From positions 62,001 to 126,000 of the forward strand of contig NZ_FQYN01000008.1 in NCBI RefSeq assembly GCF_900141805.1: a stretch of 64,000 nucleotides of DNA, read 5' to 3'. Source of the stretch: Hymenobacter daecheongensis DSM 21074 (GTDB lineage Bacteria > Bacteroidota > Bacteroidia > Cytophagales > Hymenobacteraceae). Below, piece after piece: positions 1-64,000 of this stretch. Under the pieces are notes generated by a model that saw only the letters and a program-made list of their open reading frames with translations, was not told where the DNA came from and made no database searches. The position numbers and the translations under genes are program-made. The first letter of the stretch is position 1. Each line of letters begins with the position of its first letter.

Positions 1-933
1 GGCTACGGCACGCGGCCCTCCCTGGATCAGGAGCGGCACGGGCGGTTTCTGGAGGTGAATTCCGCGCAGTCGGTGCGCGTAGAGCATTCGTATTTCGAGC
101 ACACCTCGGGCATCAGCGTGTATCTGTGGGCGGGCAATGGCTCCCCCGATCAGACGCTGACCGTGCGTTACAACGAGGCCAAGAACATCGACGGCCGCTT
201 CCGCAACGGCGGCGGCACCTTCGCCAACTTCTTGGATCTGAACGGCGTGCGCGGCCTGGCTAACCTGGAAGTGGCTTGGAACCAAGTGGTGAATGAGCCC
301 AACAACTCCTTGGTTGAGGACAACATCAACTTCTTCAACTCGGGCGGCACCGCGGCCAGCCCCGCCCGCCTGCACGACAACTACATTCAGGGCGCGTATC
401 CTTTTCCGGCTACCAGTGCGAGCTACAGCGGCTCGGGCATTACCCTGGATGGCGACGCCAGCTCGGCCCGCGCCACTACCGCCTTCGTGGAGGGCTACGA
501 CAACCAGGTGGTGAGCACCTGCGCCGCCCTGAACATTGCCGCGGGCCACGACAACCACTTTCACCACAACCGCCTCGTTACCAGCGGCCTGCTCCCCCAG
601 GGCCTGCGCCTGACGGCCAACTACGCCGCCATCGGCCTCTGGAACGAGTACAAGCAGCCGGACTCCGTTTTCTACGCCAACCGCTTCACCAACAACACCA
701 TCGGCTTCGTGCACTGGGGCGGCGAAACGCCCTTCGCCGACCGCCAGGACCTGAGCGTGGGCGCGTGCTCGCCCTGCACCGGCACCATCCATTTGCCCAA
801 CCCCATTACGCTGCAGACAGAGCAGGCCGAAGAAACACGCTGGCAACAGAAGCTGCGGCGCGCCGGCGTGGCCGTGGGTCCGGCCCGCCCGCTGGCAGGC
901 CGCGCCGGCGTAGGCGCGGGCCTAGCGCATTAG
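1..933 (+). CDS. Right-handed parallel beta-helix exoprotein, 5'-truncated by window edge
   Basis: Frame 1 is open from the first base to the TAG at 931-933, so the start codon lies upstream of the window. The protein is a paralogue of the beta-helix part of the gene at 4349: both share EVNS, AKNIDGR, GGGTFANFL, NNSLVEDNIN, GAYPFPATS and GSGITLDGD blocks in the same order. Short Asn-rich turns (HDNHFHHNRL, YANRFTNNTI) are typical of parallel beta-helix carbohydrate-active or adhesive exoproteins; the substrate is unknown. The paralogue continues into Ig-like and malectin-like domains, whereas this one ends shortly after TEQAEETRWQQK in a low-complexity Gly/Ala/Arg tail. Repeat A1 begins 17 bases after its stop, so a 3' truncation linked to that repeat is possible. 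The family is clear; the function is not. Confidence 0.8.
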   Translation, partial: GYGTRPSLDQERHGRFLEVNSAQSVRVEHSYFEHTSGISVYLWAGNGSPDQTLTVRYNEAKNIDGRFRNGGGTFANFLDLNGVRGLANLEVAWNQVVNEPNNSLVEDNINFFNSGGTAASPARLHDNYIQGAYPFPATSASYSGSGITLDGDASSARATTAFVEGYDNQVVSTCAALNIAAGHDNHFHHNRLVTSGLLPQGLRLTANYAAIGLWNEYKQPDSVFYANRFTNNTIGFVHWGGETPFADRQDLSVGACSPCTGTIHLPNPITLQTEQAEETRWQQKLRRAGVAVGPARPLAGRAGVGAGLAH

Positions 934-949
934 GTGGAGTCGTGGTCGT

Positions 950-1052
950 CTGTCATCCTGAGCTTGCGAAGGACCTTATCACGGCAGAACGAGTCGTTGT
1001 GACGCTTGTCGTTCCCATCCCATAAGGTCCTTCGCTTTGCTCAGGATGACAG
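950..1052. repeat. Long inverted repeat, family A, copy 1
   Basis: The left arm starts CTGTCATCCTGAGCTTGCG and the right arm ends GCTTTGCTCAGGATGACAG. The inner arms meet as AAGGACCTTAT and ATAAGGTCCTT. The element lies between the convergent stop codons of the beta-helix gene and the epimerase gene. Its loop resembles the loop of copy 3 (59268-59370), so the whole unit, not just the arms, is conserved. It may act as a bidirectional terminator; it also looks like a REP- or MITE-type element. Confidence 0.85.
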
Positions 1053-1073
1053 ACGATTTCCCAGACTCACAAC

Positions 1074-2006
1074 TCAATACGGATACACCGATTGATAATA
1101 CTTCACCGTTTCGCGGATGCCCTCGTTGAAATCGGTGAACTCGAATTCGGGCAGCACCTGCCGGAAGCGGGTATCGTCCATCACCTTTTTCGGGGCTCCA
1201 TCGGGCTTGCTGTGGTCCCACACCACCTGGCCGCGGTAGTCAAACTTGCTCTGAATGATATCGACCAGTGCTTTCACGCTCAGGCCGTCGTTCTGAGCCA
1301 GGTTCAGCGGCTGGCACAGACCTTCGCGGTCGGGGTTTTGGAGCACTTCCCAGATCAGGCGGCCAAAATCGGGGGCGTAGAGCCACTCGCGCACCACGCT
1401 GCCCGTGCCCCACACCGACAGTTCGGGCTGGGCGCTGCACTCGGCCTTCACAAACTTGGAAATCAGAGCGTTAAGCGCATGAGCCTTGTTCGGATCAGTG
1501 GAATCGTAGGGGCCATACATGTTGGGCGTGAGCAGATGAATGCTGCGCACGCCATACTGCATCTGGAAGCACTCGGCTACGGCCCAGAGCATGCGGCGGC
1601 TGGTGCCATAGCTGAGCACCGAGCGGTGCAGGTGCCCGTTCCACCACTCATCTTCCCGAAAGATATCGGCCGCCGCCGGATAAGCGCAGTTCGCAATGGG
1701 GTTGATGACGATGGCCTGCGGACACGCCTGCGCCACGGCCTCATACATGCCCAGAATCATGCGGGCATTGTCGGCTACCACGGTGGCAGCTTTCTCCGTC
1801 ACGTAGTTCAGGCTGCCCACGTGGGCGGCGCAGTTAATGATAAACTCGGGCTTCTGCGCGTGCAGAAACGCGGCCGTGGCGGCCGTATCGCGCAGGTCCA
1901 GCCCCCGGCTCAACGACGACTCGATGGGCACTACGCCGTGCTGGCGCAGCACCTGGGCCACATTGCGGCCGGCAAACCCCGTGGCCCCGAAGAGAACTAC
2001 TTTCAT
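1074..2006 (-). CDS. NAD-dependent epimerase/dehydratase, GDP-fucose-synthase-like
   Basis: A 310-residue short-chain dehydrogenase of the sugar-nucleotide type. The Rossmann motif GATGFAGRNV is at residues 7-16. A CAAHVG segment and MYGPYD follow in the order seen in GDP-fucose synthase relatives. The usual YxxxK catalytic pair reads YGTSR (Tyr133, Arg137), so the lysine is replaced by arginine; codon 1596-1598 is CGC. It lies 9 bases after the aminotransferase at 2016-3176, and the two probably form one transcript making a 4-amino or otherwise modified deoxysugar. The exact substrate cannot be read from sequence. It differs from the canonical GDP-fucose synthase at 8766, which keeps YAVAK. 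Confidence 0.8.
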   Translation of the reverse strand: MKVVLFGATGFAGRNVAQVLRQHGVVPIESSLSRGLDLRDTAATAAFLHAQKPEFIINCAAHVGSLNYVTEKAATVVADNARMILGMYEAVAQACPQAIVINPIANCAYPAAADIFREDEWWNGHLHRSVLSYGTSRRMLWAVAECFQMQYGVRSIHLLTPNMYGPYDSTDPNKAHALNALISKFVKAECSAQPELSVWGTGSVVREWLYAPDFGRLIWEVLQNPDREGLCQPLNLAQNDGLSVKALVDIIQSKFDYRGQVVWDHSKPDGAPKKVMDDTRFRQVLPEFEFTDFNEGIRETVKYYQSVYPY

Positions 2007-2015
2007 GCGTTCCGA

Positions 2016-3176
2016 TTACCAGCCTTGGGTGATGACCTCAATAATGTAGCTGACCTGCTCCGCGCTCAAATCGTCGTGGAGCGGAGTATGGATCTGGGTT
2101 TCGTCGAAGCGCCGCTGCTGCACCAGTTCCGGGCGCTTGCCCCCGAAAAGCGTGTTGTGGTCGATGCCATCGTGCACCACGGAGGCCGCCACGCCCCGGG
2201 CTTTCAGGGCCCGAATAAAGTCCAGCCGGTTTTCGACGTGCATCCCGAACAGCCAGTGCGCGCTTTCGCGGTCGGGCTGGTGCCGCAGCAGCTGCAGGCC
2301 GGGCACGCCGGCCAGGCCGGTCTGGTATTGGCGCACCAGGGCGCGGCGGCGGCTCATGCGCTCCTGAAACCCCTCCATGTTGGCCAGGCCCAGGGCGGCG
2401 GCGTAGTCGCTGAGGTGATATTTGTAGCCCACATCGGTCAGGTCGTATTCCCGCTCCCCGATTTCGGAGATGGGCGAGTTGGCCCGGTCAATGCCGAACC
2501 AGCGCCGCCGGAACACCTGCCGCGCCCGCTCGGGGTCCAGGGCGCACAGGGCCCCACCGTCGCCGGTGGTCAGGTGCTTGATGGCCTGGAAGGAAAAGCA
2601 CGTAAAATCGGAGATGGAGCCAATAGCGCGGCCTTTGTAAGTAGCGCCGGGCGCGTGGGCGGCATCCTCAATCACGAACAGGCCGTGGCGGCGGGCAATG
2701 GCGTGAATTTCGTCCAGGTCGCAGGGGTAGCCGCCCCAGTGCACCGCCATAATGGCTTTGGTGCGGGCCGTGATGCGGTGCTCGATGTCGGCGGGGTCGA
2801 GGTTGCCGGTTTCGTACTGAATGTCGGCAAAAACGGGCGTAGCGCCCACCTGCACCACCACAATAGCGGAGGCAATGAACGTCTGGGGCGCCAGAATCAC
2901 CTCGTCGCCGGGACCGATGCCGGCCACTTCCAGGGCCAGATGCAGGGCACTGGTGCCGCTGTTCAGGGCGGCCGGATGCACCATGCCCAGCTCGGCGCTC
3001 AGGCGCGCTTCAAACTCCTTTACCAGCTTGCCCTCACTCAGAAAAGTGCTTTGCAGCACCGCCTGCACGCGCTGCGCGGCCTCAGGGTGCACAAACGTAG
3101 TGAACATGGCAATAGGCGGGGCCACAAGTTGATCCGGTGGAGCGGCCACCGACGAATGAGTAGTGTGGTTCATCAT
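2016..3176 (-). CDS. DegT/DnrJ/EryC1/StrS sugar aminotransferase
   Basis: A PLP-dependent nucleotide-sugar aminotransferase of about 386 residues. The motif FSFQAIKHLTTGDGG carries the PLP lysine, so it is a transaminase and not a ColD-type dehydrase, which has histidine there. NSGTSALHLAL (cofactor phosphate loop) and VIEDAAHAPGA match the family order. The reading frame is open to 3236, but MMNHTTHS at 3176 is the more credible start because the residues upstream (VEDYGADWFFVPV) do not resemble family N-termini. It is first in a two-gene unit with the epimerase at 1074-2006. Such pairs convert 4-keto-6-deoxy nucleotide sugars to amino sugars for surface glycans; which sugar is unknown. Confidence 0.85.
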   Translation of the reverse strand: MMNHTTHSSVAAPPDQLVAPPIAMFTTFVHPEAAQRVQAVLQSTFLSEGKLVKEFEARLSAELGMVHPAALNSGTSALHLALEVAGIGPGDEVILAPQTFIASAIVVVQVGATPVFADIQYETGNLDPADIEHRITARTKAIMAVHWGGYPCDLDEIHAIARRHGLFVIEDAAHAPGATYKGRAIGSISDFTCFSFQAIKHLTTGDGGALCALDPERARQVFRRRWFGIDRANSPISEIGEREYDLTDVGYKYHLSDYAAALGLANMEGFQERMSRRRALVRQYQTGLAGVPGLQLLRHQPDRESAHWLFGMHVENRLDFIRALKARGVAASVVHDGIDHNTLFGGKRPELVQQRRFDETQIHTPLHDDLSAEQVSYIIEVITQGW

Positions 3177-4348
3177 AGCACAAAAGGAAAGGGGAACAGG
3201 AACGAAAAACCAGTCTGCGCCATAATCTTCAACCAACCAGGGAGCAGTACACGTGCCGAATTAACATTATTTATTTAATATAAAAAATTTTAATAATCAT
3301 ATTCACCAGTGGCGCCTCTTTTCTTATCCAAACCCCACAGCACATTTACTGCCTAGCCAGTCCATCTGGGCGGAGTGTGAGGCCGCCACGGCTGCACACC
3401 TATTATATAAGCGGAGCTAGCAGCGCGGTCAGAACAAGGCGGCTACGCTACGGCTCGCGCTGAAATCGAAGCTTCTGATGATTTGGGGTATCTAAAGCCG
3501 TTTTGCGGTGGTTGGGTGGCAACTGCAACACCCAGAAGCTCGCGCTGCTCGTGGCGGAGCGGTTTGCCACACCATTTCTTGAGCAACAAGCTGGAAGCCG
3601 CGCTAAAACGTGCGCGATGATTTGGCCTTTGCCACCAAAACAGTAGTGTGCGCATGCTAGTCCGGCGCTTTTCTGCAGCTAGTGGCCCTTTCGGCAGTCC
3701 AGTAGCGGGCTATCAGGGTGTGCCATCCTGCTAATTACCAGACCAGTAACAAAATTTTGGCTTTGTGACCAACTGTTGGGCCGGGAGGGGCGCAGGCAAA
3801 AACCGGCAAAATGAGCCAAAAACGCAGTAAACCAAGCTGTAATTCAAACTATATATTATTAAAATACTATTATTTGAGCCTGCCACAACCGCTTGCCGAT
3901 TCGACATCTTTAGTACATTTGCATTGAACCTCTTCAGCTGTTTTATAACTTTAACAAGTTAAGAAACAGTCGGACTTTTCAAAAGGCGCTTACAGAACGC
4001 GGATTCGGCGTTTTGAATAGGACCTAAAAGACAAGTCAAATTGCGCTGGCCAGCACGGCTGCCAGCAGACCGGGATGAGATGTGCGGAAAGCTAAAAAGC
4101 CTCAAATAGAATCAGAAAGAGGATTCTTGAAAACCAGATTGGCAGAACAGCGCAGAATCTGAGTCTATCATTCTTTCATCTGGCGCCGGATGAAAAAATA
4201 ATAAGACTCCAAAATGCGCAAGCCAGCAATCAGGAGCCGCTTTTTGATGAATATAACAAATTTGATTCTGCCTTCCGGAACAAATTGGCTTTCACCCTGG
4301 TTTAGCCAATCATCCATATATAGTTTTTTTCCTTCAAAAGCACACAGA
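3177..4348. other. Intergenic region with no recognised gene
   Basis: About 1.2 kb between divergent genes. Both ends are AT-rich (3260-3300 and 3850-3970) and probably hold the promoters of the aminotransferase and beta-helix genes. The GC-richer middle (3420-3720) has only short open frames; none resembles a known protein or transposase to me, so it may be decayed coding sequence. The frame of the 4349 gene stays open upstream to 4214 but this part does not look like protein. Confidence 0.5.
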
Positions 4349-7126
4349 ATGCAAAAAGGCACTGAAAACCGTTTTTCTCTCGCGTTCAGCAACCGCTCCG
4401 GTGCTTGCTTTTTGCCCTTGTCGGCGATGATGTTCATCCTGCTGCTGCTGTTTCCTGGTTTGAGCCGGGCGCAGGGGCAGGCCCCAAATGTGACCTACCA
4501 AGGCCCGATCACCATCACGAAAGGTGGTACGTACTCGGGCAACTACCGCAGCACCAACTCGGATGTGCCGGTTATCAAGCTGGAAACCACGGAGCCCGTT
4601 ATCATCGAGAACTGCATCCTGGCTGGTGCCGGCGACCTGATCGACGCGAAGAATGGGGGTTCTAACCTCATCATCCGCAACAACCGCGGCTACGGCCTCA
4701 CCCAGAGCAAAGACAACACCCGCCACGGCGTATTCGTGGAGGTGAACTCGGGTAAGTCGGTGGTCATTGAGCACAACTACTTCGAGCATACCATTGGTAT
4801 TCTCATCTACCTGTGGGGTGGCAACGGCACGGCGCAGCAGACGCTGACCATCCGCTACAACCAGGCGAAAAACATCGACGGCCGCTACCGCAACGGCGGT
4901 GGCACCTTCGCCAACTTCCTGGGCATGAACGGTGTGCTGGGTCTGGTAGGCTCCGAAATTGCCTGGAACCAGGTGATCAACGACCCCGACAACTCGCTGG
5001 TGGAAGACAACATCAACCTGTACAACTCGTCGGGGGTAGCCGGCAGCCCGATCCGGATGCACGATAACTACATCCAGGGTGCCTATCCTTTCCCCGCTAC
5101 CAGCCCTAACTACACGGGTTCGGGCATCACGCTCGACGGCGACAACGCCGGCCCCGGCGGCGTAACGGCCCACGTAGACGGCTACAACAACCAGCTTGTG
5201 AGCACCTGCGCTGCCATGAACATTGCCGGCGGCCACGACAACATCTTCCACGACAACCGCTTTGTGACCAGCGGCTACCTGCCCGACGGCCGCAAGCTGC
5301 AGGCCAACTACGCCGGTGCCGGCCTGTGGAATGCCTATGGCCAGCCCAGCAACGTGTTCTACAACAACAAGTTCGACAACAACACCATCGGTTTCGTGGC
5401 CTGGGGTGGCAATGAGCCCTTCAAAGACCGTCGGGACTTGAGCCCTGGTGCCTGCGGCCCTTGCTACAACACCAACCACATGCCGAACCCCGTAACGCTC
5501 CAGCAGGAGCAGTCGGAATGGACTTCGTGGCAGCAGAAAGTGCAGCAGAACGGCCTCACGATTGGTGTTGGTGGCGGCACTACGCCTCCCCCCACTCCTA
5601 CCAACACGCCTCCTACGGTTAGCTTGAGCGTACCATCGACCGGCACCGTGGGCACGGCCCTCACGCTGAGCGCTACGGCCGCCGATGCCAACGGCACGGT
5701 AACCAAAGTAGAATTCTTCAACGGTGCTACCAAGCTGGGCGAAGACACTTCGGCTCCTTACTCCTTGAGCTACACGCCCACGGCGGCTTCGACCCTGAGC
5801 CTGACGGCCCGCGCTACCGACAACGCCGGTGCCGCCACTTCTACGGCTGCTACTTCGGTTACCATCTCGGCCCCCACCACGGGCGGCGGCACGGGTGGCA
5901 CGGGTACTCCTACCAACGCCACTTTCGTACGGGCTCTGAACCTGAACGGCCCCGCCGCTACCATCGACGGCCTCAGCTGGGAAGCCGGCAACGGCGCAGC
6001 TAACTTCCAGGTGAATGGCATGTCCTTTGAAAACCAGGGCATAGCGCTGAACCCTGCTACCGACGCTGCTCGGGCCCACATGATCCGCTCGTCGGTGTTC
6101 AACGGTAACATTACCGCCACGGTGGGCGGGGTAGCCAACGCCACGTACCAGGTGTACCTGTATGTATGGGAAGATAACAACCCGGTTACCTTCAACATCA
6201 GCGTGGAAGGCCAGACGGTACAGAGCAACTACAGCAGCGGCAACGGTGGCCGTTGGGACCGACTCGGCCCGTTCACGGCTAACGTAACGGACGGCAACAT
6301 CAGCATCAACCTGGCCGCTGCCAACGGTGGCAATGCGAACCTGTCGGGCATCGAAATCTGGAAAGCGGGCACCTCGACCACGCCAACCAACGCCGCCCCA
6401 ACCGTTACGCTGACGGCTCCGGCCACCGGCACTGTGGGCCAGGCCCTTTCGCTGACGGCCACCGCTGCCGATGCCGATGGCACCGTGAGCAAAGTGGAGT
6501 TCTTCAACGGCACCACCAAGCTGGGTGAAGACCTGACCTCGCCTTACGCCCTGAGCTTCACGCCGACTGCGGCCGGCACGCTGAGCCTGACGGCCCGCGC
6601 CACCGACAATGCCGGTGCCGCTACTACCTCGGCCGCCAAAAGCGTAACCGTAGCCGGTGTTGCTACGCCTCCTCCGGCCGGAGCCGGCACGTTCTACCGC
6701 GCTATCAACATCAATGGCTCGGCCATGACGCTGGACGGCAACGCCTGGCAGGGTAGCACGGCCGCCAACTACACGGTGAACGGCGGAGCATTTGCCAACC
6801 AGAACGTGGCGCTGACGCCGGCCACGGATGCCTCCCGCGCTTCGATGATCCGCTCCTCGGTGTTCGGCCCGGCGCTCAACTTCAAGATGACTGCCGTACC
6901 AAATGGCTCGTACGATGTGTACATGTATGTTTGGGAAGACAACAACGCCGAAACCTACAGCCTCTCGGTGAACGGCCAGCCGGCTGTGAGCAACTTCAAC
7001 AGTGGCTCGGCGGGTAGCTGGAAGAAGATGGGCCCCTACGCCGCCAACGTGACGGCCGGCACCATCACCATCACCAGCTCGGGTGGCTACGCCAACCTGT
7101 CGGGTGTGGAGGTTTGGAAGAAGTAA
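4349..7126 (+). CDS. Secreted parallel beta-helix protein with two Ig-like/malectin-like pairs
   Basis: About 925 residues from the ATG at 4349. A signal peptide is seen (MMFILLLLFPGLSRAQG, cleaved after about residue 42). A parallel beta-helix region follows to about residue 410 with many N-rich turns. A Gly/Thr/Pro linker then leads to an Ig-like domain (about 420-515), a malectin/CBM-like domain (about 525-675), a second Ig-like domain (680-770) and a second malectin-like domain (780-925). The last two pairs are tandem duplicates: KVEFFNG, KLGED, MIRSSVF and YVWEDNN occur in both. No T9SS sorting tail is visible; it ends LSGVEVWKK. The frame is open from 4214, but only the start at 4349 gives a compact basic signal peptide; 4427 is another option. 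A role in binding or cutting surface polysaccharide is inferred. Confidence 0.85.
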   Translation: MQKGTENRFSLAFSNRSGACFLPLSAMMFILLLLFPGLSRAQGQAPNVTYQGPITITKGGTYSGNYRSTNSDVPVIKLETTEPVIIENCILAGAGDLIDAKNGGSNLIIRNNRGYGLTQSKDNTRHGVFVEVNSGKSVVIEHNYFEHTIGILIYLWGGNGTAQQTLTIRYNQAKNIDGRYRNGGGTFANFLGMNGVLGLVGSEIAWNQVINDPDNSLVEDNINLYNSSGVAGSPIRMHDNYIQGAYPFPATSPNYTGSGITLDGDNAGPGGVTAHVDGYNNQLVSTCAAMNIAGGHDNIFHDNRFVTSGYLPDGRKLQANYAGAGLWNAYGQPSNVFYNNKFDNNTIGFVAWGGNEPFKDRRDLSPGACGPCYNTNHMPNPVTLQQEQSEWTSWQQKVQQNGLTIGVGGGTTPPPTPTNTPPTVSLSVPSTGTVGTALTLSATAADANGTVTKVEFFNGATKLGEDTSAPYSLSYTPTAASTLSLTARATDNAGAATSTAATSVTISAPTTGGGTGGTGTPTNATFVRALNLNGPAATIDGLSWEAGNGAANFQVNGMSFENQGIALNPATDAARAHMIRSSVFNGNITATVGGVANATYQVYLYVWEDNNPVTFNISVEGQTVQSNYSSGNGGRWDRLGPFTANVTDGNISINLAAANGGNANLSGIEIWKAGTSTTPTNAAPTVTLTAPATGTVGQALSLTATAADADGTVSKVEFFNGTTKLGEDLTSPYALSFTPTAAGTLSLTARATDNAGAATTSAAKSVTVAGVATPPPAGAGTFYRAININGSAMTLDGNAWQGSTAANYTVNGGAFANQNVALTPATDASRASMIRSSVFGPALNFKMTAVPNGSYDVYMYVWEDNNAETYSLSVNGQPAVSNFNSGSAGSWKKMGPYAANVTAGTITITSSGGYANLSGVEVWKK

Positions 7127-7215
7127 TCCAGGCCTGACGCTCATCCGGAGCGTCGCCCCACCCACTATCCTTTTACTACTCAACGACTAAGGTCCTCGGG
7201 TCTGGTCTGCCGGCC

Positions 7216-7244
7216 AAAGCCTGCTCCTGCAAAGGGGCAGGCTT
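7216..7244 (+). terminator. Rho-independent terminator of the beta-helix gene
   Basis: AAAGCCTGCTCC at 7216-7227 pairs with GGGGCAGGCTTT ending at 7244 (one G-T pair) and is followed by TTGTCG. It lies 90 bases after the stop of the 4349 gene. Confidence 0.75.
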
Positions 7245-7404
7245 TTGTCGTTTGGGCCGGCCGGCGGCCTGCTGGTTTTCCGGCGTTGGGCTGCTCGTTG
7301 GGGCGGGGCATATCATGGGCGCAACAGTGGCAGCCTCAAATCCGGTCCAGCGCCTTTGTTATGCAATTCATTATTTAAATAAGTAAATAAATATTCCTGA
7401 CTTG

Positions 7405-7435
7405 TTGTTATTGTAAATATTAATACAATAATTTG
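7405..7435 (+). promoter_or_regulatory. Possible Bacteroidota promoter for gmd
   Basis: In the AT-rich 7370-7440 stretch, TTG at 7405-7407 is followed after about 21 bases by TAATTTG at 7429-7435, one base short of the TAnnTTTG consensus. It is 65 bases before the gmd start. The match is imperfect. Confidence 0.3.
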
Positions 7436-7500
7436 TCAATAAAGTTCAACTGATGAACTTGAAAGCCGATCCGTAAACAGTCTACTCAACTCTTGTTTGT

Positions 7501-8616
7501 ATGAAGCGCGCCCTCATCACTGGTATCACGGGACAAGACGGAGCCTACCTGGCCGAGCTGCTCCTGGCCAAAGGCTACGAAGTTCACGGCATCAAGCGCC
7601 GCTCGTCGCTGTTCAACACCGACCGCATCGACCATCTCTACCAGGATCTGCACGAGGCGCACGTCCGGTTCCGCCTGCACTACGGCGACCTGTCGGATGC
7701 CACCAACCTGATCCGCATTGTGCAGGAAGTGCAGCCCGACGAGATTTACAACCTGGGGGCCATGTCGCACGTGAAGGTGTCGTTTGATATGCCCGAGTAC
7801 ACGGCTGATGTAGATGGCGTGGGCACGCTACGGCTGCTGGAAGCCGTGCGCATTCTGGGCTTGGCGAAGAAAACGCGCATTTACCAGGCCAGCACTTCCG
7901 AGCTGTATGGGCTCGTGCAGGAAGTGCCCCAGCGCGAAACCACGCCCTTCTACCCCCGCTCGCCCTATGCCGTGGCCAAACTCTATGCCTACTGGATTAC
8001 GGTGAACTACCGCGAAGCCTACGGCCTGTATGCCTGCAACGGCATCCTGTTCAACCACGAAAGCCCACGCCGGGGCGAAACCTTCGTGACGCGCAAAATC
8101 ACCCGGGCCGCGGCCCGCATTGCCCTGGGCCTGCAAGACAAGCTGTATCTGGGCAACCTGGATGCCAAGCGCGACTGGGGCCACGCCAAAGACTATGTGG
8201 AGGCCATGTGGCGCATGCTGCAGCAGGAGCAGCCCCGCGACTACGTCATTGCCACCGGCGTTACCACGCGGGTGCGCGAGTTTGTGCGGCTGGCGTTTGC
8301 CGAACTGGGCATTGAGCTGACCTTCAGCGGTGAAGGCGCGGCCGAAGTGGGCCACGTGGTGGCCTGCCACAACCCCGAGTTTCAGATAGCCACCGGCAAA
8401 GTAGTGGTGGCCGTGGACCCCGCCTACTTCCGGCCCACGGAGGTGGAGCTGCTCATCGGCGACCCAACCCGCGCCCAGACCGAGCTGGACTGGCACCCTA
8501 CTTACGACCTGCCCGCGCTAGTCAGCGACATGGTGCAGCACGACCTGCGCCTGTTTCAGCGCGATGCCGTGCTGGTGGAGGCCGGCCACACCGTGCTGCA
8601 CTACCACGACGAGTAA
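7501..8616 (+). CDS. gmd: GDP-mannose 4,6-dehydratase
   Basis: Converts GDP-D-mannose to GDP-4-keto-6-deoxy-D-mannose in the cytoplasm, the first step to GDP-L-fucose and related sugars. The NADP-binding start reads [24 protein letters not shown] and the catalytic YAVAK (in [13 protein letters not shown]) are present, as is [16 protein letters not shown], which is highly characteristic of Gmd. The length of 371 residues is typical. The next gene, 150 bases downstream, is the GDP-fucose synthase that uses its product. The ATG at 7501 directly precedes [10 protein letters not shown], as expected. Confidence 0.96.
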
Positions 8617-8765
8617 GCCCGGCCTGCCTACTTTCGCCAGCCAGGCCCGCGCCTGAATTTCTTCCAACCTCTTACCACTATCGGGCTGACTCTGGCCGGC
8701 GGGGCGGGCTCCGGCCGCGGCCCCGGAAACCACCCCGGCTGCCCGCCGCTTACCTTCTGCTTTTT

Positions 8766-9731
8766 ATGGAAAAAAATGCCAAAATCTACGTGGCTGGTCA
8801 TCGGGGAATGGTGGGCGCGGCCCTGGTGCGCCGGCTGACCCACGCGGGCTACCACAACCTGCTGGTGCGCACCTCGGGCGAGCTGGACCTGCGCGAGCAG
8901 GCCGCCGTGGCCGATTTTTTTGCCCGCGAAAAGCCCGACTACGTGCTGCTGGCCGCCGCCAAGGTGGGCGGCATTGTGGCCAACAATACCTACCGCGCCG
9001 ATTTCATCTATGAGAATCTGATGATTCAGACCAACGTCATTCATCAGAGCCATGTGCAGGGCGTGAAAAAGCTGCTGTTTCTGGGTTCGTCGTGCATCTA
9101 CCCGAAGCTGGCCCCGCAGCCCATCAGGGAAGAATACGTGCTGACCGGCCCGCTGGAACACACCAACGAGCCATATGCCGTGGCCAAAATAGCGGGCCTG
9201 AAGATGTGCGAAGCCTACCGGGCACAGTACGGCAGCAATTTCATCTCGGTGATGCCCGCCAACCTCTACGGCCCCGGCGACAACTACGACCTACACAACT
9301 CGCACGCGCTGCCCGCGCTGCTGCGCAAGTTCAGCGAGGCCGTGGCCGGCGGCCACGACCGGGTGCAGGTGTGGGGCACGGGCACGCCGCGCCGCGAGTT
9401 TCTGCACGTCGATGATCTGGCCGAGGCCTGCCTGCACCTGATGCAGCACTACAATGACCCCGAGCCCATGAACGTAGGCCCCGGCGAGGATCTGACCATT
9501 CGGGAGCTGGCCGAGCTGATTGCCGAGCTGGTGGATTTCACGGGGGACATCGAATTCGACTTTTCGCGGCCCGACGGCACCATGCGCAAGGTACTGGATG
9601 TGAGCCGGCTGCACGCGCTGGGCTGGCACCACCGCATCGGGCTGGAAGCCGGGCTGCGGGCCGTGCTGGCCTCGGAAGAGTGGCGGGCCGCCGTACCGCG
9701 CCGCTCGCTGGTGCCGCAGTCGGCCGGGTAG
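8766..9731 (+). CDS. fcl: GDP-L-fucose synthase
   Basis: A bifunctional 3,5-epimerase/4-reductase that turns GDP-4-keto-6-deoxymannose into GDP-L-fucose with NADPH. GHRGMVGAALVRRL is the cofactor loop. LGSSCIYPK and EPYAVAKIAGLKMCEAYR carry the Ser/Cys and Tyr-Lys catalytic set, and NLYGPGDNYD follows. The length of 321 residues fits the family. It follows gmd and precedes two GT61 transferases, so the fucose is probably used in the polysaccharide assembled by this locus. The epimerase at 1074 is a distant homologue that lacks the catalytic lysine. Confidence 0.96.
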   Translation: MEKNAKIYVAGHRGMVGAALVRRLTHAGYHNLLVRTSGELDLREQAAVADFFAREKPDYVLLAAAKVGGIVANNTYRADFIYENLMIQTNVIHQSHVQGVKKLLFLGSSCIYPKLAPQPIREEYVLTGPLEHTNEPYAVAKIAGLKMCEAYRAQYGSNFISVMPANLYGPGDNYDLHNSHALPALLRKFSEAVAGGHDRVQVWGTGTPRREFLHVDDLAEACLHLMQHYNDPEPMNVGPGEDLTIRELAELIAELVDFTGDIEFDFSRPDGTMRKVLDVSRLHALGWHHRIGLEAGLRAVLASEEWRAAVPRRSLVPQSAG

Positions 9732-9784
9732 CCCCGCGGTTATCTGCTCTGTCTCCTTCTCTTCTCTAGCTAGTCTGCTACGCC

Positions 9785-11050
9785 ATGTCTGATTTGGTGA
9801 ACAAAGCCCACCGCTGGGCCAGCCGCCGCCTGCGCGAGCTGGTGCCGCACCACGGCCGCTACCGTCCGGTGGGCGTGCATGCCAGCAGCCAGGCCCTGGC
9901 GGCCCGGCCCGGCAGCGGAGCTACTTACGCGGAGCTGTATCCGGCCCAAACCACCCACCTGGAAGTGAGTGAGGCCCTGCACGAGCACATCACCGACTAC
10001 GGAGGCCTGCACGCCAAGCCCAACCGCACCGAGCACACACCCGCGGCCTTTGTGCTTACCCTGGACCGGGGCCGGCTGCTGGCCGATAACAGCCAGAGCG
10101 TAGCCATCATGGCGGCCGATAACCGGCTGGTGGGCGATGCGTCGTTTCAGTATGACGGCCAGCGCGCCGACCTGGCCCGGCCCGAGGCCAACAATGTGTT
10201 TCGGCTGCGCTGGTTTTCGGCCCCGGTGCAGGTGTCGGGCACGGTGTGCAGCCTGCTGTCGGGCGGCGGGGCGGCCGTAGGCAACTACTACCACTGGCTC
10301 ATTGACTCGCTGCCGCGGCTGCACCTGGTGCAGGAAGCCGGCCTCTGGGATTCCATCGACTATTTCCTGATCTATGACCGCCGCCGCCGCTTCGTAGTCG
10401 ATTCATTACTGGCCCTGGGCATCCGCGACGAGCAGATAATTGATGTGCGCACCCACCGCCATTTGGTAGCCGACCGGCTGGTGGTGACCTCGGCGGTGCG
10501 CGGGCAGGGCACGCACACGCCCGAGTGGGCCGGCACTTTCCTGCGGCAGGCGCTGCTGCCGGCCGCCGCGCCTCGGGCCTTTAGCCCCTACGTGTACCTG
10601 AGCCGCCGCGACGCGCCCGCCCGGCACGTGCTGAACGAGGCGGCCGTGGAGGACCTGCTCCGCCCCTACGGCTTCCAGACTCACGTGTTGGGCCACTACA
10701 CCCTTGCCCAGCAGATAGCTCTTTTCGCCGGGGCCCGGCTCATTGTAGCGCCCACCGGCGCGGGGCTGGCCAACCTGGTTTTTGCCCCGCCCGGCACGCC
10801 GGTCATCGAGCTGTTTCCCAAGCACTTCACGGTTATTGAATACCCGGAGCTGTGCTACCGGCTGGGCCTGTCCCACCAGTTTCTGGTGGCCGAGGCCGCT
10901 GCCGGCCCGCTGCACGCCCGCCACGACGGCTGGCGCGAAGACCTGACCGTGGACCTGGCCGCGCTGGCGCACTGCCTGCGGCAGGCGCAGCCCGCCGCTC
11001 CCGAAGCCTATTCGCCGCCGCGCCGCTATTCAGCTTTGCCTTCCATCTGA
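9785..11050 (+). CDS. Glycosyltransferase family 61 protein
   Basis: A 421-residue cytoplasmic glycosyltransferase of the GT61 (DUF563) type. The diagnostic segment NYYHWLIDSLPRLHL is at about residues 167-181, and IVAPTGAGLANLVFAPPGT with the nucleotide-sugar-binding loop is near 320. No membrane segment is seen. It is followed after 18 bases by a close paralogue (11069-12310). The central 60 residues (GTVCSLLSGGGAA through EQIIDV) are almost the same in both, while the N- and C-terminal parts differ, which suggests duplication followed by divergence of acceptor or donor specificity. The sugar transferred is not known. Confidence 0.88.
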   Translation: MSDLVNKAHRWASRRLRELVPHHGRYRPVGVHASSQALAARPGSGATYAELYPAQTTHLEVSEALHEHITDYGGLHAKPNRTEHTPAAFVLTLDRGRLLADNSQSVAIMAADNRLVGDASFQYDGQRADLARPEANNVFRLRWFSAPVQVSGTVCSLLSGGGAAVGNYYHWLIDSLPRLHLVQEAGLWDSIDYFLIYDRRRRFVVDSLLALGIRDEQIIDVRTHRHLVADRLVVTSAVRGQGTHTPEWAGTFLRQALLPAAAPRAFSPYVYLSRRDAPARHVLNEAAVEDLLRPYGFQTHVLGHYTLAQQIALFAGARLIVAPTGAGLANLVFAPPGTPVIELFPKHFTVIEYPELCYRLGLSHQFLVAEAAAGPLHARHDGWREDLTVDLAALAHCLRQAQPAAPEAYSPPRRYSALPSI

Positions 11051-11068
11051 TATTTCACCGTCTCTCCC

Positions 11069-12310
11069 ATGTCTGCCCACACGCTCTTGTCCCGAGTTCA
11101 GCGCCGCGCCGGCCAGGTGGCGCGCGAGCTGCTTCCCCACAACGTGCACTACCGCCCCACCGGCATTCAGGCCAGCAGCAAAGCCCTAGCAGACCAGCCG
11201 GGTAGCGGCGCCAGCTATGCCGAAGTGTACGAGCCCTACGTTTCGGAACTGAGGGTGCCGGAAGTATTTGACGTGCTGCGCCCCTGCTACTACACTCCGG
11301 TGCCCACGCGCGAGCAGGTGCCCGCGGCCTTCGTGCTTAGCCTGCCGGGTGGCCGCATCAACGTGGATAATCGCAGTAGCCTGGCCGTTATCACGGCCGA
11401 CAACCAGCTGCTGGCCGATGTGTCGCTGCAATTCTCGCCCACTACCTATGGCATGGCCCCGGCTAGCCAAAACCCGGTGCTGCGTCAGCGCTACTTTCAG
11501 CCGCCGGTGCGGGTGCCGGGCACGGTGTGCAGCCTGCTGTCGGGCGGTGGGGCCGCCATCGGCAATTATTATCATTGGTTGCTCGACTCATTGCCGCGCC
11601 TGCACCTGGTGCAGGAAGCCGGCCTCTGGGATTCCATCGACTACTTCCTGATCTATGACCGCCGTCACCAGTTTGCCGTCGATTCGCTGCTGGAGCTAGG
11701 CATTCGTGATGAGCAGATCATTGATGTGCAGCAGCATACACATCTGGTAGCCGAGCAGTTGGTGGTTACCTCGCCGGTACGGGGCGGAGGGCACCACGCG
11801 CCGCCGTGGGTAGGCCAGTTTATGCAGCAGGCCTACCTGCCGCTCGCCACGCGGGGCCGGCAGCCGCGGCAGTTCAGCCCATTCGTGTATGTGAGCCGGC
11901 GTGATGCGGCCTTCCGGCGGGTGCGCAACGAGGCGGAGGTAGAAGCCCTGCTGGCCCAGTATGGCTTCGAGAGCTATGCCCTCAGCGAGTTGAGTCTGCG
12001 CGAGAAGGCAGCCCTGTTTGCCGGGGCCCGCACGGTGGTAGGGCCCGTAGGGGCCGGCCTGGCCAATATTCTGTTCTGTGCGCCGGGCACTTCGCTGGTC
12101 GAGTTTCTGCCGCGCAACCTCGTGGTAGGCGACTATCTGGACCTGACCACCCGCCTGCAGATGCCGCACTACCCGCTCATTAGCCGCGCCGACGAGGCCT
12201 CGGGCCAGAAGGCCTCCGCCGACCGGCAGGATGACTTAACTGTGGACCTTGCTGCGCTGCGGCAGGCCCTGCACCAAGCTATGCCCCAGCGCACGCTGCA
12301 AACAGCCTGA
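11069..12310 (+). CDS. Glycosyltransferase family 61 protein, tandem paralogue
   Basis: A 413-residue tandem copy of the preceding gene. NYYHWLLDSLPRLHL and TVVGPVGAGLANILFCAPGT match the GT61 signatures. The first 60 residues also resemble the neighbour (VHYRPTGIQASSKALA against GRYRPVGVHASSQALA). It ends 57 bases before the GT2 start at 12368. With gmd and fcl upstream it probably adds successive sugars to a lipid-linked repeat unit; donor and acceptor are unknown. Confidence 0.88.
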   Translation: MSAHTLLSRVQRRAGQVARELLPHNVHYRPTGIQASSKALADQPGSGASYAEVYEPYVSELRVPEVFDVLRPCYYTPVPTREQVPAAFVLSLPGGRINVDNRSSLAVITADNQLLADVSLQFSPTTYGMAPASQNPVLRQRYFQPPVRVPGTVCSLLSGGGAAIGNYYHWLLDSLPRLHLVQEAGLWDSIDYFLIYDRRHQFAVDSLLELGIRDEQIIDVQQHTHLVAEQLVVTSPVRGGGHHAPPWVGQFMQQAYLPLATRGRQPRQFSPFVYVSRRDAAFRRVRNEAEVEALLAQYGFESYALSELSLREKAALFAGARTVVGPVGAGLANILFCAPGTSLVEFLPRNLVVGDYLDLTTRLQMPHYPLISRADEASGQKASADRQDDLTVDLAALRQALHQAMPQRTLQTA

Positions 12311-12367
12311 GTGCCGGGCGGCCACTGTGCTCTGCCCCCCTTCACTTCCTTTTCAGCCCTCTCCGCT

Positions 12368-13393
12368 ATGCCTTCCGTCCTGCTCTCTATCGTCACCTGG
12401 AACAGCGCTGCTGTTATTGAGGAATGCCTGAAATCGGTGCTGGCCCAGACGTACACCGACTTTGAGGTGTGGGTGGTCGATAATGCTTCGGCCGACGACA
12501 CGCGCGACAAGGTAGCGGCCATAGCGGCCCGCGATGCGCGGGTGCGGCTGCACAGCCTGGCGCGCAACACCGGCTTCTGCGGCGGCCACAACTACGCCCT
12601 CGACCGCACCCACTCGGAAGCCGTGCTGCTGGTGAACCCCGACATTGAGATGGAGCCCGACTACCTGGCCCGCGCCCTTGCCACGCTCCGCGCCGATGAG
12701 CGCACGGGAACCGTGTGCGGACTGCTGCTACAAAGCCGCGAGGCCAATCCGCGCATCGACAGTACCGGCATGGAGGCCCTGCCCGATGGGCGCTTCCGGC
12801 TGCGCCACCACGCCCAGCCGCTCCACGACACCCCGCTCACCACCGGCCCCGTAGACGGGGCCGATGGGGCCCTGCCGCTCTACCGGCGGGCTTTTATTGA
12901 TGATTTGCGAGTAGAAGGACAGTTTTTCGACGAGCGGTTTTTTGCCCACAAGGAAGACTGGGACATTGCCTGGCGCGGGAGGCTGTTTGGCTGGCGCACG
13001 GTATTTGACCCTGCCTGCCGCGCCCTGCACCCCCGCGAGTTCCGGCCGGCCAACCTGCGAGTACGCCTACGCCTGAGCGGCAACATCAAGGCCGATGCCG
13101 TGAAAAACCAGTGGCTGCTGCTGCTCAAAAACCCGGCCCGCCGCGAGTTGCCCGGCATTTGGCTGCGGGCGCTGCCCCGGCAGCTGGGCATTCTGCTCTA
13201 TTGTGTGCTGCTGGAGCGGCCCTCGCTGCGGGCCTACCGCTACGTGTGGCAGCACTGGGGCAGCATCTGGCAGGCCCGGCAGCTGATTCAGAGCCGGGTG
13301 CGGGAGCGGGCAGCGCACGGCTTCGGCCCGGCGGCCCCCAGCCAGCCTACCAGCAGCCGGCAGCCCGCCGCCCTTACCACCGATCTGGCCTGA
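12368..13393 (+). CDS. Glycosyltransferase family 2 protein
   Basis: About 341 residues. The GT-A fold start LLSIVTWNSAAVIEECLKSV follows MPSV directly. Other GT2 marks are VVDNASADDT, ARNTGFCGGHNYAL and the DxD-like LVNPDIEM that binds metal and nucleotide sugar. It resembles rhamnosyltransferase-type family 2 enzymes acting on lipid-linked acceptors. The frame is open from a GTG at 12311, but the residues before 12368 are not part of the fold, so ATG 12368 is chosen. It is last in the gmd-fcl-GT61-GT61-GT2 run. Confidence 0.9.
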   Translation: MPSVLLSIVTWNSAAVIEECLKSVLAQTYTDFEVWVVDNASADDTRDKVAAIAARDARVRLHSLARNTGFCGGHNYALDRTHSEAVLLVNPDIEMEPDYLARALATLRADERTGTVCGLLLQSREANPRIDSTGMEALPDGRFRLRHHAQPLHDTPLTTGPVDGADGALPLYRRAFIDDLRVEGQFFDERFFAHKEDWDIAWRGRLFGWRTVFDPACRALHPREFRPANLRVRLRLSGNIKADAVKNQWLLLLKNPARRELPGIWLRALPRQLGILLYCVLLERPSLRAYRYVWQHWGSIWQARQLIQSRVRERAAHGFGPAAPSQPTSSRQPAALTTDLA

Positions 13394-13930
13394 CCGGCAC
13401 GTTCAGGTGCTTCGTATCCAATTGTGGGCCATATGCCGTGCAAGCCAGCAGCCGCTGACCCGTCAGAATACTTGATTGGGCTTCTCATAGTGTGATAGGC
13501 CCAACTGATAAAGCACGCAACGCGGCAGGGCCATCCATCATCATAGCATGTGCGCATCCCAAGCGCCGGAGCCGCAATGGCTAGCCGCAATGGCTGCAGC
13601 TGACCCATTGCCCACAACCAGCCTGTTGCTGGCGGATGATGCGGAAGCGCGGCCTTGCACGTATGGCAGTGAACCGGCACGGCCTGTACCGCGCATAATA
13701 AGCGGCCTCAGCCGTGTATAATAAGCGGCCTCAGCCATGTAAGGCCTGGCCTCTACCATTCTGACTACTAGAACGAACGGAGCGCCTTTTGAAGCAGCAC
13801 GGCTACAGTCCCGCGTACAAGAGTTTGTGGAAAATGCTCCTGAATTGCTGGCTCAACCGTCCTTATTTTATGCGAATTTACCGCTTTACAGTTGCGTTTC
13901 GCCATTATCAATACAAATTAAAATAAAAAT
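13394..13930. other. Intergenic region, no gene recognised
   Basis: About 540 bases between the GT2 gene and the promoter of the 14001 gene. It contains a short tandem direct repeat (13695-13736) and several stop-rich frames. No known protein is seen. The last 100 bases are AT-rich. Confidence 0.5.
13695..13736 (+). repeat. Tandem direct repeat, two 19-base copies
   Basis: ATAATAAGCGGCCTCAGCC occurs at 13695-13713 and again at 13718-13736, separated by four bases (GTGT). The role is unknown; it may be a replication-slippage product or a pair of protein-binding sites. Confidence 0.7.
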
Positions 13931-13961
13931 TTTGCAATAATGTTTTATATCATTAGATTTG
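13931..13961 (+). promoter_or_regulatory. Bacteroidota-type promoter for the 14001 gene
   Basis: TTTG at 13931-13934 and TAGATTTG at 13954-13961 are separated by 19 bases, matching the Bacteroidota primary sigma consensus TTTG-N19-TAnnTTTG. The predicted start would be 30 to 35 bases before the ATG at 14001. Confidence 0.75.
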
Positions 13962-14000
13962 GTGAGAGAGCTGTTTTGTTGGACTTTATAAAGCCGGGAT

Positions 14001-16040
14001 ATGAAAACTTCTGCTACTCTTCTCTCTTACCTGCGTTCAACTACGGTTTGCGCAGTATTTCTACTGCTGAGCTTGTCGGCTCTGGCAGTTAGGCCTGATA
14101 TGGGAGCCGCCGCTTGGCCTGGCATACAGGGTGCCAACCAGGCACCGGTAGCCAACGCGGGGCCCGACCAGGCGGTGTTTCTGCCCGCAGGCAGCACCAC
14201 TACGCTGAGCGGGGCAGGCACCGATGCGGATGGCACGATCAGCGCGTATGCCTGGAGCCAAGTGAGCGGGCCGAATACGGCCGCGTTCAGCAGCGTTTCC
14301 GTGGCGGCTCCTGTGCTCACGGGGCTGGTGGCGGGCACATACGTCTTCAGCCTCATCGTGACCGACAACCTGGGTGCGGCCAGCCCGGCCGATGAGGTGA
14401 GCGTGACCGTAGCGCCCCAGGCCGTGGCGAGCTACACCCTGGTGAATGCCGATATGAACACGGACATTCAGCCCCTGACGGACGGCGCGGTGATAAACCT
14501 AGCCACGCTGGCCACCCGCAACGTGAACGTGCGGGCCAATACCGACCCGGCCACGGTGGGTAGCGTCGTGTTCAGCCTGAGCGGCACGCAAACGCAGAAC
14601 ATTACGGAGAGTGTGTTCCCCTACGCGCTGTTCAGCGATTTTCTGGGTAGTTACTTCGTCTGGACCCCGCCCGTGGGCTCCTATACGCTCACGGCTACAC
14701 CCTACTCGGCCAGCGGCGGCACAGGCACGGCCGGTACTCCGCTCACCATCAGCTTCACCGTCATCGACCCTACCACCGTCACGAGCTTCACGCTGATCGA
14801 TGCCGACACGGACCAGGCCATTCAGACCCTGACGACGGGCGCGACGCTTAACCTCTCTACGCTGCCCACGCGCAACCTGAACATTCGGGCCAACACGAGC
14901 CCCACCACGGTGGGCAGCGTGGTATTTGACCTGACCGGAACCCAAACCCGCAACCAGATTGAGACGGGTGCGCCCTACGCGCTGTTTTCGGATGTGGCCG
15001 GCAACTACAACCCCTGGACCCCGGCCGTCGGCTCCTATTCGCTCACGGCCACGCCCTACAGCGGGGCCGGCGGCGGGGGCACGGCCGGCACGCCGCTCAC
15101 CGTCAGCTTCAACGTGACTGACCCCACCGGCACCGTGACGACTTTTACGCTGGTGAATGCCGACTTGGACACGGATATTCAGACCATGACGGCCGGTATG
15201 AGGCTGAATCTGGCCACGTTGCCCACCCGCAACCTGAACATTCGGGCCAATACGGCCCCGACCACGGTGGGCAGCGTAGTGTTTGCCCTACGGGGGCAGC
15301 AAGTGGTAGACGATCTGGAGAATGTGGAGCCGTACGCGCTGTTTTCCGATGCCGGCGGCAACTACTCGCCCTGGACCCCGGCCGTGGGCTCCTATTCGCT
15401 CACGGCCACACCCTATCCGGCGGCCGATGCGGGCGGCACGGCCGGCGATGCTCTCAGCCTCAGCTTTTCGGTGGTAGACCAGGCAGGCCCGCTACCCGTT
15501 ACGCTCACCACCTTTACGGCGCAGGCCCAGGGCGCGGCCGTGCAGGTGCGCTGGACTACCGCCAGCGAGTTGAACAACCGGGAATTCGTGTTGCAACGCA
15601 GCATAAACGGGCGGGTGTTCACCGACTTGCTTACCATTCCCGGCCATGGCACTACCACCACGGCCCACCAGTACAGCTACCTGGATACCGAGCTTCCCGC
15701 CGCCCCCCACCTGCTCTACTACCGCCTCTACCAGCTGGACTACAGCGGTGAGGCAAGCTTTTCGCCCGTGCGAACCGTGGCCGTCAAAACCAGTGCGAAA
15801 GGGCTCGACGTGTATCCCACGGTCGTTCAGGATGGGCGGCTGCACTATGTGGTGGCGGGCGGCAGCTCCGCGGCCGGCCAATTGGAGCTGTTCACGGTGC
15901 AAGGCCGTCGTCTGGCGCAGTACCCAGCCCCGATGGCCGACTTCGGCACCGTTTCTACCAAAGGGCTGCCGCCGGGCACGTACCTGCTGCGCTTCACTTC
16001 AGCTAATGGCAGCTTCACTAAGCGGTTTGTAGTCCCCTGA
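14001..16040 (+). CDS. T9SS-exported protein: PKD-like domain plus three LVNADTD modules
   Basis: A 679-residue exoprotein. It has an N-terminal signal peptide (to about residue 30), a PKD/REJ-like beta domain (about 48-140, NQAPVANAGPDQ to VSVTVAP), three tandem copies of a module of about 113 residues (about 142-255, 258-370 and 377-492), a fibronectin-like linker (VQVRWTTASELNNREFVLQR), and a type A T9SS sorting tail (LPPGTYLLRF, then FTKRFVVP). Each module runs SFTLVNADxDxDIQ, RNLNIRAN, TVGSVVF, PYALFSD, SYSLTATPY. No catalytic domain is visible, so a structural, adhesive or carbohydrate-binding role is likely. It is convergent with the 16382 gene, which carries the same module. Confidence 0.85.
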   Translation: MKTSATLLSYLRSTTVCAVFLLLSLSALAVRPDMGAAAWPGIQGANQAPVANAGPDQAVFLPAGSTTTLSGAGTDADGTISAYAWSQVSGPNTAAFSSVSVAAPVLTGLVAGTYVFSLIVTDNLGAASPADEVSVTVAPQAVASYTLVNADMNTDIQPLTDGAVINLATLATRNVNVRANTDPATVGSVVFSLSGTQTQNITESVFPYALFSDFLGSYFVWTPPVGSYTLTATPYSASGGTGTAGTPLTISFTVIDPTTVTSFTLIDADTDQAIQTLTTGATLNLSTLPTRNLNIRANTSPTTVGSVVFDLTGTQTRNQIETGAPYALFSDVAGNYNPWTPAVGSYSLTATPYSGAGGGGTAGTPLTVSFNVTDPTGTVTTFTLVNADLDTDIQTMTAGMRLNLATLPTRNLNIRANTAPTTVGSVVFALRGQQVVDDLENVEPYALFSDAGGNYSPWTPAVGSYSLTATPYPAADAGGTAGDALSLSFSVVDQAGPLPVTLTTFTAQAQGAAVQVRWTTASELNNREFVLQRSINGRVFTDLLTIPGHGTTTTAHQYSYLDTELPAAPHLLYYRLYQLDYSGEASFSPVRTVAVKTSAKGLDVYPTVVQDGRLHYVVAGGSSAAGQLELFTVQGRRLAQYPAPMADFGTVSTKGLPPGTYLLRFTSANGSFTKRFVVP

Positions 16041-16065
16041 GTGCGGCGGAAATCTTGCGCCGTTG

Positions 16066-16195
16066 ACCTCACCCCCTAGCCCCCTCTCCATAGGAGAGGG
16101 GGGACTAGCTCTAGTTTTCAGACCTGTTTATCAGCACTCTAGAAGCTAAAGGCTAGTTCCCCCTCTCCCATGGAGAGGGGGCTAGGGGGTGAGGT
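16066..16195. repeat. Long inverted repeat, family C, copy 1
   Basis: The left arm begins ACCTCACCCCCTAGCCCCCT and the right arm ends AGGGGGCTAGGGGGTGAGGT. Each arm contains its own small hairpin (CCCCTCTCC with GGAGAGGGG). It lies between convergent genes, 25 bases after the stop of the 14001 gene. Family C recurs at 45818-45978. Confidence 0.85.
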
Positions 16196-16246
16196 TGAGG
16201 GAGAGCCAGAAGTATCGGCAGCTAGAGCCCTCCCACCTGCATAACC

Positions 16247-16298
16247 AAAAAATACCCCGGAGTCTGGCGCTGGATGGCCAGAGTTTCCGGGGTGTTTT
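16247..16298. terminator. Bidirectional terminator between convergent genes
   Basis: ACCCCGG (16254-16260) pairs with CCGGGGT (16287-16293), and TCTGGC (16263-16268) pairs with GCCAGA (16277-16282). An A-run lies before the stem and GTTTT after it, so it can work from either side, serving the 14001 and 16382 genes. Confidence 0.75.
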
Positions 16299-16381
16299 GT
16301 AACCAATTATAGCTGAACGAACTGTTAGCAACCAACAGCACCTAACCGGGGCAATGTGTCAGCGCTGCTTGCTTTTGTTGC

Positions 16382-18952
16382 TTAGTGCCGCAGCAGCTTG
16401 AGGCGGGCATGCAGGCCGGGGCTTTCCAGTAGCAGGTAGTACAGGCCGCGCTCCGGCAGCTGCCGCGCCAGGTCCAGCGTGAGCGGGGCGTCCTGCTGGC
16501 TCACCGACCACTTGCCGGTGGTCATCACTTTTCCGTAGGCCGATACGACGGTGTAGGCTACCGCGGCCCGCTGCCGGGGCAAGCGCACGGTGAAGCGGCC
16601 ATCGGAAGACGGATTGGGGTAAACCTGGGCCGTTTCGGGAACGGCAGCCGACGCTTTGGCGGCTTTCTGCTCCAGTACCAGGAAGCTTAATGCTAGCGGT
16701 TGACCAGCGGCGCCGGCACCGGCAGCGCCGGCATACGGAGTAGCCGTGAGCGAATAGGAGCCCAGGGCCGGGGTCCAGGCCGAATAATCGCCCTGCACAT
16801 CACTGAAAAGGGCATACGGGGCCACTGATTCTGAATGGCCGCGAACCTGCGCCCCACTCAGGGCAAACACCACACTACCCACGGTAGCCGAGCTGGTGAC
16901 GGCCCGAATGTTCAGGTTGCGGGTGGGCAGCGCGGCCAGCTCCAGCGTCATGCCGTCCGTCATGGGCTGAATATCCGCGTCCGTGTCGGCATTCACCAGC
17001 ATCAAGCCCGTCACGGCAGGAGTCTGCGCCGTTGAATCGATAACGCTGAAGCTCAGCGTGAGAGCCGTGCCTGCGGCCCCGGCTCCGCCCGCGCCGCTGT
17101 AGGGCGTGGCCGTGAGCGAGTACGCGCCGACGGCCGGGGTCCAGGGGTTGTAGTCGCCGCTGGCATCGGAAAACAGCGCGTAAGGGGCCACCGACTCCGT
17201 CTGGCTGCGGGCCTGGGCACCGCTCAGGCTGAACACCACGCTGCCCACGGTGGCCGGGCTGGTATTGGCCCGCACGTTCAGGTTACGGGTAGGCAGCGCG
17301 GCCAGATTCAACCGCGTGCCAGCACTCAGAACCTTGATATCCTGATCTGTATCGGCATTCACTAGCGTGAAGCTCGCAACGGCAAAAGCCGGGGCGGCGG
17401 CCAGCATGCCAAACCTGGCCGTGATGACCCGGCTGCTGGTCACCGTGACATTTAATGGATTGGCGGTGCCAAGCGAAACGGAGTCGCTGCTCCAGCCCGT
17501 GAACTGCTGCCCGGCCGCGGGGGTGGCCGTAAGCGTAACCACGCTACCGCTGGCGTAAGTAGCCTGATCGGGGCTGCGGCTCACTGTGCCGCTTCCGCTC
17601 ACGTTCACCATCAGGGCGTAGAACACCGGATTCGGCTGGTCGCGCACGAAAAAGCCCAGGGTGAGCGGCGTGCCGGCCGCGCCGCCGCCAGCGCCCTCGG
17701 CATACGGTGTGGCCGTGAGGCTATAGGAGCCCCCGGTGGGAGTCCAGGCAAAATAATCGCCCTGCGAATCGCTGAACAGTGCATAGGGGGCCATGCTCTC
17801 GGTGTGGCTGCGGGCCTGCGCGCCGCTCAGGCTGAATACCACGCTGCCCACCGTAGCGGGGCTGGTGTTGGCCCGAAGGTTCAGGTTGCGCGTGGGCAGC
17901 GAACTTAGCGTGAGCGTGTCGCCGGCAGTCAAGGTCTTGATATCCTGATCCGTATCGGCATTCACCAGCGTGAAGCTCACAACGGCAAAAGCCGGAGCGG
18001 CGGGCAGCGGACCAAACGTAGCCGTGACGACCTTATCGCTGGTGAGCGTGACGCTCAGCGGATTGGTCGTTCCGCTGGCCGCCCCGCTCCAGCCCAGAAA
18101 CTGCTGCCCCGCCGCGGGCGTGGCCGTGAGCGTGACCGTGCTGCCGCTGGCGTAGCTGGCCTGATCGGGGCTGCGGCTCACCGTACCGCTGCCGCTCACG
18201 TTCACCAGGAGCGTGTGCGCGGGGGCGGGCGGCGGGCCGAGCAGCGGCTGCAGGGCCGCGTACCAGCGGCTGGCCATTTCGGCCTCGCCGGCAGCCAGCA
18301 GATGAATGCCATCATAGGTATCGGTGGTGGGGTTGAAGCCCGTGTTCTGGTCTACTATGAGGATGCGCGACTGGGCCGTGGATTTTTGCTGCGCCAGCTG
18401 CGGCAGCAGGGCATTCAGCGCCGTGATATTGCTATTTGGGCCACTAGGCGCTACCGGCAGCAGCTGGGCCAGCAGCACCGTCACGTTGGGCTGGCCCAGC
18501 CGCAGCCGGTCGATTATTTCCCCTATCTCCACTTTGGTATCCTCAATGCCGTTGTCTATCATCATGTCGTTCGTGCCAACGTGCATCAGCACAATATCGG
18601 GCTGGTAGGTGGCGGCCCAGCTTTGGGCATCTACCAGTAGCTGGCCCGCCAGCCAGCCCCAGTGGCCTTCGTGGTCGAGGTCGAAGTCCGGGTTGGGCGT
18701 GGGGGCGTTGTAGTTGCCTTTTTGGGAGCCCACAAAATCGACGCTGTAGTTGCCCGCCTGTAGCTTCTGCCACAGTGCCCGGCGGTAGGAGTTGTAGTTG
18801 GCATCACCCTGGGTGGTAGATGCTCCGAACGGCATTATTTTTACCTGAGCTTGGCCGAGGAGCGGCGCAAAGAGTACCAGGGCCAGCACGATAATCGGCC
18901 AGCGGAGCAGGCGAAAAACAAAAGGTGGAGCGGGAGGCAAGATGGTGTGCAT
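16382..18952 (-). CDS. T9SS-exported SGNH/GDSL hydrolase with beta-repeat and LVNADTD modules
   Basis: An 856-residue exported hydrolase. After a signal peptide (to about residue 36, GQAQ), an SGNH hydrolase domain spans about 37-240. Block I is FGASTTQG with the nucleophile serine, block III is HVGTND, and block V is DGIHLLAAG with the Asp/His pair, so an esterase active site is complete. Then follow an InlB-like beta repeat (about 247-315), an LVNADTD module (about 325-435), a second beta repeat (about 447-515) and two more modules (about 525-640 and 648-760). The C-terminal T9SS tail has VYPNPSSDGRFTV and LPERGLYYLLLE. The fold resembles secreted carbohydrate acetyl-esterases, so deacetylation of a polysaccharide is a reasonable guess. 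The start at 18952 directly gives the signal peptide. Confidence 0.88.
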   Translation of the reverse strand: MHTILPPAPPFVFRLLRWPIIVLALVLFAPLLGQAQVKIMPFGASTTQGDANYNSYRRALWQKLQAGNYSVDFVGSQKGNYNAPTPNPDFDLDHEGHWGWLAGQLLVDAQSWAATYQPDIVLMHVGTNDMMIDNGIEDTKVEIGEIIDRLRLGQPNVTVLLAQLLPVAPSGPNSNITALNALLPQLAQQKSTAQSRILIVDQNTGFNPTTDTYDGIHLLAAGEAEMASRWYAALQPLLGPPPAPAHTLLVNVSGSGTVSRSPDQASYASGSTVTLTATPAAGQQFLGWSGAASGTTNPLSVTLTSDKVVTATFGPLPAAPAFAVVSFTLVNADTDQDIKTLTAGDTLTLSSLPTRNLNLRANTSPATVGSVVFSLSGAQARSHTESMAPYALFSDSQGDYFAWTPTGGSYSLTATPYAEGAGGGAAGTPLTLGFFVRDQPNPVFYALMVNVSGSGTVSRSPDQATYASGSVVTLTATPAAGQQFTGWSSDSVSLGTANPLNVTVTSSRVITARFGMLAAAPAFAVASFTLVNADTDQDIKVLSAGTRLNLAALPTRNLNVRANTSPATVGSVVFSLSGAQARSQTESVAPYALFSDASGDYNPWTPAVGAYSLTATPYSGAGGAGAAGTALTLSFSVIDSTAQTPAVTGLMLVNADTDADIQPMTDGMTLELAALPTRNLNIRAVTSSATVGSVVFALSGAQVRGHSESVAPYALFSDVQGDYSAWTPALGSYSLTATPYAGAAGAGAAGQPLALSFLVLEQKAAKASAAVPETAQVYPNPSSDGRFTVRLPRQRAAVAYTVVSAYGKVMTTGKWSVSQQDAPLTLDLARQLPERGLYYLLLESPGLHARLKLLRH

Positions 18953-19384
18953 ATGTATGGCATTTAGGCGTGTCCAAACAAAATCTAATCAAGAACCAGT
19001 AGCTCCTCTCCTGCTGCTCTGGCATACTTCCCCGTTCCGGGCATTATTTCCGAACCCGGACTTCCATAAACCCGAATTACCTCGCTATGCGCAGATAATC
19101 TGTCTGTTAAGGTAAACAGTATCTATACGAGAATGTCTAGTTTTATATCATTTTTTTATTAAAAATCTAAATTATTGCCTTATCAGGCAATAGAATGGCA
19201 TTTGCGAACCCAGCTAATCAGTTCTGTAGCCAGACTGCTGCTGTTCAGGTAAATGATTCGCTCATATCGGGCAGCCGTGCCGCGATGCTGGGGCAGTTCG
19301 TTTCCGGCCCGCTCATAATAGCAGCAGCCTCACCAATTGCTTGATGAGGCTGCCGGGGTATTCACCGCGCGTTGCGCGGCCGGG
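18953..19384. other. Intergenic region with promoter and terminator
   Basis: This gap holds the promoter region of the 16382 gene (read on the minus strand, TTAGATTTTG near 18975 resembles TAnnTTTG with one extra T), an AT-rich core at 19135-19175, and the terminator of the 19385 gene at 19324-19353. No gene is seen. Confidence 0.5.
19324..19353 (-). terminator. Terminator of the 19385-24061 gene
   Basis: GCAGCCTCA (19324-19332) pairs exactly with TGAGGCTGC (19345-19353), 32 bases beyond the stop codon of the minus-strand gene; on that strand the stem is followed by TGCTATTAT. Confidence 0.65.
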
Positions 19385-22300
19385 CTAGTTGCGCACCACC
19401 TTGAGCTGAATGGTGTGCCCGCCGTTTTGCAATAGCAGATAATAGAGGCCGGCGGCCGGCATTTGTTGGGCAAAATCAAAGGACAGCGCCGACTGCGGCT
19501 GCTCAAGCTGCTGCCGGCCGGTAGCTACCACCGCCCCCACTGATGAGAGCAGCGTATAGGCCACCTCGCCCGCCAACGGCTCCGCTACCCGCACCACGAA
19601 GCGCCCGCTGGCCGAAGGATTTGGGAAAACCTGCGCCGGCCGGCTTGCGGCCCGCGCCTGCAGCCCGCTGGCCAGCGGCGCGGCCGGCGCCACCTGGCTG
19701 ATGACGGTGAAGCTGACCGTGAGCGGGATACCGGCCGTGCCCGCGCCGCTACCGGCCGAATACGGCGTAGCGGTGAGCGAGTAGGAGCCTACGGGCGGAG
19801 TCCAGGGGTTGTAGTCGCCGCCCGCATCAGAAAATAGCGCGTAGGGGGCCACACTTTCAGTCTGATTTTTCACCTCTGCCCCGCTCAGGGCAAACACCAC
19901 GCTGCCCACCGTGGCCGGGCTGGTATTGGCCCGAATATTCAGGCTTTGCGAGGGCAGCGTGGCCAGGTTCAGGGTCGCGCCCGTGGTCAGGGGCTGAATG
20001 TCCTGGTCGGTGGCGGCATTTACCAGCGTGAAGCTTGCCACAGTGTTTACGGTGGCGAAGGTGGCCGTAATGGCTCTGTTGGCAGTCATGCTCACGGTCA
20101 GCGGATTAGTGGTGCCGGTGGCCCCGCCGCTCCAGCCCGTAAACTGCTGCCCCGCGCCCGGTGTCGCCGTGAGCGTAACATTGGTGCCGCTCGGGTACGT
20201 TGCCTGGTCGGGGTTTTTGCTCACTGTGCCCGTGCCGCTCGTGGTGACGGTGAGGGTGAACGGCCCCGGCGCGGCCACGTCCTGCACAGTGAAGCTGATA
20301 GTGAGCGGGGTGCCGGCCGTGCCCGTGCCGCCGCTGGCCGAGTAGGGCGTAGCGGTGAGCGAGTAGGAGCCCACGGATGGAGTCCAAGGGTTGTAGTCGC
20401 CGCCCGCGTCAGAAAACAGCGCATACGGTGCCAAGCCCTCGGTTTGGTTTTTCACTTGCGCCCCGCTCAGGGCAAACACCACGCTGCCCACCGTGGCGGG
20501 GCTCGTGTTGGCCCGCACGTTTAGGTTGCGCGTGGGCAGCGCGGCCAGGTTCAGGGTGGCCCCCGTAGTCAGCGTCTGAATATCCTGGTCCGTATCGGCA
20601 TTCACCAGCGTGAAGCTTGCCAGAGACTGACCGGCCGGGATAGGGGCGAAAGTGGCCGTAATGGTTCTGTTGGCAGTCATGCTCACGGTCAGCGGGTTAG
20701 TAGTACCCGTAGCCCCGCCGCTCCAGCCCGTAAACTGCTGCCCCGCGCCCGGTGTCGCCGTGAGCGTGACGTTGGTGCCGCTCACATACGTCGCCTGGTT
20801 CGGATTTTTGCTCACTGTGCCCGTACCGCTGGTAGTCACCGTGAGGGTGTAGCTGGCTGGGATGGGAGCGAAAGTGGCGGTGATGGTCTTGTTGCTGGTC
20901 ATGCTCACAGTCAGCGGGTTGGTGGTGCCGGTAGCCCCGCCACTCCAGCCCGTAAACTGCTGCCCCGCGCCCGGCGTGGCCGTGAGTGTGACGTTGGTGC
21001 CACTTAGGTACGTCGCCTGGTCGGGGCTTCTGCTTACCGCGCCCGTGCCGCTCGTGGTGGTGGTGAGGGTGTAGCTCACGGTGGTGGCGGTGAAGGTGGC
21101 CGTGAGGCTCTTGTTGGCATCCATAGTCACGCTCAGCGGGTTGGCGGTGCCGGTAGCGGCGCCGCTCCAACCCGCGAAGGTGAAGCCTGCCGCCGGCGTG
21201 GCCGTGACTGTAACGACGGTGCCGCTGCCATAGCTAGCCTGATCCGGACTTTTGCTCACCGTGCCGCTGCCGCTGGCCGTGGCCGTGAGCGTGTAGCTGA
21301 CCGGGATGGGAGCGAAAGTGGCCGTAATGATTTTATTGGCAGTCATGCTCACCGTCAGCGGATTAGTGGTGCCGGTAGCATCGCCGCTCCAGCCCGTAAA
21401 CTGCTGCCCCGCGCCAGGCGTGGCCGTCAGCGTGACGTTGGTGCCGCTCAGGTACGTTGCCTGGTTCGGGCTTTTGCTCACCGTGCCCGTACCGCTGGTA
21501 TTGGCCGTGAGGGTGTAGGAAACCGGCGCGGCCTGGTCGGTCACGGTGAAATTGGCCGTGAGGGCCGGGGCGGCCGTGCCCCCACCCCCGCTGGCCGAAT
21601 ACGGCGTGGCAGTGAGCGAATAGGAGCCCACGGCCGGGGTCCAGGAATTGTAGTCGCCGCCCACGTCGGAAAACAGGGCGTACGGAGTCACATTCTCCAG
21701 CTGCGAGCGGGTTTCGGTGCCGCTCAGGCTAAACAATACGCTGCCCGTGGTGGCCGGATTAGCATTGGCCCGAATGTTCAGGTTGCGCGTGGGCAGCGTG
21801 GCCAGGTTCAGCACGGTGCCGTTTATCACGGCCTGAATATCCTCGTTGGTGTCGGCATCCACCAGCGTGAAGCTGGTCGTGGTGCAGTCCGGATCGAGCC
21901 GCACCTCCTTCGTGGTGGCCAGGCCGGCGGCATCGGTCACGGTCAGGGTGATGCGGTAATAGTACGTCTCGGCCCCGCAGCCGTAGGGAGCAATGGTGGT
22001 CGTGGGCTGCACGTTGGTATTGATGGGGTCGGGGTGCTGGTGGGTGCTGTGGTGCAGAATCGTCTGCCACTGGTACGAGAGCTGCGCGGCGCTATGCTCG
22101 GCATCGGTCACGGTGGCCCGCAGGTTGTAGGTGGTGTTGCCGGTCAGCGGATACAGCGTGTTCGGGGCCGGGCTGGTGATGGTAACCTGGGGCGGCGTGT
22201 TGTTGGCCGATATCACCAGCGAAGTCTGGTTCGTGTTGTTCTGCGGATCTTTTACCGTGAGCGTCACGGTGTACTTGGTGGGGGCCGAGGTAGCGGTGGT

Positions 22301-24061
22301 GAAGGTGTGGGTCGGATTGGCGACCGTGCTGGTGGTGCCGTCGCCGAAGTTCCACAGGTAGGTCAGGGCCTGCCCATCCGGGTCGGAGGAGGCGCTGCCC
22401 GTGAACTGCACCATTAACGGGCTGGTTCCGAACTTTTTATCGGAGGAAGCTACGGCGACCGGGGGCGTATTGCCGCTGGTGCCGTAGGTGATTTTGCGGA
22501 TTTCAGAAGGGTAGAAATTCACGTAGAACAAGCCGGTTTCGGCCGGGCTCACGGCAAAGGCTACTGGCACGGCCCCGGTGTTCACGAAGTCGCGCACGGC
22601 GGTGGGCTTGTTGCTGCCATCCACCACCAGGTTGCGGATCCAGCCACCCACGTAGTCGCCGAAAAAGTACGTATTCTGATACCCGGCCGGGAAGTCGCTG
22701 TACGGATAAAACACGCCGCCCGTGGCCGCGTTGCCGCCAAACTGCGACCCGCTGACCGGCGAGCCCGGCGCGCCAATATCAATGGTGGCTGCCGTCTGGC
22801 CGCTGAAAATACCCGTGCGCGAAGGCCCCGCGCCGTGGCCCCAGTCGATGAGCGGACGGTTGTGCACGAAGGTGGGCACCGTGGCCGGAATGGTTTTGGT
22901 GTTGTCGCAGGGGTTAGTGAACGTGGCCGTGCCGGTCGGCGTGGTCTGCTTCACCAGGTCGCGGAAGTAGAAATACTGCTGCGTGCAGCCCCCGATGTTG
23001 TATTGCGGGTTGGGCGCGTCGAGGTTAGGCGTGTTCTGCGTCATAAAGGAGGGGTAGGTAGTCAGGCCCTCGAACAGGGGCCAGCCCAGGTTTTGCTTGG
23101 GCTTGTCTACCACATGAATCTCCTCCCAGAGCGTGGCTCCCACGTCGCCCACATACAGCACGCCGGGGTTGGCGGCGGCGGGGTCGGTGCTGCCGGTGCC
23201 GGGCTTCAGCGTCATCCGGAAAGGGTTGCGGGTGCCCACCGCCCACACTTTCGAGCGCGGGGCATTGGGGTTGGCCGCGTCATAGAAAGGGTTGCTGGGA
23301 ATGCCGGCCCCGGTGGCCGCGTTGATGCGCAGAATCTTGCCGCTCAGACAGTTCACCATTTGCGCCCGAAACGAGCCTACGTCTTCCTTGCTGGTAATGA
23401 TGCCGTCGGCCAGGGCCTGGGCGGCGTAGGTGGCGTTGTAGGCCCCGTAGTCCGGGAAAGGGTGGGCCCCGTCGCCGGTCGAAATCAGCAGCGTGCCATC
23501 GGTGCCGAACACCAGGGCGTTGGTTACGTGCCCGTTGAAGGTAGACGGAATACCCGTCGATTTGGTGGCCCCCAGCAGAATTTTGCGGCTGCTTGGGTCC
23601 ACTGTGCAGCTGGTAGTAGGGCTGGTGGCCGTGTAGCGGGTGAGCCGGCCGATGGTGGCGCTGAAGTATTCGTCGGTGGTGGCGCTGTAGGCCGGCGTGC
23701 CAAATTTCATCAGGTGGTGCCGGTCTACTACATAGAGCAGGTACAGGTAGCCGTTGGTGTCAAAGTTGGGGTCGAGGGCGAAGCCCAGCAGGCCATGGTC
23801 TTCCCAAGCCCCAACTTCGGGGCCTATATCGAGTAGCAGGCGCTTCTGGCCGCTTTCCACCACCCACACCTGGCCGGGCCGCTCCCACACAAACATCTTT
23901 GTGCCGGTCTTATTAAAGGCAAGGCCCACCGCCTCATTCCACCCCGACGAGACAACTGAGGAAGTGAACCCCGCGGGTGGAGCCTGCGCCAGCAGCGGCC
24001 GGCTAAAAACGACTGCAAGCAGCAGTAGCGCCCAGGCAATAATTGTTGGCTTACTCCGCAT
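19385..24061 (-). CDS. Giant T9SS-exported PQQ-type sugar dehydrogenase with repeat modules
   Basis: About 1558 residues from ATG 24061 (MRSKPTIIAWALLLLAVV, a clear signal peptide; the frame is open to 24100). Residues of about 30-490 form a glucose/sorbosone dehydrogenase beta-propeller: HGLLGFALDPNF, VWAVGTRNPFRMTL, YVGDVGATLWEEI and QNLGWPLFEG are family blocks. A PKD domain (PPVAVASSDKKF to VTLTVKD) and another Ig-like domain follow. Then come one LVNADTD module, four InlB-like beta repeats, a second module, a fifth beta repeat, a third module and a T9SS tail (VFPNPSASGRFVV to LKVVRN). A surface-exposed PQQ-dependent oxidation of a sugar or polyol is inferred; PQQ synthesis genes are not in the window. 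The repeat-rich C-terminal half probably spaces the enzyme from the cell or binds glycan. Confidence 0.87.
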   Translation of the reverse strand: MRSKPTIIAWALLLLAVVFSRPLLAQAPPAGFTSSVVSSGWNEAVGLAFNKTGTKMFVWERPGQVWVVESGQKRLLLDIGPEVGAWEDHGLLGFALDPNFDTNGYLYLLYVVDRHHLMKFGTPAYSATTDEYFSATIGRLTRYTATSPTTSCTVDPSSRKILLGATKSTGIPSTFNGHVTNALVFGTDGTLLISTGDGAHPFPDYGAYNATYAAQALADGIITSKEDVGSFRAQMVNCLSGKILRINAATGAGIPSNPFYDAANPNAPRSKVWAVGTRNPFRMTLKPGTGSTDPAAANPGVLYVGDVGATLWEEIHVVDKPKQNLGWPLFEGLTTYPSFMTQNTPNLDAPNPQYNIGGCTQQYFYFRDLVKQTTPTGTATFTNPCDNTKTIPATVPTFVHNRPLIDWGHGAGPSRTGIFSGQTAATIDIGAPGSPVSGSQFGGNAATGGVFYPYSDFPAGYQNTYFFGDYVGGWIRNLVVDGSNKPTAVRDFVNTGAVPVAFAVSPAETGLFYVNFYPSEIRKITYGTSGNTPPVAVASSDKKFGTSPLMVQFTGSASSDPDGQALTYLWNFGDGTTSTVANPTHTFTTATSAPTKYTVTLTVKDPQNNTNQTSLVISANNTPPQVTITSPAPNTLYPLTGNTTYNLRATVTDAEHSAAQLSYQWQTILHHSTHQHPDPINTNVQPTTTIAPYGCGAETYYYRITLTVTDAAGLATTKEVRLDPDCTTTSFTLVDADTNEDIQAVINGTVLNLATLPTRNLNIRANANPATTGSVLFSLSGTETRSQLENVTPYALFSDVGGDYNSWTPAVGSYSLTATPYSASGGGGTAAPALTANFTVTDQAAPVSYTLTANTSGTGTVSKSPNQATYLSGTNVTLTATPGAGQQFTGWSGDATGTTNPLTVSMTANKIITATFAPIPVSYTLTATASGSGTVSKSPDQASYGSGTVVTVTATPAAGFTFAGWSGAATGTANPLSVTMDANKSLTATFTATTVSYTLTTTTSGTGAVSRSPDQATYLSGTNVTLTATPGAGQQFTGWSGGATGTTNPLTVSMTSNKTITATFAPIPASYTLTVTTSGTGTVSKNPNQATYVSGTNVTLTATPGAGQQFTGWSGGATGTTNPLTVSMTANRTITATFAPIPAGQSLASFTLVNADTDQDIQTLTTGATLNLAALPTRNLNVRANTSPATVGSVVFALSGAQVKNQTEGLAPYALFSDAGGDYNPWTPSVGSYSLTATPYSASGGTGTAGTPLTISFTVQDVAAPGPFTLTVTTSGTGTVSKNPDQATYPSGTNVTLTATPGAGQQFTGWSGGATGTTNPLTVSMTANRAITATFATVNTVASFTLVNAATDQDIQPLTTGATLNLATLPSQSLNIRANTSPATVGSVVFALSGAEVKNQTESVAPYALFSDAGGDYNPWTPPVGSYSLTATPYSAGSGAGTAGIPLTVSFTVISQVAPAAPLASGLQARAASRPAQVFPNPSASGRFVVRVAEPLAGEVAYTLLSSVGAVVATGRQQLEQPQSALSFDFAQQMPAAGLYYLLLQNGGHTIQLKVVRN
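20050..21525 (-). repeat. Tandem InlB-like coding repeats inside the sugar dehydrogenase gene
   Basis: Five copies of a unit of about 215 bases encode SYTLTxxTSGTGTVSKxPxQATYxSG, then LTATPGAGQQFTGWSG and a segment ending ITATFAPI. Four are contiguous (about 21520 to 20640) and one (about 20255 to 20055) follows a module. They are very similar at DNA level, so copy number may vary between strains. Two related copies are in the 16382 gene. Confidence 0.8.
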
Positions 24062-24511
24062 TGTTTTGTTCGTTAAGATTTCCATGATTGTACTACTCAA
24101 AATGATTGTGTTGCTCTGCCTGCGCCGCGTATCCGCCGGCTACGGTCCTGCCGCCTAATTGCGCGGTCCGGCCCTGAGACGTGCTGGCTTACCAAGCCAC
24201 CGCCCCGGCCCCCAGCCAGCTGGCCCTATGTCTTCCCCCTCTCCTACCCGAAACCTGGCCTGCTGCCCGATCCTTTAATGCAGCCACCGAAAAGACTTTC
24301 TAAGCCCCAGAGACGCCCTAAAACAGCAGAAAAGCAATGGCCGTATTCGGCTCTATTTCAACCTACCACACCAGTGGTCATCAGCGTTTACAATGCAAGA
24401 TAATATTATTTCAATTAATATATTGATTTTTCTAATAAAATACTTTGTCGGGCTTTCTTGCTGATCAACTTCGCAAAGCCTCTATAATACAATTTTGCCC
24501 TAAACCTAGAA
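24062..24511. other. Intergenic region upstream of the sugar dehydrogenase gene
   Basis: About 450 bases, with an AT-rich block at 24385-24445 that probably holds the promoter of the 24061 gene. I could not place an exact TAnnTTTG element. No gene is seen. Confidence 0.45.
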
Positions 24512-24554
24512 AAGGCCCCGCCGAAGCTCCATCCAGAAGCTTTGGCGGGGCCTT
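24512..24554 (-). terminator. Terminator of the 24596-25324 gene
   Basis: AAGGCCCCGCCGAAGCT (24512-24528) pairs perfectly with AGCTTTGGCGGGGCCTT (24538-24554) apart from one G-T type position. Read on the minus strand the stem is followed by TTTCTAGG. It lies 42 bases beyond the stop. Confidence 0.8.
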
Positions 24555-24595
24555 GGCACTTGAGCGCAGCCAATGCGCCGGTATTCGTGAGGGAG

Positions 24596-25324
24596 CTACA
24601 GACGCACAACTTTTACCTGCGCGTTCAGCTTCTTGCCCCGCAAATGCAGATAGTAGATGCCCCCGGCGGGCAGCTGGCGGGCCAGATCCAGCGCCAGCAC
24701 GGTGGTGGCTGGCCCGCCGGCCAGGGTGCCGGCCGCCAGCTGGGCACCTACGCCCGTGCAGAGCGCGTAGGCAATGGAGCCCTGCACGGGCTCCGACAGC
24801 ACTATCCGGTAGCGGCCGTCGGCCGAAGGGTTCGGGTAGGCCTGCAGCGCCAGGCGTTCGGCCGGCCCCCGCTGGGCCGTGGGCGTACTCACCCGACTGA
24901 AAACGCGGAAGCCAATAGTGAGGGCGGCCCCGGCAGAACCTGCTCCACCGGCCTCAGAATAAGGCGTGGCCGTGAGCGAATACGTGCCAACAGGCGGAGT
25001 CCAGGGATTGTAGTTACCCGCTACATCCGAAAACAGCGCGTAGGGCGGCACCGACTCGGTCTGGAGCTGGGAGTCGGCCCCGCTTAGAACGAATACCACG
25101 CTGCCCACCGTGGCGGGGCTGGTGTTGGCCCGAATGTTCAGGTTGCGCGTGGGCAGCAGCGCCAGATTGACGCTATCCACACTGCCCAAAGTTTTGATAT
25201 CCTCGTCCGTATCCGCATTCACCAGCGTGAAGCTGGTGACGGCGGAAGTGGTGACCTGGGCGTGCGCCGGCTGCCGGGCGGCCAGGGCCAGCAGCAAGAG
25301 CAAAAAAGCGGAAGTAAGTCTCAT
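24596..25324 (-). CDS. Small T9SS-exported protein with a single LVNADTD module
   Basis: 242 residues: a signal peptide (MRLTSAFLLLLLALAARQ, cut near residue 23), one LVNADTD module (about 30-140: SFTLVNADTDED, RNLNIRANTS, PYALFSD, SYS/TYSLTATPYSE), a short linker, and a T9SS type A tail (YPNPSADGRYRIV, LPAGGIYYLHLRGKK, VKVVRL). It has no other domain, so it is effectively the module alone sent to the surface. It lies between the sugar dehydrogenase and the CDP-sugar operon, with its own terminator. Function is unknown; because the module is isolated here, this protein is the simplest test of what it does. Confidence 0.82.
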   Translation of the reverse strand: MRLTSAFLLLLLALAARQPAHAQVTTSAVTSFTLVNADTDEDIKTLGSVDSVNLALLPTRNLNIRANTSPATVGSVVFVLSGADSQLQTESVPPYALFSDVAGNYNPWTPPVGTYSLTATPYSEAGGAGSAGAALTIGFRVFSRVSTPTAQRGPAERLALQAYPNPSADGRYRIVLSEPVQGSIAYALCTGVGAQLAAGTLAGGPATTVLALDLARQLPAGGIYYLHLRGKKLNAQVKVVRL

Positions 25325-25493
25325 GTTCGGTGGGGGTTAAGGGGGTGAAAAAGGCATGTTTCAGCCCTGCCCCCACCATTCATCGGCCAGCTGGGTTACC
25401 CCATCCGACAAGACAATAGCGCGAGCGAGAGCAGCAAAGGGGGCGGGTTCCAGCGGGAGCTGGCAGGTTGTGGCGTACGCAGATGGTCAGACA

Positions 25494-26735
25494 TTAAGAA
25501 GAGTGGGAAGTGAGCAGATGATAGAGCTTGGGAAGCGGGTCGCCCAGCCAGCCCCGCACGGTGGTATCGCGCAGAGAGAAGTAGGTTTTGCCGGGCCCGC
25601 GCCCCAGCAGCTTATAGCGGATGAAGTTGGTGAAGGGAATGTAGCGGCCCAGCGCGAAGGACGAAGGCGCAAGCCGCTGCCCCAGCGCGACGCGGCAGGC
25701 CAGCACCGGAAAATTCATATTGGCCCGCACCGCCGAGCCCACCACCGTGAGCCAGAACCGGGTATTGATTTCGATGACCTTCATCTGCCGGGCGCGGGCA
25801 TCGTAGCGCAGGTCGAGGTGGGCCACGCCGTGCCAGCGCAGCGCCCCCATCACCTGCTGCACCACCTCGAGCACGGCCTCATTGCGCACAAACTCGATGG
25901 CCTCGGTGGGCGCGTATTTGGAAGCGGCGGGCAGCAGGCCCTTCTGAATGGAGTACGCCACCAGCTTGCCGTTGTCATACAGCACGTTGCAGTCGATGTC
26001 GTAGCCCTCAATGCAGTTCTGAATGATGTAGCTGCTATCGGCGGGCAGCTTTTCTACGGCCCGCAGCACGGCCGTGCGGTCTTCAAACAGCTCGATGCCG
26101 CCCCCGCCAATGCCGTCTACCGGCTTGAGCAGCACCGGGAACTGAAAATTTTCCAGCTGGGCCGCCAGGTTGCGGCGCACGTTCAGAATGGTATCCGGGG
26201 CCGGAATGCCGCGCTGCTGCATGAAGGCGCCGAGCTTGCTCTTGTCGGTGGCTATTTCGTAGGCCGCCGACTCCGGCAGCGGCAGCACCCGCACAAAGGC
26301 GGCCAGCGCCGCGCGGTGGGCAATGGCAAAGCGCATTCCGGCCACATCGATGGGGAAAAACACCTCGGCCCCGGTGGTTTCGACTACCTGCCGGGCAAAG
26401 GCCACAAATTCCGCGTCGGTCTTCTCTTTGGGCAGGTAATGATAGGCCCGCACGTAGCGCGAAAAGCGGTAGGGGCTGGCCGGGTCGCGGGAAAGCAGCT
26501 CAATAACGAGGCCTTTCTGCCGGCTCAGGCAAAACAACACGGCCCCGGTGAGACGGTAGTTGCTTTCCAGCACCACCACCGTGGCGGGCCCGGCCGGGCC
26601 GGGCCGCGCCGCACCAGACGCAGCCCGGCGTAGCACCGCCTCTTCGTTCAGCAGACCAGGGCGCGGAGTCTGAAGGAGGGGAATATGCCCGTCGGCACCG
26701 GCATATTCGAGTAGATCAACCTGGTCGGAGTTCAT
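25494..26735 (-). CDS. ATP-grasp domain protein
   Basis: A 413-residue soluble protein. ATDKSKLGAFMQQRGIPAPDT, PVLLKPVDGIGGGG (lysine and Gly-rich loop), YIIQNCIEGYDIDCNVLYD and MKVIEINTRFWLT (Glu and Asn metal ligands) are in ATP-grasp order. It resembles carbamoyl-phosphate-synthase-like ATP-grasp ligases found in surface glycan loci. Such enzymes join a carboxylate to an amine, so adding an amino acid or acid to a sugar is possible, but that is inference. It is the last gene of a five-gene minus-strand run beginning with rfbF at 30873, 50 bases after the SAF-domain oxidoreductase. Confidence 0.82.
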   Translation of the reverse strand: MNSDQVDLLEYAGADGHIPLLQTPRPGLLNEEAVLRRAASGAARPGPAGPATVVVLESNYRLTGAVLFCLSRQKGLVIELLSRDPASPYRFSRYVRAYHYLPKEKTDAEFVAFARQVVETTGAEVFFPIDVAGMRFAIAHRAALAAFVRVLPLPESAAYEIATDKSKLGAFMQQRGIPAPDTILNVRRNLAAQLENFQFPVLLKPVDGIGGGGIELFEDRTAVLRAVEKLPADSSYIIQNCIEGYDIDCNVLYDNGKLVAYSIQKGLLPAASKYAPTEAIEFVRNEAVLEVVQQVMGALRWHGVAHLDLRYDARARQMKVIEINTRFWLTVVGSAVRANMNFPVLACRVALGQRLAPSSFALGRYIPFTNFIRYKLLGRGPGKTYFSLRDTTVRGWLGDPLPKLYHLLTSHSS

Positions 26736-26785
26736 GAAGCAGAGAGAAGAAAATCTTGATAGACACTTGTATTACAGAACTTCAC

Positions 26786-28135
26786 CTAGCCAACGCTCAG
26801 ACTGGCTTCCGACACCGCCAGCGGGCTCGGTTGGGCGGCCAGCCCGAAGTAGGCTTCCTGCTCTTGGCGCAACTGGTCCACGAGGCGGCCTTCGGGCAGC
26901 AGCACGTCGTCGTAGGTCAGGGCCTGGTCTTTGGGTATGTCGCGCAGCAGGCGGCAGCCTTCGGCCACGCCCAGCGGCAGCAGGTTCTGGGCGCGGGCCA
27001 CGGCGTAGTTTTCGGCCAGCCCGTAGGTCATGTAGTGCCCGATACCGTCGAGCGTGTCGCCAGCCCGCAGCCCGATCTTGGCCGCCGTGATAACCTCCAC
27101 GCACGGCGCGCCCTGCGGCGCCAGCGCGGCATCCTGAAACAGCACGGCCCGCGCCACCGAGGTGGGCGTTTCGAAGTGGCACAGGTGGTAGGGCGTATAG
27201 AAGCAGTAGAGCGGCCCCGGCCCCAGCTTATACAGCTTGAGGTAGTGCTGCTGAATGGGGTCGTCGTGGGTGCCCAGGATGAACACGCCGGGACCAGGCT
27301 CGGCCCCCACCACGTAGTCTACGATGCCGGGGCCGCCGCTGAGCAGTCGCTCCGTGGGGTACCACTCCGCCGCCTTGCTGATGGGCGTGCCGGGCGCGAC
27401 GGTAGGCCCCAGCATACCGCGCTGCGCCACTTCCATGCCCAGGGCATTGGCAATGACGGCCTGCTCGAAGCTGATTTTGCTGCCATCGGCGAAGCTGGTG
27501 ACCATGCTCGGATTCTGCCCCCACTGCCGGGCAAATGCCTCCTGGGTGGTGGGGTTGCGGTAGGGGTCGTGCAGGCCTTTGATGTTGCCGCACAGCACGG
27601 GCTTCACGCCCAGGCCTTTCACGAAGCGGGCCAGGTTCAGCGTCACGCCGGGCTGGTCGCCGTCCGAAACGGTGTACACCACGCCGGCGCGGTCGGCGTA
27701 TACTTTCAGAATAGCACCCACCGTACCGTCCAGCTCGGCATTGAGCAGCACCACATGCTTGCCGTGCCGGATGGCTTCCAGCACCACATGCGCGCCGTGC
27801 TCCACGGCCCCGGTCACCTCAATGATGGCATCGATGCCGGCGGCGCGGCTCAGCAGCAGCGCATCTTCCGTAATGGCGGGCTGGCCCCGCTGAATGCAAG
27901 TTTCCAGCGCCAGCACCGAGTCCACTTCGCGGGCTCCCGGCTCGCCGGCTTCTTCGTAGGCGCGGCGGGCCTGGGAAAGGGTGCGGTTGGCAATGGCCAC
28001 CAGCTCCATGCCGGGCACGTAGCGGCAAATCTGAAGCGCCACCCCGCGGCCCATAAAGCCGGCTCCTACCATCGCCACCCGGATGGGTTGGCCGAGGCGT
28101 TGTCGTTGGGCCAGTGCAGTATCAATGATGAGCAT
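26786..28135 (-). CDS. NAD(P)-dependent oxidoreductase with C-terminal SAF domain
   Basis: 449 residues. The N-terminal Rossmann fold starts IRVAMVGAGFMGRGVA (about residues 18-33). The middle part resembles homoserine-dehydrogenase-like oxidoreductases (IEVTGAVEHGAHVVLEAI, VVLLNAELDGTVG). The C-terminus (about 365-435, NLLPLGVAEGCRLLRDIPKD) is a SAF domain as in antifreeze-like and NeuB C-termini. This family is often found in surface polysaccharide clusters near rfbF and rfbC-like genes. Substrate and direction are unknown. It is 46 bases after the epimerase at 28182-28745 and 50 bases before the ATP-grasp gene. Confidence 0.85.
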   Translation of the reverse strand: MLIIDTALAQRQRLGQPIRVAMVGAGFMGRGVALQICRYVPGMELVAIANRTLSQARRAYEEAGEPGAREVDSVLALETCIQRGQPAITEDALLLSRAAGIDAIIEVTGAVEHGAHVVLEAIRHGKHVVLLNAELDGTVGAILKVYADRAGVVYTVSDGDQPGVTLNLARFVKGLGVKPVLCGNIKGLHDPYRNPTTQEAFARQWGQNPSMVTSFADGSKISFEQAVIANALGMEVAQRGMLGPTVAPGTPISKAAEWYPTERLLSGGPGIVDYVVGAEPGPGVFILGTHDDPIQQHYLKLYKLGPGPLYCFYTPYHLCHFETPTSVARAVLFQDAALAPQGAPCVEVITAAKIGLRAGDTLDGIGHYMTYGLAENYAVARAQNLLPLGVAEGCRLLRDIPKDQALTYDDVLLPEGRLVDQLRQEQEAYFGLAAQPSPLAVSEASLSVG

Positions 28136-28181
28136 ATCGAGGCAAAAATCGGGTGAAGAAAAAAAGAGCGGGCGGGGCGGC

Positions 28182-28745
28182 TTATTCGCTGAGCTGCGCT
28201 TCGGCGGAAGGTATCATCAGCCGAAAATCAGGGTGATGCCGGTCCTTTTCCGACACCAGCACCGGTTCAAACGGCCACTGAATCCGGATGGCCGGGTCGT
28301 TCCAGCGCAGGCCCCGCTCCGAGCCGGGCGCATACTTGGCCGACACCTGGTAGCAGACATCGGTGTTGTCGGTGAGGGTGAGGAAGCCGTGGGCGAAGCG
28401 GGCCGGCACAAACAGCATCCGGAAGCTGGAAGCCGTCAGTTCCACGCCCAGCCATTGCCCGTAGGTCGCGGACTCTTCGCGCAGGTCCACAATCACATCA
28501 TAAATGGCCCCGTGGGTGCAGCGAATCAGCTTGGTTTCCTCGTAGGGGGCCAGCTGGTAGTGCATGCCGCGCAGCGTGCCACGCTTCGGGTTCGACGAGA
28601 CGTTGGCCTGCAGCGGCGGCATCAGAATGCCGTGGGCCGCAAACTCATCCTCGCACCAAGAGCGGGCGAAAAAGCCCCGCTCGTCGGCCATGCGGTCTAC
28701 ATCAATAATGAAGGCTCCGGATAATTCGGTTTCGGTGAAGATCAT
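28182..28745 (-). CDS. rfbC: dTDP-4-dehydrorhamnose 3,5-epimerase-like protein
   Basis: 187 residues from ATG 28745 (MIFTETELSGAFIID). The cupin-type RmlC fold is clear from DERGFFARSWCEDEF, LRGMHYQ (catalytic His), FVPARFAHGFLTL and NDPAIRIQWP. The frame is open much further upstream, but those residues are antisense-like low-complexity sequence and no RmlC homologue has them. It lies in an operon led by a glucose-1-phosphate cytidylyltransferase, so the substrate is more probably a CDP-4-keto-6-deoxy sugar than dTDP-rhamnose; no rmlA, rmlB or rmlD is in the window. The assignment of fold is firm, of substrate weak. Confidence 0.88.
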   Translation of the reverse strand: MIFTETELSGAFIIDVDRMADERGFFARSWCEDEFAAHGILMPPLQANVSSNPKRGTLRGMHYQLAPYEETKLIRCTHGAIYDVIVDLREESATYGQWLGVELTASSFRMLFVPARFAHGFLTLTDNTDVCYQVSAKYAPGSERGLRWNDPAIRIQWPFEPVLVSEKDRHHPDFRLMIPSAEAQLSE

Positions 28746-28798
28746 AGCGAAAGAATGGGCTTTGGTGGAAAAGGAAGGGCAGCAATGGTGGTTGGCGG

Positions 28799-29908
28799 TC
28801 AGGAAAGGGCCATTTCGGTCGGGCTGGGGGCGGGCTCGGGCGCGGCGGCGGCGGGCCGCGGCTCGTGCCAGCCAAGGCGGGCATCGAGCTGGCCGGTGTC
28901 GCGCAGGGCCGTGAGCACCCGCAGGCGCATGAGCTGCGAGGAGCGGAACTCCGGGTCGCGGAAATTCATGCTCAGCAGGCCCGCGTGCAACTCCGTGATG
29001 GTGTCGGCGAGGGTGCGGCGGGGCTGGTGGTGCGGGGCCAGCTGCCGGAACAGGCTGAAATCGACGCGGTAGGAGCGCTTGTCGGGCGGGGCGCTGGGGT
29101 TCAGCTCCACCTCGGTGCCCGGAATGATGTGGGCAATGGCAGCGGCCAGCTCCCGCACCTGGTAGTTCCACTGCTCCGAGCCGGCATTGATGGCCAGAAA
29201 AGCCCCACCGCAGTCAGCCGGCCGGCCAATGGCCCACTCGATGGCGCGGGCCATATCCTGCACATGAATAAGAGGCCGCCAGGGCGAGCCGTCGCTCAGA
29301 ATGCTGATGCGGCCCGTGGCCACGGCCCCGGCCACGAAGTCATTCACCACCAGGTCCAGCCGCAGCCGGTCGCTCCAGCCGCAGGCCGTGGCGAAGCGCA
29401 GGCACGTGATGCGGAAGCTGTCATCGGCCAGCGGGGCCAGGTCCTGCTCGCTCAGCACCTTCGAGCGGGCGTAGGCCGTCAGCGGGTTCAGCGCCGAGTC
29501 TTCGGTTTTGGCCCCCTCGCCCCCGGCCCCGTACATACTGCACGAGCTGGCAAACACGAAGGCTTTCACCCCGGCCTCCCGGGCCAGGCGGGCCAGCCGG
29601 ATGCCGGCCCGATGGTTGATTTCCAGCGTCACTTCCTCATAAGTCTGGCCCATGGGGTCGTTGGAAATGGCGGCCAGATGCACTACCGCGTCTACGCCCT
29701 GCAGCAGGGCGGCCGGCAACTGGCGCACGTCGCCAAAGTGCTGGCAATCGAGGCGGGCTTCGGGCAGGCGCTGCCCGCCGGTGAGGCAATGAGCAAAGTA
29801 GGCCATGTCGTAGCCGATCAGCTCGGCCTGCGGAAACTGCTGGCGCAGGTGCCGCACTACGCCCGGCCCCACGTAGCCCATGTTGCCGGTGATAAGAATG
29901 CGCTGCAT
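28799..29908 (-). CDS. NAD-dependent epimerase/dehydratase (SDR) of the CDP-sugar operon
   Basis: 369 residues from ATG 29908 (MQRILITGNMGYVGPGVV, the Rossmann start; upstream open frame discarded). SSCSMYGAGGEG and the catalytic YARSK are present, as is the HLAAISNDP segment of extended SDR sugar epimerases/dehydratases. It sits between rfbF and rfbC in the place where CDP-glucose 4,6-dehydratase (rfbG) is normally found, but I do not see Gmd/RfbG-type motifs. It could be a 4-epimerase, a dehydratase or a reductase. The C-terminal 20 residues are Pro/Ala-rich (EPRPAAAAPEPAPSPTE) and probably disordered. Confidence 0.82.
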   Translation of the reverse strand: MQRILITGNMGYVGPGVVRHLRQQFPQAELIGYDMAYFAHCLTGGQRLPEARLDCQHFGDVRQLPAALLQGVDAVVHLAAISNDPMGQTYEEVTLEINHRAGIRLARLAREAGVKAFVFASSCSMYGAGGEGAKTEDSALNPLTAYARSKVLSEQDLAPLADDSFRITCLRFATACGWSDRLRLDLVVNDFVAGAVATGRISILSDGSPWRPLIHVQDMARAIEWAIGRPADCGGAFLAINAGSEQWNYQVRELAAAIAHIIPGTEVELNPSAPPDKRSYRVDFSLFRQLAPHHQPRRTLADTITELHAGLLSMNFRDPEFRSSQLMRLRVLTALRDTGQLDARLGWHEPRPAAAAPEPAPSPTEMALS

Positions 29909-29967
29909 ATACTTGAAAATCAGAAGGGAGAGAGAAGTAGGAAATGGAGCCGGTTGGCGGAAATGGC

Positions 29968-30873
29968 TCAGCTCTGGGGCAGCACCGTGGCGGCAGCCAC
30001 GCGCTGCCCGGCCGGGGCCGTCACGGCCGAGGTCATTATCTGGGTCAGCACGGGGTCGGTGTCGGGGCTGGCCGCGGCATCGGCGGGGGCATTGTCCCAC
30101 ACTTTCCAGCGGGCTTTGCCGGCGCTCCACATTTCCTCCAGCATGTTCCGGTCGCGCAGCGTGTCCATGGGCTGCCAGAAGCCGGTGTGGCGGAAGGCGG
30201 CCAGCTTGCCTTCGGCGGCCAGGCGCTCCAGCGGGGCTTTTTCCCATACCGTGCTGTCATCGGCAATGTAGTCGAACACCTGCGGCTCCAGCACGAAGAA
30301 GCCGCCGTTTATCCAGGGCGTTTCGCCGCCTTCGGGCTTTTCGGTGAAGCTGCCGATGCGGCTGGCCTCATCGGCAAGCGAAAACACGCCGAAGCGGCCC
30401 GGCTGGCGCACCGCCGTGAGCGTGGCCAGCGCCCCCTGCTCCTGGTGGTAGCGAATGGCGGCCCGAATATCCACGTCGCCCACGCCGTCGCCATAGGTCA
30501 GGCAAAATGGCTCATCGTCAGCCAGATGCTCGCGCACGCGGCGCAGGCGGCCGCCGGTCATGGTTTCCTGGCCCGTGTCCACCAGTGTCACCGTCCAGGG
30601 CTCGGCGTTGCTCCGATGAATCTGCATCTCATTGCGGTCCATCCGAAACGTGACATCGGAATTGTGCAGAAAGTAATCGGAGAAGTACTGCTTTATCATG
30701 TGGCCTTTATAGCCGCAGCAAATCACAAAGTCGCGGATGCCGTGATGGGCATATATTTTCATGATGTGCCACAGAATGGGCCGCCCACCCACTTCTACCA
30801 TTGGTTTGGGCCGTACGCCACTTTCTTCGCTGATGCGGGTGCCGTAGCCCCCCGCCAGAATAACTGCTTTCAT
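29968..30873 (-). CDS. rfbF: Glucose-1-phosphate cytidylyltransferase
   Basis: Makes CDP-glucose from CTP and glucose-1-phosphate. [17 protein letters not shown] is the nucleotide-binding loop, [16 protein letters not shown] and [11 protein letters not shown] follow, and [13 protein letters not shown] is typical of RfbF near the C-terminus. The enzyme family is usually about 257 residues; this one has 301, the extra residues being a tail after KVWDN with no known domain. It is the first gene of the minus-strand operon down to 25494. CDP-glucose normally enters 3,6-dideoxysugar synthesis, but rfbG and rfbH homologues are missing here. Confidence 0.93.
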
Positions 30874-31421
30874 ACGTGCGCGTATTGGTTTGGTCAGAAG
30901 AGAGAAGGAAGAAAGGAGAGAGGACGAATCAGCCAGCCCGCTACTGATAACGCGCTAGTATTTGGTTGCTGAAATATAGAGTATATTATAATATTATCAA
31001 TAAAAATTGTTAAAATATTTTTATAAAGATCAAAAATACATTGCTATTATCCACATGAATGATTTAAGCACGCACCCAGGCCTTCAGCGGGGCTTCAGCA
31101 GCAGTTCTTTCAGGAATGACAAGGACTTCTAGCCGAAGAGCCGGGAGTCGGGCAGGCCACCGGAAGTCGGCTGGCAGCACGATTGGCTGGCACTTCGCTC
31201 CTACTGCCGTTGCCGAAGCAAGCAGTTTCCGCGTAGCCGCGTCAGGTTTGCCGGCCGGCCACTGGCTGACCATAAAAGAGGCGTAGCGTCGCCACAAGCG
31301 TCTGAATGCCTCTGTCGTCGCTACGCCGCCTTGGTATGTATATTCTTGAATTCTAACACATTGCTACCGCCCGCACCACCGAACAGCCGGGCCGTAGGCA
31401 GCACGCCCGCCGCCGCCGGCC
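30874..31421. other. Intergenic region upstream of rfbF
   Basis: AT-rich from 30970 to 31055 (likely rfbF promoter; on the minus strand TATTTTTG near 31031-31038 fits TAnnTTTG, but no clear -33 element is seen). The GC-rich remainder has one short minus-strand frame (31064-31297) that I do not consider supported. No gene is recognised. Confidence 0.45.
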
Positions 31422-32192
31422 TCAGGCCGGCACGTGCGGCCGGCCGGCTAGGTGGCTCAACGCCCGCCGCCCCACCAGATACACGAATTTTGTGTTGGTA
31501 TGCAGGTATCGCCGCCACAGGCGGCGCGGCTCCAGCCACAGCCGGTAGGCCCATTCGAGCCAGAGCTGCCGGGCCCAGCGGGGCAGGCGCGGCTCCAAGC
31601 CAGCATATACCGGAAAGGCCTGCCCCACCCCCAGCATACAACTGCGGATGCGGCCCTGGTGCTCGGCCATCCAGCGCTCCTGCCGCGGGCAGCCCAGCGC
31701 CACAAACAGCAGATCGGGGTCGGCGGCATTGATGGCGGCGGTTTCGGCGGCATCTTCCTCGGCCGTGAGCGGCCGGAAAGGCGGCGAATAGGCCCCCACA
31801 ACGCGCAAACCGGGGTGCTCGCGGCGGGCGCGGGCGACCATGGCCGCCAGCACGGGCTCGGTGGTGCCGTAGAAATAAACCGATTGCTCACGGCTGGCGG
31901 CTTCCGCGAGCAGCGCGGGCAGCAGGTCCATGCCGGCCACGCGCGACTGCCGCTGCCCATGAAACAGGCCCACGGCCGCCGCTACGGGGCTGCCATCGGG
32001 CACTACCAGGCTGGCCTCGTCCAGAATGCGCCGAAACTCGGGGTGCTGGTGCGCCTCAACCAGCATGTGCACATTGGCGCAGCACACGTACGCCGACGAC
32101 CGGGCCGCCCCCATGTCCAGAATGGTGCCGACGAACTCGGCGAAGGTGCCGGTCGAAATCCACGAGTCCAGCACGAGGCGTTTGGGTAGCAT
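31422..32192 (-). CDS. WecG/TagA/CpsF family glycosyltransferase
   Basis: 256 residues from ATG 32192 (MLPKRLVLDSWISTGTF). Family marks are ANVHMLVEA, VVPDGSPVAAAVG (PDG motif), YFYGTTEPVL, and LFVALGCPRQERWMAEH. These GT26 enzymes add the second sugar, often N-acetylmannosaminuronate or a similar residue, to the undecaprenyl-linked primer. The frame is open to 32351, but homology starts at 32192. It is 176 bases downstream of the WcaJ-type priming enzyme, which fits a joint role in starting the repeat unit on the lipid carrier. Confidence 0.9.
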   Translation of the reverse strand: MLPKRLVLDSWISTGTFAEFVGTILDMGAARSSAYVCCANVHMLVEAHQHPEFRRILDEASLVVPDGSPVAAAVGLFHGQRQSRVAGMDLLPALLAEAASREQSVYFYGTTEPVLAAMVARARREHPGLRVVGAYSPPFRPLTAEEDAAETAAINAADPDLLFVALGCPRQERWMAEHQGRIRSCMLGVGQAFPVYAGLEPRLPRWARQLWLEWAYRLWLEPRRLWRRYLHTNTKFVYLVGRRALSHLAGRPHVPA

Positions 32193-32368
32193 AGCAAGCC
32201 GATGAGGTGAAAAGACAAGGACAGACGGATAAAAAATTGGAAGGGGTTGGGAGCAGCCCGGCCGCCGGGTCTGGCCGACCCTGGCTACCGGAGCTGCTCC
32301 CTCCCCCTCCCTTTTTTGGGTGTAGCGAAGGGCCACGACCGAGGCGAGCAAAAAGCCGCCCGGCGCTT

Positions 32369-33766
32369 CTAATAGGCGTTTTTCTCGCCCCGAATCATAT
32401 TCCAGACGGTTTGCCCGATGATTTTCATATCCAGGCCAAAGGTCCAGGTTTCCATATACTTCAGGTCATATTCTACCCGCTTGCGCATAGCCTGCGGGGC
32501 GCGGGTTTCGCCCCGGTAACCGTTCACCTGCGCGTAGCCCGTGATGCCGGGCGTCACGCCGTGCCGCATCTGGTAGGTGCGAATGTGCTTGGAGTACTCT
32601 TCCAGCTGCGACACCATGTTGGGCCGCGGCCCTACCACCGACATGTGCCCGAGCAGCACGTTGAAAAACTGGGGCAGCTCGTCGAGGTTGTACTTGCGCA
32701 GGTAGCGGCCCACGCGCGTGATGCGCGGGTCGGCTTTGGTGGCTTGCAGCTCGGCCTGCCCGTGGCCGGCGCTCATGGTGCGCAGCTTGTAGCACGGAAA
32801 CAGGTGGTTGCGCTTGCCGGGGCGCATCTGCTTGAAAAACACCGGCCCCGGCGAATCCAGCTTGATGATCAAGGCCAGCACGGGCAGAATGAATGGGAAG
32901 ATGCCGCAGATGACTGTCAGGGAGAAACTAATGTCGAAGAGGCGCTTGAGCAGCTGATTGGTGCGGATGTGCAGCGGCTCGTGCCGGATGGTGAGAATAG
33001 GCAGGTGGTCGTAGTAGTACACATTCACGTCTTTGCGCACAGTGCCCCGGAAATCGGGCACGATGCGGAACGACAGAAAATGGTCGTCGGCGAATTGCGA
33101 CAGGTCCTCAATCAGGCTGTGCTGGTCCAGCGGCAGCGTGAAGTATATCTCGTCAATCTGCGTGCGCAGGCAGTAGGCTTTCATCTCGGCCAGCGGGCCG
33201 CGCACGAGGTTGCGCAGACCGGCGGCCACGGGCTCATCGGCAAAGAAACCCTCAAACTGGTTGCCAACCGGGTCGTGCGAGCCCAGAAACCGATAAAGCT
33301 CCTGCGCACTTTCGCCCGCTCCTACTATAATGAAGCGGCTGTGGGGCCGGGCAATGTGGCGGTGGTAGGCGCGGTAGCTGAAAGTGAGCAGAAAGCGCCC
33401 GCATACCACGCTGGTAACGGCCAGCGTATATACCGCAAACAAGTAGCGCAGCGGCAGCCAATACATGTGCAGCACCAGCACCACCACCAGCACAATGCTG
33501 GCATGCAGCAGAAACGCCCGCATCAGATACAGCAGCTTCTCCGGGTACGTAATCAGCTTATCGACCCGGTAGATATTGGCCAGCTGCCCCGACAGAATCC
33601 ACCAGAGCAGCGCGAAAATGGCGAAGAAGAACGGATAATAGCCCCCAAACTTCCAGGAGCCCATAATCAGCCAGCCCGCCACGCGAAAGGAGGCAAAAAT
33701 CAGCAGCACATCAATTGCGGGCAGAATAAAGCCGGAAGCGTCGGAGTAGTGTCTGTAGCGTTCCAT
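32369..33766 (-). CDS. Undecaprenyl-phosphate glucose phosphotransferase (WcaJ type)
   Basis: 465 residues. N-terminal hydrophobic segments (IDVLLIFASFRVAGWLIM, YYPFFFAIFALLWWIL, LHASIVLVVVLVLHMYWL and others) anchor it in the inner membrane. A cytoplasmic CoA-binding-like region follows, and the C-terminal bacterial sugar transferase domain starts at KRLFDISFSLTVICGIFPF. KLDSPGPVFFKQMRPGK, YKLRTM, LRKYNLDELPQFFNVL and GHMSVVGPRPN are all present. It moves glucose-1-phosphate (or a related sugar) onto undecaprenyl phosphate and so begins the polysaccharide repeat unit. A promoter is predicted at 33845-33874. Confidence 0.94.
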   Translation of the reverse strand: MERYRHYSDASGFILPAIDVLLIFASFRVAGWLIMGSWKFGGYYPFFFAIFALLWWILSGQLANIYRVDKLITYPEKLLYLMRAFLLHASIVLVVVLVLHMYWLPLRYLFAVYTLAVTSVVCGRFLLTFSYRAYHRHIARPHSRFIIVGAGESAQELYRFLGSHDPVGNQFEGFFADEPVAAGLRNLVRGPLAEMKAYCLRTQIDEIYFTLPLDQHSLIEDLSQFADDHFLSFRIVPDFRGTVRKDVNVYYYDHLPILTIRHEPLHIRTNQLLKRLFDISFSLTVICGIFPFILPVLALIIKLDSPGPVFFKQMRPGKRNHLFPCYKLRTMSAGHGQAELQATKADPRITRVGRYLRKYNLDELPQFFNVLLGHMSVVGPRPNMVSQLEEYSKHIRTYQMRHGVTPGITGYAQVNGYRGETRAPQAMRKRVEYDLKYMETWTFGLDMKIIGQTVWNMIRGEKNAY

Positions 33767-33844
33767 ACGGGTTCAGGGGTAGGCAGCACAACCAACTGGG
33801 AATGAGCACAGCAGTAGATTGTTATCTACTGACTGACTATAGAA

Positions 33845-33874
33845 CAAAGAAACTGTTTTTTATGCTTTAAACAA
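33845..33874 (-). promoter_or_regulatory. Likely promoter of the WcaJ-type gene
   Basis: On the minus strand TTG (33874-33872) is followed after 19 bases by TTTCTTTG (33852-33845), close to the TTG-N19-TAnnTTTG pattern (one mismatch in -7). It is 79 bases before the ATG, in a strongly AT-rich stretch. The rest of the 33767-34200 gap has no recognised gene. Confidence 0.45.
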
Positions 33875-34200
33875 TATTTAATATAACTTTTATTTATAAA
33901 AATAAAATACAAACTAAAAATCAGTCAGTTACGAGCATAATTGAGACTTTCTTCCTATCCCCAGACTTCTAATGGGGTAAGCAGCTGGCCCATAACCGGT
34001 AGCAGTAGTACAGCAGCAACACCATTGAGGCAGTGAAGGGAGATCATAGCCTATACCTGCTTCCGGCTCCGGGCCACTTATAGCGAGCGGCAAGCGCTAT
34101 TTGACAGGTGCAGTGAAACCTGCTGGCAGTAGCTGTCAGCGTTATACCGCTTCAACGGCAGACAAACCGGGAACAACTTCCAGACAACTGCCCCAAAGCA

Positions 34201-34238
34201 GAAAGCCATTGCGGAGCAGATGCCCGGCAATGGCTTTC
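34201..34238 (-). terminator. Terminator of the 34328 gene
   Basis: GAAAGCCATTGC (34201-34212) pairs perfectly with GCAATGGCTTTC (34227-34238). It is 90 bases beyond the stop of the minus-strand gene at 34328. Confidence 0.7.
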
Positions 34239-34327
34239 AGTGATTTTGTCAGGAAGCAGAGCCGGCTGCCTGAGGGGCGGAGCACCCGCCGGCTCGGTAC
34301 GGGCGCTATCGGCTAACCCATATGTGG

Positions 34328-34867
34328 TCAGGCAGTTCCGAAGGCCGGCATTTTCCGCTCAGCCATTCGCTGGTCCATCAGGGCCTTGCTGGAGAGCATC
34401 ACGGTGGCGTAGCCCTGGGGCACCTCAGTGTAGCGCAGGCTCACCTGCCGGCCAATCCAGTACTCGCTTTTGGTGGAGGCCAGCCGCTGCCCCTGCCCGT
34501 ACTCATCGAGCAGAAACTGATGAATGGCCCGGCAGTTGGTATCGCCCATGGTGCGCACCTCAATCGAGCAGAGCTTATCCTTATAGAAGCCGTAGCTAAT
34601 GCCCGTTACCCGGAAGCTGCCTACTTTCAGGTTCTCGGTGGAGCGCGTGTAGTACGTGGTTTGGGTGCTGGCATCGGTGCGCTCCAGCACCAGGTGGCGG
34701 AAGCTATGAATATCAGCGCCCAGCGTGGTTTCCCGGAAGCCGTTTTTCTTGTCCAGAATGCGGATGGACGGGGCCAGCCCTGGCCGGCCATTCGTGCCAG
34801 TATGCGGATCTGCCTGGCTGGCCAGGGCGGATAGAACAAGCAACAGGATGGCAGCGAGGCTCTTCAT
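34328..34867 (-). CDS. Secreted hypothetical protein
   Basis: 179 residues with a signal peptide (MKSLAAILLLVLSALASQA, cleaved near residue 19). The mature part has no family that I recognise. It contains two cysteines (KLCSIEV and DTNCRAI) that could form a disulphide outside the cytoplasm, and a charged C-terminus (MAERKMPAFGTA). It is transcribed alone: a terminator lies downstream (34201-34238) and the next gene upstream has its own terminator. Its base composition and codon use match the neighbours, so it is probably a real gene. Confidence 0.75.
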   Translation of the reverse strand: MKSLAAILLLVLSALASQADPHTGTNGRPGLAPSIRILDKKNGFRETTLGADIHSFRHLVLERTDASTQTTYYTRSTENLKVGSFRVTGISYGFYKDKLCSIEVRTMGDTNCRAIHQFLLDEYGQGQRLASTKSEYWIGRQVSLRYTEVPQGYATVMLSSKALMDQRMAERKMPAFGTA

Positions 34868-35019
34868 AGAGGCAAGGTACTATTTCGCCTCAAAAAAATC
34901 TTCACTTATGGTCATATTTTTCGCTGAGACTCAGCCTGAAAGCGGCCCCTACCCTTCCAGCCCAGAGCAGGGTACAAAGCGAAGACTGAGGAGCTGCGGT
35001 GGCTGCCCGCGCCAAAAGC

Positions 35020-35083
35020 AAAGCGGCCGGTCAGGGGCGGCAGAAGCACTGGAACGCTCCTGCCGCCCCTGACCGGCGGCTTT
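35020..35083 (-). terminator. Strong terminator of the alpha/beta hydrolase gene
   Basis: A 24-base stem: the left arm starts AAAGCGGCCGGTCAGG at 35020 and pairs with the right arm that ends CTGACCGGCGGCTTT at 35083, with one or two mismatches. It is 20 bases beyond the stop of the gene at 35103. Confidence 0.8.
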
Positions 35084-35102
35084 ACCTATGCAGGCTACCT
35101 GG

Positions 35103-36644
35103 CTAGTTGGCTACCTGCTGACGAATAAAGTCGCGGATGGCTTCCTGGGCCAGGGGCGAAAAGTTGGGCTTGGGCTGGCCGCCCACAAGGGGCCACTCCT
35201 GCGCCGGGGCCTGAAACAAATGATTGACCCCAACCAGCTTACGAACCAGCACGCGCTTGTTCGTGCGCAGGCCTTTTTCCAGCAGGGCCAGGTTGGGCAG
35301 GCCCACCTGCGCGTCCAGGGTGCCATTGAGCAGCAGCACGGGGCACTGCACTTTCAGCAGGGCCGGCTGCGGGTCAAACTCCAGGAAGTACCGATACCAA
35401 GGCGTGGTCATCTGGGCGGCGCTGGTGCGGGCTACGGCCTGATCGAGGCCGGGGGTGTATTGCTGGAGCATATTGGCCACAATGGCCTGCGCCTGGGAAT
35501 TGTCGGCGGTCTGGCGAATGATTTCGAGCATGGCTCGCTGCTGCTTCATCAGCTGCTCCATCTGCTTTTTCTCTTCAGCCCGCTGCTGCATGCGCTGCTG
35601 GGCCAGAAAGGTTTCGACCTGAGCCACGTTGGCCCCGTCGGCCCGCATTTTGGCGGCCTCGCGGCGCACATCGGCCGAGAGCTGCTGCTGGGCACCAGCC
35701 ACCGCGCCCTTAGTCGTGTCGGCAGCCGTGGCGAGGCCGGCTTCGGCCTGGCGCTGCACCAACTGCTCGCGGCCCACCACCCCGGAGGCGGCCAGCGCAA
35801 TAACGAAAGCGGGCGGCAGGGGCTGCGCGGCGGCCAGCAAGGCCACATTGCCCCCTTCGCCGTGCCCGATGAGACCGAGGCGGCTAAAGTCGATGAGCGG
35901 GCGGGTGCGCAGGAAGTTCAGGCCAGCCTGGGCATCTTTCACCAGGTCGGCGGTGGTAGTGCTGGTGGGGTCGCCGCCCGACTGGCCCACGCCGCGGTCG
36001 TCGAGGCGCAGCACGGCGGTGCCCTGACGGGTGAGGTAGTCGGCCAGCTCGCCGAACATGCGGTAGGAGCCGAAGGTAGCGTCGCGGTCCTGCGGGCCGA
36101 TGTCGGAGAGCAGCACCACGGCCGGAAACGGGCCGGCCCCGGCCGGAATGCTCAGCGTACCGTTCAGGCGAGTATTGTCCTGCAAATTTGACATCGTGAC
36201 TTCCTCAACGCGGTAGGGCGGCGGAAATTTGAAGTTCTTCGGGTCAACCTTGGGCGCTACAAAAAAGGCGAGCGTGACGGGCGTTTTGTAGCCCGGCTGC
36301 TGCCAGATGCCCTGCAGCTCTTTGCCATCGGCGGAGCGCTGGCCCACAAACTGGCAGCCCACCTGCTGGGCATCAAAAATCAGCGTATCGCCGCGCTGCT
36401 GCACCTCCATGGGCGAGCGGACGATGCGCTGCATGGGCACATCGAGGGTGGCAAACCGATTGCCGCCGGCCAGCTCCGTAACGGAAATAACGATGGGCAA
36501 ACTACCGCCAGGCACCGTCAGGGCACCTTTCCATTGGCCTTCCAGATTGATTTTGCCCGCCGGCTGCTCCTGCGCCACCACCAGCAGCGGCAGACACAAT
36601 AACATGAACCAGCCGCTTATAAAGCCAGTAAAAACTTTTTTCAT
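35103..36644 (-). CDS. Exported alpha/beta hydrolase, nucleophile serine apparently replaced
   Basis: 513 residues with a signal peptide (MKKVFTGFISGWFMLLCLPL, cut near VAQ). An N-terminal beta-rich domain (about 30-150) precedes an alpha/beta hydrolase domain (from about 165: PFPAVVLLSDIGPQDRD, GTAVLRLDDRGVGQSGGD). The nucleophile elbow that is usually GHSEGG in this family reads GHGEGG: residue 262 is Gly (codon GGC at 35859-35861). The late Asp and His regions appear as LLNGTLDAQVG and VGVNHLFQ. A Gln/Met-rich helical insert (about 310-390) separates them. A single base change from AGC would explain the loss; if the sequence is right the enzyme may be inactive or may work differently. Confidence 0.85.
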   Translation of the reverse strand: MKKVFTGFISGWFMLLCLPLLVVAQEQPAGKINLEGQWKGALTVPGGSLPIVISVTELAGGNRFATLDVPMQRIVRSPMEVQQRGDTLIFDAQQVGCQFVGQRSADGKELQGIWQQPGYKTPVTLAFFVAPKVDPKNFKFPPPYRVEEVTMSNLQDNTRLNGTLSIPAGAGPFPAVVLLSDIGPQDRDATFGSYRMFGELADYLTRQGTAVLRLDDRGVGQSGGDPTSTTTADLVKDAQAGLNFLRTRPLIDFSRLGLIGHGEGGNVALLAAAQPLPPAFVIALAASGVVGREQLVQRQAEAGLATAADTTKGAVAGAQQQLSADVRREAAKMRADGANVAQVETFLAQQRMQQRAEEKKQMEQLMKQQRAMLEIIRQTADNSQAQAIVANMLQQYTPGLDQAVARTSAAQMTTPWYRYFLEFDPQPALLKVQCPVLLLNGTLDAQVGLPNLALLEKGLRTNKRVLVRKLVGVNHLFQAPAQEWPLVGGQPKPNFSPLAQEAIRDFIRQQVAN

Positions 36645-36803
36645 GCTTAAAAGTAGTTAAACCCTCCGCCATCTGCCAGCACCCGGCCGGGGTGGCGGCT
36701 ATGGCGGGGGTAAAATACTTCTATAAAGCCAGTATTCCACTATTCGCGCCCCCGGCCGGCCACCGAAATTGGGGAAATTCAACTTGACTGATGCCCGACC
36801 CGC

Positions 36804-37799
36804 CTAGGGCAGCAGCACCTGATCGATGACGTGCACGATGCCGTTGGTGCATTGCACGTCCGGTATCACCATGTTGGCGGGGGTAGCGTTGCCGTTGCCT
36901 TTCACGGTCAGCAGGCCGTCGGTGAAGGGGCCGGTGGTGGCGGGGGCCCCGCCGAACGACGGCAGCGCGGTTTTTTCCGGCAGCTCGGAGGTGAATTTGT
37001 CGCCGATCAGTACGTGGTTGGTCAGCACAGCGCTGAGGGTGCTCAGGCCGATTTTGTCGGCAATCTTGCTCACGTCGGCGGGCTTATCGAGCTGGAGGCC
37101 CAGCTGCTGGCCTAGGTTGCGGAATGCCTGATCGGTGGGCGCAAAGACGGTGAACTGCGGGCTACCGGGGCTTTTGGTGAGGGCCCCGGTGAGGCCGCAC
37201 AGCTGCAGAGCGGCCACCAGATACGTCAGCTCGGGCTGCACAAACACCTTGGCCGTGCTCAGCGCCACGGCCGACTGCACCACATCGGCCCCGGTGGCCA
37301 GCAGCACTTTATCCACGGCGTGAATGGTGCCGTTGGAGGCCCGCACGTCGGTGGCGATGATGCGGGAGCCGTTTACGTACTGATTGCCGCCGCGGCTTAC
37401 GAAGCGCCGCGTGGGCCCGAAAGCCGAAGCCGACACGGTGCCCGGCTGCAGCGCCGAGCCCGCCAGGGTGCCGCCGGCCACGTGGTAGAGCAGCGTTTGG
37501 GTGAGGAAAGGCTGGTAGAGAGCCGTCAGATCGAGGGCAGTGCGCAGGCCCAGGCGGGCGAAAGCGGCATTGTTGGGGGCAAAAACCGTGTAGTTGCCCT
37601 GCGGGTCGCTCGGGTTTTTATTTGAGAGCACCGCTACCACGCCGCCGCGGATAGCGGCATCTTCCAGCTGCTGAAAATCGGGGTTGGCCACGGTAATACC
37701 GGCAATGGACTGATCGGGCTCCTGGCTTTTTTCGCAGCCAGCGAGCAGCAGGGAGGTCACGGCAAGGCCGGCGAACCACTTGGGTACGAGGTATTTCAT
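36804..37799 (-). CDS. Lipoprotein with two fasciclin (FAS1) domains
   Basis: 331 residues from ATG 37799. MKYLVPKWFAGLAVTSLLLAGC is a lipoprotein signal with the lipobox ending LLAGC. Two FAS1 domains follow: about 60-185 (NYTVFAPNNAAFARLG, LLYHVAGGTL, IIATDVRASNGTIHAVDKVLL) and about 195-331 (FTVFAPTDQAFRNLG, VLTNHVLIGDKF, NGIVHVIDQVLLP). FAS1 proteins mediate adhesion between cells or to matrix and are common on Bacteroidota surfaces. The frame is open upstream to 38021, but the lipoprotein start is decisive. It is divergent from the 38033 gene across an inverted repeat. Confidence 0.92.
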   Translation of the reverse strand: MKYLVPKWFAGLAVTSLLLAGCEKSQEPDQSIAGITVANPDFQQLEDAAIRGGVVAVLSNKNPSDPQGNYTVFAPNNAAFARLGLRTALDLTALYQPFLTQTLLYHVAGGTLAGSALQPGTVSASAFGPTRRFVSRGGNQYVNGSRIIATDVRASNGTIHAVDKVLLATGADVVQSAVALSTAKVFVQPELTYLVAALQLCGLTGALTKSPGSPQFTVFAPTDQAFRNLGQQLGLQLDKPADVSKIADKIGLSTLSAVLTNHVLIGDKFTSELPEKTALPSFGGAPATTGPFTDGLLTVKGNGNATPANMVIPDVQCTNGIVHVIDQVLLP

Positions 37800-37866
37800 G
37801 TGCAATAGGGTAATAGGGCGGAAAAACTCAGAGCGGGCAAAAAGCGAAGCCACGGATGGCTGCGGC

Positions 37867-37937
37867 CACCTACGAAAGAAAAACCCGGCCGGATTGCGGC
37901 CGGCTGCAATCCGCTGTCGGTGTCGGCTTCGTAGGTG
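37867..37937. repeat. Inverted repeat in the divergent promoter region
   Basis: CACCTACGAA (37867-37876) pairs with TTCGTAGGTG (37928-37937), and between them GGCCGGATTGC pairs in part with GCAATCC. It lies between the divergent FAS1 and 38033 genes. It may be an operator or an RNA hairpin; the function is not known. Confidence 0.5.
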
Positions 37938-38032
37938 CCATCGCACGCAAAGCTGAACAATTCCGGGGTCGTTAGGTTTTTGCCCCACTCCGCAAGTAGC
38001 AGCAGCTTGATTTTGCCTCACTCCACGCCCCT

Positions 38033-38941
38033 ATGCAACACGCTTACCGTTTCCCATTTTTTTTCGCATTGGCCACGCTGGCCGCCGCCCCCACCCAGGC
38101 CCAGAGCCTGCTCAGCGGCTTTATGGCCGGTAAAGGCAATGGCTCGGTGGTGCTGAGTGGCACCGCTGAAAAGTATCAGAGCGTATTTATCCCCGACCGC
38201 AAAGTGTCGTCGGTGCCGCTGTTCCGGCGCGCGCAGATCAGCTCGCTGAGCGTGTATGTAAACTACGGCATCAGCGATAAAATAGACCTAGTGGTGACGG
38301 TGCCCTACATTCACTCGGAAGGCAGCGCCGATGAGCTGGTGCTGGCCGACCTACGTCAGAACAACGCCGGCAAGGATTTCACCAACGCCCGCGGCGGCCT
38401 GCAGGACGTATCGGGCTACCTGAAGTTCAAACCGTATTCGCGGGAAGTCGGCAACAACATCCTGGATTTGCTCGGGGCTGTGGGCGTGAGCACACCGGCC
38501 AGCAACTACCAGACCGGCCAGGGTGCCGAATATATCATTGCCATCGGCAACCGCGCCACCAAGGTGACGACCATGGGTATCGCGCAGCTCAAAACGCCCT
38601 CCGGCGTGTTTTTCACCAACCAGGCCGGCTACAGCCTGCGCTCGGGCCGAGTGCCCAATGCCTTCGTGGCCGAAAGCAAAATAGGCTACGCGGGCCGCAA
38701 GCTCTACGCCGATGGCTACGTGGCTTTCCAGCAGTCGAGCAAGAAAGGCACCGACATCGTGCAGGAGGGCTTCGACTTCTTCTTCCCCGCCACCCGCGTA
38801 AACTACACCCGCATCGGGCTGAATCTGTACCGACCTATCGCGCAGGGCTTTGGCGTGGTAGCCGGGGCCAGCGCTTACGTAGCCGGCCGCAACCTGGGCA
38901 AGTCCACCGCCATTTCCGGTGGCGCTTCCTACAATTTCTAG
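38033..38941 (+). CDS. Probable outer-membrane beta-barrel protein
   Basis: 302 residues with a signal peptide (FFFALATLAAAPTQAQ, cut near residue 24). The rest alternates short amphipathic strands (SSLSVYVNYGISDKIDLVVTVP, YIIAIGNRATKVTTM, TRIGLNLYRPIAQGFGVVAG) and ends with an aromatic residue (GASYNF), both usual for outer-membrane barrels. It resembles the transporter-type barrel family often annotated near phenol degradation MetA-like proteins, but I cannot assign a substrate. It is monocistronic and ends 14 bases before inverted repeat B1. Confidence 0.72.
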   Translation: MQHAYRFPFFFALATLAAAPTQAQSLLSGFMAGKGNGSVVLSGTAEKYQSVFIPDRKVSSVPLFRRAQISSLSVYVNYGISDKIDLVVTVPYIHSEGSADELVLADLRQNNAGKDFTNARGGLQDVSGYLKFKPYSREVGNNILDLLGAVGVSTPASNYQTGQGAEYIIAIGNRATKVTTMGIAQLKTPSGVFFTNQAGYSLRSGRVPNAFVAESKIGYAGRKLYADGYVAFQQSSKKGTDIVQEGFDFFFPATRVNYTRIGLNLYRPIAQGFGVVAGASAYVAGRNLGKSTAISGGASYNF

Positions 38942-38954
38942 AAAACTACAAGAC

Positions 38955-39092
38955 TAGCTCCCCTCCTTTTTTCAAGGAGGGGTTGGGGGTGGTTGGCTAG
39001 GGCTAAAAAGTCGCCTGATGATTTTCTAGCCCTAGCCGTCGTTCAACGATTGAACCACCCCCAACCCCTCCTTGAAAAAAGGAGGGGAGCTA
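38955..39092. repeat. Long inverted repeat, family B, copy 1
   Basis: Two perfect 40-base arms: 38955-38994 (starting TAGCTCCCCTCC, ending GGGGGTGGTT) and 39053-39092. Each arm holds its own hairpin, CCCCTCCTT with AAGGAGGGG, so this is a palindrome made of palindromes. It lies between convergent genes and could terminate both. Copies 2 and 3 are at 52571 and 60269. Confidence 0.9.
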
Positions 39093-39112
39093 ATTCTTTA
39101 GCTTCCATAGTT

Positions 39113-40057
39113 CTAGCTCAGCAACTCGTGCAGCACGGTTTGCATCGAAAATACACGGTTGCCGGCCTCGGGAATAATGAGCGAGTTGGGCGAGTCTAGC
39201 ACGGCATCCGATACTTCCACGTTGCGGCGGATGGGCAGGCAGTGCAGCAGCCGGGCGTTGTTGGTGCGGGCCATGTGGGCGGTGTCCACCATCCAAGCGG
39301 GGTCTTGGCTCAGCACCTGGCCATAGTCGTGGTAGCTGCTCCAGTTTTTGGCGTAGATGAAGTCGGCGCCCTCGAAGGCTTTCTGCTGATCGTATTCGAT
39401 GCGGGCTCCTTTGGTAAACCGCTCGTTCAGCTCGTAGCCCTTAGGGTGGGTGATGACGAAATCGACCCAGCTGACTTCCGAAAACCAATCGGCGAAGGAA
39501 TTGGGCACGCATTGCGGCAATGCCCGTACGTGCGGGGCCCAGGTGAGCACCACTTTCACCCGCTCGGCTTGCTTGTACTCGGCCACCGTAATCAGGTCGG
39601 CGAAGCTTTGCAGCGGGTGCAGGGTGGCGCTTTCCAAGCTGATGACTGGTACTGTAGCGTATTGCAGAATCTTGTTGAATACGACTTCGCCGTAGTCCTC
39701 GGCCTTGTCCTTGAGGGTGGGGAAGGTGCGCACGCCCAGCACGTCGCAGTACTGGCTCATCACCGCGATGGCGTCCTTGATGTGCTCCTGGGTGCCGCCG
39801 TTCATTACCGCGCCATCTGCCATTTCCAGGGTCCAGGAGTCGGCCCCGGCGTTGAGCACCCAGGCTTGCGCGCCCAGGTTGTAGGCCGCCTTCACCGAAC
39901 TGAGCCGGGTGCGCAGGCTGGGGTTGAAGAATATCAGCCCGACGGTTGTGTTGCGCCCGATGTGCTGGTAGCCGTAGGGGTTGGCCTTGATTTCCAGGGC
40001 TTGCTGCAACAGGGCTTTGTAGTCGCCCGCATCGGCGAAGGAGGTGAAGTTTTTCAT
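39113..40057 (-). CDS. argF': N-acylornithine carbamoyltransferase
   Basis: 314 residues. Transfers the carbamoyl group from carbamoyl phosphate to an N-acylated ornithine, making N-acylcitrulline; this is the Bacteroidota/Xanthomonas type enzyme and not ordinary ArgF. FFNPSLRTRLS is the carbamoyl-phosphate loop, HPLQSFADL and HCLPIRRNVEVSD are the other family blocks. The residue that separates N-succinyl (Pro90 in B. fragilis) from N-acetyl (Glu92 in Xanthomonas) enzymes is Gln90 here (GGTQEHI; codon CAG at 39788-39790). The start overlaps the stop of the upstream zinc-ribbon gene by ATGA. It is last in the minus-strand arg-car unit, and ArgE (51476) can remove the acyl group afterwards. 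Confidence 0.93.
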   Translation of the reverse strand: MKNFTSFADAGDYKALLQQALEIKANPYGYQHIGRNTTVGLIFFNPSLRTRLSSVKAAYNLGAQAWVLNAGADSWTLEMADGAVMNGGTQEHIKDAIAVMSQYCDVLGVRTFPTLKDKAEDYGEVVFNKILQYATVPVISLESATLHPLQSFADLITVAEYKQAERVKVVLTWAPHVRALPQCVPNSFADWFSEVSWVDFVITHPKGYELNERFTKGARIEYDQQKAFEGADFIYAKNWSSYHDYGQVLSQDPAWMVDTAHMARTNNARLLHCLPIRRNVEVSDAVLDSPNSLIIPEAGNRVFSMQTVLHELLS

Positions 40058-40383
40058 TTTGTAGGCGATTTTGCCTGTGATTTATACTTGATAACAAACT
40101 CTTGAGCGTCCCTCAGATTTTCTGGATACTCAACATATTGCTCAATGCGGTTTAAGTGACCGGGCGTTGTGTTACGCTCAACTAAGTGCTGGTATGGAAA
40201 TCCATTTTTAATCAAGAATTCTACCGTCTCCCATTTAGCGGATTCGTTCTTCTTGGGCGGACGGAACCTGTGCGGCAATTGAATCATGGGAACTCCACAC
40301 ATCGTGCATATTACTTCACGAATGCCTTCATAAGGTACGTTAAAGGCTTTGCGGCAACTCAGACAAACGTTCTTGTAGCCCAT
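40054..40383 (-). CDS. Small zinc-ribbon-like hypothetical protein
   Basis: 109 residues. CLSC (7-10) and CTMC (26-29) form a likely zinc knuckle pair at the N-terminus, followed by a basic, Pro-rich segment (PHRFRPPKKNESAKWE) and a helical C-terminus. I do not recognise a named family. The stop overlaps the carbamoyltransferase start (ATGA), so it is translated with it, and the next gene upstream ends 11 bases away. GC content is visibly below that of the adjoining arg genes. The place in the arginine unit suggests co-regulation but not a defined role. Confidence 0.7.
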   Translation of the reverse strand: MGYKNVCLSCRKAFNVPYEGIREVICTMCGVPMIQLPHRFRPPKKNESAKWETVEFLIKNGFPYQHLVERNTTPGHLNRIEQYVEYPENLRDAQEFVIKYKSQAKSPTK

Positions 40384-40394
40384 GATTAAGAAAT

Positions 40395-40778
40395 CTATTT
40401 CTTCTTTAGCAGGTGCTTTGCGTATTCCTGATAAATCATTCCACTAGCGACAAACTTCTCCGCAGAAGCGCCATAATTCTCAATAGCAAAAGCAACTACA
40501 GCTTCTATAGAGTCGAAAAGATGCGTGGTACCACACGGCTCATTCTCTGGGTCAATTACACTGAATTCGTGGACGTCGTGAAACTCCTCGTCGCCTTCAT
40601 CGAATGACTCGAAATAAGTTACGCCAAATTGACCTTCTTCTTTCGCTACAGATATCCACCTAATGACTGTGTAATCAGCTTCATTGTAATGGGAAAGCCA
40701 TTGTTCAACTTCCTTTCCAAGATGAACACGTGCAATCAATTCCTGAGGCGAAGGATATGAGGCCATTCTGCTTGTCAA
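40395..40778 (-). CDS. Hypothetical protein in the arginine unit
   Basis: 127 residues, acidic (ESFDEGDEEFHDVHEF), no signal peptide or membrane segment. I do not recognise the family. It lies 7 bases after carB and 11 bases before the zinc-ribbon gene. Its GC content is clearly lower than that of carB. Start at 40778 (MTSRMASYPSP) is used; 40766 is also possible. The short mixed alpha/beta pattern with acidic loops recalls small immunity-type proteins, but this is only an impression. Confidence 0.62.
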   Translation of the reverse strand: MTSRMASYPSPQELIARVHLGKEVEQWLSHYNEADYTVIRWISVAKEEGQFGVTYFESFDEGDEEFHDVHEFSVIDPENEPCGTTHLFDSIEAVVAFAIENYGASAEKFVASGMIYQEYAKHLLKKK

Positions 40779-40785
40779 TCAACGA

Positions 40786-43700
40786 TTACATCGCCTTATA
40801 CTCGTTCCAGCTCTTAATCTTTAAATCCTTCATATCCAACGTACAGAAGGCTTGGATAAACGCCTTCGCCAGCCGCGCATTCGTCAGCAAACCAACCCCG
40901 AAATCCACAGCCGTGCGGCGGATTTTGTAGTCGTTATCCAATTCGCCTTTCGACAGGTTTTTGGGGATGTTGATGACCAGGTCGATTTTCTTCTCCTTCA
41001 GATACGTCAGCACGTTGGGCTCCTGCATCTCATCGGGCCAGTAGAGCAGGCTCGAGGGCACGCCGTTTTCGGCGAAGAAACGGTGCGTGCCCTGGGTGGC
41101 GTAAATCTGGTAGCCGCGTTTCACGAGCAGCTGGGTGGCAGAAAGCAGGGCCACTTTCGACAGGATGGGGCCGCCGGAAATGAGCACCGATTTCTGGGGG
41201 ATTTTGTAACCCACGCTCAGCATCGATTTCAGCAGGGCTTCCTCGGCGGTGTCGCCCAGGCAGCCCACTTCGCCGGTGCTCACCATGTCCACGCGCATCA
41301 CCGGGTCGGCGCCGGGCAGGCGTGTGAAGGAGAACTGCGGGGCCTTCACGCCCACGAAGGGAAGGTCATAGACTCGCTCGCTTTCGTCGCGCTCCACGGG
41401 GCGGCCCAGTAGGATTTGCGTGGCCTTTTTGATGAGGTTGTTGCCCGAGATTTTCGACACGAAGGGAAAGCTGCGCGAGGCGCGCAGGTTGCACTCAATT
41501 ACGCGGATGGCCCCGTCTTTTTCCAAGAATTGGATGTTGAAGGGGCCGCTGATTTCGTAGCGCCGGGCAATTTTCTCAGCGATGATTTTGAGCTTGCGGA
41601 TGGTGCCCACGTACACCTGCTGCGGCGGGTAGTACATCGTCGCGTCGCCGGAGTGCACGCCCGCAAACTCCACGTGCTCGGAAATGGCGTAGCTCACGAT
41701 GTCGCCGTGGTCGGCCACCGCATCCAGCTCAATTTCCTTGGCTTCCTGGATGAATTCCGACACCACCACCGGGTATTCGGCGCTCACCTCGACGGCCGTT
41801 TTCAGAAATTCTTCCAGCTCGAAGTTGTTGGACACCACGTTCATGGCCGCGCCCGACAGCACGTAGCTCGGCCGGATGAGCACCGGGAAACCGACTTCGC
41901 GCACGAATTCCTGCATGGCGGCCAGCGAGGTCAGCTCCTTCCAGCGCGGCTGGCCGATGCCCAGCTCGTCCATGATGCTGCTGAACTTGTGGCGGTTCTC
42001 GGCCTCGTCGATGCGGGCCGGCGCGGTGCCCAGAATGGGCGCGTGGGCGTCGGCCAGGCGGGTGGCGAGGTTGTTCGGAATCTGGCCGCCGGTGCTCAGA
42101 ATCACGCCGCCGGGCTGCTCAAAGTCCAGGATGTCCATCACCCGCTCGAAGCTCAGCTCCTCGAAGTAGAGCCGGTCCGACACGTCGTAGTCGGTCGAAA
42201 CGGTTTCGGGGTTGTAGTTGATGATGATGGTTTTGTAGCCCTCGGCCGCCGCCGTTTGCACGGCCTGCACGCCGCACCAGTCAAACTCCACCGACGAGCC
42301 GATGCGGTACACGCCCGAGCCCAGCACCACCACCGACTGCGCGGTTTCGCGCGCCAGGTCGTTTTCGGTGCCGTGGTAAGTGGTGTAGAGGTAGTTGGTT
42401 TTGGCCGGGAACTCGGCCGCCAGCGTATCAATCTGCTTCACCACGGGCAACACGCCCAGGGCCTTGCGGCGGGCGCGCACCCGCAGCTCGTCGGCCTTCA
42501 CGTCGCCTTCGCCCAGCAGCTGCACGGCAATCTGCTGATCGGAGAAACCGGCTTTCTTCACGTCGCGCAGCAGCTTGGTTTCCAGTCCGTCCACGCCCAC
42601 GCTACGGCCGGCGGCTAGCTGTTTGCCCAACTCGAAAATGGTGGACAAACGCTGTAAAAACCAGTGGTCAATCTTGGTCAACTCGTGCACCTGCTCCAGC
42701 GTGTAGCCGGCCTCAAACGCGCTATTGATGGCGAAGATGCGCTCCTCGTTGGGCTCGCTCAGGAGCTGGTCGATTTCGGCGTGGTCGAGGTCGTCCTCGG
42801 GGCGGTTGGCCACGAAGCCGCGCTTGCCGGTGTCCAGCATCCGCAGGCCTTTCTGAATGGCTTCCTCGAAGGATTTGCCGATGGCCATGACCTCGCCCAC
42901 GCTCTTCATGGCGCTGCCAATCTGGCGGTTCACGCCCGCAAACTTGCCCAGGTCCCAGCGCGGCAGCTTCACCACCACGTAGTCGAGGGCCGGCTCGAAG
43001 AAGGCCGAGGTGGTCTGCGTTACGCTGTTTTTCAGCTCGGCCAGCGAATAGCCCAGGCTCAGCTTGGCGGCCACGAAGGCCAGCGGATATCCCGTCGCCT
43101 TGGAGGCCAGCGCCGAGGAGCGCGACAGGCGCGCGTTCACCTCAATCACGCGGTAATCCTCCGAAACAGGGTCCAGCGCGTACTGAATGTTGCACTCGCC
43201 CACGATGCCCAGGTGGCGAATGGTCTTGATGCCGATGCTGCGCAGCTTGTGGTACTCGCGGTTGCTGAGCGTCTGCGACGGAGCCACCACGATGCTCTCA
43301 CCGGTGTGAATGCCGATGGGGTCGAAGTTCTCCATGTTGCAGACCGTGATGCAGTTATCATAGGCATCGCGCACCACTTCGTACTCCACTTCCTTCCAGC
43401 CCTTCAGCGATTCTTCCACCAGAATCTGGTCGGACGTAGTGAAGGATTTTTGGGCCAACGTCCGCAGCTCGTCCAGGTTGCCCGCGAAGCCGCTGCCCAG
43501 CCCGCCCAGCGCAAACGCCGCCCGCACGATGATGGGAAAGCCGATTTTCTCGGCTGCGGCCAACGCATCATCCATGTTGGTTACGGCCACGCTGCGGGCC
43601 GAGAGCACGCCAATCTGCTCCAGCTTCTCCTTGAAGATGTCCCGGTCCTCGGTGTCGATGATGCTCTGCACGGGCGTGCCCAGCACCTGCACGTGGTACT

Positions 43701-44019
43701 TCTCGAACACGCCGGCGCGGTACAGGGCCACGGCGCAATTCAGCGCCGTCTGGCCGCCAAAGGCTACCAGAATGCCATCGGGCTGCTCCTTTTTGATGAC
43801 TTCTTCCACAAAAAAGGGCGTCACGGGCAGGAAGTACACGTCGTCGGCCATGTGGTCCGACGTTTGCACGGTGGCAATGTTGGGGTTGATGAGGATGGTG
43901 CGGATGCCTTCCTCCTTCAGCGCCTTGAGGGCCTGCGAGCCGGAATAATCGAACTCCCCGGCCTCGCCGATTTTGAGGGCACCGGAACCGAGGATGAGAA
44001 CTTTGTTGGGTTTGTTCAT
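40786..44019 (-). CDS. carB: Carbamoyl-phosphate synthase large subunit
   Basis: 1077 residues from ATG 44019 ([27 protein letters not shown]). It makes carbamoyl phosphate for arginine and pyrimidine synthesis using ammonia from CarA. It has two homologous ATP-grasp halves: the first with [19 protein letters not shown] and [19 protein letters not shown], the second with [20 protein letters not shown] and [18 protein letters not shown]. The C-terminal MGS-like allosteric domain is also present ([21 protein letters not shown]). The frame is open for 20 more codons upstream, but that part is encoded by a repeat arm (44041-44070) and is not expected in CarB. A hypothetical gene separates it from carA. 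Confidence 0.96.
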   Translation of the reverse strand: [1077 protein letters not shown]

Positions 44020-44040
44020 TAGGTCGTGTGTGTGCAAACA

Positions 44041-44717
44041 GAACGTCATGCTGAGCGGAGCGCAGCGAAGTCGAAACATCTCTACTGCTTCGTTGCAAAA
44101 TCAGTAAGTCAAGAACGTTGCTTGCGGAAGCAAATACCCTGAAGGTGTAAAGTGTCAGACTTGAATACAACTTCACAGGTCGCGTCGTAGTCACAGTCGA
44201 GCACGGCAACATTCCAAGGGGTAGTTTGGCCTACAGCATAAAGCGACGTGTAAGGCAATAGGGCGCTGGGTAACGTAATGGCAGAATCAAAAAAACAAGT
44301 CAGTCCCTTCAGTTTCAATGGAGCTTTAGTGTCATCATCGCATGTAAAGGCAATTCCATTCCAAGGAATTTCAGCCTCTTGCTCTATGGATATAATTTCT
44401 GCTAATACTAATTCTGCTCCATCCACAGACCGGTAAAAGGCGAAGTTGCCGGTTTCAGTGTTGAAGAATCGGTGTGCAGCATCAAACTCGAATAGCAGCG
44501 TATGACCAATGCTTTGGACTACGTCCCAATAAAGCGTTTGCTCATATTCTGTACCACGCCAAGCATTAGCCTCTGTTAGTGAGCAAATGCCAACGGGTGC
44601 GCCCGAAGTTTCGCAGTAAGCGAGCAGCTGACATAACTGTGTTTTCATGTGCGCGTCCGAATTCAAACTCGTTTAACGAAGCGAGCAAGATGCTTCGCTG
44701 CGCTCTGCATGACGTTC
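44041..44717. repeat. Inverted arms bracketing a hypothetical gene between carA and carB
   Basis: The left arm at 44041-44070 begins GAACGTCATGC and ends AGCGCAGCGAAG. The right arm at 44693-44717, read in reverse, begins and ends with the same 11 and 12 bases and lacks about five bases in between. The 620 bases enclosed hold one gene (44109-44648) of lower GC content than the neighbours. The arms resemble the intergenic family A arms in their CATxCTGAGC core. The arrangement looks like a small mobile cassette or two independent repeat insertions. Confidence 0.65.
44109..44648 (-). CDS. Hypothetical protein inside a repeat-bracketed segment
   Basis: About 179 residues from ATG 44648 (MKTQLCQLLAYCETSG); the frame is open to 44666. 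No signal peptide, membrane segment or known domain is recognised. It has several cysteines (CQLL, CETS, CSLTE, CDDD, CFF, CDYD, CEVV, CFRK) and many acidic residues. GC content is near 47 percent by eye, well below carA and carB. It is on the same strand as both and could be read through. The flanking inverted arms (44041-44070 and 44693-44717) suggest it came with them. Function is unknown. Confidence 0.65.
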   Translation of the reverse strand: MKTQLCQLLAYCETSGAPVGICSLTEANAWRGTEYEQTLYWDVVQSIGHTLLFEFDAAHRFFNTETGNFAFYRSVDGAELVLAEIISIEQEAEIPWNGIAFTCDDDTKAPLKLKGLTCFFDSAITLPSALLPYTSLYAVGQTTPWNVAVLDCDYDATCEVVFKSDTLHLQGICFRKQRS

Positions 44718-44730
44718 TTTTCCAATCGTT

Positions 44731-45810
44731 CTATTTAGCCGCTTTATACTCCACCACCGCTTTCAAAAAATCATCAAACAGAAACTCTGTATCCTGCGGG
44801 CCGCCAGCAGCTTCGGGGTGAAACTGCGTTGAAAAAAACGGCTTGGTTTTGTGCTTGATGCCTTCACAAGTGCCGTCGTTCAAATTTTCAAACAACATTG
44901 TCCAATCAGCCGGTAGCGTTTCGGTGTCGACTGCGAAGCCGTGGTTTTGGCTGGTGATGTAGCAATGCTGGGTGCCGGTGAGCTTCACGGGCTGGTTGTG
45001 GCTGCGGTGGCCGTATTTCAGCTTGAAGGTGTCGCCGCCGCAGGCAAGGCCCATGAGCTGGCTGCCCAGGCAGATGCCGAAAATCGGCTTGTCCTGTTGC
45101 AGGGCTTTTTTCAGATGTGCGATGGTCGGCTCGCACATTTTGGGGTCGCCGGGGCCGTTGCTCAGGAACAGGCCGTCGTAGTCGAGGGTCGTGAAATCGT
45201 AGTCCCAGGGTACCCGAATCAACTCCACGTCGCGCTCCAGGAAGCAGCGGATGATGTTGGTTTTGGTGCCGCAGTCCACGAGCACGATTTTGTGCTGGCC
45301 GTGGCCGTAGTGCTGCACGCCGGCCGGGCTCACCTGGGCCACCAGGTTGTCGAGGTTGGGGTCGTGCAGGGGCACGTCGGTTTCGGCCACGATTTTGCCC
45401 AGCATGGCGCCTTTCTCACGCAGCTTCTTGGTGAGCATGCGGGTGTCGACGCCGAAAATGCCGGGGATGTTATACTCCTTGAGCCAGTCGCCGAGGCTTT
45501 TGGCGGCGTTCCAGTGGCTGTGCTCCTCGGAGTAGTAGTTCACCACCAGCCCGGCAATGTGAATTTTGTCGGACTCGAAAATCTTCGAAATCGACTCGTA
45601 CAGCTCCTCACCGGGCACGCCGTAGTTGCCCACCATGGGGTAGGTGAGCACCAGAATCTGGCCGGCGAAGGACGGGTCGGTGAGGTTTTCGGGGTAGCCG
45701 GTCATGGCCGTGCTGAACACCACTTCGCCCGCAGCGGAGGTAAAGGCGCCGAAGGATTCGCCCTGGATGGAGGTGCCGTCTTCGAGGGTTAGGGTTACTG
45801 TTTGATTCAT
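44731..45810 (-). CDS. carA: Carbamoyl-phosphate synthase small subunit
   Basis: 359 residues. The glutaminase subunit that supplies ammonia to CarB. The N-terminal CarA domain has GESFGAFTSAAGEVVFSTAM and GYPENLTDPS; the C-terminal class I amidotransferase has GICLGSQL (nucleophile Cys; the residue after Gly is Ser where many CarA proteins have His or Asn) and STQFHPEAAGGP (His and Glu of the triad). It follows argD on the same strand across repeat C2 (45818-45978), only 7 bases from its start, and is separated from carB by the repeat-bracketed hypothetical gene. Confidence 0.95.
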   Translation of the reverse strand: MNQTVTLTLEDGTSIQGESFGAFTSAAGEVVFSTAMTGYPENLTDPSFAGQILVLTYPMVGNYGVPGEELYESISKIFESDKIHIAGLVVNYYSEEHSHWNAAKSLGDWLKEYNIPGIFGVDTRMLTKKLREKGAMLGKIVAETDVPLHDPNLDNLVAQVSPAGVQHYGHGQHKIVLVDCGTKTNIIRCFLERDVELIRVPWDYDFTTLDYDGLFLSNGPGDPKMCEPTIAHLKKALQQDKPIFGICLGSQLMGLACGGDTFKLKYGHRSHNQPVKLTGTQHCYITSQNHGFAVDTETLPADWTMLFENLNDGTCEGIKHKTKPFFSTQFHPEAAGGPQDTEFLFDDFLKAVVEYKAAK

Positions 45811-45817
45811 ACTATTG

Positions 45818-45978
45818 GCCTCACCCCCTAGCCCCCTCTCCGGAGGAGAGGGGAGACTAGTTCCTAGTTTTAAGGCTAGAAAGTTTGGCTGGTGGTGAGG
45901 CGTAAAGAGGTGAGCTAGAAACTACTTTTTTAGAACTAGTTCCCCCTCCCCCCCGGAGAGGGGGCTAGGGGGTGAGGC
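45818..45978. repeat. Long inverted repeat, family C, copy 2, reaching into argD
   Basis: The left arm begins GCCTCACCCCCTAGCCCCCT at 45818 and the right arm ends GGGGCTAGGGGGTGAGGC at 45978. The argD stop codon (45922-45924) lies inside it and the last 18 argD codons (ASPPSPLSGG then EGELVLKK) are repeat sequence. It fills the argD-carA junction. Confidence 0.88.
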
Positions 45979-47100
45979 GACCGTCAGCGCATACAACGCC
46001 CCCAAAAACCGGTCAACTTCCGCCTTCGTGATATTCAGCGGCGGCAGCAGCCGCAGTACCGTGGGGTCAGAGGCGTTGCCCACGAAAATGTGGTGTTCGG
46101 CGAGCAGCTTGTCGCGCACGTCCTTGATGGGGAAGTCGTACTTGATGCCCACCATCAGGCCGCGGCCGCGGATTTCTTCGGCCCCGGCGTGGGCCAGCAG
46201 TTCGGTGCGGAGGTAGTTGCCCAGCTCGGTGGCGTGGGCCAGCAGGTTTTCGTCTTCGATGACTTCGAGCACGGCCAGGGCGGCGGCGCAGGCCAGGTGG
46301 TTGCCGCCGAAAGTGGTGCCCAGTAAGCCGTAGGAAGCTTTCAGCTCCGGCGCAATCAGGATGCCGCCGATGGGAAAGCCATTGCCCATGCCCTTGGCCA
46401 CAGAAATGATGTCGGGCCGGATGCCGGCGTGCTGGTGCGCGAAAAACCTCCCGCTGCGGCCGTAGCCGCTCTGCACCTCGTCGGCAATTAGGATAGCGCC
46501 GTACTGCTGGCACAGCGCCGCCAGGCCTTGCAGGAACTCGTCGGAAGGCATGATGATGCCGCCCACGCCCTGAATCGGCTCGATGATTACGGCGCACACG
46601 TCACCTCCTTGTAGCGTGGTTTCTACTGCTGCCAGGTCGTATTCCAAGAAGCTAATGGCGTGGCCTGCGTTGAAGGGGGCCACGATTTTGGGGTTGTCGG
46701 TCGCTGCCACCGCGCCCGAGGTACGGCCGTGAAACGCGCCTTTGAACGCCACCACGCGGGTTTTGCCGGTGTGGAAGGAGGCCAGCTTCAGGGCATTCTC
46801 GTTGGCCTCGGCCCCGGAGTTGCACAGAAACAGCGCGTAATCGTCGTAGCCCGACACCTGGCCCAGCTTGTGCGCCAGCTGCGTCTGAATCGGAATCTGC
46901 ACCGAGTTGGAGTAGAAGCCGATGTTCTGCAGCTGCTCGGTGAGGCGCTGCACGTAGTGCGGGTGGCTGTGGCCGATGGAAATAACGGCGTGGCCGCCGT
47001 AGAAATCCAGGTATTCCTGGCCCTGGTCGTCCCACAGCTTCGCGCCGAGCGCCCGCACGGGCGTGATGTTGACGAGGGGATAAACGTTGAAAAGCTCCAT
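45922..47100 (-). CDS. argD: Acetylornithine aminotransferase family protein, repeat-encoded C-terminus
   Basis: 392 residues. A class III PLP aminotransferase that converts N-acylglutamate semialdehyde to N-acylornithine. FYGGHAVISIGHSHP, LCNSGAEANENALKLA, IADEVQSGYGRSG, VAKGMGNGFPIGG (PLP lysine) and TTFGGNHLACAAALAVLE are all present. Its start overlaps the argC stop by one base (TAATG), showing translational coupling. The natural C-terminus probably ends near FLGALYALTV; the final 18 residues come from repeat C2 and have no counterpart in the family. The catalytic core is intact, so activity is expected. Confidence 0.93.
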   Translation of the reverse strand: MELFNVYPLVNITPVRALGAKLWDDQGQEYLDFYGGHAVISIGHSHPHYVQRLTEQLQNIGFYSNSVQIPIQTQLAHKLGQVSGYDDYALFLCNSGAEANENALKLASFHTGKTRVVAFKGAFHGRTSGAVAATDNPKIVAPFNAGHAISFLEYDLAAVETTLQGGDVCAVIIEPIQGVGGIIMPSDEFLQGLAALCQQYGAILIADEVQSGYGRSGRFFAHQHAGIRPDIISVAKGMGNGFPIGGILIAPELKASYGLLGTTFGGNHLACAAALAVLEVIEDENLLAHATELGNYLRTELLAHAGAEEIRGRGLMVGIKYDFPIKDVRDKLLAEHHIFVGNASDPTVLRLLPPLNITKAEVDRFLGALYALTVASPPSPLSGGEGELVLKK

Positions 47101-48134
47101 TAGAAAAGCACCGATTTGAGGTTGAGTCCCGTCGTTTCCGGCAGGCCAAAAAGGAGGTTCATATTCTGCACGGCCTGACCGGAAGCGCCTTTCACCAGGT
47201 TATCAATTACCGAAGTGATGAGCAGCTGCTTGCCCTGTTTCTGGACGTGCAGCAGGCACTTGTTGGTGTTGACGACCTGCTTCAAGTGGATTTCCGATTC
47301 CGACACCGTGGTAAATGGCGCATTAGCATAGAACTTCCAGTACAGCGCCCGCGCCTCGTCCTGCGTCAAATCCGAGGGCGTGTAGACGCTGGCGAAGATG
47401 CCCCGCGCGAAATTGCCTCGGTACGGGATGAAATGAATGTCCACGTCCAGCGGCGTTTGTAGCTGGGCCAGGCTCTCCCCGATTTCGCCCAAATGCTGGT
47501 GCGTAAAAGGTTTGTAGATGGACACATTATTCGTGCGCCAGGAGAAATGCACCGTTTCCGACAGGCTCTGCCCCGCGCCCGTGCTGCCCGTAATGGCCGA
47601 AACGTGCACGTCATCCGTGAGCTTGCCGGCCTGGGCCAGCGGTAGCAGGGCCAGTTGAATGGCCGTGGCGAAGCAGCCCGGATTGGCAATGCTCTGCGCC
47701 TGCTCGATGCGGCTTTTGTTCAGCTCCGGCAGACCGTACACGAACTCGCGGCCCGTAAACTCCGCATCGGCGGCCAAGCGGAAGTCATTGCTCAGGTCAA
47801 TAACGTGGGTGGTTTCGGGCAGCGGGTTTTTCTTCAGCCACGCCCGGGAATTGCCGTGGCCCAGGCACAGAAACACCACGTCTTCATCCCCGGCCAAATC
47901 TGACGAAAATCGCAGCTCCGTCTCCCCCACCAGGTCGTCGTGCACCTTGTAAATCGGGTTGCCGGCATTGGAAGAACTCACAATACCGCCCAGCTCCACA
48001 AATTCGTGGTGCAGCAGAATGCGCAGCAGCTCCCCGGCCGTGTAGCCGGCCCCGCCGACGATGCCGGCCTTCACCCCTCCCCCGGCCCCTCCCCAAAAGG
48101 GAGGGGTGCCAGACGTATTTTCGTTTGTAGTCAT
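47100..48134 (-). CDS. argC: N-acetyl-gamma-glutamyl-phosphate reductase, repeat-encoded N-terminus
   Basis: 344 residues. It reduces N-acylglutamyl phosphate to the semialdehyde with NADPH. VKAGIVGGAGYTAGELLRIL is the cofactor loop, and ANPGCFATAIQLALLPL carries the catalytic cysteine. The family normally starts just before KAGIVGG, but here residues 10-21 (TPPFWGGAGGGV) are encoded by the left arm of repeat D and the ATG at 48134 lies in that repeat's loop. An older start may have been displaced by the insertion. No other in-frame ATG, GTG or TTG closer to the fold is obvious, so this start is kept. Confidence 0.93.
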   Translation of the reverse strand: MTTNENTSGTPPFWGGAGGGVKAGIVGGAGYTAGELLRILLHHEFVELGGIVSSSNAGNPIYKVHDDLVGETELRFSSDLAGDEDVVFLCLGHGNSRAWLKKNPLPETTHVIDLSNDFRLAADAEFTGREFVYGLPELNKSRIEQAQSIANPGCFATAIQLALLPLAQAGKLTDDVHVSAITGSTGAGQSLSETVHFSWRTNNVSIYKPFTHQHLGEIGESLAQLQTPLDVDIHFIPYRGNFARGIFASVYTPSDLTQDEARALYWKFYANAPFTTVSESEIHLKQVVNTNKCLLHVQKQGKQLLITSVIDNLVKGASGQAVQNMNLLFGLPETTGLNLKSVLF

Positions 48135-48187
48135 ACGTTGCGTGGTAACCTAAGCCCCTCCCTTTTGGGGAGGAGTTGGGGAGGGGT
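48073..48187. repeat. Inverted repeat, family D, spanning the argG-argC junction
   Basis: The left arm starts ACCCCTCCCCCGGCCCC at 48073 and the right arm ends GTTGGGGAGGGGT at 48187; CCCCTCCC-type cores with AAAA/TTTT spacers pair across the loop. The argC start codon (48134) and the argG stop codon (48150-48152) both lie inside it. It encodes argC residues 10-21 and argG residues 393-404. Confidence 0.85.
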
Positions 48188-49364
48188 TAAAGGAAGAATG
48201 AATCTTCAACTGGTTGCTGAAAATCTTGATGAAGCCCTTCGCGTCGCGGCCGTCCCAGGCGTCGTTTTCCTCGCCGTAGGTAGCCACCTTCGACTGCATC
48301 ATATCGAACGGCGACTCCACGCCCAGCAGCTCAAACTGATACGATTTCAGGGTCACGAACACCGTGCCCGACACCCGCTCCTGCGACGACTCCAGGAAGG
48401 CCTCGAAGTCGCGCATCACCGGGTCGAGGTACTGGGCCTCGTGCAGCAGCGTGCCGTACCAGTTGGCCACGTAGTCCTTGTGCAGCAGCTGCCAGCGGCT
48501 CGACGTATGCTTTTCCAGCAGATGGTGGGCCTTGAGCAGAATCAGCGGGGCCGGGGCCTCGAAACCCACGCGGCCCTTGATGCCCAGAATCGTGTCGCCC
48601 ACGTGCGTGTCGCGGCCAATGGCGTACTGGCCGGCCAGCTCGTTGAGGGCCTGAATCAGCGCCACCGGGTTCATGGTTTCGCCATTCAGCGCTACTGGCT
48701 CGCCTTTTTCGAAGGTAATTTCGATACTCACCGGCTCCGTGGCGCTGAGCTGGGTCGGGTACGCCGATTCGGGCAGGGCTTGGTGCGAAGTCAGCGTTTC
48801 GACGCCGCCCACGCTGGTGCCCCAGATGCCCTTGTTGATGGAGTATTTGGCCTTTTCCCAGCTCATCTCGAAGCCATGCTGGTTGAGGAAGTCGATTTCG
48901 GCCTGGCGGGAAAGCTTCAGGTCACGAATGGGCGTGATGATTTCCGTGTTGGGGGCAATGACTGAGAAAGCCACGTCGAAGCGCACCTGGTCGTTGCCGG
49001 CGCCGGTGCTGCCGTGGGCAATGTAGTCGGCCCGGTGCTCGCGGGCGTACTCGGCCAGCGCCAGGCTCTGGAACATGCGCTCCGCGCTGACACTCAGCGG
49101 ATACGTGTCGTTTTTGAGGATATTGCCGAAAATGAGGTAGCGCAGGCACTGCTGGTAGAAACGCTCGGTCACGTCAATCACTTCGTGGCGGGTCGAGCCC
49201 AGCTCGTAGGCCCGCTGCTCGATGGCGGCCAGCTCTTCCTCGGAAAAGCCGCCGGAGTTGACGATAACCGTGTGTACTTCCAGACCCAGCTCGCGGGTCA
49301 GGTACACCGCGCAGAAGGACGTATCCAATCCGCCGCTGTACGCTAAAACTACCTTCTTTTTCAT
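48150..49364 (-). CDS. argG: Argininosuccinate synthase, repeat-encoded C-terminus
   Basis: 404 residues. It joins citrulline and aspartate with ATP. The P-loop VLAYSGGLDTSFCAVYL is at the N-terminus; GSTGAGNDQVRFDVAF and SINKGIWGTSVGG are the other conserved blocks. The core ends near FIKIFSNQL; the last 12 residues (NPSPTPPQKGGA) are repeat D sequence. It lies between the GNAT acetyltransferase and argC, with inverted repeat E in front of its start. ATG 49364 directly gives MKKKVVLAYSGGLDTS as expected. Confidence 0.95.
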   Translation of the reverse strand: MKKKVVLAYSGGLDTSFCAVYLTRELGLEVHTVIVNSGGFSEEELAAIEQRAYELGSTRHEVIDVTERFYQQCLRYLIFGNILKNDTYPLSVSAERMFQSLALAEYAREHRADYIAHGSTGAGNDQVRFDVAFSVIAPNTEIITPIRDLKLSRQAEIDFLNQHGFEMSWEKAKYSINKGIWGTSVGGVETLTSHQALPESAYPTQLSATEPVSIEITFEKGEPVALNGETMNPVALIQALNELAGQYAIGRDTHVGDTILGIKGRVGFEAPAPLILLKAHHLLEKHTSSRWQLLHKDYVANWYGTLLHEAQYLDPVMRDFEAFLESSQERVSGTVFVTLKSYQFELLGVESPFDMMQSKVATYGEENDAWDGRDAKGFIKIFSNQLKIHSSFNPSPTPPQKGGA

Positions 49365-49406
49365 GGTTTGAGGGGATATTAGAACGTCGTCAGGACGTTA
49401 GCAGCA

Positions 49407-49502
49407 CGTCATTCCGAGCGCAGCCGAGGAATCTCGCCCGCTCCGTTAGCTTACCAATCCTGCGTCAGCACGCGAGATTCCTCGGCTGCGCTCGGAATGA
49501 CG
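49407..49502. repeat. Inverted repeat, family E
   Basis: CGTCATTCCGAGCGCAGCC at 49407 and its arm continuing GAGGAATCTCGC pair with GCGAGATTCCTC and the closing GCGCTCGGAATGACG at 49502. The stem is about 30 bases with a loop of about 33. It lies between the GNAT gene stop and the argG start on the same strand, so a transcript from the shared promoter must read through it. Confidence 0.88.
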
Positions 49503-49536
49503 TTCTACCGACGTTCTGGTTTTTTCGTGCCAGATA

Positions 49537-50109
49537 CTAAGAATGCTCCTGGCTCAGTATTTCAATGGTTTGCTGGCTGAACTGGTCATCGAGCTTGTCG
49601 TAGACCATGCCGGTGCACAGGCACATCTTGCGCTGGTTTTCCTGCAGAATCGGGTAGTTCTTGCAGCCCATGCAGCCCTTCCAGAAGTCGTCGGATTGCG
49701 TCAAATCGGGGAAGGCAACTGGCCGGTAGCCCAGCTCGCTGTTGATCTTCATGACAGCCCCGCTGGTGGTGATACCGAATATTTTGGCCGCCGGATACTT
49801 CGTGCGCGACAGCTCAAACACGCGGTGCTTGATGGCGCGGCCCAGCCCTTCCTTGCGCAGCTCGGTATTCACAACCAGCCCCGAATTCACCACAAACTTG
49901 GCGTCTTCGAAGGTTTCGATATAGCAGAAGCCGGCCAGCTGCTCATCAACAAAAGCAATAATGGCGTCGCCGCGCTCCATCTTCTTTTTCAGATAGTTAG
50001 GGTCGCGCTTGGCAATGCCGACGCCGCGCGATTTGGCCGATTCCTCGTACCACTGACAAAGGGTTTCCACGTACTGCACATCGGCAACCGTAGCGACTCG
50101 TAATAGCAT
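49537..50109 (-). CDS. GNAT N-acetyltransferase of the arginine unit, with Cys cluster
   Basis: 190 residues from ATG 50109 (MLLRVATVADVQYVETLCQW). The GNAT fold shows GDAIIAFVDEQLAGFCYIE and NTELRKEGLGRAIKHRVFE (acetyl-CoA pyrophosphate loop). As the first gene of the arg unit, with argB-argE divergent, it most likely makes N-acylglutamate, the first step of the pathway (an ArgA-type role). The C-terminus has C146, C149, C163 and C165 (GCMGC and MCLC), which could bind zinc or an Fe-S cluster; this is unusual for a plain GNAT. The frame is open to 50265, but only the chosen start gives a GNAT N-terminus. Confidence 0.87.
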   Translation of the reverse strand: MLLRVATVADVQYVETLCQWYEESAKSRGVGIAKRDPNYLKKKMERGDAIIAFVDEQLAGFCYIETFEDAKFVVNSGLVVNTELRKEGLGRAIKHRVFELSRTKYPAAKIFGITTSGAVMKINSELGYRPVAFPDLTQSDDFWKGCMGCKNYPILQENQRKMCLCTGMVYDKLDDQFSQQTIEILSQEHS

Positions 50110-50705
50110 GGTCAAAGCGGGGTTAGCTGCCTGCAGATGCGGCAACGGACTCGGAAAGACGAAGGGCAGGGAGCGCCGCGGGTGGGCGAAGCAGCGCGGC
50201 AACCGGCGCACGACGGGCCGGTTTGGGGAAGGGAAACCCAGAAAAAAGCGGGCTTGGCGGATCAAGCCGGCGCGGGGGCCGGCAAAGTCACACGATAAGA
50301 ATTACACTCGGACTCGGGCCAGTTATTCGTAAAAGTTCTCTTCAGTGGGGTTGGTTATTGGGGAACCCCGCGCCGGTTTTCAGAGGAGCAAGCCGGCGAA
50401 GTATTGCAGCCAGCGCTTACGCTGGCATAATTCGCACAACCAGCAGTGGTCGTCGCAGAAGCGCAATAGAGGAGAGACGAATCATGACAAGGGCCGCGGG
50501 GCGGCAAAGGGAGTGTTTCGCGCTTTAAATCGTTTAAACCGCTAAATCGTTGCAAAACTAGAGTAATTTTTTCGGAAACTTTGCCGCGTCGGCGCTAAAA
50601 AAATGCCGCAACATTGGCCGGGGCTCCGGCCGTTGGCGCTGTCCCTTTTGGCAAAATCGGCCCTGTTTGACCTCTGCGCCCTCCATTTTCCCCTCCTCTG
50701 CTGGT
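50110..50705. other. Divergent regulatory region of the arginine units
   Basis: About 600 bases between the GNAT and argB starts. No gene is seen. A short hairpin (CCAGCGCTTACGCTGG, 50411-50426) and an AT-rich stretch before argB (50525-50585) are noted. I found no clear Bacteroidota promoter or ARG-box; the promoters of both units must be here. Confidence 0.5.
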
Positions 50706-51488
50706 ATGAGCGAAGTCCTGAAAATTTTCAAAATCGGCGGTGCCATCATCGACGATGCCGCCCAGCTGGGTCGCTTCCTCACGGAGCTGGCGCGGGTTTC
50801 GGGGGCCAAAATCTTGGTGCACGGCGGCGGCAAAGGTGCCAGCCAGATGCTGCAAAATCTGGGTATTAAGCCGCAACTGGTGCAGGGCCGCCGCATCACC
50901 GACGCGGCCACGCTGGGCATTGTGACTATGTTTTACGCCGGCAAAACCAACAAGCAGATCGTAGCGCTGCTGCAGCAACTCGGCGTGAATGCGCTGGGCC
51001 TGAGCGGGGCCGACGGCAACGTAATCCGGGCCACGCGGCGGCCGGTGCAGGACATCGACTACGGCTTTGTGGGGGATGTGAGCGAGGCGGGCGTAAATGC
51101 CGCGCTGCTCGGCCAGTTTCTGCAAAGCGGCCTCACGCCCGTGTTTTGCGCCATCACCCACGACGGGCAGGGCCAACTGCTCAACACCAACGCCGACACC
51201 ATTGCCAGCGTGCTGGCCCGGGCCCTAGCGGCGGCCTACGCGGTGGAGCTGCATTTCTGCTTCGAAAAGGACGGCGTGCTGGCCGATGTGAACGATGAAA
51301 CCTCCGTCATTCCGCAGATTACGCCCGAGTTGTACCAGCGCCTGAAAGCCAGCGGGGCCATTGCCGCCGGCATGGTGCCCAAGCTCGATAACGCCTTTGC
51401 CGCCCTGGCCGCCGGGGTCGAAAAAGTGGTGATTGAAAACGCGCTGCGCCTCAACGAACCCGTGAAAACTGTGCTATGCCGGAGCTAA
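50706..51488 (+). CDS. argB: Acetylglutamate kinase
   Basis: 260 residues from ATG 50706 (MSEVLKIFKIGGAIIDDAAQ). It phosphorylates N-acylglutamate. The amino acid kinase fold has KIGGAII, VHGGGKGASQMLQNLG (acyl-substrate and phosphate loop), TNADTIASVLARALAA and a KDGVL segment that binds ATP. The upstream open frame from 50667 is not conserved. The stop overlaps the argE start by 13 bases, so the two are coupled. It is the first gene of the plus-strand arg unit. Confidence 0.94.
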   Translation: MSEVLKIFKIGGAIIDDAAQLGRFLTELARVSGAKILVHGGGKGASQMLQNLGIKPQLVQGRRITDAATLGIVTMFYAGKTNKQIVALLQQLGVNALGLSGADGNVIRATRRPVQDIDYGFVGDVSEAGVNAALLGQFLQSGLTPVFCAITHDGQGQLLNTNADTIASVLARALAAAYAVELHFCFEKDGVLADVNDETSVIPQITPELYQRLKASGAIAAGMVPKLDNAFAALAAGVEKVVIENALRLNEPVKTVLCRS

Positions 51489-52567
51489 TCGACAAGCTGA
51501 CCGCCGACGCTATTCAGCTGCTCACGGAGCTGATTCAGACGCCCTCGTTTTCGCGGGCCGAAGACCAGACGGCAGAGCTGATTTTCCGGTTTCTGACCTT
51601 CCACGGCGCCCAGCCCCGGCGCGATAAAAACAACGTGTGGGCGCAGAATCGGCACTTCGATGCCCGCAAGCCCACCATCCTGCTCAACTCCCACCACGAC
51701 ACCGTGCAGCCCGGCGCGACCTGGACGTATGACCCGTTCGGGGCGGTGGTGGAAGGCGACAAGCTCACCGGTCTGGGCAGCAACGATGCGGGGGCTTCGG
51801 CCGTGAGTCTGTTGGCCACGTTCCTGTACTTTCACGAGCGTACGGACCTGGCCTACAACCTGATCTGCGCCATCACGGCCGAGGAGGAAGTGTCGGGAGC
51901 CGATGGTATTCGTCGCCTGCTGCCGCTGCTGCCCGAAGTGGCGCTGGGCATCATGGGCGAGCCGACGCAGATGGACCTCGCCATTGCCGAAAAAGGCCTG
52001 GTGGTGCTCGACTGCGTAGCCCACGGCCGCACCGGCCACGCCGCCCGCGACGAGGGCGAAAACGCCCTCTACAAAGCCGTGGCTGACATTCAGTGGCTGC
52101 AGCAATACCAGTTTCCGGCCGTATCGGAGCTGCTGGGGCCGGTGAAGCTGACGGTGACGCAGATTCAGGCCGGTAACCAGCACAACGTGGTGCCGGACCG
52201 CTGCCAGTTTGTGGTGGATGTGCGCACCAATGAGCTGTATTCCAATGCTGAGGTGGTCCGGATTGTGCAGGCGCACGTACAGGCCGAGGTCACGCCGCGC
52301 TCCACCCACCTGAACTCGTCGCGCATCAGCCCCGAGCACCCGCTGGTACGCAGAGCCGTGGCGCTGGGGCACCGCCCCTTCGGCTCGGCCACGCTCTCCG
52401 ACCAGAGCATGATGCCGTTCGACACGGTCAAAATCGGGCCCGGCGACTCGGCCCGCTCCCACACTCCGGACGAGTACATTCTGCTCAGCGAGGTGCGGGC
52501 GGGCATTGACGGATACATTAACCTGCTGGAAGGGCTAAAGCTTGGAAACCAGAAGATTAGAGGCTAG
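51476..52567 (+). CDS. argE: M20 peptidase family acylornithine/acylcitrulline deacylase
   Basis: 363 residues. Zinc-dependent hydrolase that removes the N-acyl group, here probably from N-acylcitrulline because the carbamoyltransferase is the acylornithine type. ILLNSHHDTVQPG, GSNDAGASAVSLLATFL, TAEEEVSGADGIRRLL and MGEPTQMDLAIAEKG supply the metal ligands and catalytic Asp/Glu; RSHTPDEYI has the last His. It overlaps argB by 13 bases. The last seven residues (GNQKIRG) and the stop lie in sequence that resembles the outer flank of family B repeats, so the end of the gene may have been set by repeat B2. Confidence 0.92.
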   Translation: MPELIDKLTADAIQLLTELIQTPSFSRAEDQTAELIFRFLTFHGAQPRRDKNNVWAQNRHFDARKPTILLNSHHDTVQPGATWTYDPFGAVVEGDKLTGLGSNDAGASAVSLLATFLYFHERTDLAYNLICAITAEEEVSGADGIRRLLPLLPEVALGIMGEPTQMDLAIAEKGLVVLDCVAHGRTGHAARDEGENALYKAVADIQWLQQYQFPAVSELLGPVKLTVTQIQAGNQHNVVPDRCQFVVDVRTNELYSNAEVVRIVQAHVQAEVTPRSTHLNSSRISPEHPLVRRAVALGHRPFGSATLSDQSMMPFDTVKIGPGDSARSHTPDEYILLSEVRAGIDGYINLLEGLKLGNQKIRG

Positions 52568-52570
52568 AAG

Positions 52571-52717
52571 CTAGTTCCCCTCCTTTTTTCAAGGAGGGGT
52601 GCCCGAAGGGCGGGGTGGTTGCTAGAGCTAGAAAGTCGTTGAACATCGGCTAAAGCTAGTAGTCGTTCAACGATTGAACCACCCCCAACCCCTCCTTGAA
52701 AAAAGGAGGGGAGCTAG
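52571..52717. repeat. Long inverted repeat, family B, copy 2
   Basis: The left arm (CTAGTTCCCCTCC from 52571) has diverged inside (GGGGTGCCCGAAGGGCGG), while the right arm (AACCACCCCCAACCCC to GGGGAGCTAG at 52717) keeps the family sequence. It lies between argE and argH on the same strand, so transcription of argH must pass it. Confidence 0.87.
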
Positions 52718-52771
52718 ATTTCTAGTCCCGTGGCGCATTTGCCGTACATCGAAAAACCACACTCCGCACGT

Positions 52772-54073
52772 ATGAAAATCTGGGATAAGGGCATTGCCGT
52801 TGACCAAAAAATCGAGCAGTTCACCGTCGGTAAAGACCGGGAGCTGGACTTGTACCTGGCGCAGTTCGACGTGCAGGCTTCGAAAGCGCAGGCCAATATG
52901 CTGGCCGCGGCGGGCCTGATTTCCGGCCAGGAAAACCAGCAGCTGCAGCAGGGCCTCGCGGAGCTGGCCGCGCAGATCGAGGGCGGCACCTTCACCATCG
53001 AGTCGCAGTTTGAGGATGTGCATTCCAAAATCGAGGCCTACCTGACGGAGAAATTCGGCGACGCGGGTAAGAAAATCCACACCGCCCGCTCCCGCAACGA
53101 CCAGGTGTTGACGGCCATTCAGCTGTTTTTGAAAGATTACACCGAGCGGGCCGCCGCCAAAATGCTGGCTTTGGCCGAAGTGCTGCTGCAGAAAGCCGAA
53201 GCCCATAAAACTGACCTGATGCCGGGCTACACCCACTTTCAGGCGGCCATGCCGAGCTCCTTCGGCCTGTGGTTTTCGGCCTACGCCGAGCACCTGCTGC
53301 TGGACCTGGCCCTGTTCGACGCCGCCCACACCGTGGCCGACCAGAATCCGCTGGGCTCGGGCGCAGGCTTCGGCTCGTCCTTCCCCATTGACAGGCAGAT
53401 GACGACCCGGGAAATGGGGTTCGGCAGCCTGGCCGTGAGCAGCGTGGGGGCCCAGATGCTGCGCGGCAAAACCGAAAAAACCGTGGCCTTCGCCCTGGCC
53501 GGGGCCGCCGGTACGCTGGGCAAAATGGCCTACGACCTGGTGATGTACAACTCCCAGGATATGGCCTTCGTGGAGCTGCCCAAGGGGTTTACCACCGGCT
53601 CCAGCATTATGCCCCACAAGAAAAACCCCGACGTATTTGAGCTGATCCGGGCCCGCTGCAACACGCTCCAGGCGCTGCCCAACACGCTCATCTTGGCTAC
53701 CAGCAACCTGCCCAGCGGCTACCACCGCGACTTTCAGATTCTGAAGGAGATGCTCTTCGAGCCCCTGGCCCAGTTTCTCGACATTCTGGACATGCTGCTT
53801 TTCGCCCTGCCCCAGCTGCGCATCAAGCCCGATCTGCTCAACCAGGCCAAGTACGACGCGGTGTTTTCGGTGGAGAATATCAACCAGCTCATCCAGACCG
53901 GCACGCCGTTTCGCACGGCGTATGTGGTAGTCGGGAAGGCGGTGGAAAATGGCTCCTACGTGCCTCACCGCGAGTTTTACACCACGCATTTGGGCAGCGT
54001 GCACAACCTGGGGCTGGCGGAGATTGAAGCCAAGATTCAGCGGCTGCGCGCGGCGGGTGGCGTGGTAAAGTAA
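52772..54073 (+). CDS. argH: Argininosuccinate lyase
   Basis: 433 residues from ATG 52772 (MKIWDKGIAVDQKIEQFT). It splits argininosuccinate into arginine and fumarate, the last step. EDVHSKIEAYL, HTARSRNDQVLTAIQLF, PGYTHFQAAMPSSFGLW and the signature GSSIMPHKKNPDVFELIR with the mobile catalytic serine loop are present. The frame is open from a GTG at 52730, but family members start near MKIWDKG. Repeat B2 separates it from argE; repeat A2 follows 20 bases after its stop. Confidence 0.96.
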   Translation: MKIWDKGIAVDQKIEQFTVGKDRELDLYLAQFDVQASKAQANMLAAAGLISGQENQQLQQGLAELAAQIEGGTFTIESQFEDVHSKIEAYLTEKFGDAGKKIHTARSRNDQVLTAIQLFLKDYTERAAAKMLALAEVLLQKAEAHKTDLMPGYTHFQAAMPSSFGLWFSAYAEHLLLDLALFDAAHTVADQNPLGSGAGFGSSFPIDRQMTTREMGFGSLAVSSVGAQMLRGKTEKTVAFALAGAAGTLGKMAYDLVMYNSQDMAFVELPKGFTTGSSIMPHKKNPDVFELIRARCNTLQALPNTLILATSNLPSGYHRDFQILKEMLFEPLAQFLDILDMLLFALPQLRIKPDLLNQAKYDAVFSVENINQLIQTGTPFRTAYVVVGKAVENGSYVPHREFYTTHLGSVHNLGLAEIEAKIQRLRAAGGVVK

Positions 54074-54093
54074 ACGGCGGCAACGCGTTCCGT

Positions 54094-54251
54094 CTGTCAT
54101 CCTGAGCTTGCGAAGGACCTTCCTCTTCGCCACTGAAAAACGCCTTTCAATGCACAAAGCCCTTTACCAAGCGGATGGTAAAGGGCTTTGCTCATTTCAA
54201 AAGGCTTGTCACTTATTGGAGGAAGGTCCTTCGCTTTGCTCAGGATGACAG
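54094..54251. repeat. Long inverted repeat, family A, copy 2, with nested terminator
   Basis: The arms CTGTCATCCTGAGCTTGCG from 54094 and its match ending CTCAGGATGACAG at 54251 are the same as in copies 1 and 3. Here the loop is different: it contains a full hairpin (54156-54189). It lies between the convergent argH and puuD genes. The loop swap suggests recombination or insertion inside an older copy. Confidence 0.87.
54156..54189. terminator. Terminator hairpin nested in repeat A2
   Basis: AAAGCCCTTTACC (54156-54168) pairs perfectly with GGTAAAGGGCTTT (54177-54189). Position between convergent stop codons fits a terminator for argH, puuD or both. Confidence 0.7.
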
Positions 54252-54284
54252 ATGGAGGATGACAGACGGTTAGGTTCGCCCTCT

Positions 54285-55688
54285 CTACTTATTCTGCGCG
54301 CCCTGCTCAATCCAGCAGCGGATCAAGTCCCGCTCCTCCTGGGTCATGTTGGTTTTGTTGTTCTGGGGCATCGTTTTGGTCACCACCACGCGCTGCATGA
54401 TCTTGTCTTTGAGGCGAATGATGTCTTCGGGCGTGTCATACTTCACGCCGTTGGGCGCTACTTTGAACACGTCGTCGGTGGGGCTGGAAGAGTGGCACTG
54501 CACGCACCGGCTTTGCACGATGCCCTGCACCTGGGCGATGCTCACGGGCTGGCAGGCGGCCGCGCCGGCGGCTTCGTTTTTCGGAGCCGTTACGAAGGCG
54601 ACGGCCAGCAGAAACAGCGCCGAGGCGGGTAGCACCAGCGCGGTGGCCTGCTTCTTTTCGCGCAGGTTCATCCAGTGCTTCACCCCGGCCGTGCCCACCG
54701 AAATAGCCACCAGCACCAGCCACGGATAGGCGTGGCCGAAGGTGCTGGGAAAGTGGTTGCTGACCATCACGAACAGCACCGGCAAAGTAAAGTAGTTGTT
54801 GTGCAGGGAGCGGTTCAGGGCGTTTTTGGCCAGCTGCGGATTCAGCGGCTGGCCTTCGGTGGCGGCCTTCACCATGGCCTTCTGGGCCGGGATGATGACG
54901 AAAAACACGTTGGCCACCATGATGGTACCCAACATGGCCCCGAAATGAATGTAGGCCGCCCGCGCGCTGAACACGTGGCAGTAGAAGAACGCAAAAGCCG
55001 TCAGCAGCAAAGCGCCTACCACCATAAACCACCGCATTTTGGTCACGAGCGGGGTTTTGCACAGTCCGTCGTACACCAGCCAGGCGGCTACGAACGAGCC
55101 GATACCCAGGGCCACGCCGGCCAGCGGACTGAGGTCCAGAATCTGCGGGTCAATCAGCATGGAGCCCGCGTTGAAGTAGTACACCACGAACAGCAGGCTG
55201 AAGCCCGATAGCCAGGTGAAATAGGCCTCGTACTTGAACCAGTGCAGGTCGCGGGGAATCTGCTGGGGGGCCAACTTATACTTTTCGAGGTAATAGAAGC
55301 CGCCGCCGTGCACGGCCCAGAGGTTGCCGGCCAGCTCCTCGCGCACGTTGTGGGTGCGGTTCAGGGCATTTTCGAGAAACACGAAGTAGAACGAGGCCCC
55401 GATCCAGGCGATGCCGAAGGTGATGTGCATCAGGCGCACCACAATGTTCATCCACTCCAGCAGATGGCCTTCCCAGGGCGTGCCGCGCACCAGCACGTAC
55501 GTCAGGCCCAGCAGGTAGGCCACGGCCAGCAAGATCAGGGCGTAGGAAAAGCCTTGCAGGGTGAGGCCGTTTTCGCCTACTTTGCCGCCCCCTTCGCGGG
55601 TTTTGGCCACGTGCTGCAGGGCATAGATAATGCCGAGCAGGAACAGGAATACCAGAAAAGCGGCACCAATGGTAAGCAGTCGAATCAT
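54285..55688 (-). CDS. puuD: Membrane urate hydroxylase with C-terminal cytochrome c
   Basis: About 467 residues from ATG 55688 (MIRLLTIGAAFLVFLFLL). It oxidises urate to 5-hydroxyisourate and passes electrons to the respiratory chain. An N-terminal transmembrane domain (to about residue 370) has repeated hydrophobic segments with conserved His and Trp (LMHITFGIAWIGASFYFVF, HWFKYEAYFTWLSGFSLLF). The C-terminal cytochrome c domain has RCVQCHSSSP (heme CxxCH) and a Met ligand near KTMPQNNKTNM. This is the PuuD arrangement (DUF989 plus cytochrome c). It is divergent from allB and the rest of the urate cluster, which supplies every later step to ureidoglycolate. Confidence 0.9.
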   Translation of the reverse strand: MIRLLTIGAAFLVFLFLLGIIYALQHVAKTREGGGKVGENGLTLQGFSYALILLAVAYLLGLTYVLVRGTPWEGHLLEWMNIVVRLMHITFGIAWIGASFYFVFLENALNRTHNVREELAGNLWAVHGGGFYYLEKYKLAPQQIPRDLHWFKYEAYFTWLSGFSLLFVVYYFNAGSMLIDPQILDLSPLAGVALGIGSFVAAWLVYDGLCKTPLVTKMRWFMVVGALLLTAFAFFYCHVFSARAAYIHFGAMLGTIMVANVFFVIIPAQKAMVKAATEGQPLNPQLAKNALNRSLHNNYFTLPVLFVMVSNHFPSTFGHAYPWLVLVAISVGTAGVKHWMNLREKKQATALVLPASALFLLAVAFVTAPKNEAAGAAACQPVSIAQVQGIVQSRCVQCHSSSPTDDVFKVAPNGVKYDTPEDIIRLKDKIMQRVVVTKTMPQNNKTNMTQEERDLIRCWIEQGAQNK

Positions 55689-55907
55689 GCGGAACGCGGG
55701 CAAAAGAGCGGCGCTAACCAGCGCGGACTCCGGGTTGGAAGAAAGTGGGTTTGCCGCAATTTATCCACCTTACCGCCGGAAGGTCGCCGGGCGCATCGGC
55801 GCGGGGCGGCTTTCCACTTTGCCCGGTCAGCCCGCGGCAACGAGCTTCCGTTGAGGAAAAAATCCGGGCGGCAACCACCCGAATCAGCCCCCAATTTACA
55901 GAGAAAA

Positions 55908-57242
55908 ATGACAGACTTCGCCCTAAAAAGTCAGCGCGTTGTGACGCCCGACGGCACCCGCCCCGCCCTCGTGCTCATCGAAAACGGCCAAATCACCGAC
56001 CTGCGCCCCATCGACGCGGCCGTGGAGTGCCCGGTTACCGACCTGGGAAATAAGGCCTTGCTGCCCGGCGTCATCGACCCGCACGTGCACATCAACGAGC
56101 CCGGCCGCACCAACTGGGAAGGCTTCGACACGGCCACCCGCGCCGCGCTGGCCGGCGGCCTCACCACCCTCGTGGACATGCCCCTGAACTCGGCCCCCGT
56201 GACAACTTCGGTGGCGAATTTTGAGCAGAAGCTGGCGGCCACCAAAGGCCAGCTGCACACCAACGTGGGCTTCTGGGGCGGCATCGTGCCCGGCAACGCG
56301 GCCGAAGTGGAGGGCCTGATTGGGCGCGGCGTGCTGGGCTTCAAAGCCTTTCTGACCCACTCCGGCATCGACGATTTTCCCAACGCCACGGAGGCCGACC
56401 TGCGGCAAATAATGCCCATTCTGGCCCGCCACGGCCTGCCGCTGCTGGTGCATTGCGAACTGACCACCGACGACGCCGAGTGGAAGCAGCGCGACCACCG
56501 CTCTTACCAAAACTATTTGGCCTCGCGCCCCAAACGCTGGGAAGACGACGCGGTGGCGCTGATGATCCGGCTCTGCGCCGAAACCAAGTGCCGCACCCAT
56601 ATCGTGCACCTTTCCTCCGCCGACTCGCTGGCCCAGATTGCCGCCGCCAAGGCCCAAGGCCTGCCGCTGACGGTGGAAACCGGCCAGCACTATCTGTTCT
56701 TCAATGCTGAGGATATTCGAGATGGCCAGACGCAGTTCAAGTGCGCCCCGCCCATCCGTGAGAAGACCAACAACGACCAGCTCTGGGCGGCGCTGCAATC
56801 CGGCCTCATCGACTTCGTGGCCACCGACCACTCCCCCGCCCCGCCCGCGCTCAAGCAGATTGAAAGCGGCGACTTCACCACCGCCTGGGGCGGCATTGCC
56901 TCGCTGCAGCTGGCCCTGCCCGTGCTCTGGACGGCCGCCGAAAAGCGCGGCGCTACGCTGAATGATTTGGCCAGATGGCTGAGCGAAAACCCGGCGAAGC
57001 TGGCCGGCCAAAGCCACCGCAAAGGCCGCATTGCCAAGGGCTACGATGCCGATTTGCTGGTGCTGGATCCGGAAAACAGTTTTCGCGTCACGGAAAGCCT
57101 GCTGCACCACAAACACAAAGTGTCGCCTTATCTTGGGCTCGAATTGCGGGGCGTGGTGGAGCAGACCTTCCTCGGCGGCCAGCTGGTGTATCAGCGCCCG
57201 GAATTCGTCCAACTCAATCAAGGCCAACTTTTAACCCGCTAA
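55908..57242 (+). CDS. allB: Allantoinase
   Basis: 444 residues from ATG 55908 (MTDFALKSQRVVTPDGTRPA). It opens allantoin to allantoate. The metal-dependent amidohydrolase signature PGVIDPHVHINEPGRTNWEG, GFKAFLTHSG (carboxylated Lys), LLVHCE, THIVHLSSADS and ATDHSPAPP are all present. The frame is open 222 codons further upstream through sequence antisense to puuD; that part is rejected. It is the first gene of the plus-strand urate unit and is followed after 4 bases by allC. Confidence 0.93.
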   Translation: MTDFALKSQRVVTPDGTRPALVLIENGQITDLRPIDAAVECPVTDLGNKALLPGVIDPHVHINEPGRTNWEGFDTATRAALAGGLTTLVDMPLNSAPVTTSVANFEQKLAATKGQLHTNVGFWGGIVPGNAAEVEGLIGRGVLGFKAFLTHSGIDDFPNATEADLRQIMPILARHGLPLLVHCELTTDDAEWKQRDHRSYQNYLASRPKRWEDDAVALMIRLCAETKCRTHIVHLSSADSLAQIAAAKAQGLPLTVETGQHYLFFNAEDIRDGQTQFKCAPPIREKTNNDQLWAALQSGLIDFVATDHSPAPPALKQIESGDFTTAWGGIASLQLALPVLWTAAEKRGATLNDLARWLSENPAKLAGQSHRKGRIAKGYDADLLVLDPENSFRVTESLLHHKHKVSPYLGLELRGVVEQTFLGGQLVYQRPEFVQLNQGQLLTR

Positions 57243-57246
57243 CTGG

Positions 57247-58509
57247 GTGGAAAACTACATTGCCCGCGCCGAAAAAACTCTGGCCCGCATTCACGAATTA
57301 GCCGCCATCAGCGAAGATGCCGACGGTATCACGCGCACCTTCGGCACGCCGGCTTTTCTGCGCGGCAGCGCCTTGGTGCGCGGCTGGTTCGAGCAGGCCG
57401 GCCTCAGCACCCGCCTCGACAGCATCGGCAACGTGCGCGGCCGACTGGTGAGCCCCAATCCGGCGGCCAAAACCTTCGTCATTGCCTCCCACATCGATAC
57501 GGTGGTGAATGCCGGCCGCTTCGACGGGCCGCTGGGCGTGCTGCTGGGGCTGGACCTGCTGGAAAACCTGCGCGAAGACCAGGCCGTGCTGCCGTTTCAC
57601 GTCGAGCTGATTGCGTTCAGCGACGAGGAAGGCGTGCGGTTTCATACCACGTACCTGGGCAGCAAAGTCGTGGCCGGCTCCTTCGACCCCGACCTGCTGC
57701 CCAAAACCGATGCCGCCGGTATTTCCCTCGCTGAGGCCATAAAGACGATGGGCGGCAACCCCGCCACGCTGGCCGACGATGCTATTCCCGCCGACCAGTG
57801 GCTGGGCTACTTTGAGGCCCACATTGAGCAGGGGCCGGTGCTGTGGGAGCAGAATATTCCGGTGGCCCTGGTCACGGCCATTGCCGGGCAGCGCCGGGTC
57901 GAACTGACGTTCAAAGGCATGGCCGGCCACGCCGGCACCGTGCCGATGGACATGCGCCAGGATGCGCTGGCCGGGGCCGCCGAACTGGTGCTGGCCGTGG
58001 AAAAATTCGGCCTGACGCACAAGGCCGGGCTCGTGGCCACTGTGGGCAAGCTCGACGTGCGCCACGCGGCCAGCAACGTCATTGCCGGCGAAGTAACCTG
58101 CAGCCTCGACCTGCGCAGCGCCGACGCCACCCGCCTCGACGCAGCCTACGAAGCCCTCTACGCCCAGGCCGATGCCATTGCCACCCGCCGCCAGCTCAGC
58201 CTGCACTGGCACCTGGTGCAGCACACCGCGCCCGTGCTCTGCGACGCGGGCCTGAACGCGCTGCTCACTACCGCCATTGCCGACTGCGGCTACCCGGTGG
58301 TGCCGCTGGTGAGCGGCGCGGGCCACGATGCGGTGCCCGTTTCGACGGTGGCACCGGCCACTATGCTGTTTGTGCGCTGCTTTAAAGGCATCAGTCACAA
58401 CCCCTTGGAAAACGCGGAGCTGCCCGACATTGCCGCCGCGCTGCAGGTGTCCGAGTGCTTTCTGAGCCTTCTTTTCAACCAGTACCAATCTTCTCTCTCC
58501 CGCCCGTAG
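57247..58509 (+). CDS. allC: Allantoate amidohydrolase
   Basis: 420 residues with a GTG start at 57247, 4 bases after the allB stop. It is an M20 hydrolase that converts allantoate to ureidoglycine with release of CO2 and ammonia. IASHIDTVVNAGRFDGPLG and FSDEEGVRFHTTYLGSK (metal ligands), EAHIEQGPVL and GMAGHAGTVPMDMRQDAL match the Zn-dependent hydrolase family (AllC/HyuC/AtzF side). HDAVPVSTVAPATM with the C-terminal His is also present. The neighbour, ureidoglycine aminohydrolase, uses its product. Confidence 0.92.
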   Translation: MENYIARAEKTLARIHELAAISEDADGITRTFGTPAFLRGSALVRGWFEQAGLSTRLDSIGNVRGRLVSPNPAAKTFVIASHIDTVVNAGRFDGPLGVLLGLDLLENLREDQAVLPFHVELIAFSDEEGVRFHTTYLGSKVVAGSFDPDLLPKTDAAGISLAEAIKTMGGNPATLADDAIPADQWLGYFEAHIEQGPVLWEQNIPVALVTAIAGQRRVELTFKGMAGHAGTVPMDMRQDALAGAAELVLAVEKFGLTHKAGLVATVGKLDVRHAASNVIAGEVTCSLDLRSADATRLDAAYEALYAQADAIATRRQLSLHWHLVQHTAPVLCDAGLNALLTTAIADCGYPVVPLVSGAGHDAVPVSTVAPATMLFVRCFKGISHNPLENAELPDIAAALQVSECFLSLLFNQYQSSLSRP

Positions 58510-58513
58510 CTTC

Positions 58514-59263
58514 ATGGAAATATCTGCCCTTACCCGCTCTGTCGTCAAGCGCAACCACGCCATCATTGCCCCCGATGGCTATATCAACAGCAACGTGCCG
58601 GGCTGGACCAACTGCACGGTCAACGTCATTATCAACGAGCAGATGGGTGCGCGCCTGTGCCAGACGCTCGTGACGCTGCGGGCCGGCGGCCGGCTGGAAG
58701 GCCGCACCCAGGCCTCCCAGATCTTTTTTTACGTAGTGGAAGGCGAGTGCGAAGTCACCATCGGCGGAGTGCAGCAGAAACTGCTCACCCAGGGTCAGTT
58801 CGTGTACGTGCCCATCGAGCAGGAATATCAGTTCCGCAACCATTTCGAGGGCACCCGCATCCTGACCTTCCACAAGGTGTATGAGCCGCTGGCCGGCCAG
58901 GCGGTGCCCAACGTCATTTTCGGGGAGCGGGACCTTGCCAAAGCGCCCGTGTACATGAACGACGAGGCCCTGCGCATTCAGGAGCTGCTGCCCAATGAGT
59001 TGGGCTTCGATATGGCCGTCAACATCTTCACCTACAGCACCGGCGGCCACCTGCCGATGGTCGAGACCCACATCATGGAGCACGGCCTGATGTATCTGCA
59101 GGGCCAGGCCATCTACATGCTCGATAACGAGTGGTACCCCGTCAAGCAGGGCGACTCCATCTGGATGGCGCCCTACTGCCAGCAGTGGGCCACCGCCATG
59201 GGCCAGGAAAACTCGGTGTACATCTACTACAAAAACGTCAACCGCTTCCCGACGGCGATTTAA
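58514..59263 (+). CDS. allE: (S)-ureidoglycine aminohydrolase
   Basis: 249 residues, a two-cupin protein that releases ammonia from ureidoglycine to give (S)-ureidoglycolate. In the C-terminal cupin VETHIMEHG gives the Glu, His, His ligands with the same spacing as the plant enzyme, and the Gln ligand 34 residues later is in YCQQW, so the manganese site is complete. SQIFFYVVEGECEVTIGG is the N-terminal cupin. It is 4 bases after the allC stop. Repeat A3 separates it from uraD. Confidence 0.93.
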   Translation: MEISALTRSVVKRNHAIIAPDGYINSNVPGWTNCTVNVIINEQMGARLCQTLVTLRAGGRLEGRTQASQIFFYVVEGECEVTIGGVQQKLLTQGQFVYVPIEQEYQFRNHFEGTRILTFHKVYEPLAGQAVPNVIFGERDLAKAPVYMNDEALRIQELLPNELGFDMAVNIFTYSTGGHLPMVETHIMEHGLMYLQGQAIYMLDNEWYPVKQGDSIWMAPYCQQWATAMGQENSVYIYYKNVNRFPTAI

Positions 59264-59267
59264 TCAC

Positions 59268-59370
59268 CTGTCATCCTGAGCTTGCGAAGGACCTTATGCC
59301 GGTTGAACGGATCGTTGGGACGAGTATGGTTCTCATCCCATAAGGTCCTTCGCTTTGCTCAGGATGACAG
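59268..59370. repeat. Long inverted repeat, family A, copy 3
   Basis: Arms CTGTCATCCTGAGCTTGCG and CTCAGGATGACAG with inner AAGGACCTTAT/ATAAGGTCCTT as in copy 1, and a loop that resembles the copy 1 loop (CATCCCATAAGG shared). It is placed between two co-directional urate genes, 4 bases after the allE stop and 18 bases before the uraD start. Confidence 0.9.
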
Positions 59371-59388
59371 GCGTTTTTTTGATTCCCC

Positions 59389-59904
59389 ATGACCCTCGAC
59401 GAACTCAACCACCTCCCGCCCGCCGCCCGCGCCGAGGAGCTGCGCAAATGCTGCGGCGCCAGCGCCTGGGTGGCCGGCCTGAACGAAGTCTTTCCCGTCA
59501 CGGACGTGGAAACGCTGCTGGATCAGGCCGACACCATCTGGAACCAGCTCTCGGAAGCTGATTGGAAGGAAGCCTTCACCCACCACCCCAAAATCGGGGG
59601 CAACGTGGCGGCGCTGCGCGAGAAGTTCGCCAGCACCAGTGCCTGGGCCGAGGGCGAGCAAGCCGGCGTGCGCGACACGTCGGAAGCCGTGCTCCAGGCC
59701 CTTTCCGACGGCAACGAGACCTACGAGCGGAAATTCGGCAACATTTTCATCGTGTTTGCCACCGGCAAAACCGCCGAGCAGATGCTGGCCTTGCTCGAAG
59801 CCCGCCTCCATAATACCCCCGAGGACGAAATCAAGCTGGCCGCCGCCGAGCAAAGTAAAATCACCCGCATCCGCCTGGAAAAGCTGCTGTCCCCCACCGC
59901 ATGA
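59389..59904 (+). CDS. uraD: 2-oxo-4-hydroxy-4-carboxy-5-ureidoimidazoline decarboxylase
   Basis: 171 residues. It decarboxylates OHCU to S-allantoin. NHLPPAARAEELRKCCGASAW, FTHHPKIGG (catalytic His) and SEAVLQALSDGNETYERKFG (C-terminal helix) are typical. The start at 59389 matches the family. It overlaps the next gene (uraH) by four bases (ATGA), which provides the substrate for it. The uricase partner is PuuD, divergent at 55688. Confidence 0.94.
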   Translation: MTLDELNHLPPAARAEELRKCCGASAWVAGLNEVFPVTDVETLLDQADTIWNQLSEADWKEAFTHHPKIGGNVAALREKFASTSAWAEGEQAGVRDTSEAVLQALSDGNETYERKFGNIFIVFATGKTAEQMLALLEARLHNTPEDEIKLAAAEQSKITRIRLEKLLSPTA

Positions 59905-60239
59905 GCCAAATCACGACCCACATTCTCGATACCACCCTGGGCAAACCCGCCGCCGGCGTCACCATCGTGCTTTCCGCCCAGCAGGGCGAAAACTGGACGG
60001 AGCTGGCCCGCGGCGTCACCAACGCCGACGGCCGCATTGCCAACCTGCTGCCCACCGACGAGCCGCTGCCGCTGGGCATCTACAAGATGAAATTCTTTAC
60101 CAAAGAATACTTCGAGCAGCAGAGCACGCCCAATTTCTACCCCTTCGTGGAAATCGTATTCGACGTGGCTACTACCGCGCATTACCATGTGCCGCTGCTG
60201 CTGAACCCCTTCGGCTACAGTACCTATCGGGGCTCGTAA
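59901..60239 (+). CDS. uraH: 5-hydroxyisourate hydrolase
   Basis: 112 residues, transthyretin-like. It hydrolyses 5-hydroxyisourate to OHCU. THILDTTLGKPAAGVTI at the N-terminus (catalytic His), NADGRI (Arg), HYHVPLLLNPFGYSTYRGS at the C-terminus with the His and the diagnostic YRGS end are all present. No extra domain or signal peptide is visible, so it acts in the cytoplasm. It overlaps uraD by four bases; repeat B3 follows 29 bases after its stop. Confidence 0.95.
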   Translation: MSQITTHILDTTLGKPAAGVTIVLSAQQGENWTELARGVTNADGRIANLLPTDEPLPLGIYKMKFFTKEYFEQQSTPNFYPFVEIVFDVATTAHYHVPLLLNPFGYSTYRGS

Positions 60240-60268
60240 AACAGCTACGGCTAAAAAACCAAGATTAG

Positions 60269-60397
60269 AAAACTAGCTCCCCTCCTTTTTTCAAGGAGGG
60301 GTTAGGGGTGGTTACTAGAGCTAGAAAATCGTCCAACGACAACTAGTTCTAGCTACCACCCCTACCCCTCCTTGAAAAAAGGAGGGGAGCTAGTTTT
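60269..60397. repeat. Long inverted repeat, family B, copy 3
   Basis: The left arm (AAAACTAGCTCCCCTCC from 60269) pairs with GGGGAGCTAGTTTT ending at 60397; each arm carries the CCCCTCCTT/AAGGAGGGG hairpin and a TAGGGGTGGT segment that pairs with ACCACCCCTA. It lies between uraH and the CitE-like gene, both on the plus strand. Confidence 0.9.
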
Positions 60398-60471
60398 AGT
60401 TTCGCAGCCTGCTTTCCAGTAGCTTGTTCGCCTTTCCCCTCTCAAATCCCGCCTCCTCCTTACCTTTCTCG

Positions 60472-61908
60472 ATGAAACTCAGCATTCAGGACGCCGACAA
60501 AACCGCCCTGCTCGACCAGCTCGGCGCGGCCAACCTCAAATTTCAGCACACCTACCCCGGCGACAAGCCCGACCGCCAGCCGGTGCACACCGTGTACGGC
60601 GGGGCCAACCTATTCAAGGCCGATACCTGCGTACGCATGGGCGACATTGCCCTGAACAACCTGCGCACCTACGCCCCCAACTTCGTGGAGCTGGCCCGCG
60701 TGCTCCAGCTCAAAGGCCACGAGCACCTGCCCACCACCGAAAAGGACATTGCCGACCTCACCGCCCGCCTCGACGCCATGAGCCCCCAGGAGCGCAAGCA
60801 GGAACACGCCTGGCTGGCCTACTCGGTCTATAATAAGATTATCAAAAAGCTGGAGCGCGAGGCCGTGGAAGACTTCCGCATCGACTTCGAAGACGGCTTC
60901 GGCAACCGCCCCAACGACGAGGAGGACGCCACCGCCGTACAGGCCGCCCACGAGCTGGCCAAGGGCATGGCCGCCGGCACCATCTCGCCCTTCATCGGCA
61001 TCCGCATCAAGCCTTTCACCGAGGATCTGAAAGCCCGCGGCGTACGCACCCTCGACATCTTCCTGACGGCCCTGCTGGAAAAAACCGGCGGCCGGCTGCC
61101 CGAAAACTTCGTGGTGATGCTGCCCAAAGTGACCATCCCGGAGCAAATGACCACAATGGTGCGCCTGTTTGAGTTGCTGGAAAAGGCCAACAACCTGGCC
61201 CCCGGCACGCTCAAGATGGAAACGATGGTGGAAGCCACCCAGATCATTATGGACGAGGACGGCCGCAACCCCTTGATGCGCATCATCCGCGCCAGCGAGG
61301 GCCGTTGCGTGGCCGCCCACTTCGGCACCTACGACTACACCGCCTCTGCTGGCATCACGGCCAAGTATCAGACCATGGCCCACCCCGTCTGCGACTTCGC
61401 CCACCACATGACCAAAGTGGCCCTCGGTGGCACCGGCATATTTCTTTCGGATGGTGCCACCAACGTAATGCCCATCGGCCCCCACCGCGGCGACAACCTC
61501 ACGTTTGAGCAGCTGCGCGAAAACCGCGAGTCGGTGCACAACGCCTGGCGGCAGGGCTTCCACCACACCACCCACTCGCTCATCAACGGCCTCTACCAGG
61601 GCTGGGACCTGAACCCGGCCCAGCTGCCGATGCGCTACGCGGCCACCTACAGCTTCTTCCTAAGCAGCTACGACGACGCCCTGTTCCGTCTGAAAACCTT
61701 CGTGGAGCGCGCCGCCATCAGCACCCTCACCGGCGACATCTTCGACGACGCCGCCACCGGCCAGGGCCTGCTCAACTTCTTCCTCAAAGCCCTGAACTGC
61801 GGTGCCATCACCGAAGAAGAAGTGCTGGCTACTGGCCTCACGCAGGACGAAATCCAGAGCCGCTCGTTCTTCCGCATTCTGGAAGGCCGCCGCAAGCAGA
61901 AAGCATAG
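60472..61908 (+). CDS. CitE/malate-synthase-like TIM-barrel protein (DUF6986 type)
   Basis: 478 residues from ATG 60472 (MKLSIQDADKTALLDQLG). The sequence resembles the HpcH/HpaI aldolase and CitE superfamily: DFRIDFEDGFGNR (acidic metal-binding loop), IGIRIKPFTED (Arg), LKMETMVEATQIIMDEDGRN and AAHFGTYDYTASAGI. It matches proteins annotated DUF6986 or phosphoenolpyruvate kinase, which are often next to urate genes. The urate pathway ends in glyoxylate; a role in condensing or handling glyoxylate is therefore possible, but no activity is established here. It is 232 bases after uraH, with repeat B3 between. Upstream in-frame residues from 60424 are discarded. Confidence 0.82.
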   Translation: MKLSIQDADKTALLDQLGAANLKFQHTYPGDKPDRQPVHTVYGGANLFKADTCVRMGDIALNNLRTYAPNFVELARVLQLKGHEHLPTTEKDIADLTARLDAMSPQERKQEHAWLAYSVYNKIIKKLEREAVEDFRIDFEDGFGNRPNDEEDATAVQAAHELAKGMAAGTISPFIGIRIKPFTEDLKARGVRTLDIFLTALLEKTGGRLPENFVVMLPKVTIPEQMTTMVRLFELLEKANNLAPGTLKMETMVEATQIIMDEDGRNPLMRIIRASEGRCVAAHFGTYDYTASAGITAKYQTMAHPVCDFAHHMTKVALGGTGIFLSDGATNVMPIGPHRGDNLTFEQLRENRESVHNAWRQGFHHTTHSLINGLYQGWDLNPAQLPMRYAATYSFFLSSYDDALFRLKTFVERAAISTLTGDIFDDAATGQGLLNFFLKALNCGAITEEEVLATGLTQDEIQSRSFFRILEGRRKQKA

Positions 61909-61932
61909 CGTATTGACTTGAGTTTGCCGCCG

Positions 61933-62030
61933 GAACGGTGTAGAGACGCGTCTTCGCGTCTCGTCGTTGAACAGCAATCGTTGTCACGGTTCCCACGATT
62001 GAGACGCAAGTATGCGTCTCTACACCGTTC
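61933..62030. repeat. Inverted repeat, family F
   Basis: GAACGGTGTAGAGACGCG from 61933 pairs with GCGTCTCTACACCGTTC ending at 62030. The arms also contain the inner pair GTCTTCGCGTCTC and GAGACGCAAGTATGC with some mismatches. It follows the stop of the CitE-like gene by 25 bases, just before a terminator. Confidence 0.8.
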
Positions 62031-62044
62031 AGACTTACCCCAAC

Positions 62045-62089
62045 AAAGCGCGCCGCAACAGCCTCACAGCAGCTGTTGCGGCGCGCTTT
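62045..62089 (+). terminator. Terminator ending the urate cluster
   Basis: AAAGCGCGCCGCAACAGC (62045-62062) pairs perfectly with GCTGTTGCGGCGCGCTTT (62072-62089), followed by GCTGTATTATTTTTTG. This is the strongest simple hairpin of the region. Confidence 0.85.
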
Positions 62090-62181
62090 GCTGTATTATT
62101 TTTTGTCGTGATTATAGCTTTAGCGGCGTCAGAACAAGCTTATTGCGCTCAATTAGTTGCGTCAATCAGTACCTTTAGCCC

Positions 62182-62712
62182 ATGAACCGCAAACCGCACA
62201 TCGCGCTTACTGCCTTGCAGCTTTTTGCTGAGAAAGGCTTTGAAAATACCTCCACCCAACTCATTGCCAAAGAAGCCGAAGTTTCGGAGGCCCTTATCTT
62301 CAAGTATTTCGGCAGCAAGGAACGCCTGCTCGATCATATCATCAAAAGCGGCTACAAGCGCGTAATTGAGCAAAACCGGGGCCGGCTGCTGAACAGCTCA
62401 CCACTGGAGTTGGTCTACAAAATCATTGACCTGCCCTACGAGCTGGTGCGCGAGGAGCCGCACTTCTGGAAGCTGCAGTCGCGGCTGATTGACGTGGAAA
62501 CGGCCCGCAAGCAGCACGAGCAGTTCCTGCAGCCCATGCCCGGCCTGCTCATCGAGTCCTTTCGCCAGTTGGGCTACGCGCAGCCGGAAATGGAAACGCG
62601 CTTCCTGCTGGGCTTAGTAGATGCACTCTGGAAAGGCCTGGCCAACCTGCGCCCTGAGTACACCCCGGAGATGCGCGACTTCATCAAAACCAAGTACCGG
62701 CAGCAATCCTGA
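62182..62712 (+). CDS. TetR/AcrR family transcriptional regulator
   Basis: 176 residues. The N-terminal helix-turn-helix is ALTALQLFAEKGFENTST then LIAKEAEVSEALIFKYF and GSKERLLDHII, the TetR pattern. The ligand-binding C-terminal half has no match that I recognise. It is monocistronic: a terminator precedes it (62045-62089) and another follows (62737-62781). It could control a transport or fatty-acid-type operon elsewhere; nothing in the window ties it to the urate genes except position. Confidence 0.9.
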   Translation: MNRKPHIALTALQLFAEKGFENTSTQLIAKEAEVSEALIFKYFGSKERLLDHIIKSGYKRVIEQNRGRLLNSSPLELVYKIIDLPYELVREEPHFWKLQSRLIDVETARKQHEQFLQPMPGLLIESFRQLGYAQPEMETRFLLGLVDALWKGLANLRPEYTPEMRDFIKTKYRQQS

Positions 62713-62736
62713 CAGGCCGTTTGCTGGCCGCCCAAC

Positions 62737-62781
62737 GCAAAAGCCCGCCCCACCGAGCAGATCGGCGGGGCGGGCTTTTGC
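62737..62781 (+). terminator. Terminator of the first TetR gene
   Basis: GCAAAAGCCCGCCCCACCGA (62737-62756) pairs with TCGGCGGGGCGGGCTTTTGC (62762-62781), nearly perfect, 25 bases after the stop codon. Confidence 0.85.
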
Positions 62782-62935
62782 AGTCGGAAACCTCGCAGTT
62801 TTCGCCTGATTCTGCCGGCTGGGGTGGGAGCAACACCCGGCAGAGTAGATCGTGGGAATTGGCCTGGGGCAAAACCGGGGGGCTTTTTGCCGGGGCAGGT
62901 CAAAATTACCAAAAGATTCGCAGAGACTGGTAAGT

Positions 62936-62945
62936 GTTAGCTAAC
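62936..62945. promoter_or_regulatory. Palindromic site upstream of the second TetR gene
   Basis: GTTAGCTAAC is a perfect 10-base palindrome, followed by TTTTAGTAAGTG. Its half-site GTTAG also occurs in the palindrome at 63090-63105, so both may bind the same regulator. Confidence 0.4.
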
Positions 62946-63089
62946 TTTTAGTAAGTGTACGCTCACCAATACCATTCAACTTCCATGTTATCAAAATATT
63001 ACCAACTAAAGCCAGCAAAAATAAATTGAAGCCGTCATGGAATACGCCTGCCTTTAGTGTCTTGGATCTGGAGTCGGATACGCAGGTAA

Positions 63090-63105
63090 ACTAACATTTG
63101 TTAGT
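63090..63105. promoter_or_regulatory. Likely TetR operator overlapping the promoter of the 63165 gene
   Basis: ACTAACA-TT-TGTTAGT is a perfect palindrome with 7-base arms. It directly abuts TATATTTA (63105-63112), which is close to the TAnnTTTG -7 element, 60 bases before the regulator's ATG. Autorepression by the regulator is the natural reading. Confidence 0.6.
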
Positions 63106-63164
63106 ATATTTAACCTGTTCATCCAGCCCTTGGCCCTACTTACTTTCGGCTACCCGGCGCATTC

Positions 63165-63746
63165 ATGGCTAAAAAAACAAAGAGCAACAAGCGGCAGCTG
63201 ATTCTGGAGGAAGCAGCTAAGCTATTTAAGGCCAGAGGATTTGGTGGCACCTCCATGCGCGATTTGGGCGCGCAGGTGGGCATGGAAGCGGCCAGCATGT
63301 ACAACCACATCAACTCCAAAGACGAGATTCTGGAAATAATCTGCTTTCAGATTTCGGACACCTACATTTCGCAACTGGCTGAGATTGAGCAGACGGCTAC
63401 GAGCTACGTGGAGAAAATCAAAGCCCTGATCCGGCTGCACATCCGGCTCATGATTGAGGATGGGGCGGCCGTATCGGTAGCCAACAACGACTGGAAATAC
63501 CTGACCAACGACAAGCTCGAAGCCTTTAAGCAGGCCCGCAAAAACTACGAAAAGGGCTTTGCGGCCCTGATTGAGCAGGGCATTGCGGCCGGCGAATTGC
63601 AGCCCGTGAATGCCTCCGTGGCGCTGTTCACCATCTTGTCGGCGGTGCGGTGGGTGGAGCTGTGGTATCGGCCGGGCCGGGGCATCACGGCCGAGGAGCT
63701 GGAAGAAAACATCATCACCTTACTTCTGAATGGCCTGGCTAAGTGA
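63165..63746 (+). CDS. TetR/AcrR family regulator, probable phenylacetate regulator
   Basis: 193 residues. The helix-turn-helix reads AKLFKARGFGGTSMRDLGAQ then VGMEAASMYNHINSKDEIL. The C-terminal domain (AALIEQGIAAGELQPVN, WVELWYRPGRGITAEELEEN) is of the fatty-acid/phenylacetate regulator type. The next gene, 101 bases downstream, is PaaE-like, so this is probably the local regulator of the phenylacetate operon. A palindrome overlaps its promoter (63090-63105). No terminator is seen between it and paaE, only repeat G. Confidence 0.88.
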   Translation: MAKKTKSNKRQLILEEAAKLFKARGFGGTSMRDLGAQVGMEAASMYNHINSKDEILEIICFQISDTYISQLAEIEQTATSYVEKIKALIRLHIRLMIEDGAAVSVANNDWKYLTNDKLEAFKQARKNYEKGFAALIEQGIAAGELQPVNASVALFTILSAVRWVELWYRPGRGITAEELEENIITLLLNGLAK

Positions 63747-63840
63747 GTTATCAGTTGTTCGTTGTCAGTTGTCAGTTTTTTCATTCATTGATAAAATAGC
63801 CAACAGCCGACTAACAACTGCCAACGAACAACCGACAACT
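63747..63840. repeat. Inverted repeat, family G
   Basis: The left arm (63747-63775, containing AGTTGTTCGTTGTCAGTTG) pairs with the right arm (63811-63840, containing CAACTGCCAACGAACAAC when read in parts), 29 bases with about four mismatches. It starts right after the regulator stop and ends 7 bases before the paaE start. Confidence 0.7.
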
Positions 63841-63847
63841 AAAAACC

Positions 63848-64000
63848 ATGAGATTTCATAAAGTCAAAATCAAGCGTATTCAGCGCGAGACGCCCGATGC
63901 GGTGGTCGTATCGCTGGAGGTGCCGGAGGCGCTGCGCGACACGTTCCGGTTCACGCAGGGGCAATACCTTACATTTCGGCGCGAGCATGATGGCGAGGAG
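63848..64000 (+). CDS. paaE: PaaE-like phenylacetyl-CoA epoxidase reductase subunit, 3'-truncated by window edge
   Basis: The first 51 codons are in the window, with no stop before base 64000. MRFHKVKIKRIQRETPDAVV and RFTQGQYLTFR match the N-terminal FAD-binding part of PaaE, the ferredoxin-type reductase that feeds electrons to the ring 1,2-phenylacetyl-CoA epoxidase. Other ferredoxin-NADP reductase family members have a similar start, so the name rests on the RETPDAV and FTQGQ pattern and on the TetR regulator upstream. The catalytic remainder is outside the window. Confidence 0.75.
   Translation, partial: MRFHKVKIKRIQRETPDAVVVSLEVPEALRDTFRFTQGQYLTFRREHDGEE

Follow-up and report, generated by a model that had tools for sequence, protein, structure and literature searches.

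Palindromic repeats at gene junctions of Hymenobacter daecheongensis and their candidate nuclease-encoding long forms

The inverted repeats that occupy gene junctions in the arginine and urate region of Hymenobacter daecheongensis DSM 21074 appear, by a narrow preference, to be short non-autonomous palindromic mobile repeats, grouped in superfamilies with nuclease-encoding long forms of their own. Copies are dispersed over the genome and absent from orthologous sites in relatives, nuclease genes flanked by such palindromes occur, sites of DUF559 genes are filled in some species and empty in others, and the type of the flanking arms tracks the DUF559 phylogeny. From these observations we infer mobilization by DUF559 and GIY-YIG nucleases.

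The window, which is the whole stretch of 64,000 nucleotides analyzed (positions 62,001 to 126,000 of contig NZ_FQYN01000008.1), holds the following elements, none of which is assigned to a strand:

946..1056, A-type (CGTC-like) inverted dimer, tags outside (inverted-repeat detection and printed sequence)
16066..16195, C-type dimer of the DUF559-linked superfamily (inverted-repeat detection)
38943..39104, B-type dimer (B1), CTAG tags outside, convergent genes on either side
44040..44095, A2-type (CGTC-like) pair, left arm; the carB start codon given in the ORF list falls within it
44675..44722, right arm of this A2-type (CGTC-like) pair, a 185-aa ORF without Pfam match separating the arms
45818..45978, C-type dimer (C2) at the carA/argD junction, extending into the argD reading frame
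48068..48193, D-type dimer in the argG/argC overlap (comparison with relatives)
49391..49518, E-type (CGTC-like) dimer at the junction of argG and an acetyltransferase-like gene
52568..52720, B-type dimer (B2) at the junction of an argE-like gene and argH
54089..54256, A-type dimer 3' of argH (the A2 of the first-pass annotation)
59262..59376, A-type dimer (A3) at the junction of the ureidoglycine aminohydrolase and OHCU decarboxylase genes
60269..60397, B-type dimer (B3) 3' of the hydroxyisourate hydrolase gene
61933..62030, F-type dimer, GTAG-tagged; the same hairpins flank the RAYT gene of locus L239 elsewhere in the genome
63746..63840, G, short words as an inverted pair

B1, C2, D, E, B2, A2, A3, B3, F and G, all reported by the first-pass annotation, were detected and also seen in the printed sequence, and the first part of the window indeed contains only two elements (946-1056 and 16066-16195). 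The carA-carB element that it listed exists as a pair of CGTC-like arms, at about 44040-44095 and 44675-44722, but these lie about 580 b apart and form no compact hairpin. Two more hairpins, at 62041-62093 and 62737-62781, resemble ordinary terminators. As a count of lineages, the proposed "at least seven families" is too high, since in our reading of the sequences B, C and D appear to form a single superfamily, whose common unit occurs in both dimer polarities, and A, the carA-carB pair and E appear to have a tag in common. The elements are beyond chance, as judged from genome copy numbers: the B hairpin CTCCTTTTTTCAAGGAG, with at most one mismatch, has 25 copies per strand against 0 for its reversed control, and the A-type word TGTCATCCTGAGC has 130 and 127 copies on the two strands against 0 for the control.

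Their spread was analyzed, with our own gene caller, in a sample that covers about one fifth of the genome (755 kb of sequence other than the window, leaving out the all-N contigs L007 and L010). The sample contains 121 family-assigned elements, with the same families throughout; sample and window together gave 201 inverted repeats, of which 69 match no family pattern (many of them terminator-like) and stand outside the 121 of the sample and the 11 of the window. The elements are mostly found just 3' of stop codons, 68 of 86 co-directional ones being closer to the upstream stop (median 18.5 b), and only 4 of 99 divergent junctions in the sample carry one. Density reaches 0.36 per kb in the arginine/urate part versus 0.16 elsewhere, a comparison in which the window part is counted low because the detector misses the element at 54089-54256 and the carA-carB pair, and for which this part had been picked because it looked dense. 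Among junctions of at least 60 b, elements occupy 8 of 16 in the arginine/urate part; the sample gives 105 of 489, and the first part of the window 2 of 16. The 36 sampled stretches of 20 kb include one with 8 elements, two with 7 and three with 6, and the arginine/urate part corresponds to 7.2 per 20 kb, a density reached by one of the 36. By rough estimate, the chance that three B dimers fall within 25 kb of one another at some place in the genome is about 0.2. Enrichment in these operons was thus rejected as an explanation, and the suggested preferential survival there is weak: the density is about twice the sample mean, yet it lies within the sampled range, and the region was preselected. 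The elements are not specific to arginine or urate genes, and the copies found across much of the genome's intergenic regions largely match the outcome that the first-pass annotation had named as refuting its reading.

The stems could instead be functional RNA elements (attenuators, terminators or processing sites) selected in the arginine and urate operons, as the first-pass annotation proposed in part. Their position mostly 3' of genes, the avoidance of divergent junctions and the roughly doubled density would fit, whereas the scan of the window with Rfam returned no family at gathering score and the arg clusters of relatives point the other way. In 20 relatives, the equivalent arg junctions have no element or elements of different families. 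In 17 of 21 species argG and argC overlap and lack an element, so no spacer is needed there; the argC-argG junction carries a D-type element in the genome under study and in relatives G001 and G030, and a C-type element in G089. A conserved attenuator at the arg junctions is therefore unlikely, and with many other junctions holding such elements, we regard selected RNA function as very improbable, the comparison with relatives covering the arg junctions. The other option of the annotation, a mobile repeat, is borne out by the genome-wide copies, the empty orthologous sites, the junctions occupied by different families and the RAYT genes in the genome. At 48068-48193 the D element encodes the new C-terminal end of ArgG and the N-terminal end of ArgC (extended as SGTPPFWGGAGGG), replacing the usual ends; when this insertion was checked for target-site duplication, about 10 nt seemed to have been replaced, with borders blurred by divergence.

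For F, the partner is a RAYT. In the F dimer at 61933-62030 the GTAG tag adjoins the hairpin (GTAGAGACGC...GCGTCTC), and in each of 30 best-match loci, including L239 of the same genome, F-type hairpins stand next to the RAYT gene on one side or both, with 26 of the 30 having them on both. The RAYT at L218, another locus, has the HUH motif DHVH and the catalytic-Tyr motif YIRNNP, assigned by motif only. F thus has the features of GTAG REPs, namely the tag and a cognate RAYT with the same hairpins. RAYTs explain F, plus the R family, which is absent from the window.

A broader role, in which RAYTs, present or lost, would mobilize all the families, draws on the fact that RAYTs of the genus are flanked by F, R and several more hairpin families, and on the CTAG tag of B and C, which a RAYT-linked CCCAGGG family also carries. 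On the other hand, a survey of 70 RAYT or Y1 loci found none at which an arm of type A, B, C, D or E was the best terminal repeat, and DUF559 genes do carry B/C/D arms. In one part of this survey some flanks may be misplaced by several hundred bases; the other part used the match itself. A single RAYT for all families was accordingly rejected for B/C/D after these 70 loci, and for the whole set it is improbable. The look-up for a RAYT suggested by the first-pass annotation was hence productive for F (and R), but gave no link for B, C, D, A or E. At one RAYT/Y1 locus, L048, an E dimer is present on a single side.

The long form of B, C and D, judged from sequence, looks like an element enclosing a gene for a DUF559 (Vsr-like) protein. 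We propose a DUF559 palindromic element as a DUF559 gene between arms that match the type of the gene-free dimers. Inverted arms (score of at least 20) surround DUF559 at 27 of 32 loci of the genus versus 7 of 90 control loci, none of these seven being of B/C/D type; two DUF559 loci (L291, L038) and one control (L093) in this survey have cut flanks. By eye, all five DUF559 copies of the genome under study have arms, one set being broken. Several of its B dimers and its DUF559 element L252 have about 25 nt in common outside the hairpin (by eye, and short), so that the ends of these dimers are homologous to a coding element in the same genome. MITEs are short non-coding derivatives in which the inverted termini of a coding element are retained; the likeness to them lies in the inverted ends, and the partner gene here is no DDE transposase. 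Among 80 named DUF559 loci from several phyla, which partly repeat species of the 32-locus set, 50 have arms of score at least 20; outside Hymenobacter and Solirubrum, 27 of 54 have no arms of score 20. By our patterns, 114 DUF559 loci include 19 with no arm, 12 with mismatched types on the two sides and 27 with an arm on a single side.

In sequence searches the DUF559 protein matched PDB 3hrl (E 2.8e-34) and 3r3p (E 2e-4), the latter named 'Mobile intron protein', which we take to be a homing endonuclease; the Pfam name of DUF559 is still that of a protein of unknown function. This likeness is one reason to consider a passenger model, in which DUF559 and GIY-YIG genes home into existing palindromes, a safe and repeated target, that spread by another route. 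The purQ-purC junction and another shared site are each occupied by different DUF559 element types, and some GIY-YIG genes are adjoined by a complete CGTC-like dimer instead of a single arm, as passengers might be. Also in line with passengers, 14 of 61 genomes have no strong DUF559 match, and three of these (G032, G021 and G024) carry 94-129 hairpins. In favor of nuclease-encoding long forms, numbers of DUF559 genes and hairpins correlate over the 61 genomes (rho 0.53, a raw correlation uncorrected for kinship, with strong DUF559 matches counted by hand at E below about 1e-17). Against passengers, both the type and the polarity of the arms track the DUF559 tree, on which arm type needs 8 changes, the minimum over 200 shuffles being 23. 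The purQ-purC junction, used as the main empty-site test because mrp-dnaG was scorable at only 8 of 30 loci, is filled in 11 of 30 species, empty in 18 (83-121 nt) and not scorable in one. The 18 empty junctions are short, with no dimer visible in the printed sequence, which suggests that at this site the arms come in together with the gene. At mrp-dnaG, the site is filled in the genome under study and DUF559 is absent from the 7 other scorable species, of which G010 has a long gap nonetheless. We consider passenger genes rather unlikely, and continue with nuclease-encoding long forms as the preferred reading.

A, A2 and E carry a YGTC tag followed by AT (TGTCATCCTGAGC, CGTCATTCCGAGC) and are arranged as inverted dimers. 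CGTC REPs, which include dRS3 of Neisseria and RPE-4 and RPE-6 of Rickettsia, have an 8-9 bp stem, a 4-5 nt loop and mostly a CCA tail, and in the available text of the 2013 report they have no dedicated transposase and no association with transposase genes (PMC3733652). A, A2 and E resemble that description in the YGTCAT tag and the inverted dimers with tags outside, but differ in stems that are short (about 5 bp by eye) and imperfect, with mismatches beyond, and in tails, GAAGGACCTT and GGAATCTCG, that lack CCA; because stem and tail differ, we call them CGTC-like and keep them out of the CGTC REP class. A further difference from the described REPs is that most loci examined here have CGTC repeats flanking the GIY-YIG gene. 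Within the genus, A2-type arms adjoin the GIY-YIG gene at 7 of 7 loci and are near on both sides in 3, while L180 has no arm after the gene; since arg loci were sampled, all seven lie beside car genes at few shared sites and represent few independent cases. Among loci from a plasmid collection (16 of 32 GIY-YIG records, chosen for spread over genera but including 3 Shinella and 2 near-identical Sphingobium), CGTC repeats were present on both sides in 10 of 16 and on at least one side in 12 of 16, versus 0.6% and 10% of random windows; the imperfect stems of Spirosoma and Planktothrix, missed by the strict detector though visible otherwise, count as misses in the 10 of 16, and the S. meliloti and R. 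tumorigenes loci among the 16 have no CGTC repeat.

Neither the window nor the sampled fifth of the genome yielded a GIY-YIG gene, and the Hymenobacter GIY-YIG loci have A2-type arms only, none with A or E arms. For the window's own A and E the GIY-YIG link is a putative one, by resemblance. The 185-aa ORF between the carA-carB arms was rejected as a partner gene, as relatives carry unrelated ORFs there. A search of viral contigs for GIY-YIG gave 2 short matches, which were not used.

In the proposed explanation, GTAG-tagged F pairs are partnered by an HUH-type RAYT, and the CCCCTCC...GGAGGGG superfamily (B, C and D) would consist of copies retaining the ends of a DUF559 element of about 500-700 bp, whose product would be a Vsr-like endonuclease related in sequence to 3r3p. 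CGTC-like pairs (A, A2, E) would be partnered by a GIY-YIG nuclease, A and E presumably sharing the partner of the A2-type arms and of the CGTC repeats of other bacteria. Each nuclease would recognize its own palindrome or a target and cut, repair of the break would copy the element to new places, and gene-free pairs would be mobilized in trans. Copies may persist mostly just 3' of stop codons because insertion is tolerated there, and not through a need of the arginine or urate genes. More tentatively, and at somewhat less than even chance, two of the common kinds of palindromic repeat in bacteria could be gene-free copies of elements driven by homing endonucleases, CCCCTCC...GGAGGGG with DUF559 and CGTC (including dRS3-like) with GIY-YIG; with the RAYTs, three unrelated nuclease folds would have independently reached one life style, that of mobile palindromes moving by cut and repair and not by a classical transposase.

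Free-standing homing endonucleases, both Vsr-like (EDxHD) and GIY-YIG, are small genes thought to move with their surroundings. The small endonuclease genes described here are alike (by sequence in the case of 3r3p), but their elements have long inverted arms, inner hairpins and many gene-free copies, and no intron or intein was seen. The REP/RAYT systems (REPtrons, GTAG REPs and TIRtrons), as far as the available text of PMC3733652 describes them, similarly comprise intergenic inverted dimers of palindromes near 3' ends, with a possible supply of stop codons and an association with a gene for a small nuclease; F is a direct fit, whereas B/C/D and the CGTC repeats pair with DUF559 and GIY-YIG and not with HUH tyrosine transposases. 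VsrA of Caulobacter, in the accessible part of PMC12907096, is a DUF559 protein called Vsr-like that causes an SOS response when ScmA methylation is missing, a likeness that concerns the protein and not flanking palindromes or mobility. Our literature searches, mainly of open-access work (subscription journals and preprints being mostly outside their scope), found nothing tying DUF559 to inverted repeats or transposable elements, and matches for DUF559 with 'palindromic' were unrelated by title; for GIY-YIG with palindromic repeats and mobile element, none of the matches listed concerned REPs by title.

Should each of the nucleases drive a palindrome family of its own, it would become possible to test directly where the abundant repeats of Bacteroidota, alphaproteobacteria and other bacteria come from, DUF559 and GIY-YIG, two widespread families of small genes, would gain a role, and hairpins within operons need not count as regulatory. 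The elements also rewrite the ends of proteins, as in this genome, where the C-terminus of one arginine-biosynthesis protein and the N-terminus of the next come from a single element.

The inverted repeats that the first-pass annotation, made by reading the sequence alone, had placed at arginine and urate gene junctions lie at matching positions in our computed search and in the printed window sequence. They are surrounded by a purine-ring degradation gene set and by an arginine cluster with genes for N-acetylornithine carbamoyltransferase, carB, carA, argD, argC, argG, an acetyltransferase-like gene, argB, an argE-like gene and argH. In most families each arm includes its own small hairpin, which makes an element a dimer of two short palindromes in inverted orientation. 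Compared by eye, families B, C and D appear to share a single unit, composed of a CTA(A)G tag, a C4TCYC...G4 hairpin and a GGGGGTGRTT-like tail, with the tag outside in B and inside in C and D. A YGTCAT tag is common to A, the carA-carB pair (A2-type) and E, F consists of GTAG plus a hairpin, and G of short words arranged as an inverted pair. The A and E repeats of the window are termed CGTC-like, as the stem-plus-tail definition of the CGTC REP does not fit them. The start codon that the ORF list gives for carB (44079) falls in a CGTC-like arm (window 44040-44095), and the true start may lie further inside the gene. Inverted pairs of 6-9 nt words (GTGAGTTAG.., ATGTGCTAATG.., AATTAAAAATT.., TTGTCAGTTG..) are frequent in the genome, both at window 63746-63840 and in many sampled stretches, and one forms an insert of roughly 75 nt (L001 2232-2305) inside the RNase P RNA gene (RF00010; L001:2092-2555, G000:C11).

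For comparison, family-assigned elements numbered 121 (0.16 per kb) in 755 kb of the same genome outside the window, where genes were called by a custom script. With the same detector there were 9 in the arginine/urate part (0.36 per kb) and 2 in the window's first 38.9 kb. Junctions of at least 60 b were occupied in 8/16, 2/16 and 105/489 cases in the arginine/urate part, the first part and the sample, respectively; by orientation, the sample values were 79/320 for co-directional, 22/70 for convergent and 4/99 for divergent junctions. Among 36 sampled 20-kb stretches, one held 8 elements, two held 7 and three held 6, the arginine/urate part corresponding to 7.2 per 20 kb. The upstream stop was the nearer gene end for 68 of 86 co-directional elements (median 18.5 b), the same placement pattern that section 15 of PMC3733652 describes for REPs of other bacteria.

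Arginine gene junctions were compared in 20 relatives picked from the best ArgG matches, all of which keep the argD-argH order. Junctions without an element, which the first-pass annotation had proposed looking for, do exist: argC-argG has none in 17 of 21 species, the argG stop lying inside the argC start (ATGAAAATTAA, by eye). This junction carries a D-type element in our genome, G001 and G030, and a C-type in G089; the three D-type cases have new residues at the ArgG end and an in-frame N-terminal extension of ArgC containing SGTPPFWGG[AD]GGG, with an ATG upstream. At argD-argC there is a 2-nt gap in seven species, including our own, E-type arms in at least five and a CCCAGGG palindrome in two, and the argG-acetyltransferase junction measures 0-23 nt in eight species and holds E-, A- or A2-type pairs in others. 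One junction thus carries different families, or none, according to the species. This is not the behavior of a conserved operon signal, and the earlier suggestion that the repeats act as attenuation or processing signals of the arg operon is not sustained across these 20 relatives.

Some of the palindromes accompany RAYT genes (REP-associated tyrosine transposases), which the first-pass annotation had proposed looking for in this genome. A PF01797 profile search found one in the genome (L001), between hairpin + GTAG repeats of family R, which is present 15 times in the sample and absent from the window. Another 40 RAYT-like loci from relatives included one, L218, with F-type ends; its protein has relatives in 46/120 genus genomes, including one in our own (L239; G000:C14:108724-109278) with F-type hairpins. 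The PF01797 search overlooked L239, and RAYT counts by that profile can therefore be too low. Among the best matches, all 30 fetched loci have F-type hairpins on at least one side, and 26 on both; one shows a GAGACAC variant. The CCCAGGG...CCCTGGG-CTAG palindrome family flanks a RAYT of its own (L061, L063) and also occurs in the arginine cluster of two relatives (argD-argC gap, G089 and G075). RAYT-like genes with YI(E/Q)xQQ motifs (L001, L060, L064, L184) are flanked by hairpin + GTAG repeats or the hairpin part; PMC6006769 describes a Bacteroidetes/Cyanobacteria subclass, whose motif (1.2) is similar, as generally lacking typical terminal structures.

In one relative, a GIY-YIG nuclease gene (PF01541) lies between A2-type arms. 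Such arms adjoin 7/7 GIY-YIG genes in the fetched DNA, closely on both sides in three, and were on both sides in 17/11800 random windows; all seven genes adjoin car genes at a few sites and therefore do not count as seven independent cases. A plasmid collection gave 32 GIY-YIG record matches, 16 of which were fetched, including three from Shinella and two near-identical ones from Sphingobium. At these 16 loci a strict detector found CGTC repeats on both sides in 10 and on one side in 2; by eye they are also present at the Spirosoma and Planktothrix loci, and none were found at those of S. meliloti or R. tumorigenes. Random windows in seven of those replicons had them on both sides in 0.6% and at all in 10%. 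According to section 16 of PMC3733652, where tyrosine and other transposases were examined, transposase genes show no association with CGTC repeats. By superfamily alone, A and E in Hymenobacter would have GIY-YIG as their partner.

For B, C and D the candidate partner is DUF559, a Vsr-like nuclease. One B pair in our genome encloses a DUF559 gene between arms spaced 562 b apart, and about 25 nt beyond the hairpin are common to several B dimers and the DUF559 element of this genome. PF04480 is present in 51/61 genus genomes, and our five copies are all framed by B-, C- or D-type arms (by eye), one L383 arm being broken. The protein matches PDB 3hrl (E 2.8e-34) and the 'Mobile intron protein' 3r3p (E 2e-4). 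Flanking inverted arms scored at least 20 in 27/32 genus loci and at least 30 in 24/32, against 7/90 and 1/90 for control loci (argH, argG, uraD), none of B/C/D type. A genome scan gave 446 loci; of its 80 best, 23/26 from Hymenobacter/Solirubrum and 27/54 from elsewhere (among them Pontibacter, Flavobacteriaceae and Acidobacteria) had arms scoring at least 20. Changes of arm were counted on a tree built from 114 DUF559 loci, using the 56 with the same type on both sides: type required 8 (lowest of 200 shuffles, 23) and polarity 4 (lowest, 13). Hairpin number rises with DUF559 number (rho 0.53 over 61 genomes, uncorrected for kinship), and three genomes without a strong DUF559 match have 94-129 hairpins.

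The sites occupied by DUF559 elements also vary. The mrp-dnaG junction is filled in our genome; in 7 other species that could be scored it has no DUF559 gene (gap 103-267 in six, 974 in G010). Of 29 scorable species, purQ-purC is empty in 18 and filled in 11, with D-type elements in four and C-type in seven. At L385/L283 (G000:C18:14458) the element before purC stands in place of the PurQ tail seen at empty sites, and the upstream frame continues into it. Different DUF559 elements at one site, as at purQ-purC, fit both the chief rival explanation, in which palindromes spread by another route and nuclease genes home into them, and the nuclease-driven spread that we favor. Comparative evidence, on which all of this rests, shows dispersal, empty sites, palindrome-framed nuclease genes and joint evolution of arms and DUF559. 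In nuclease-driven spread, the enzyme would recognize the palindrome or a target and cut, the element would be copied by repair after the cut, and gene-free dimers would be carried along.
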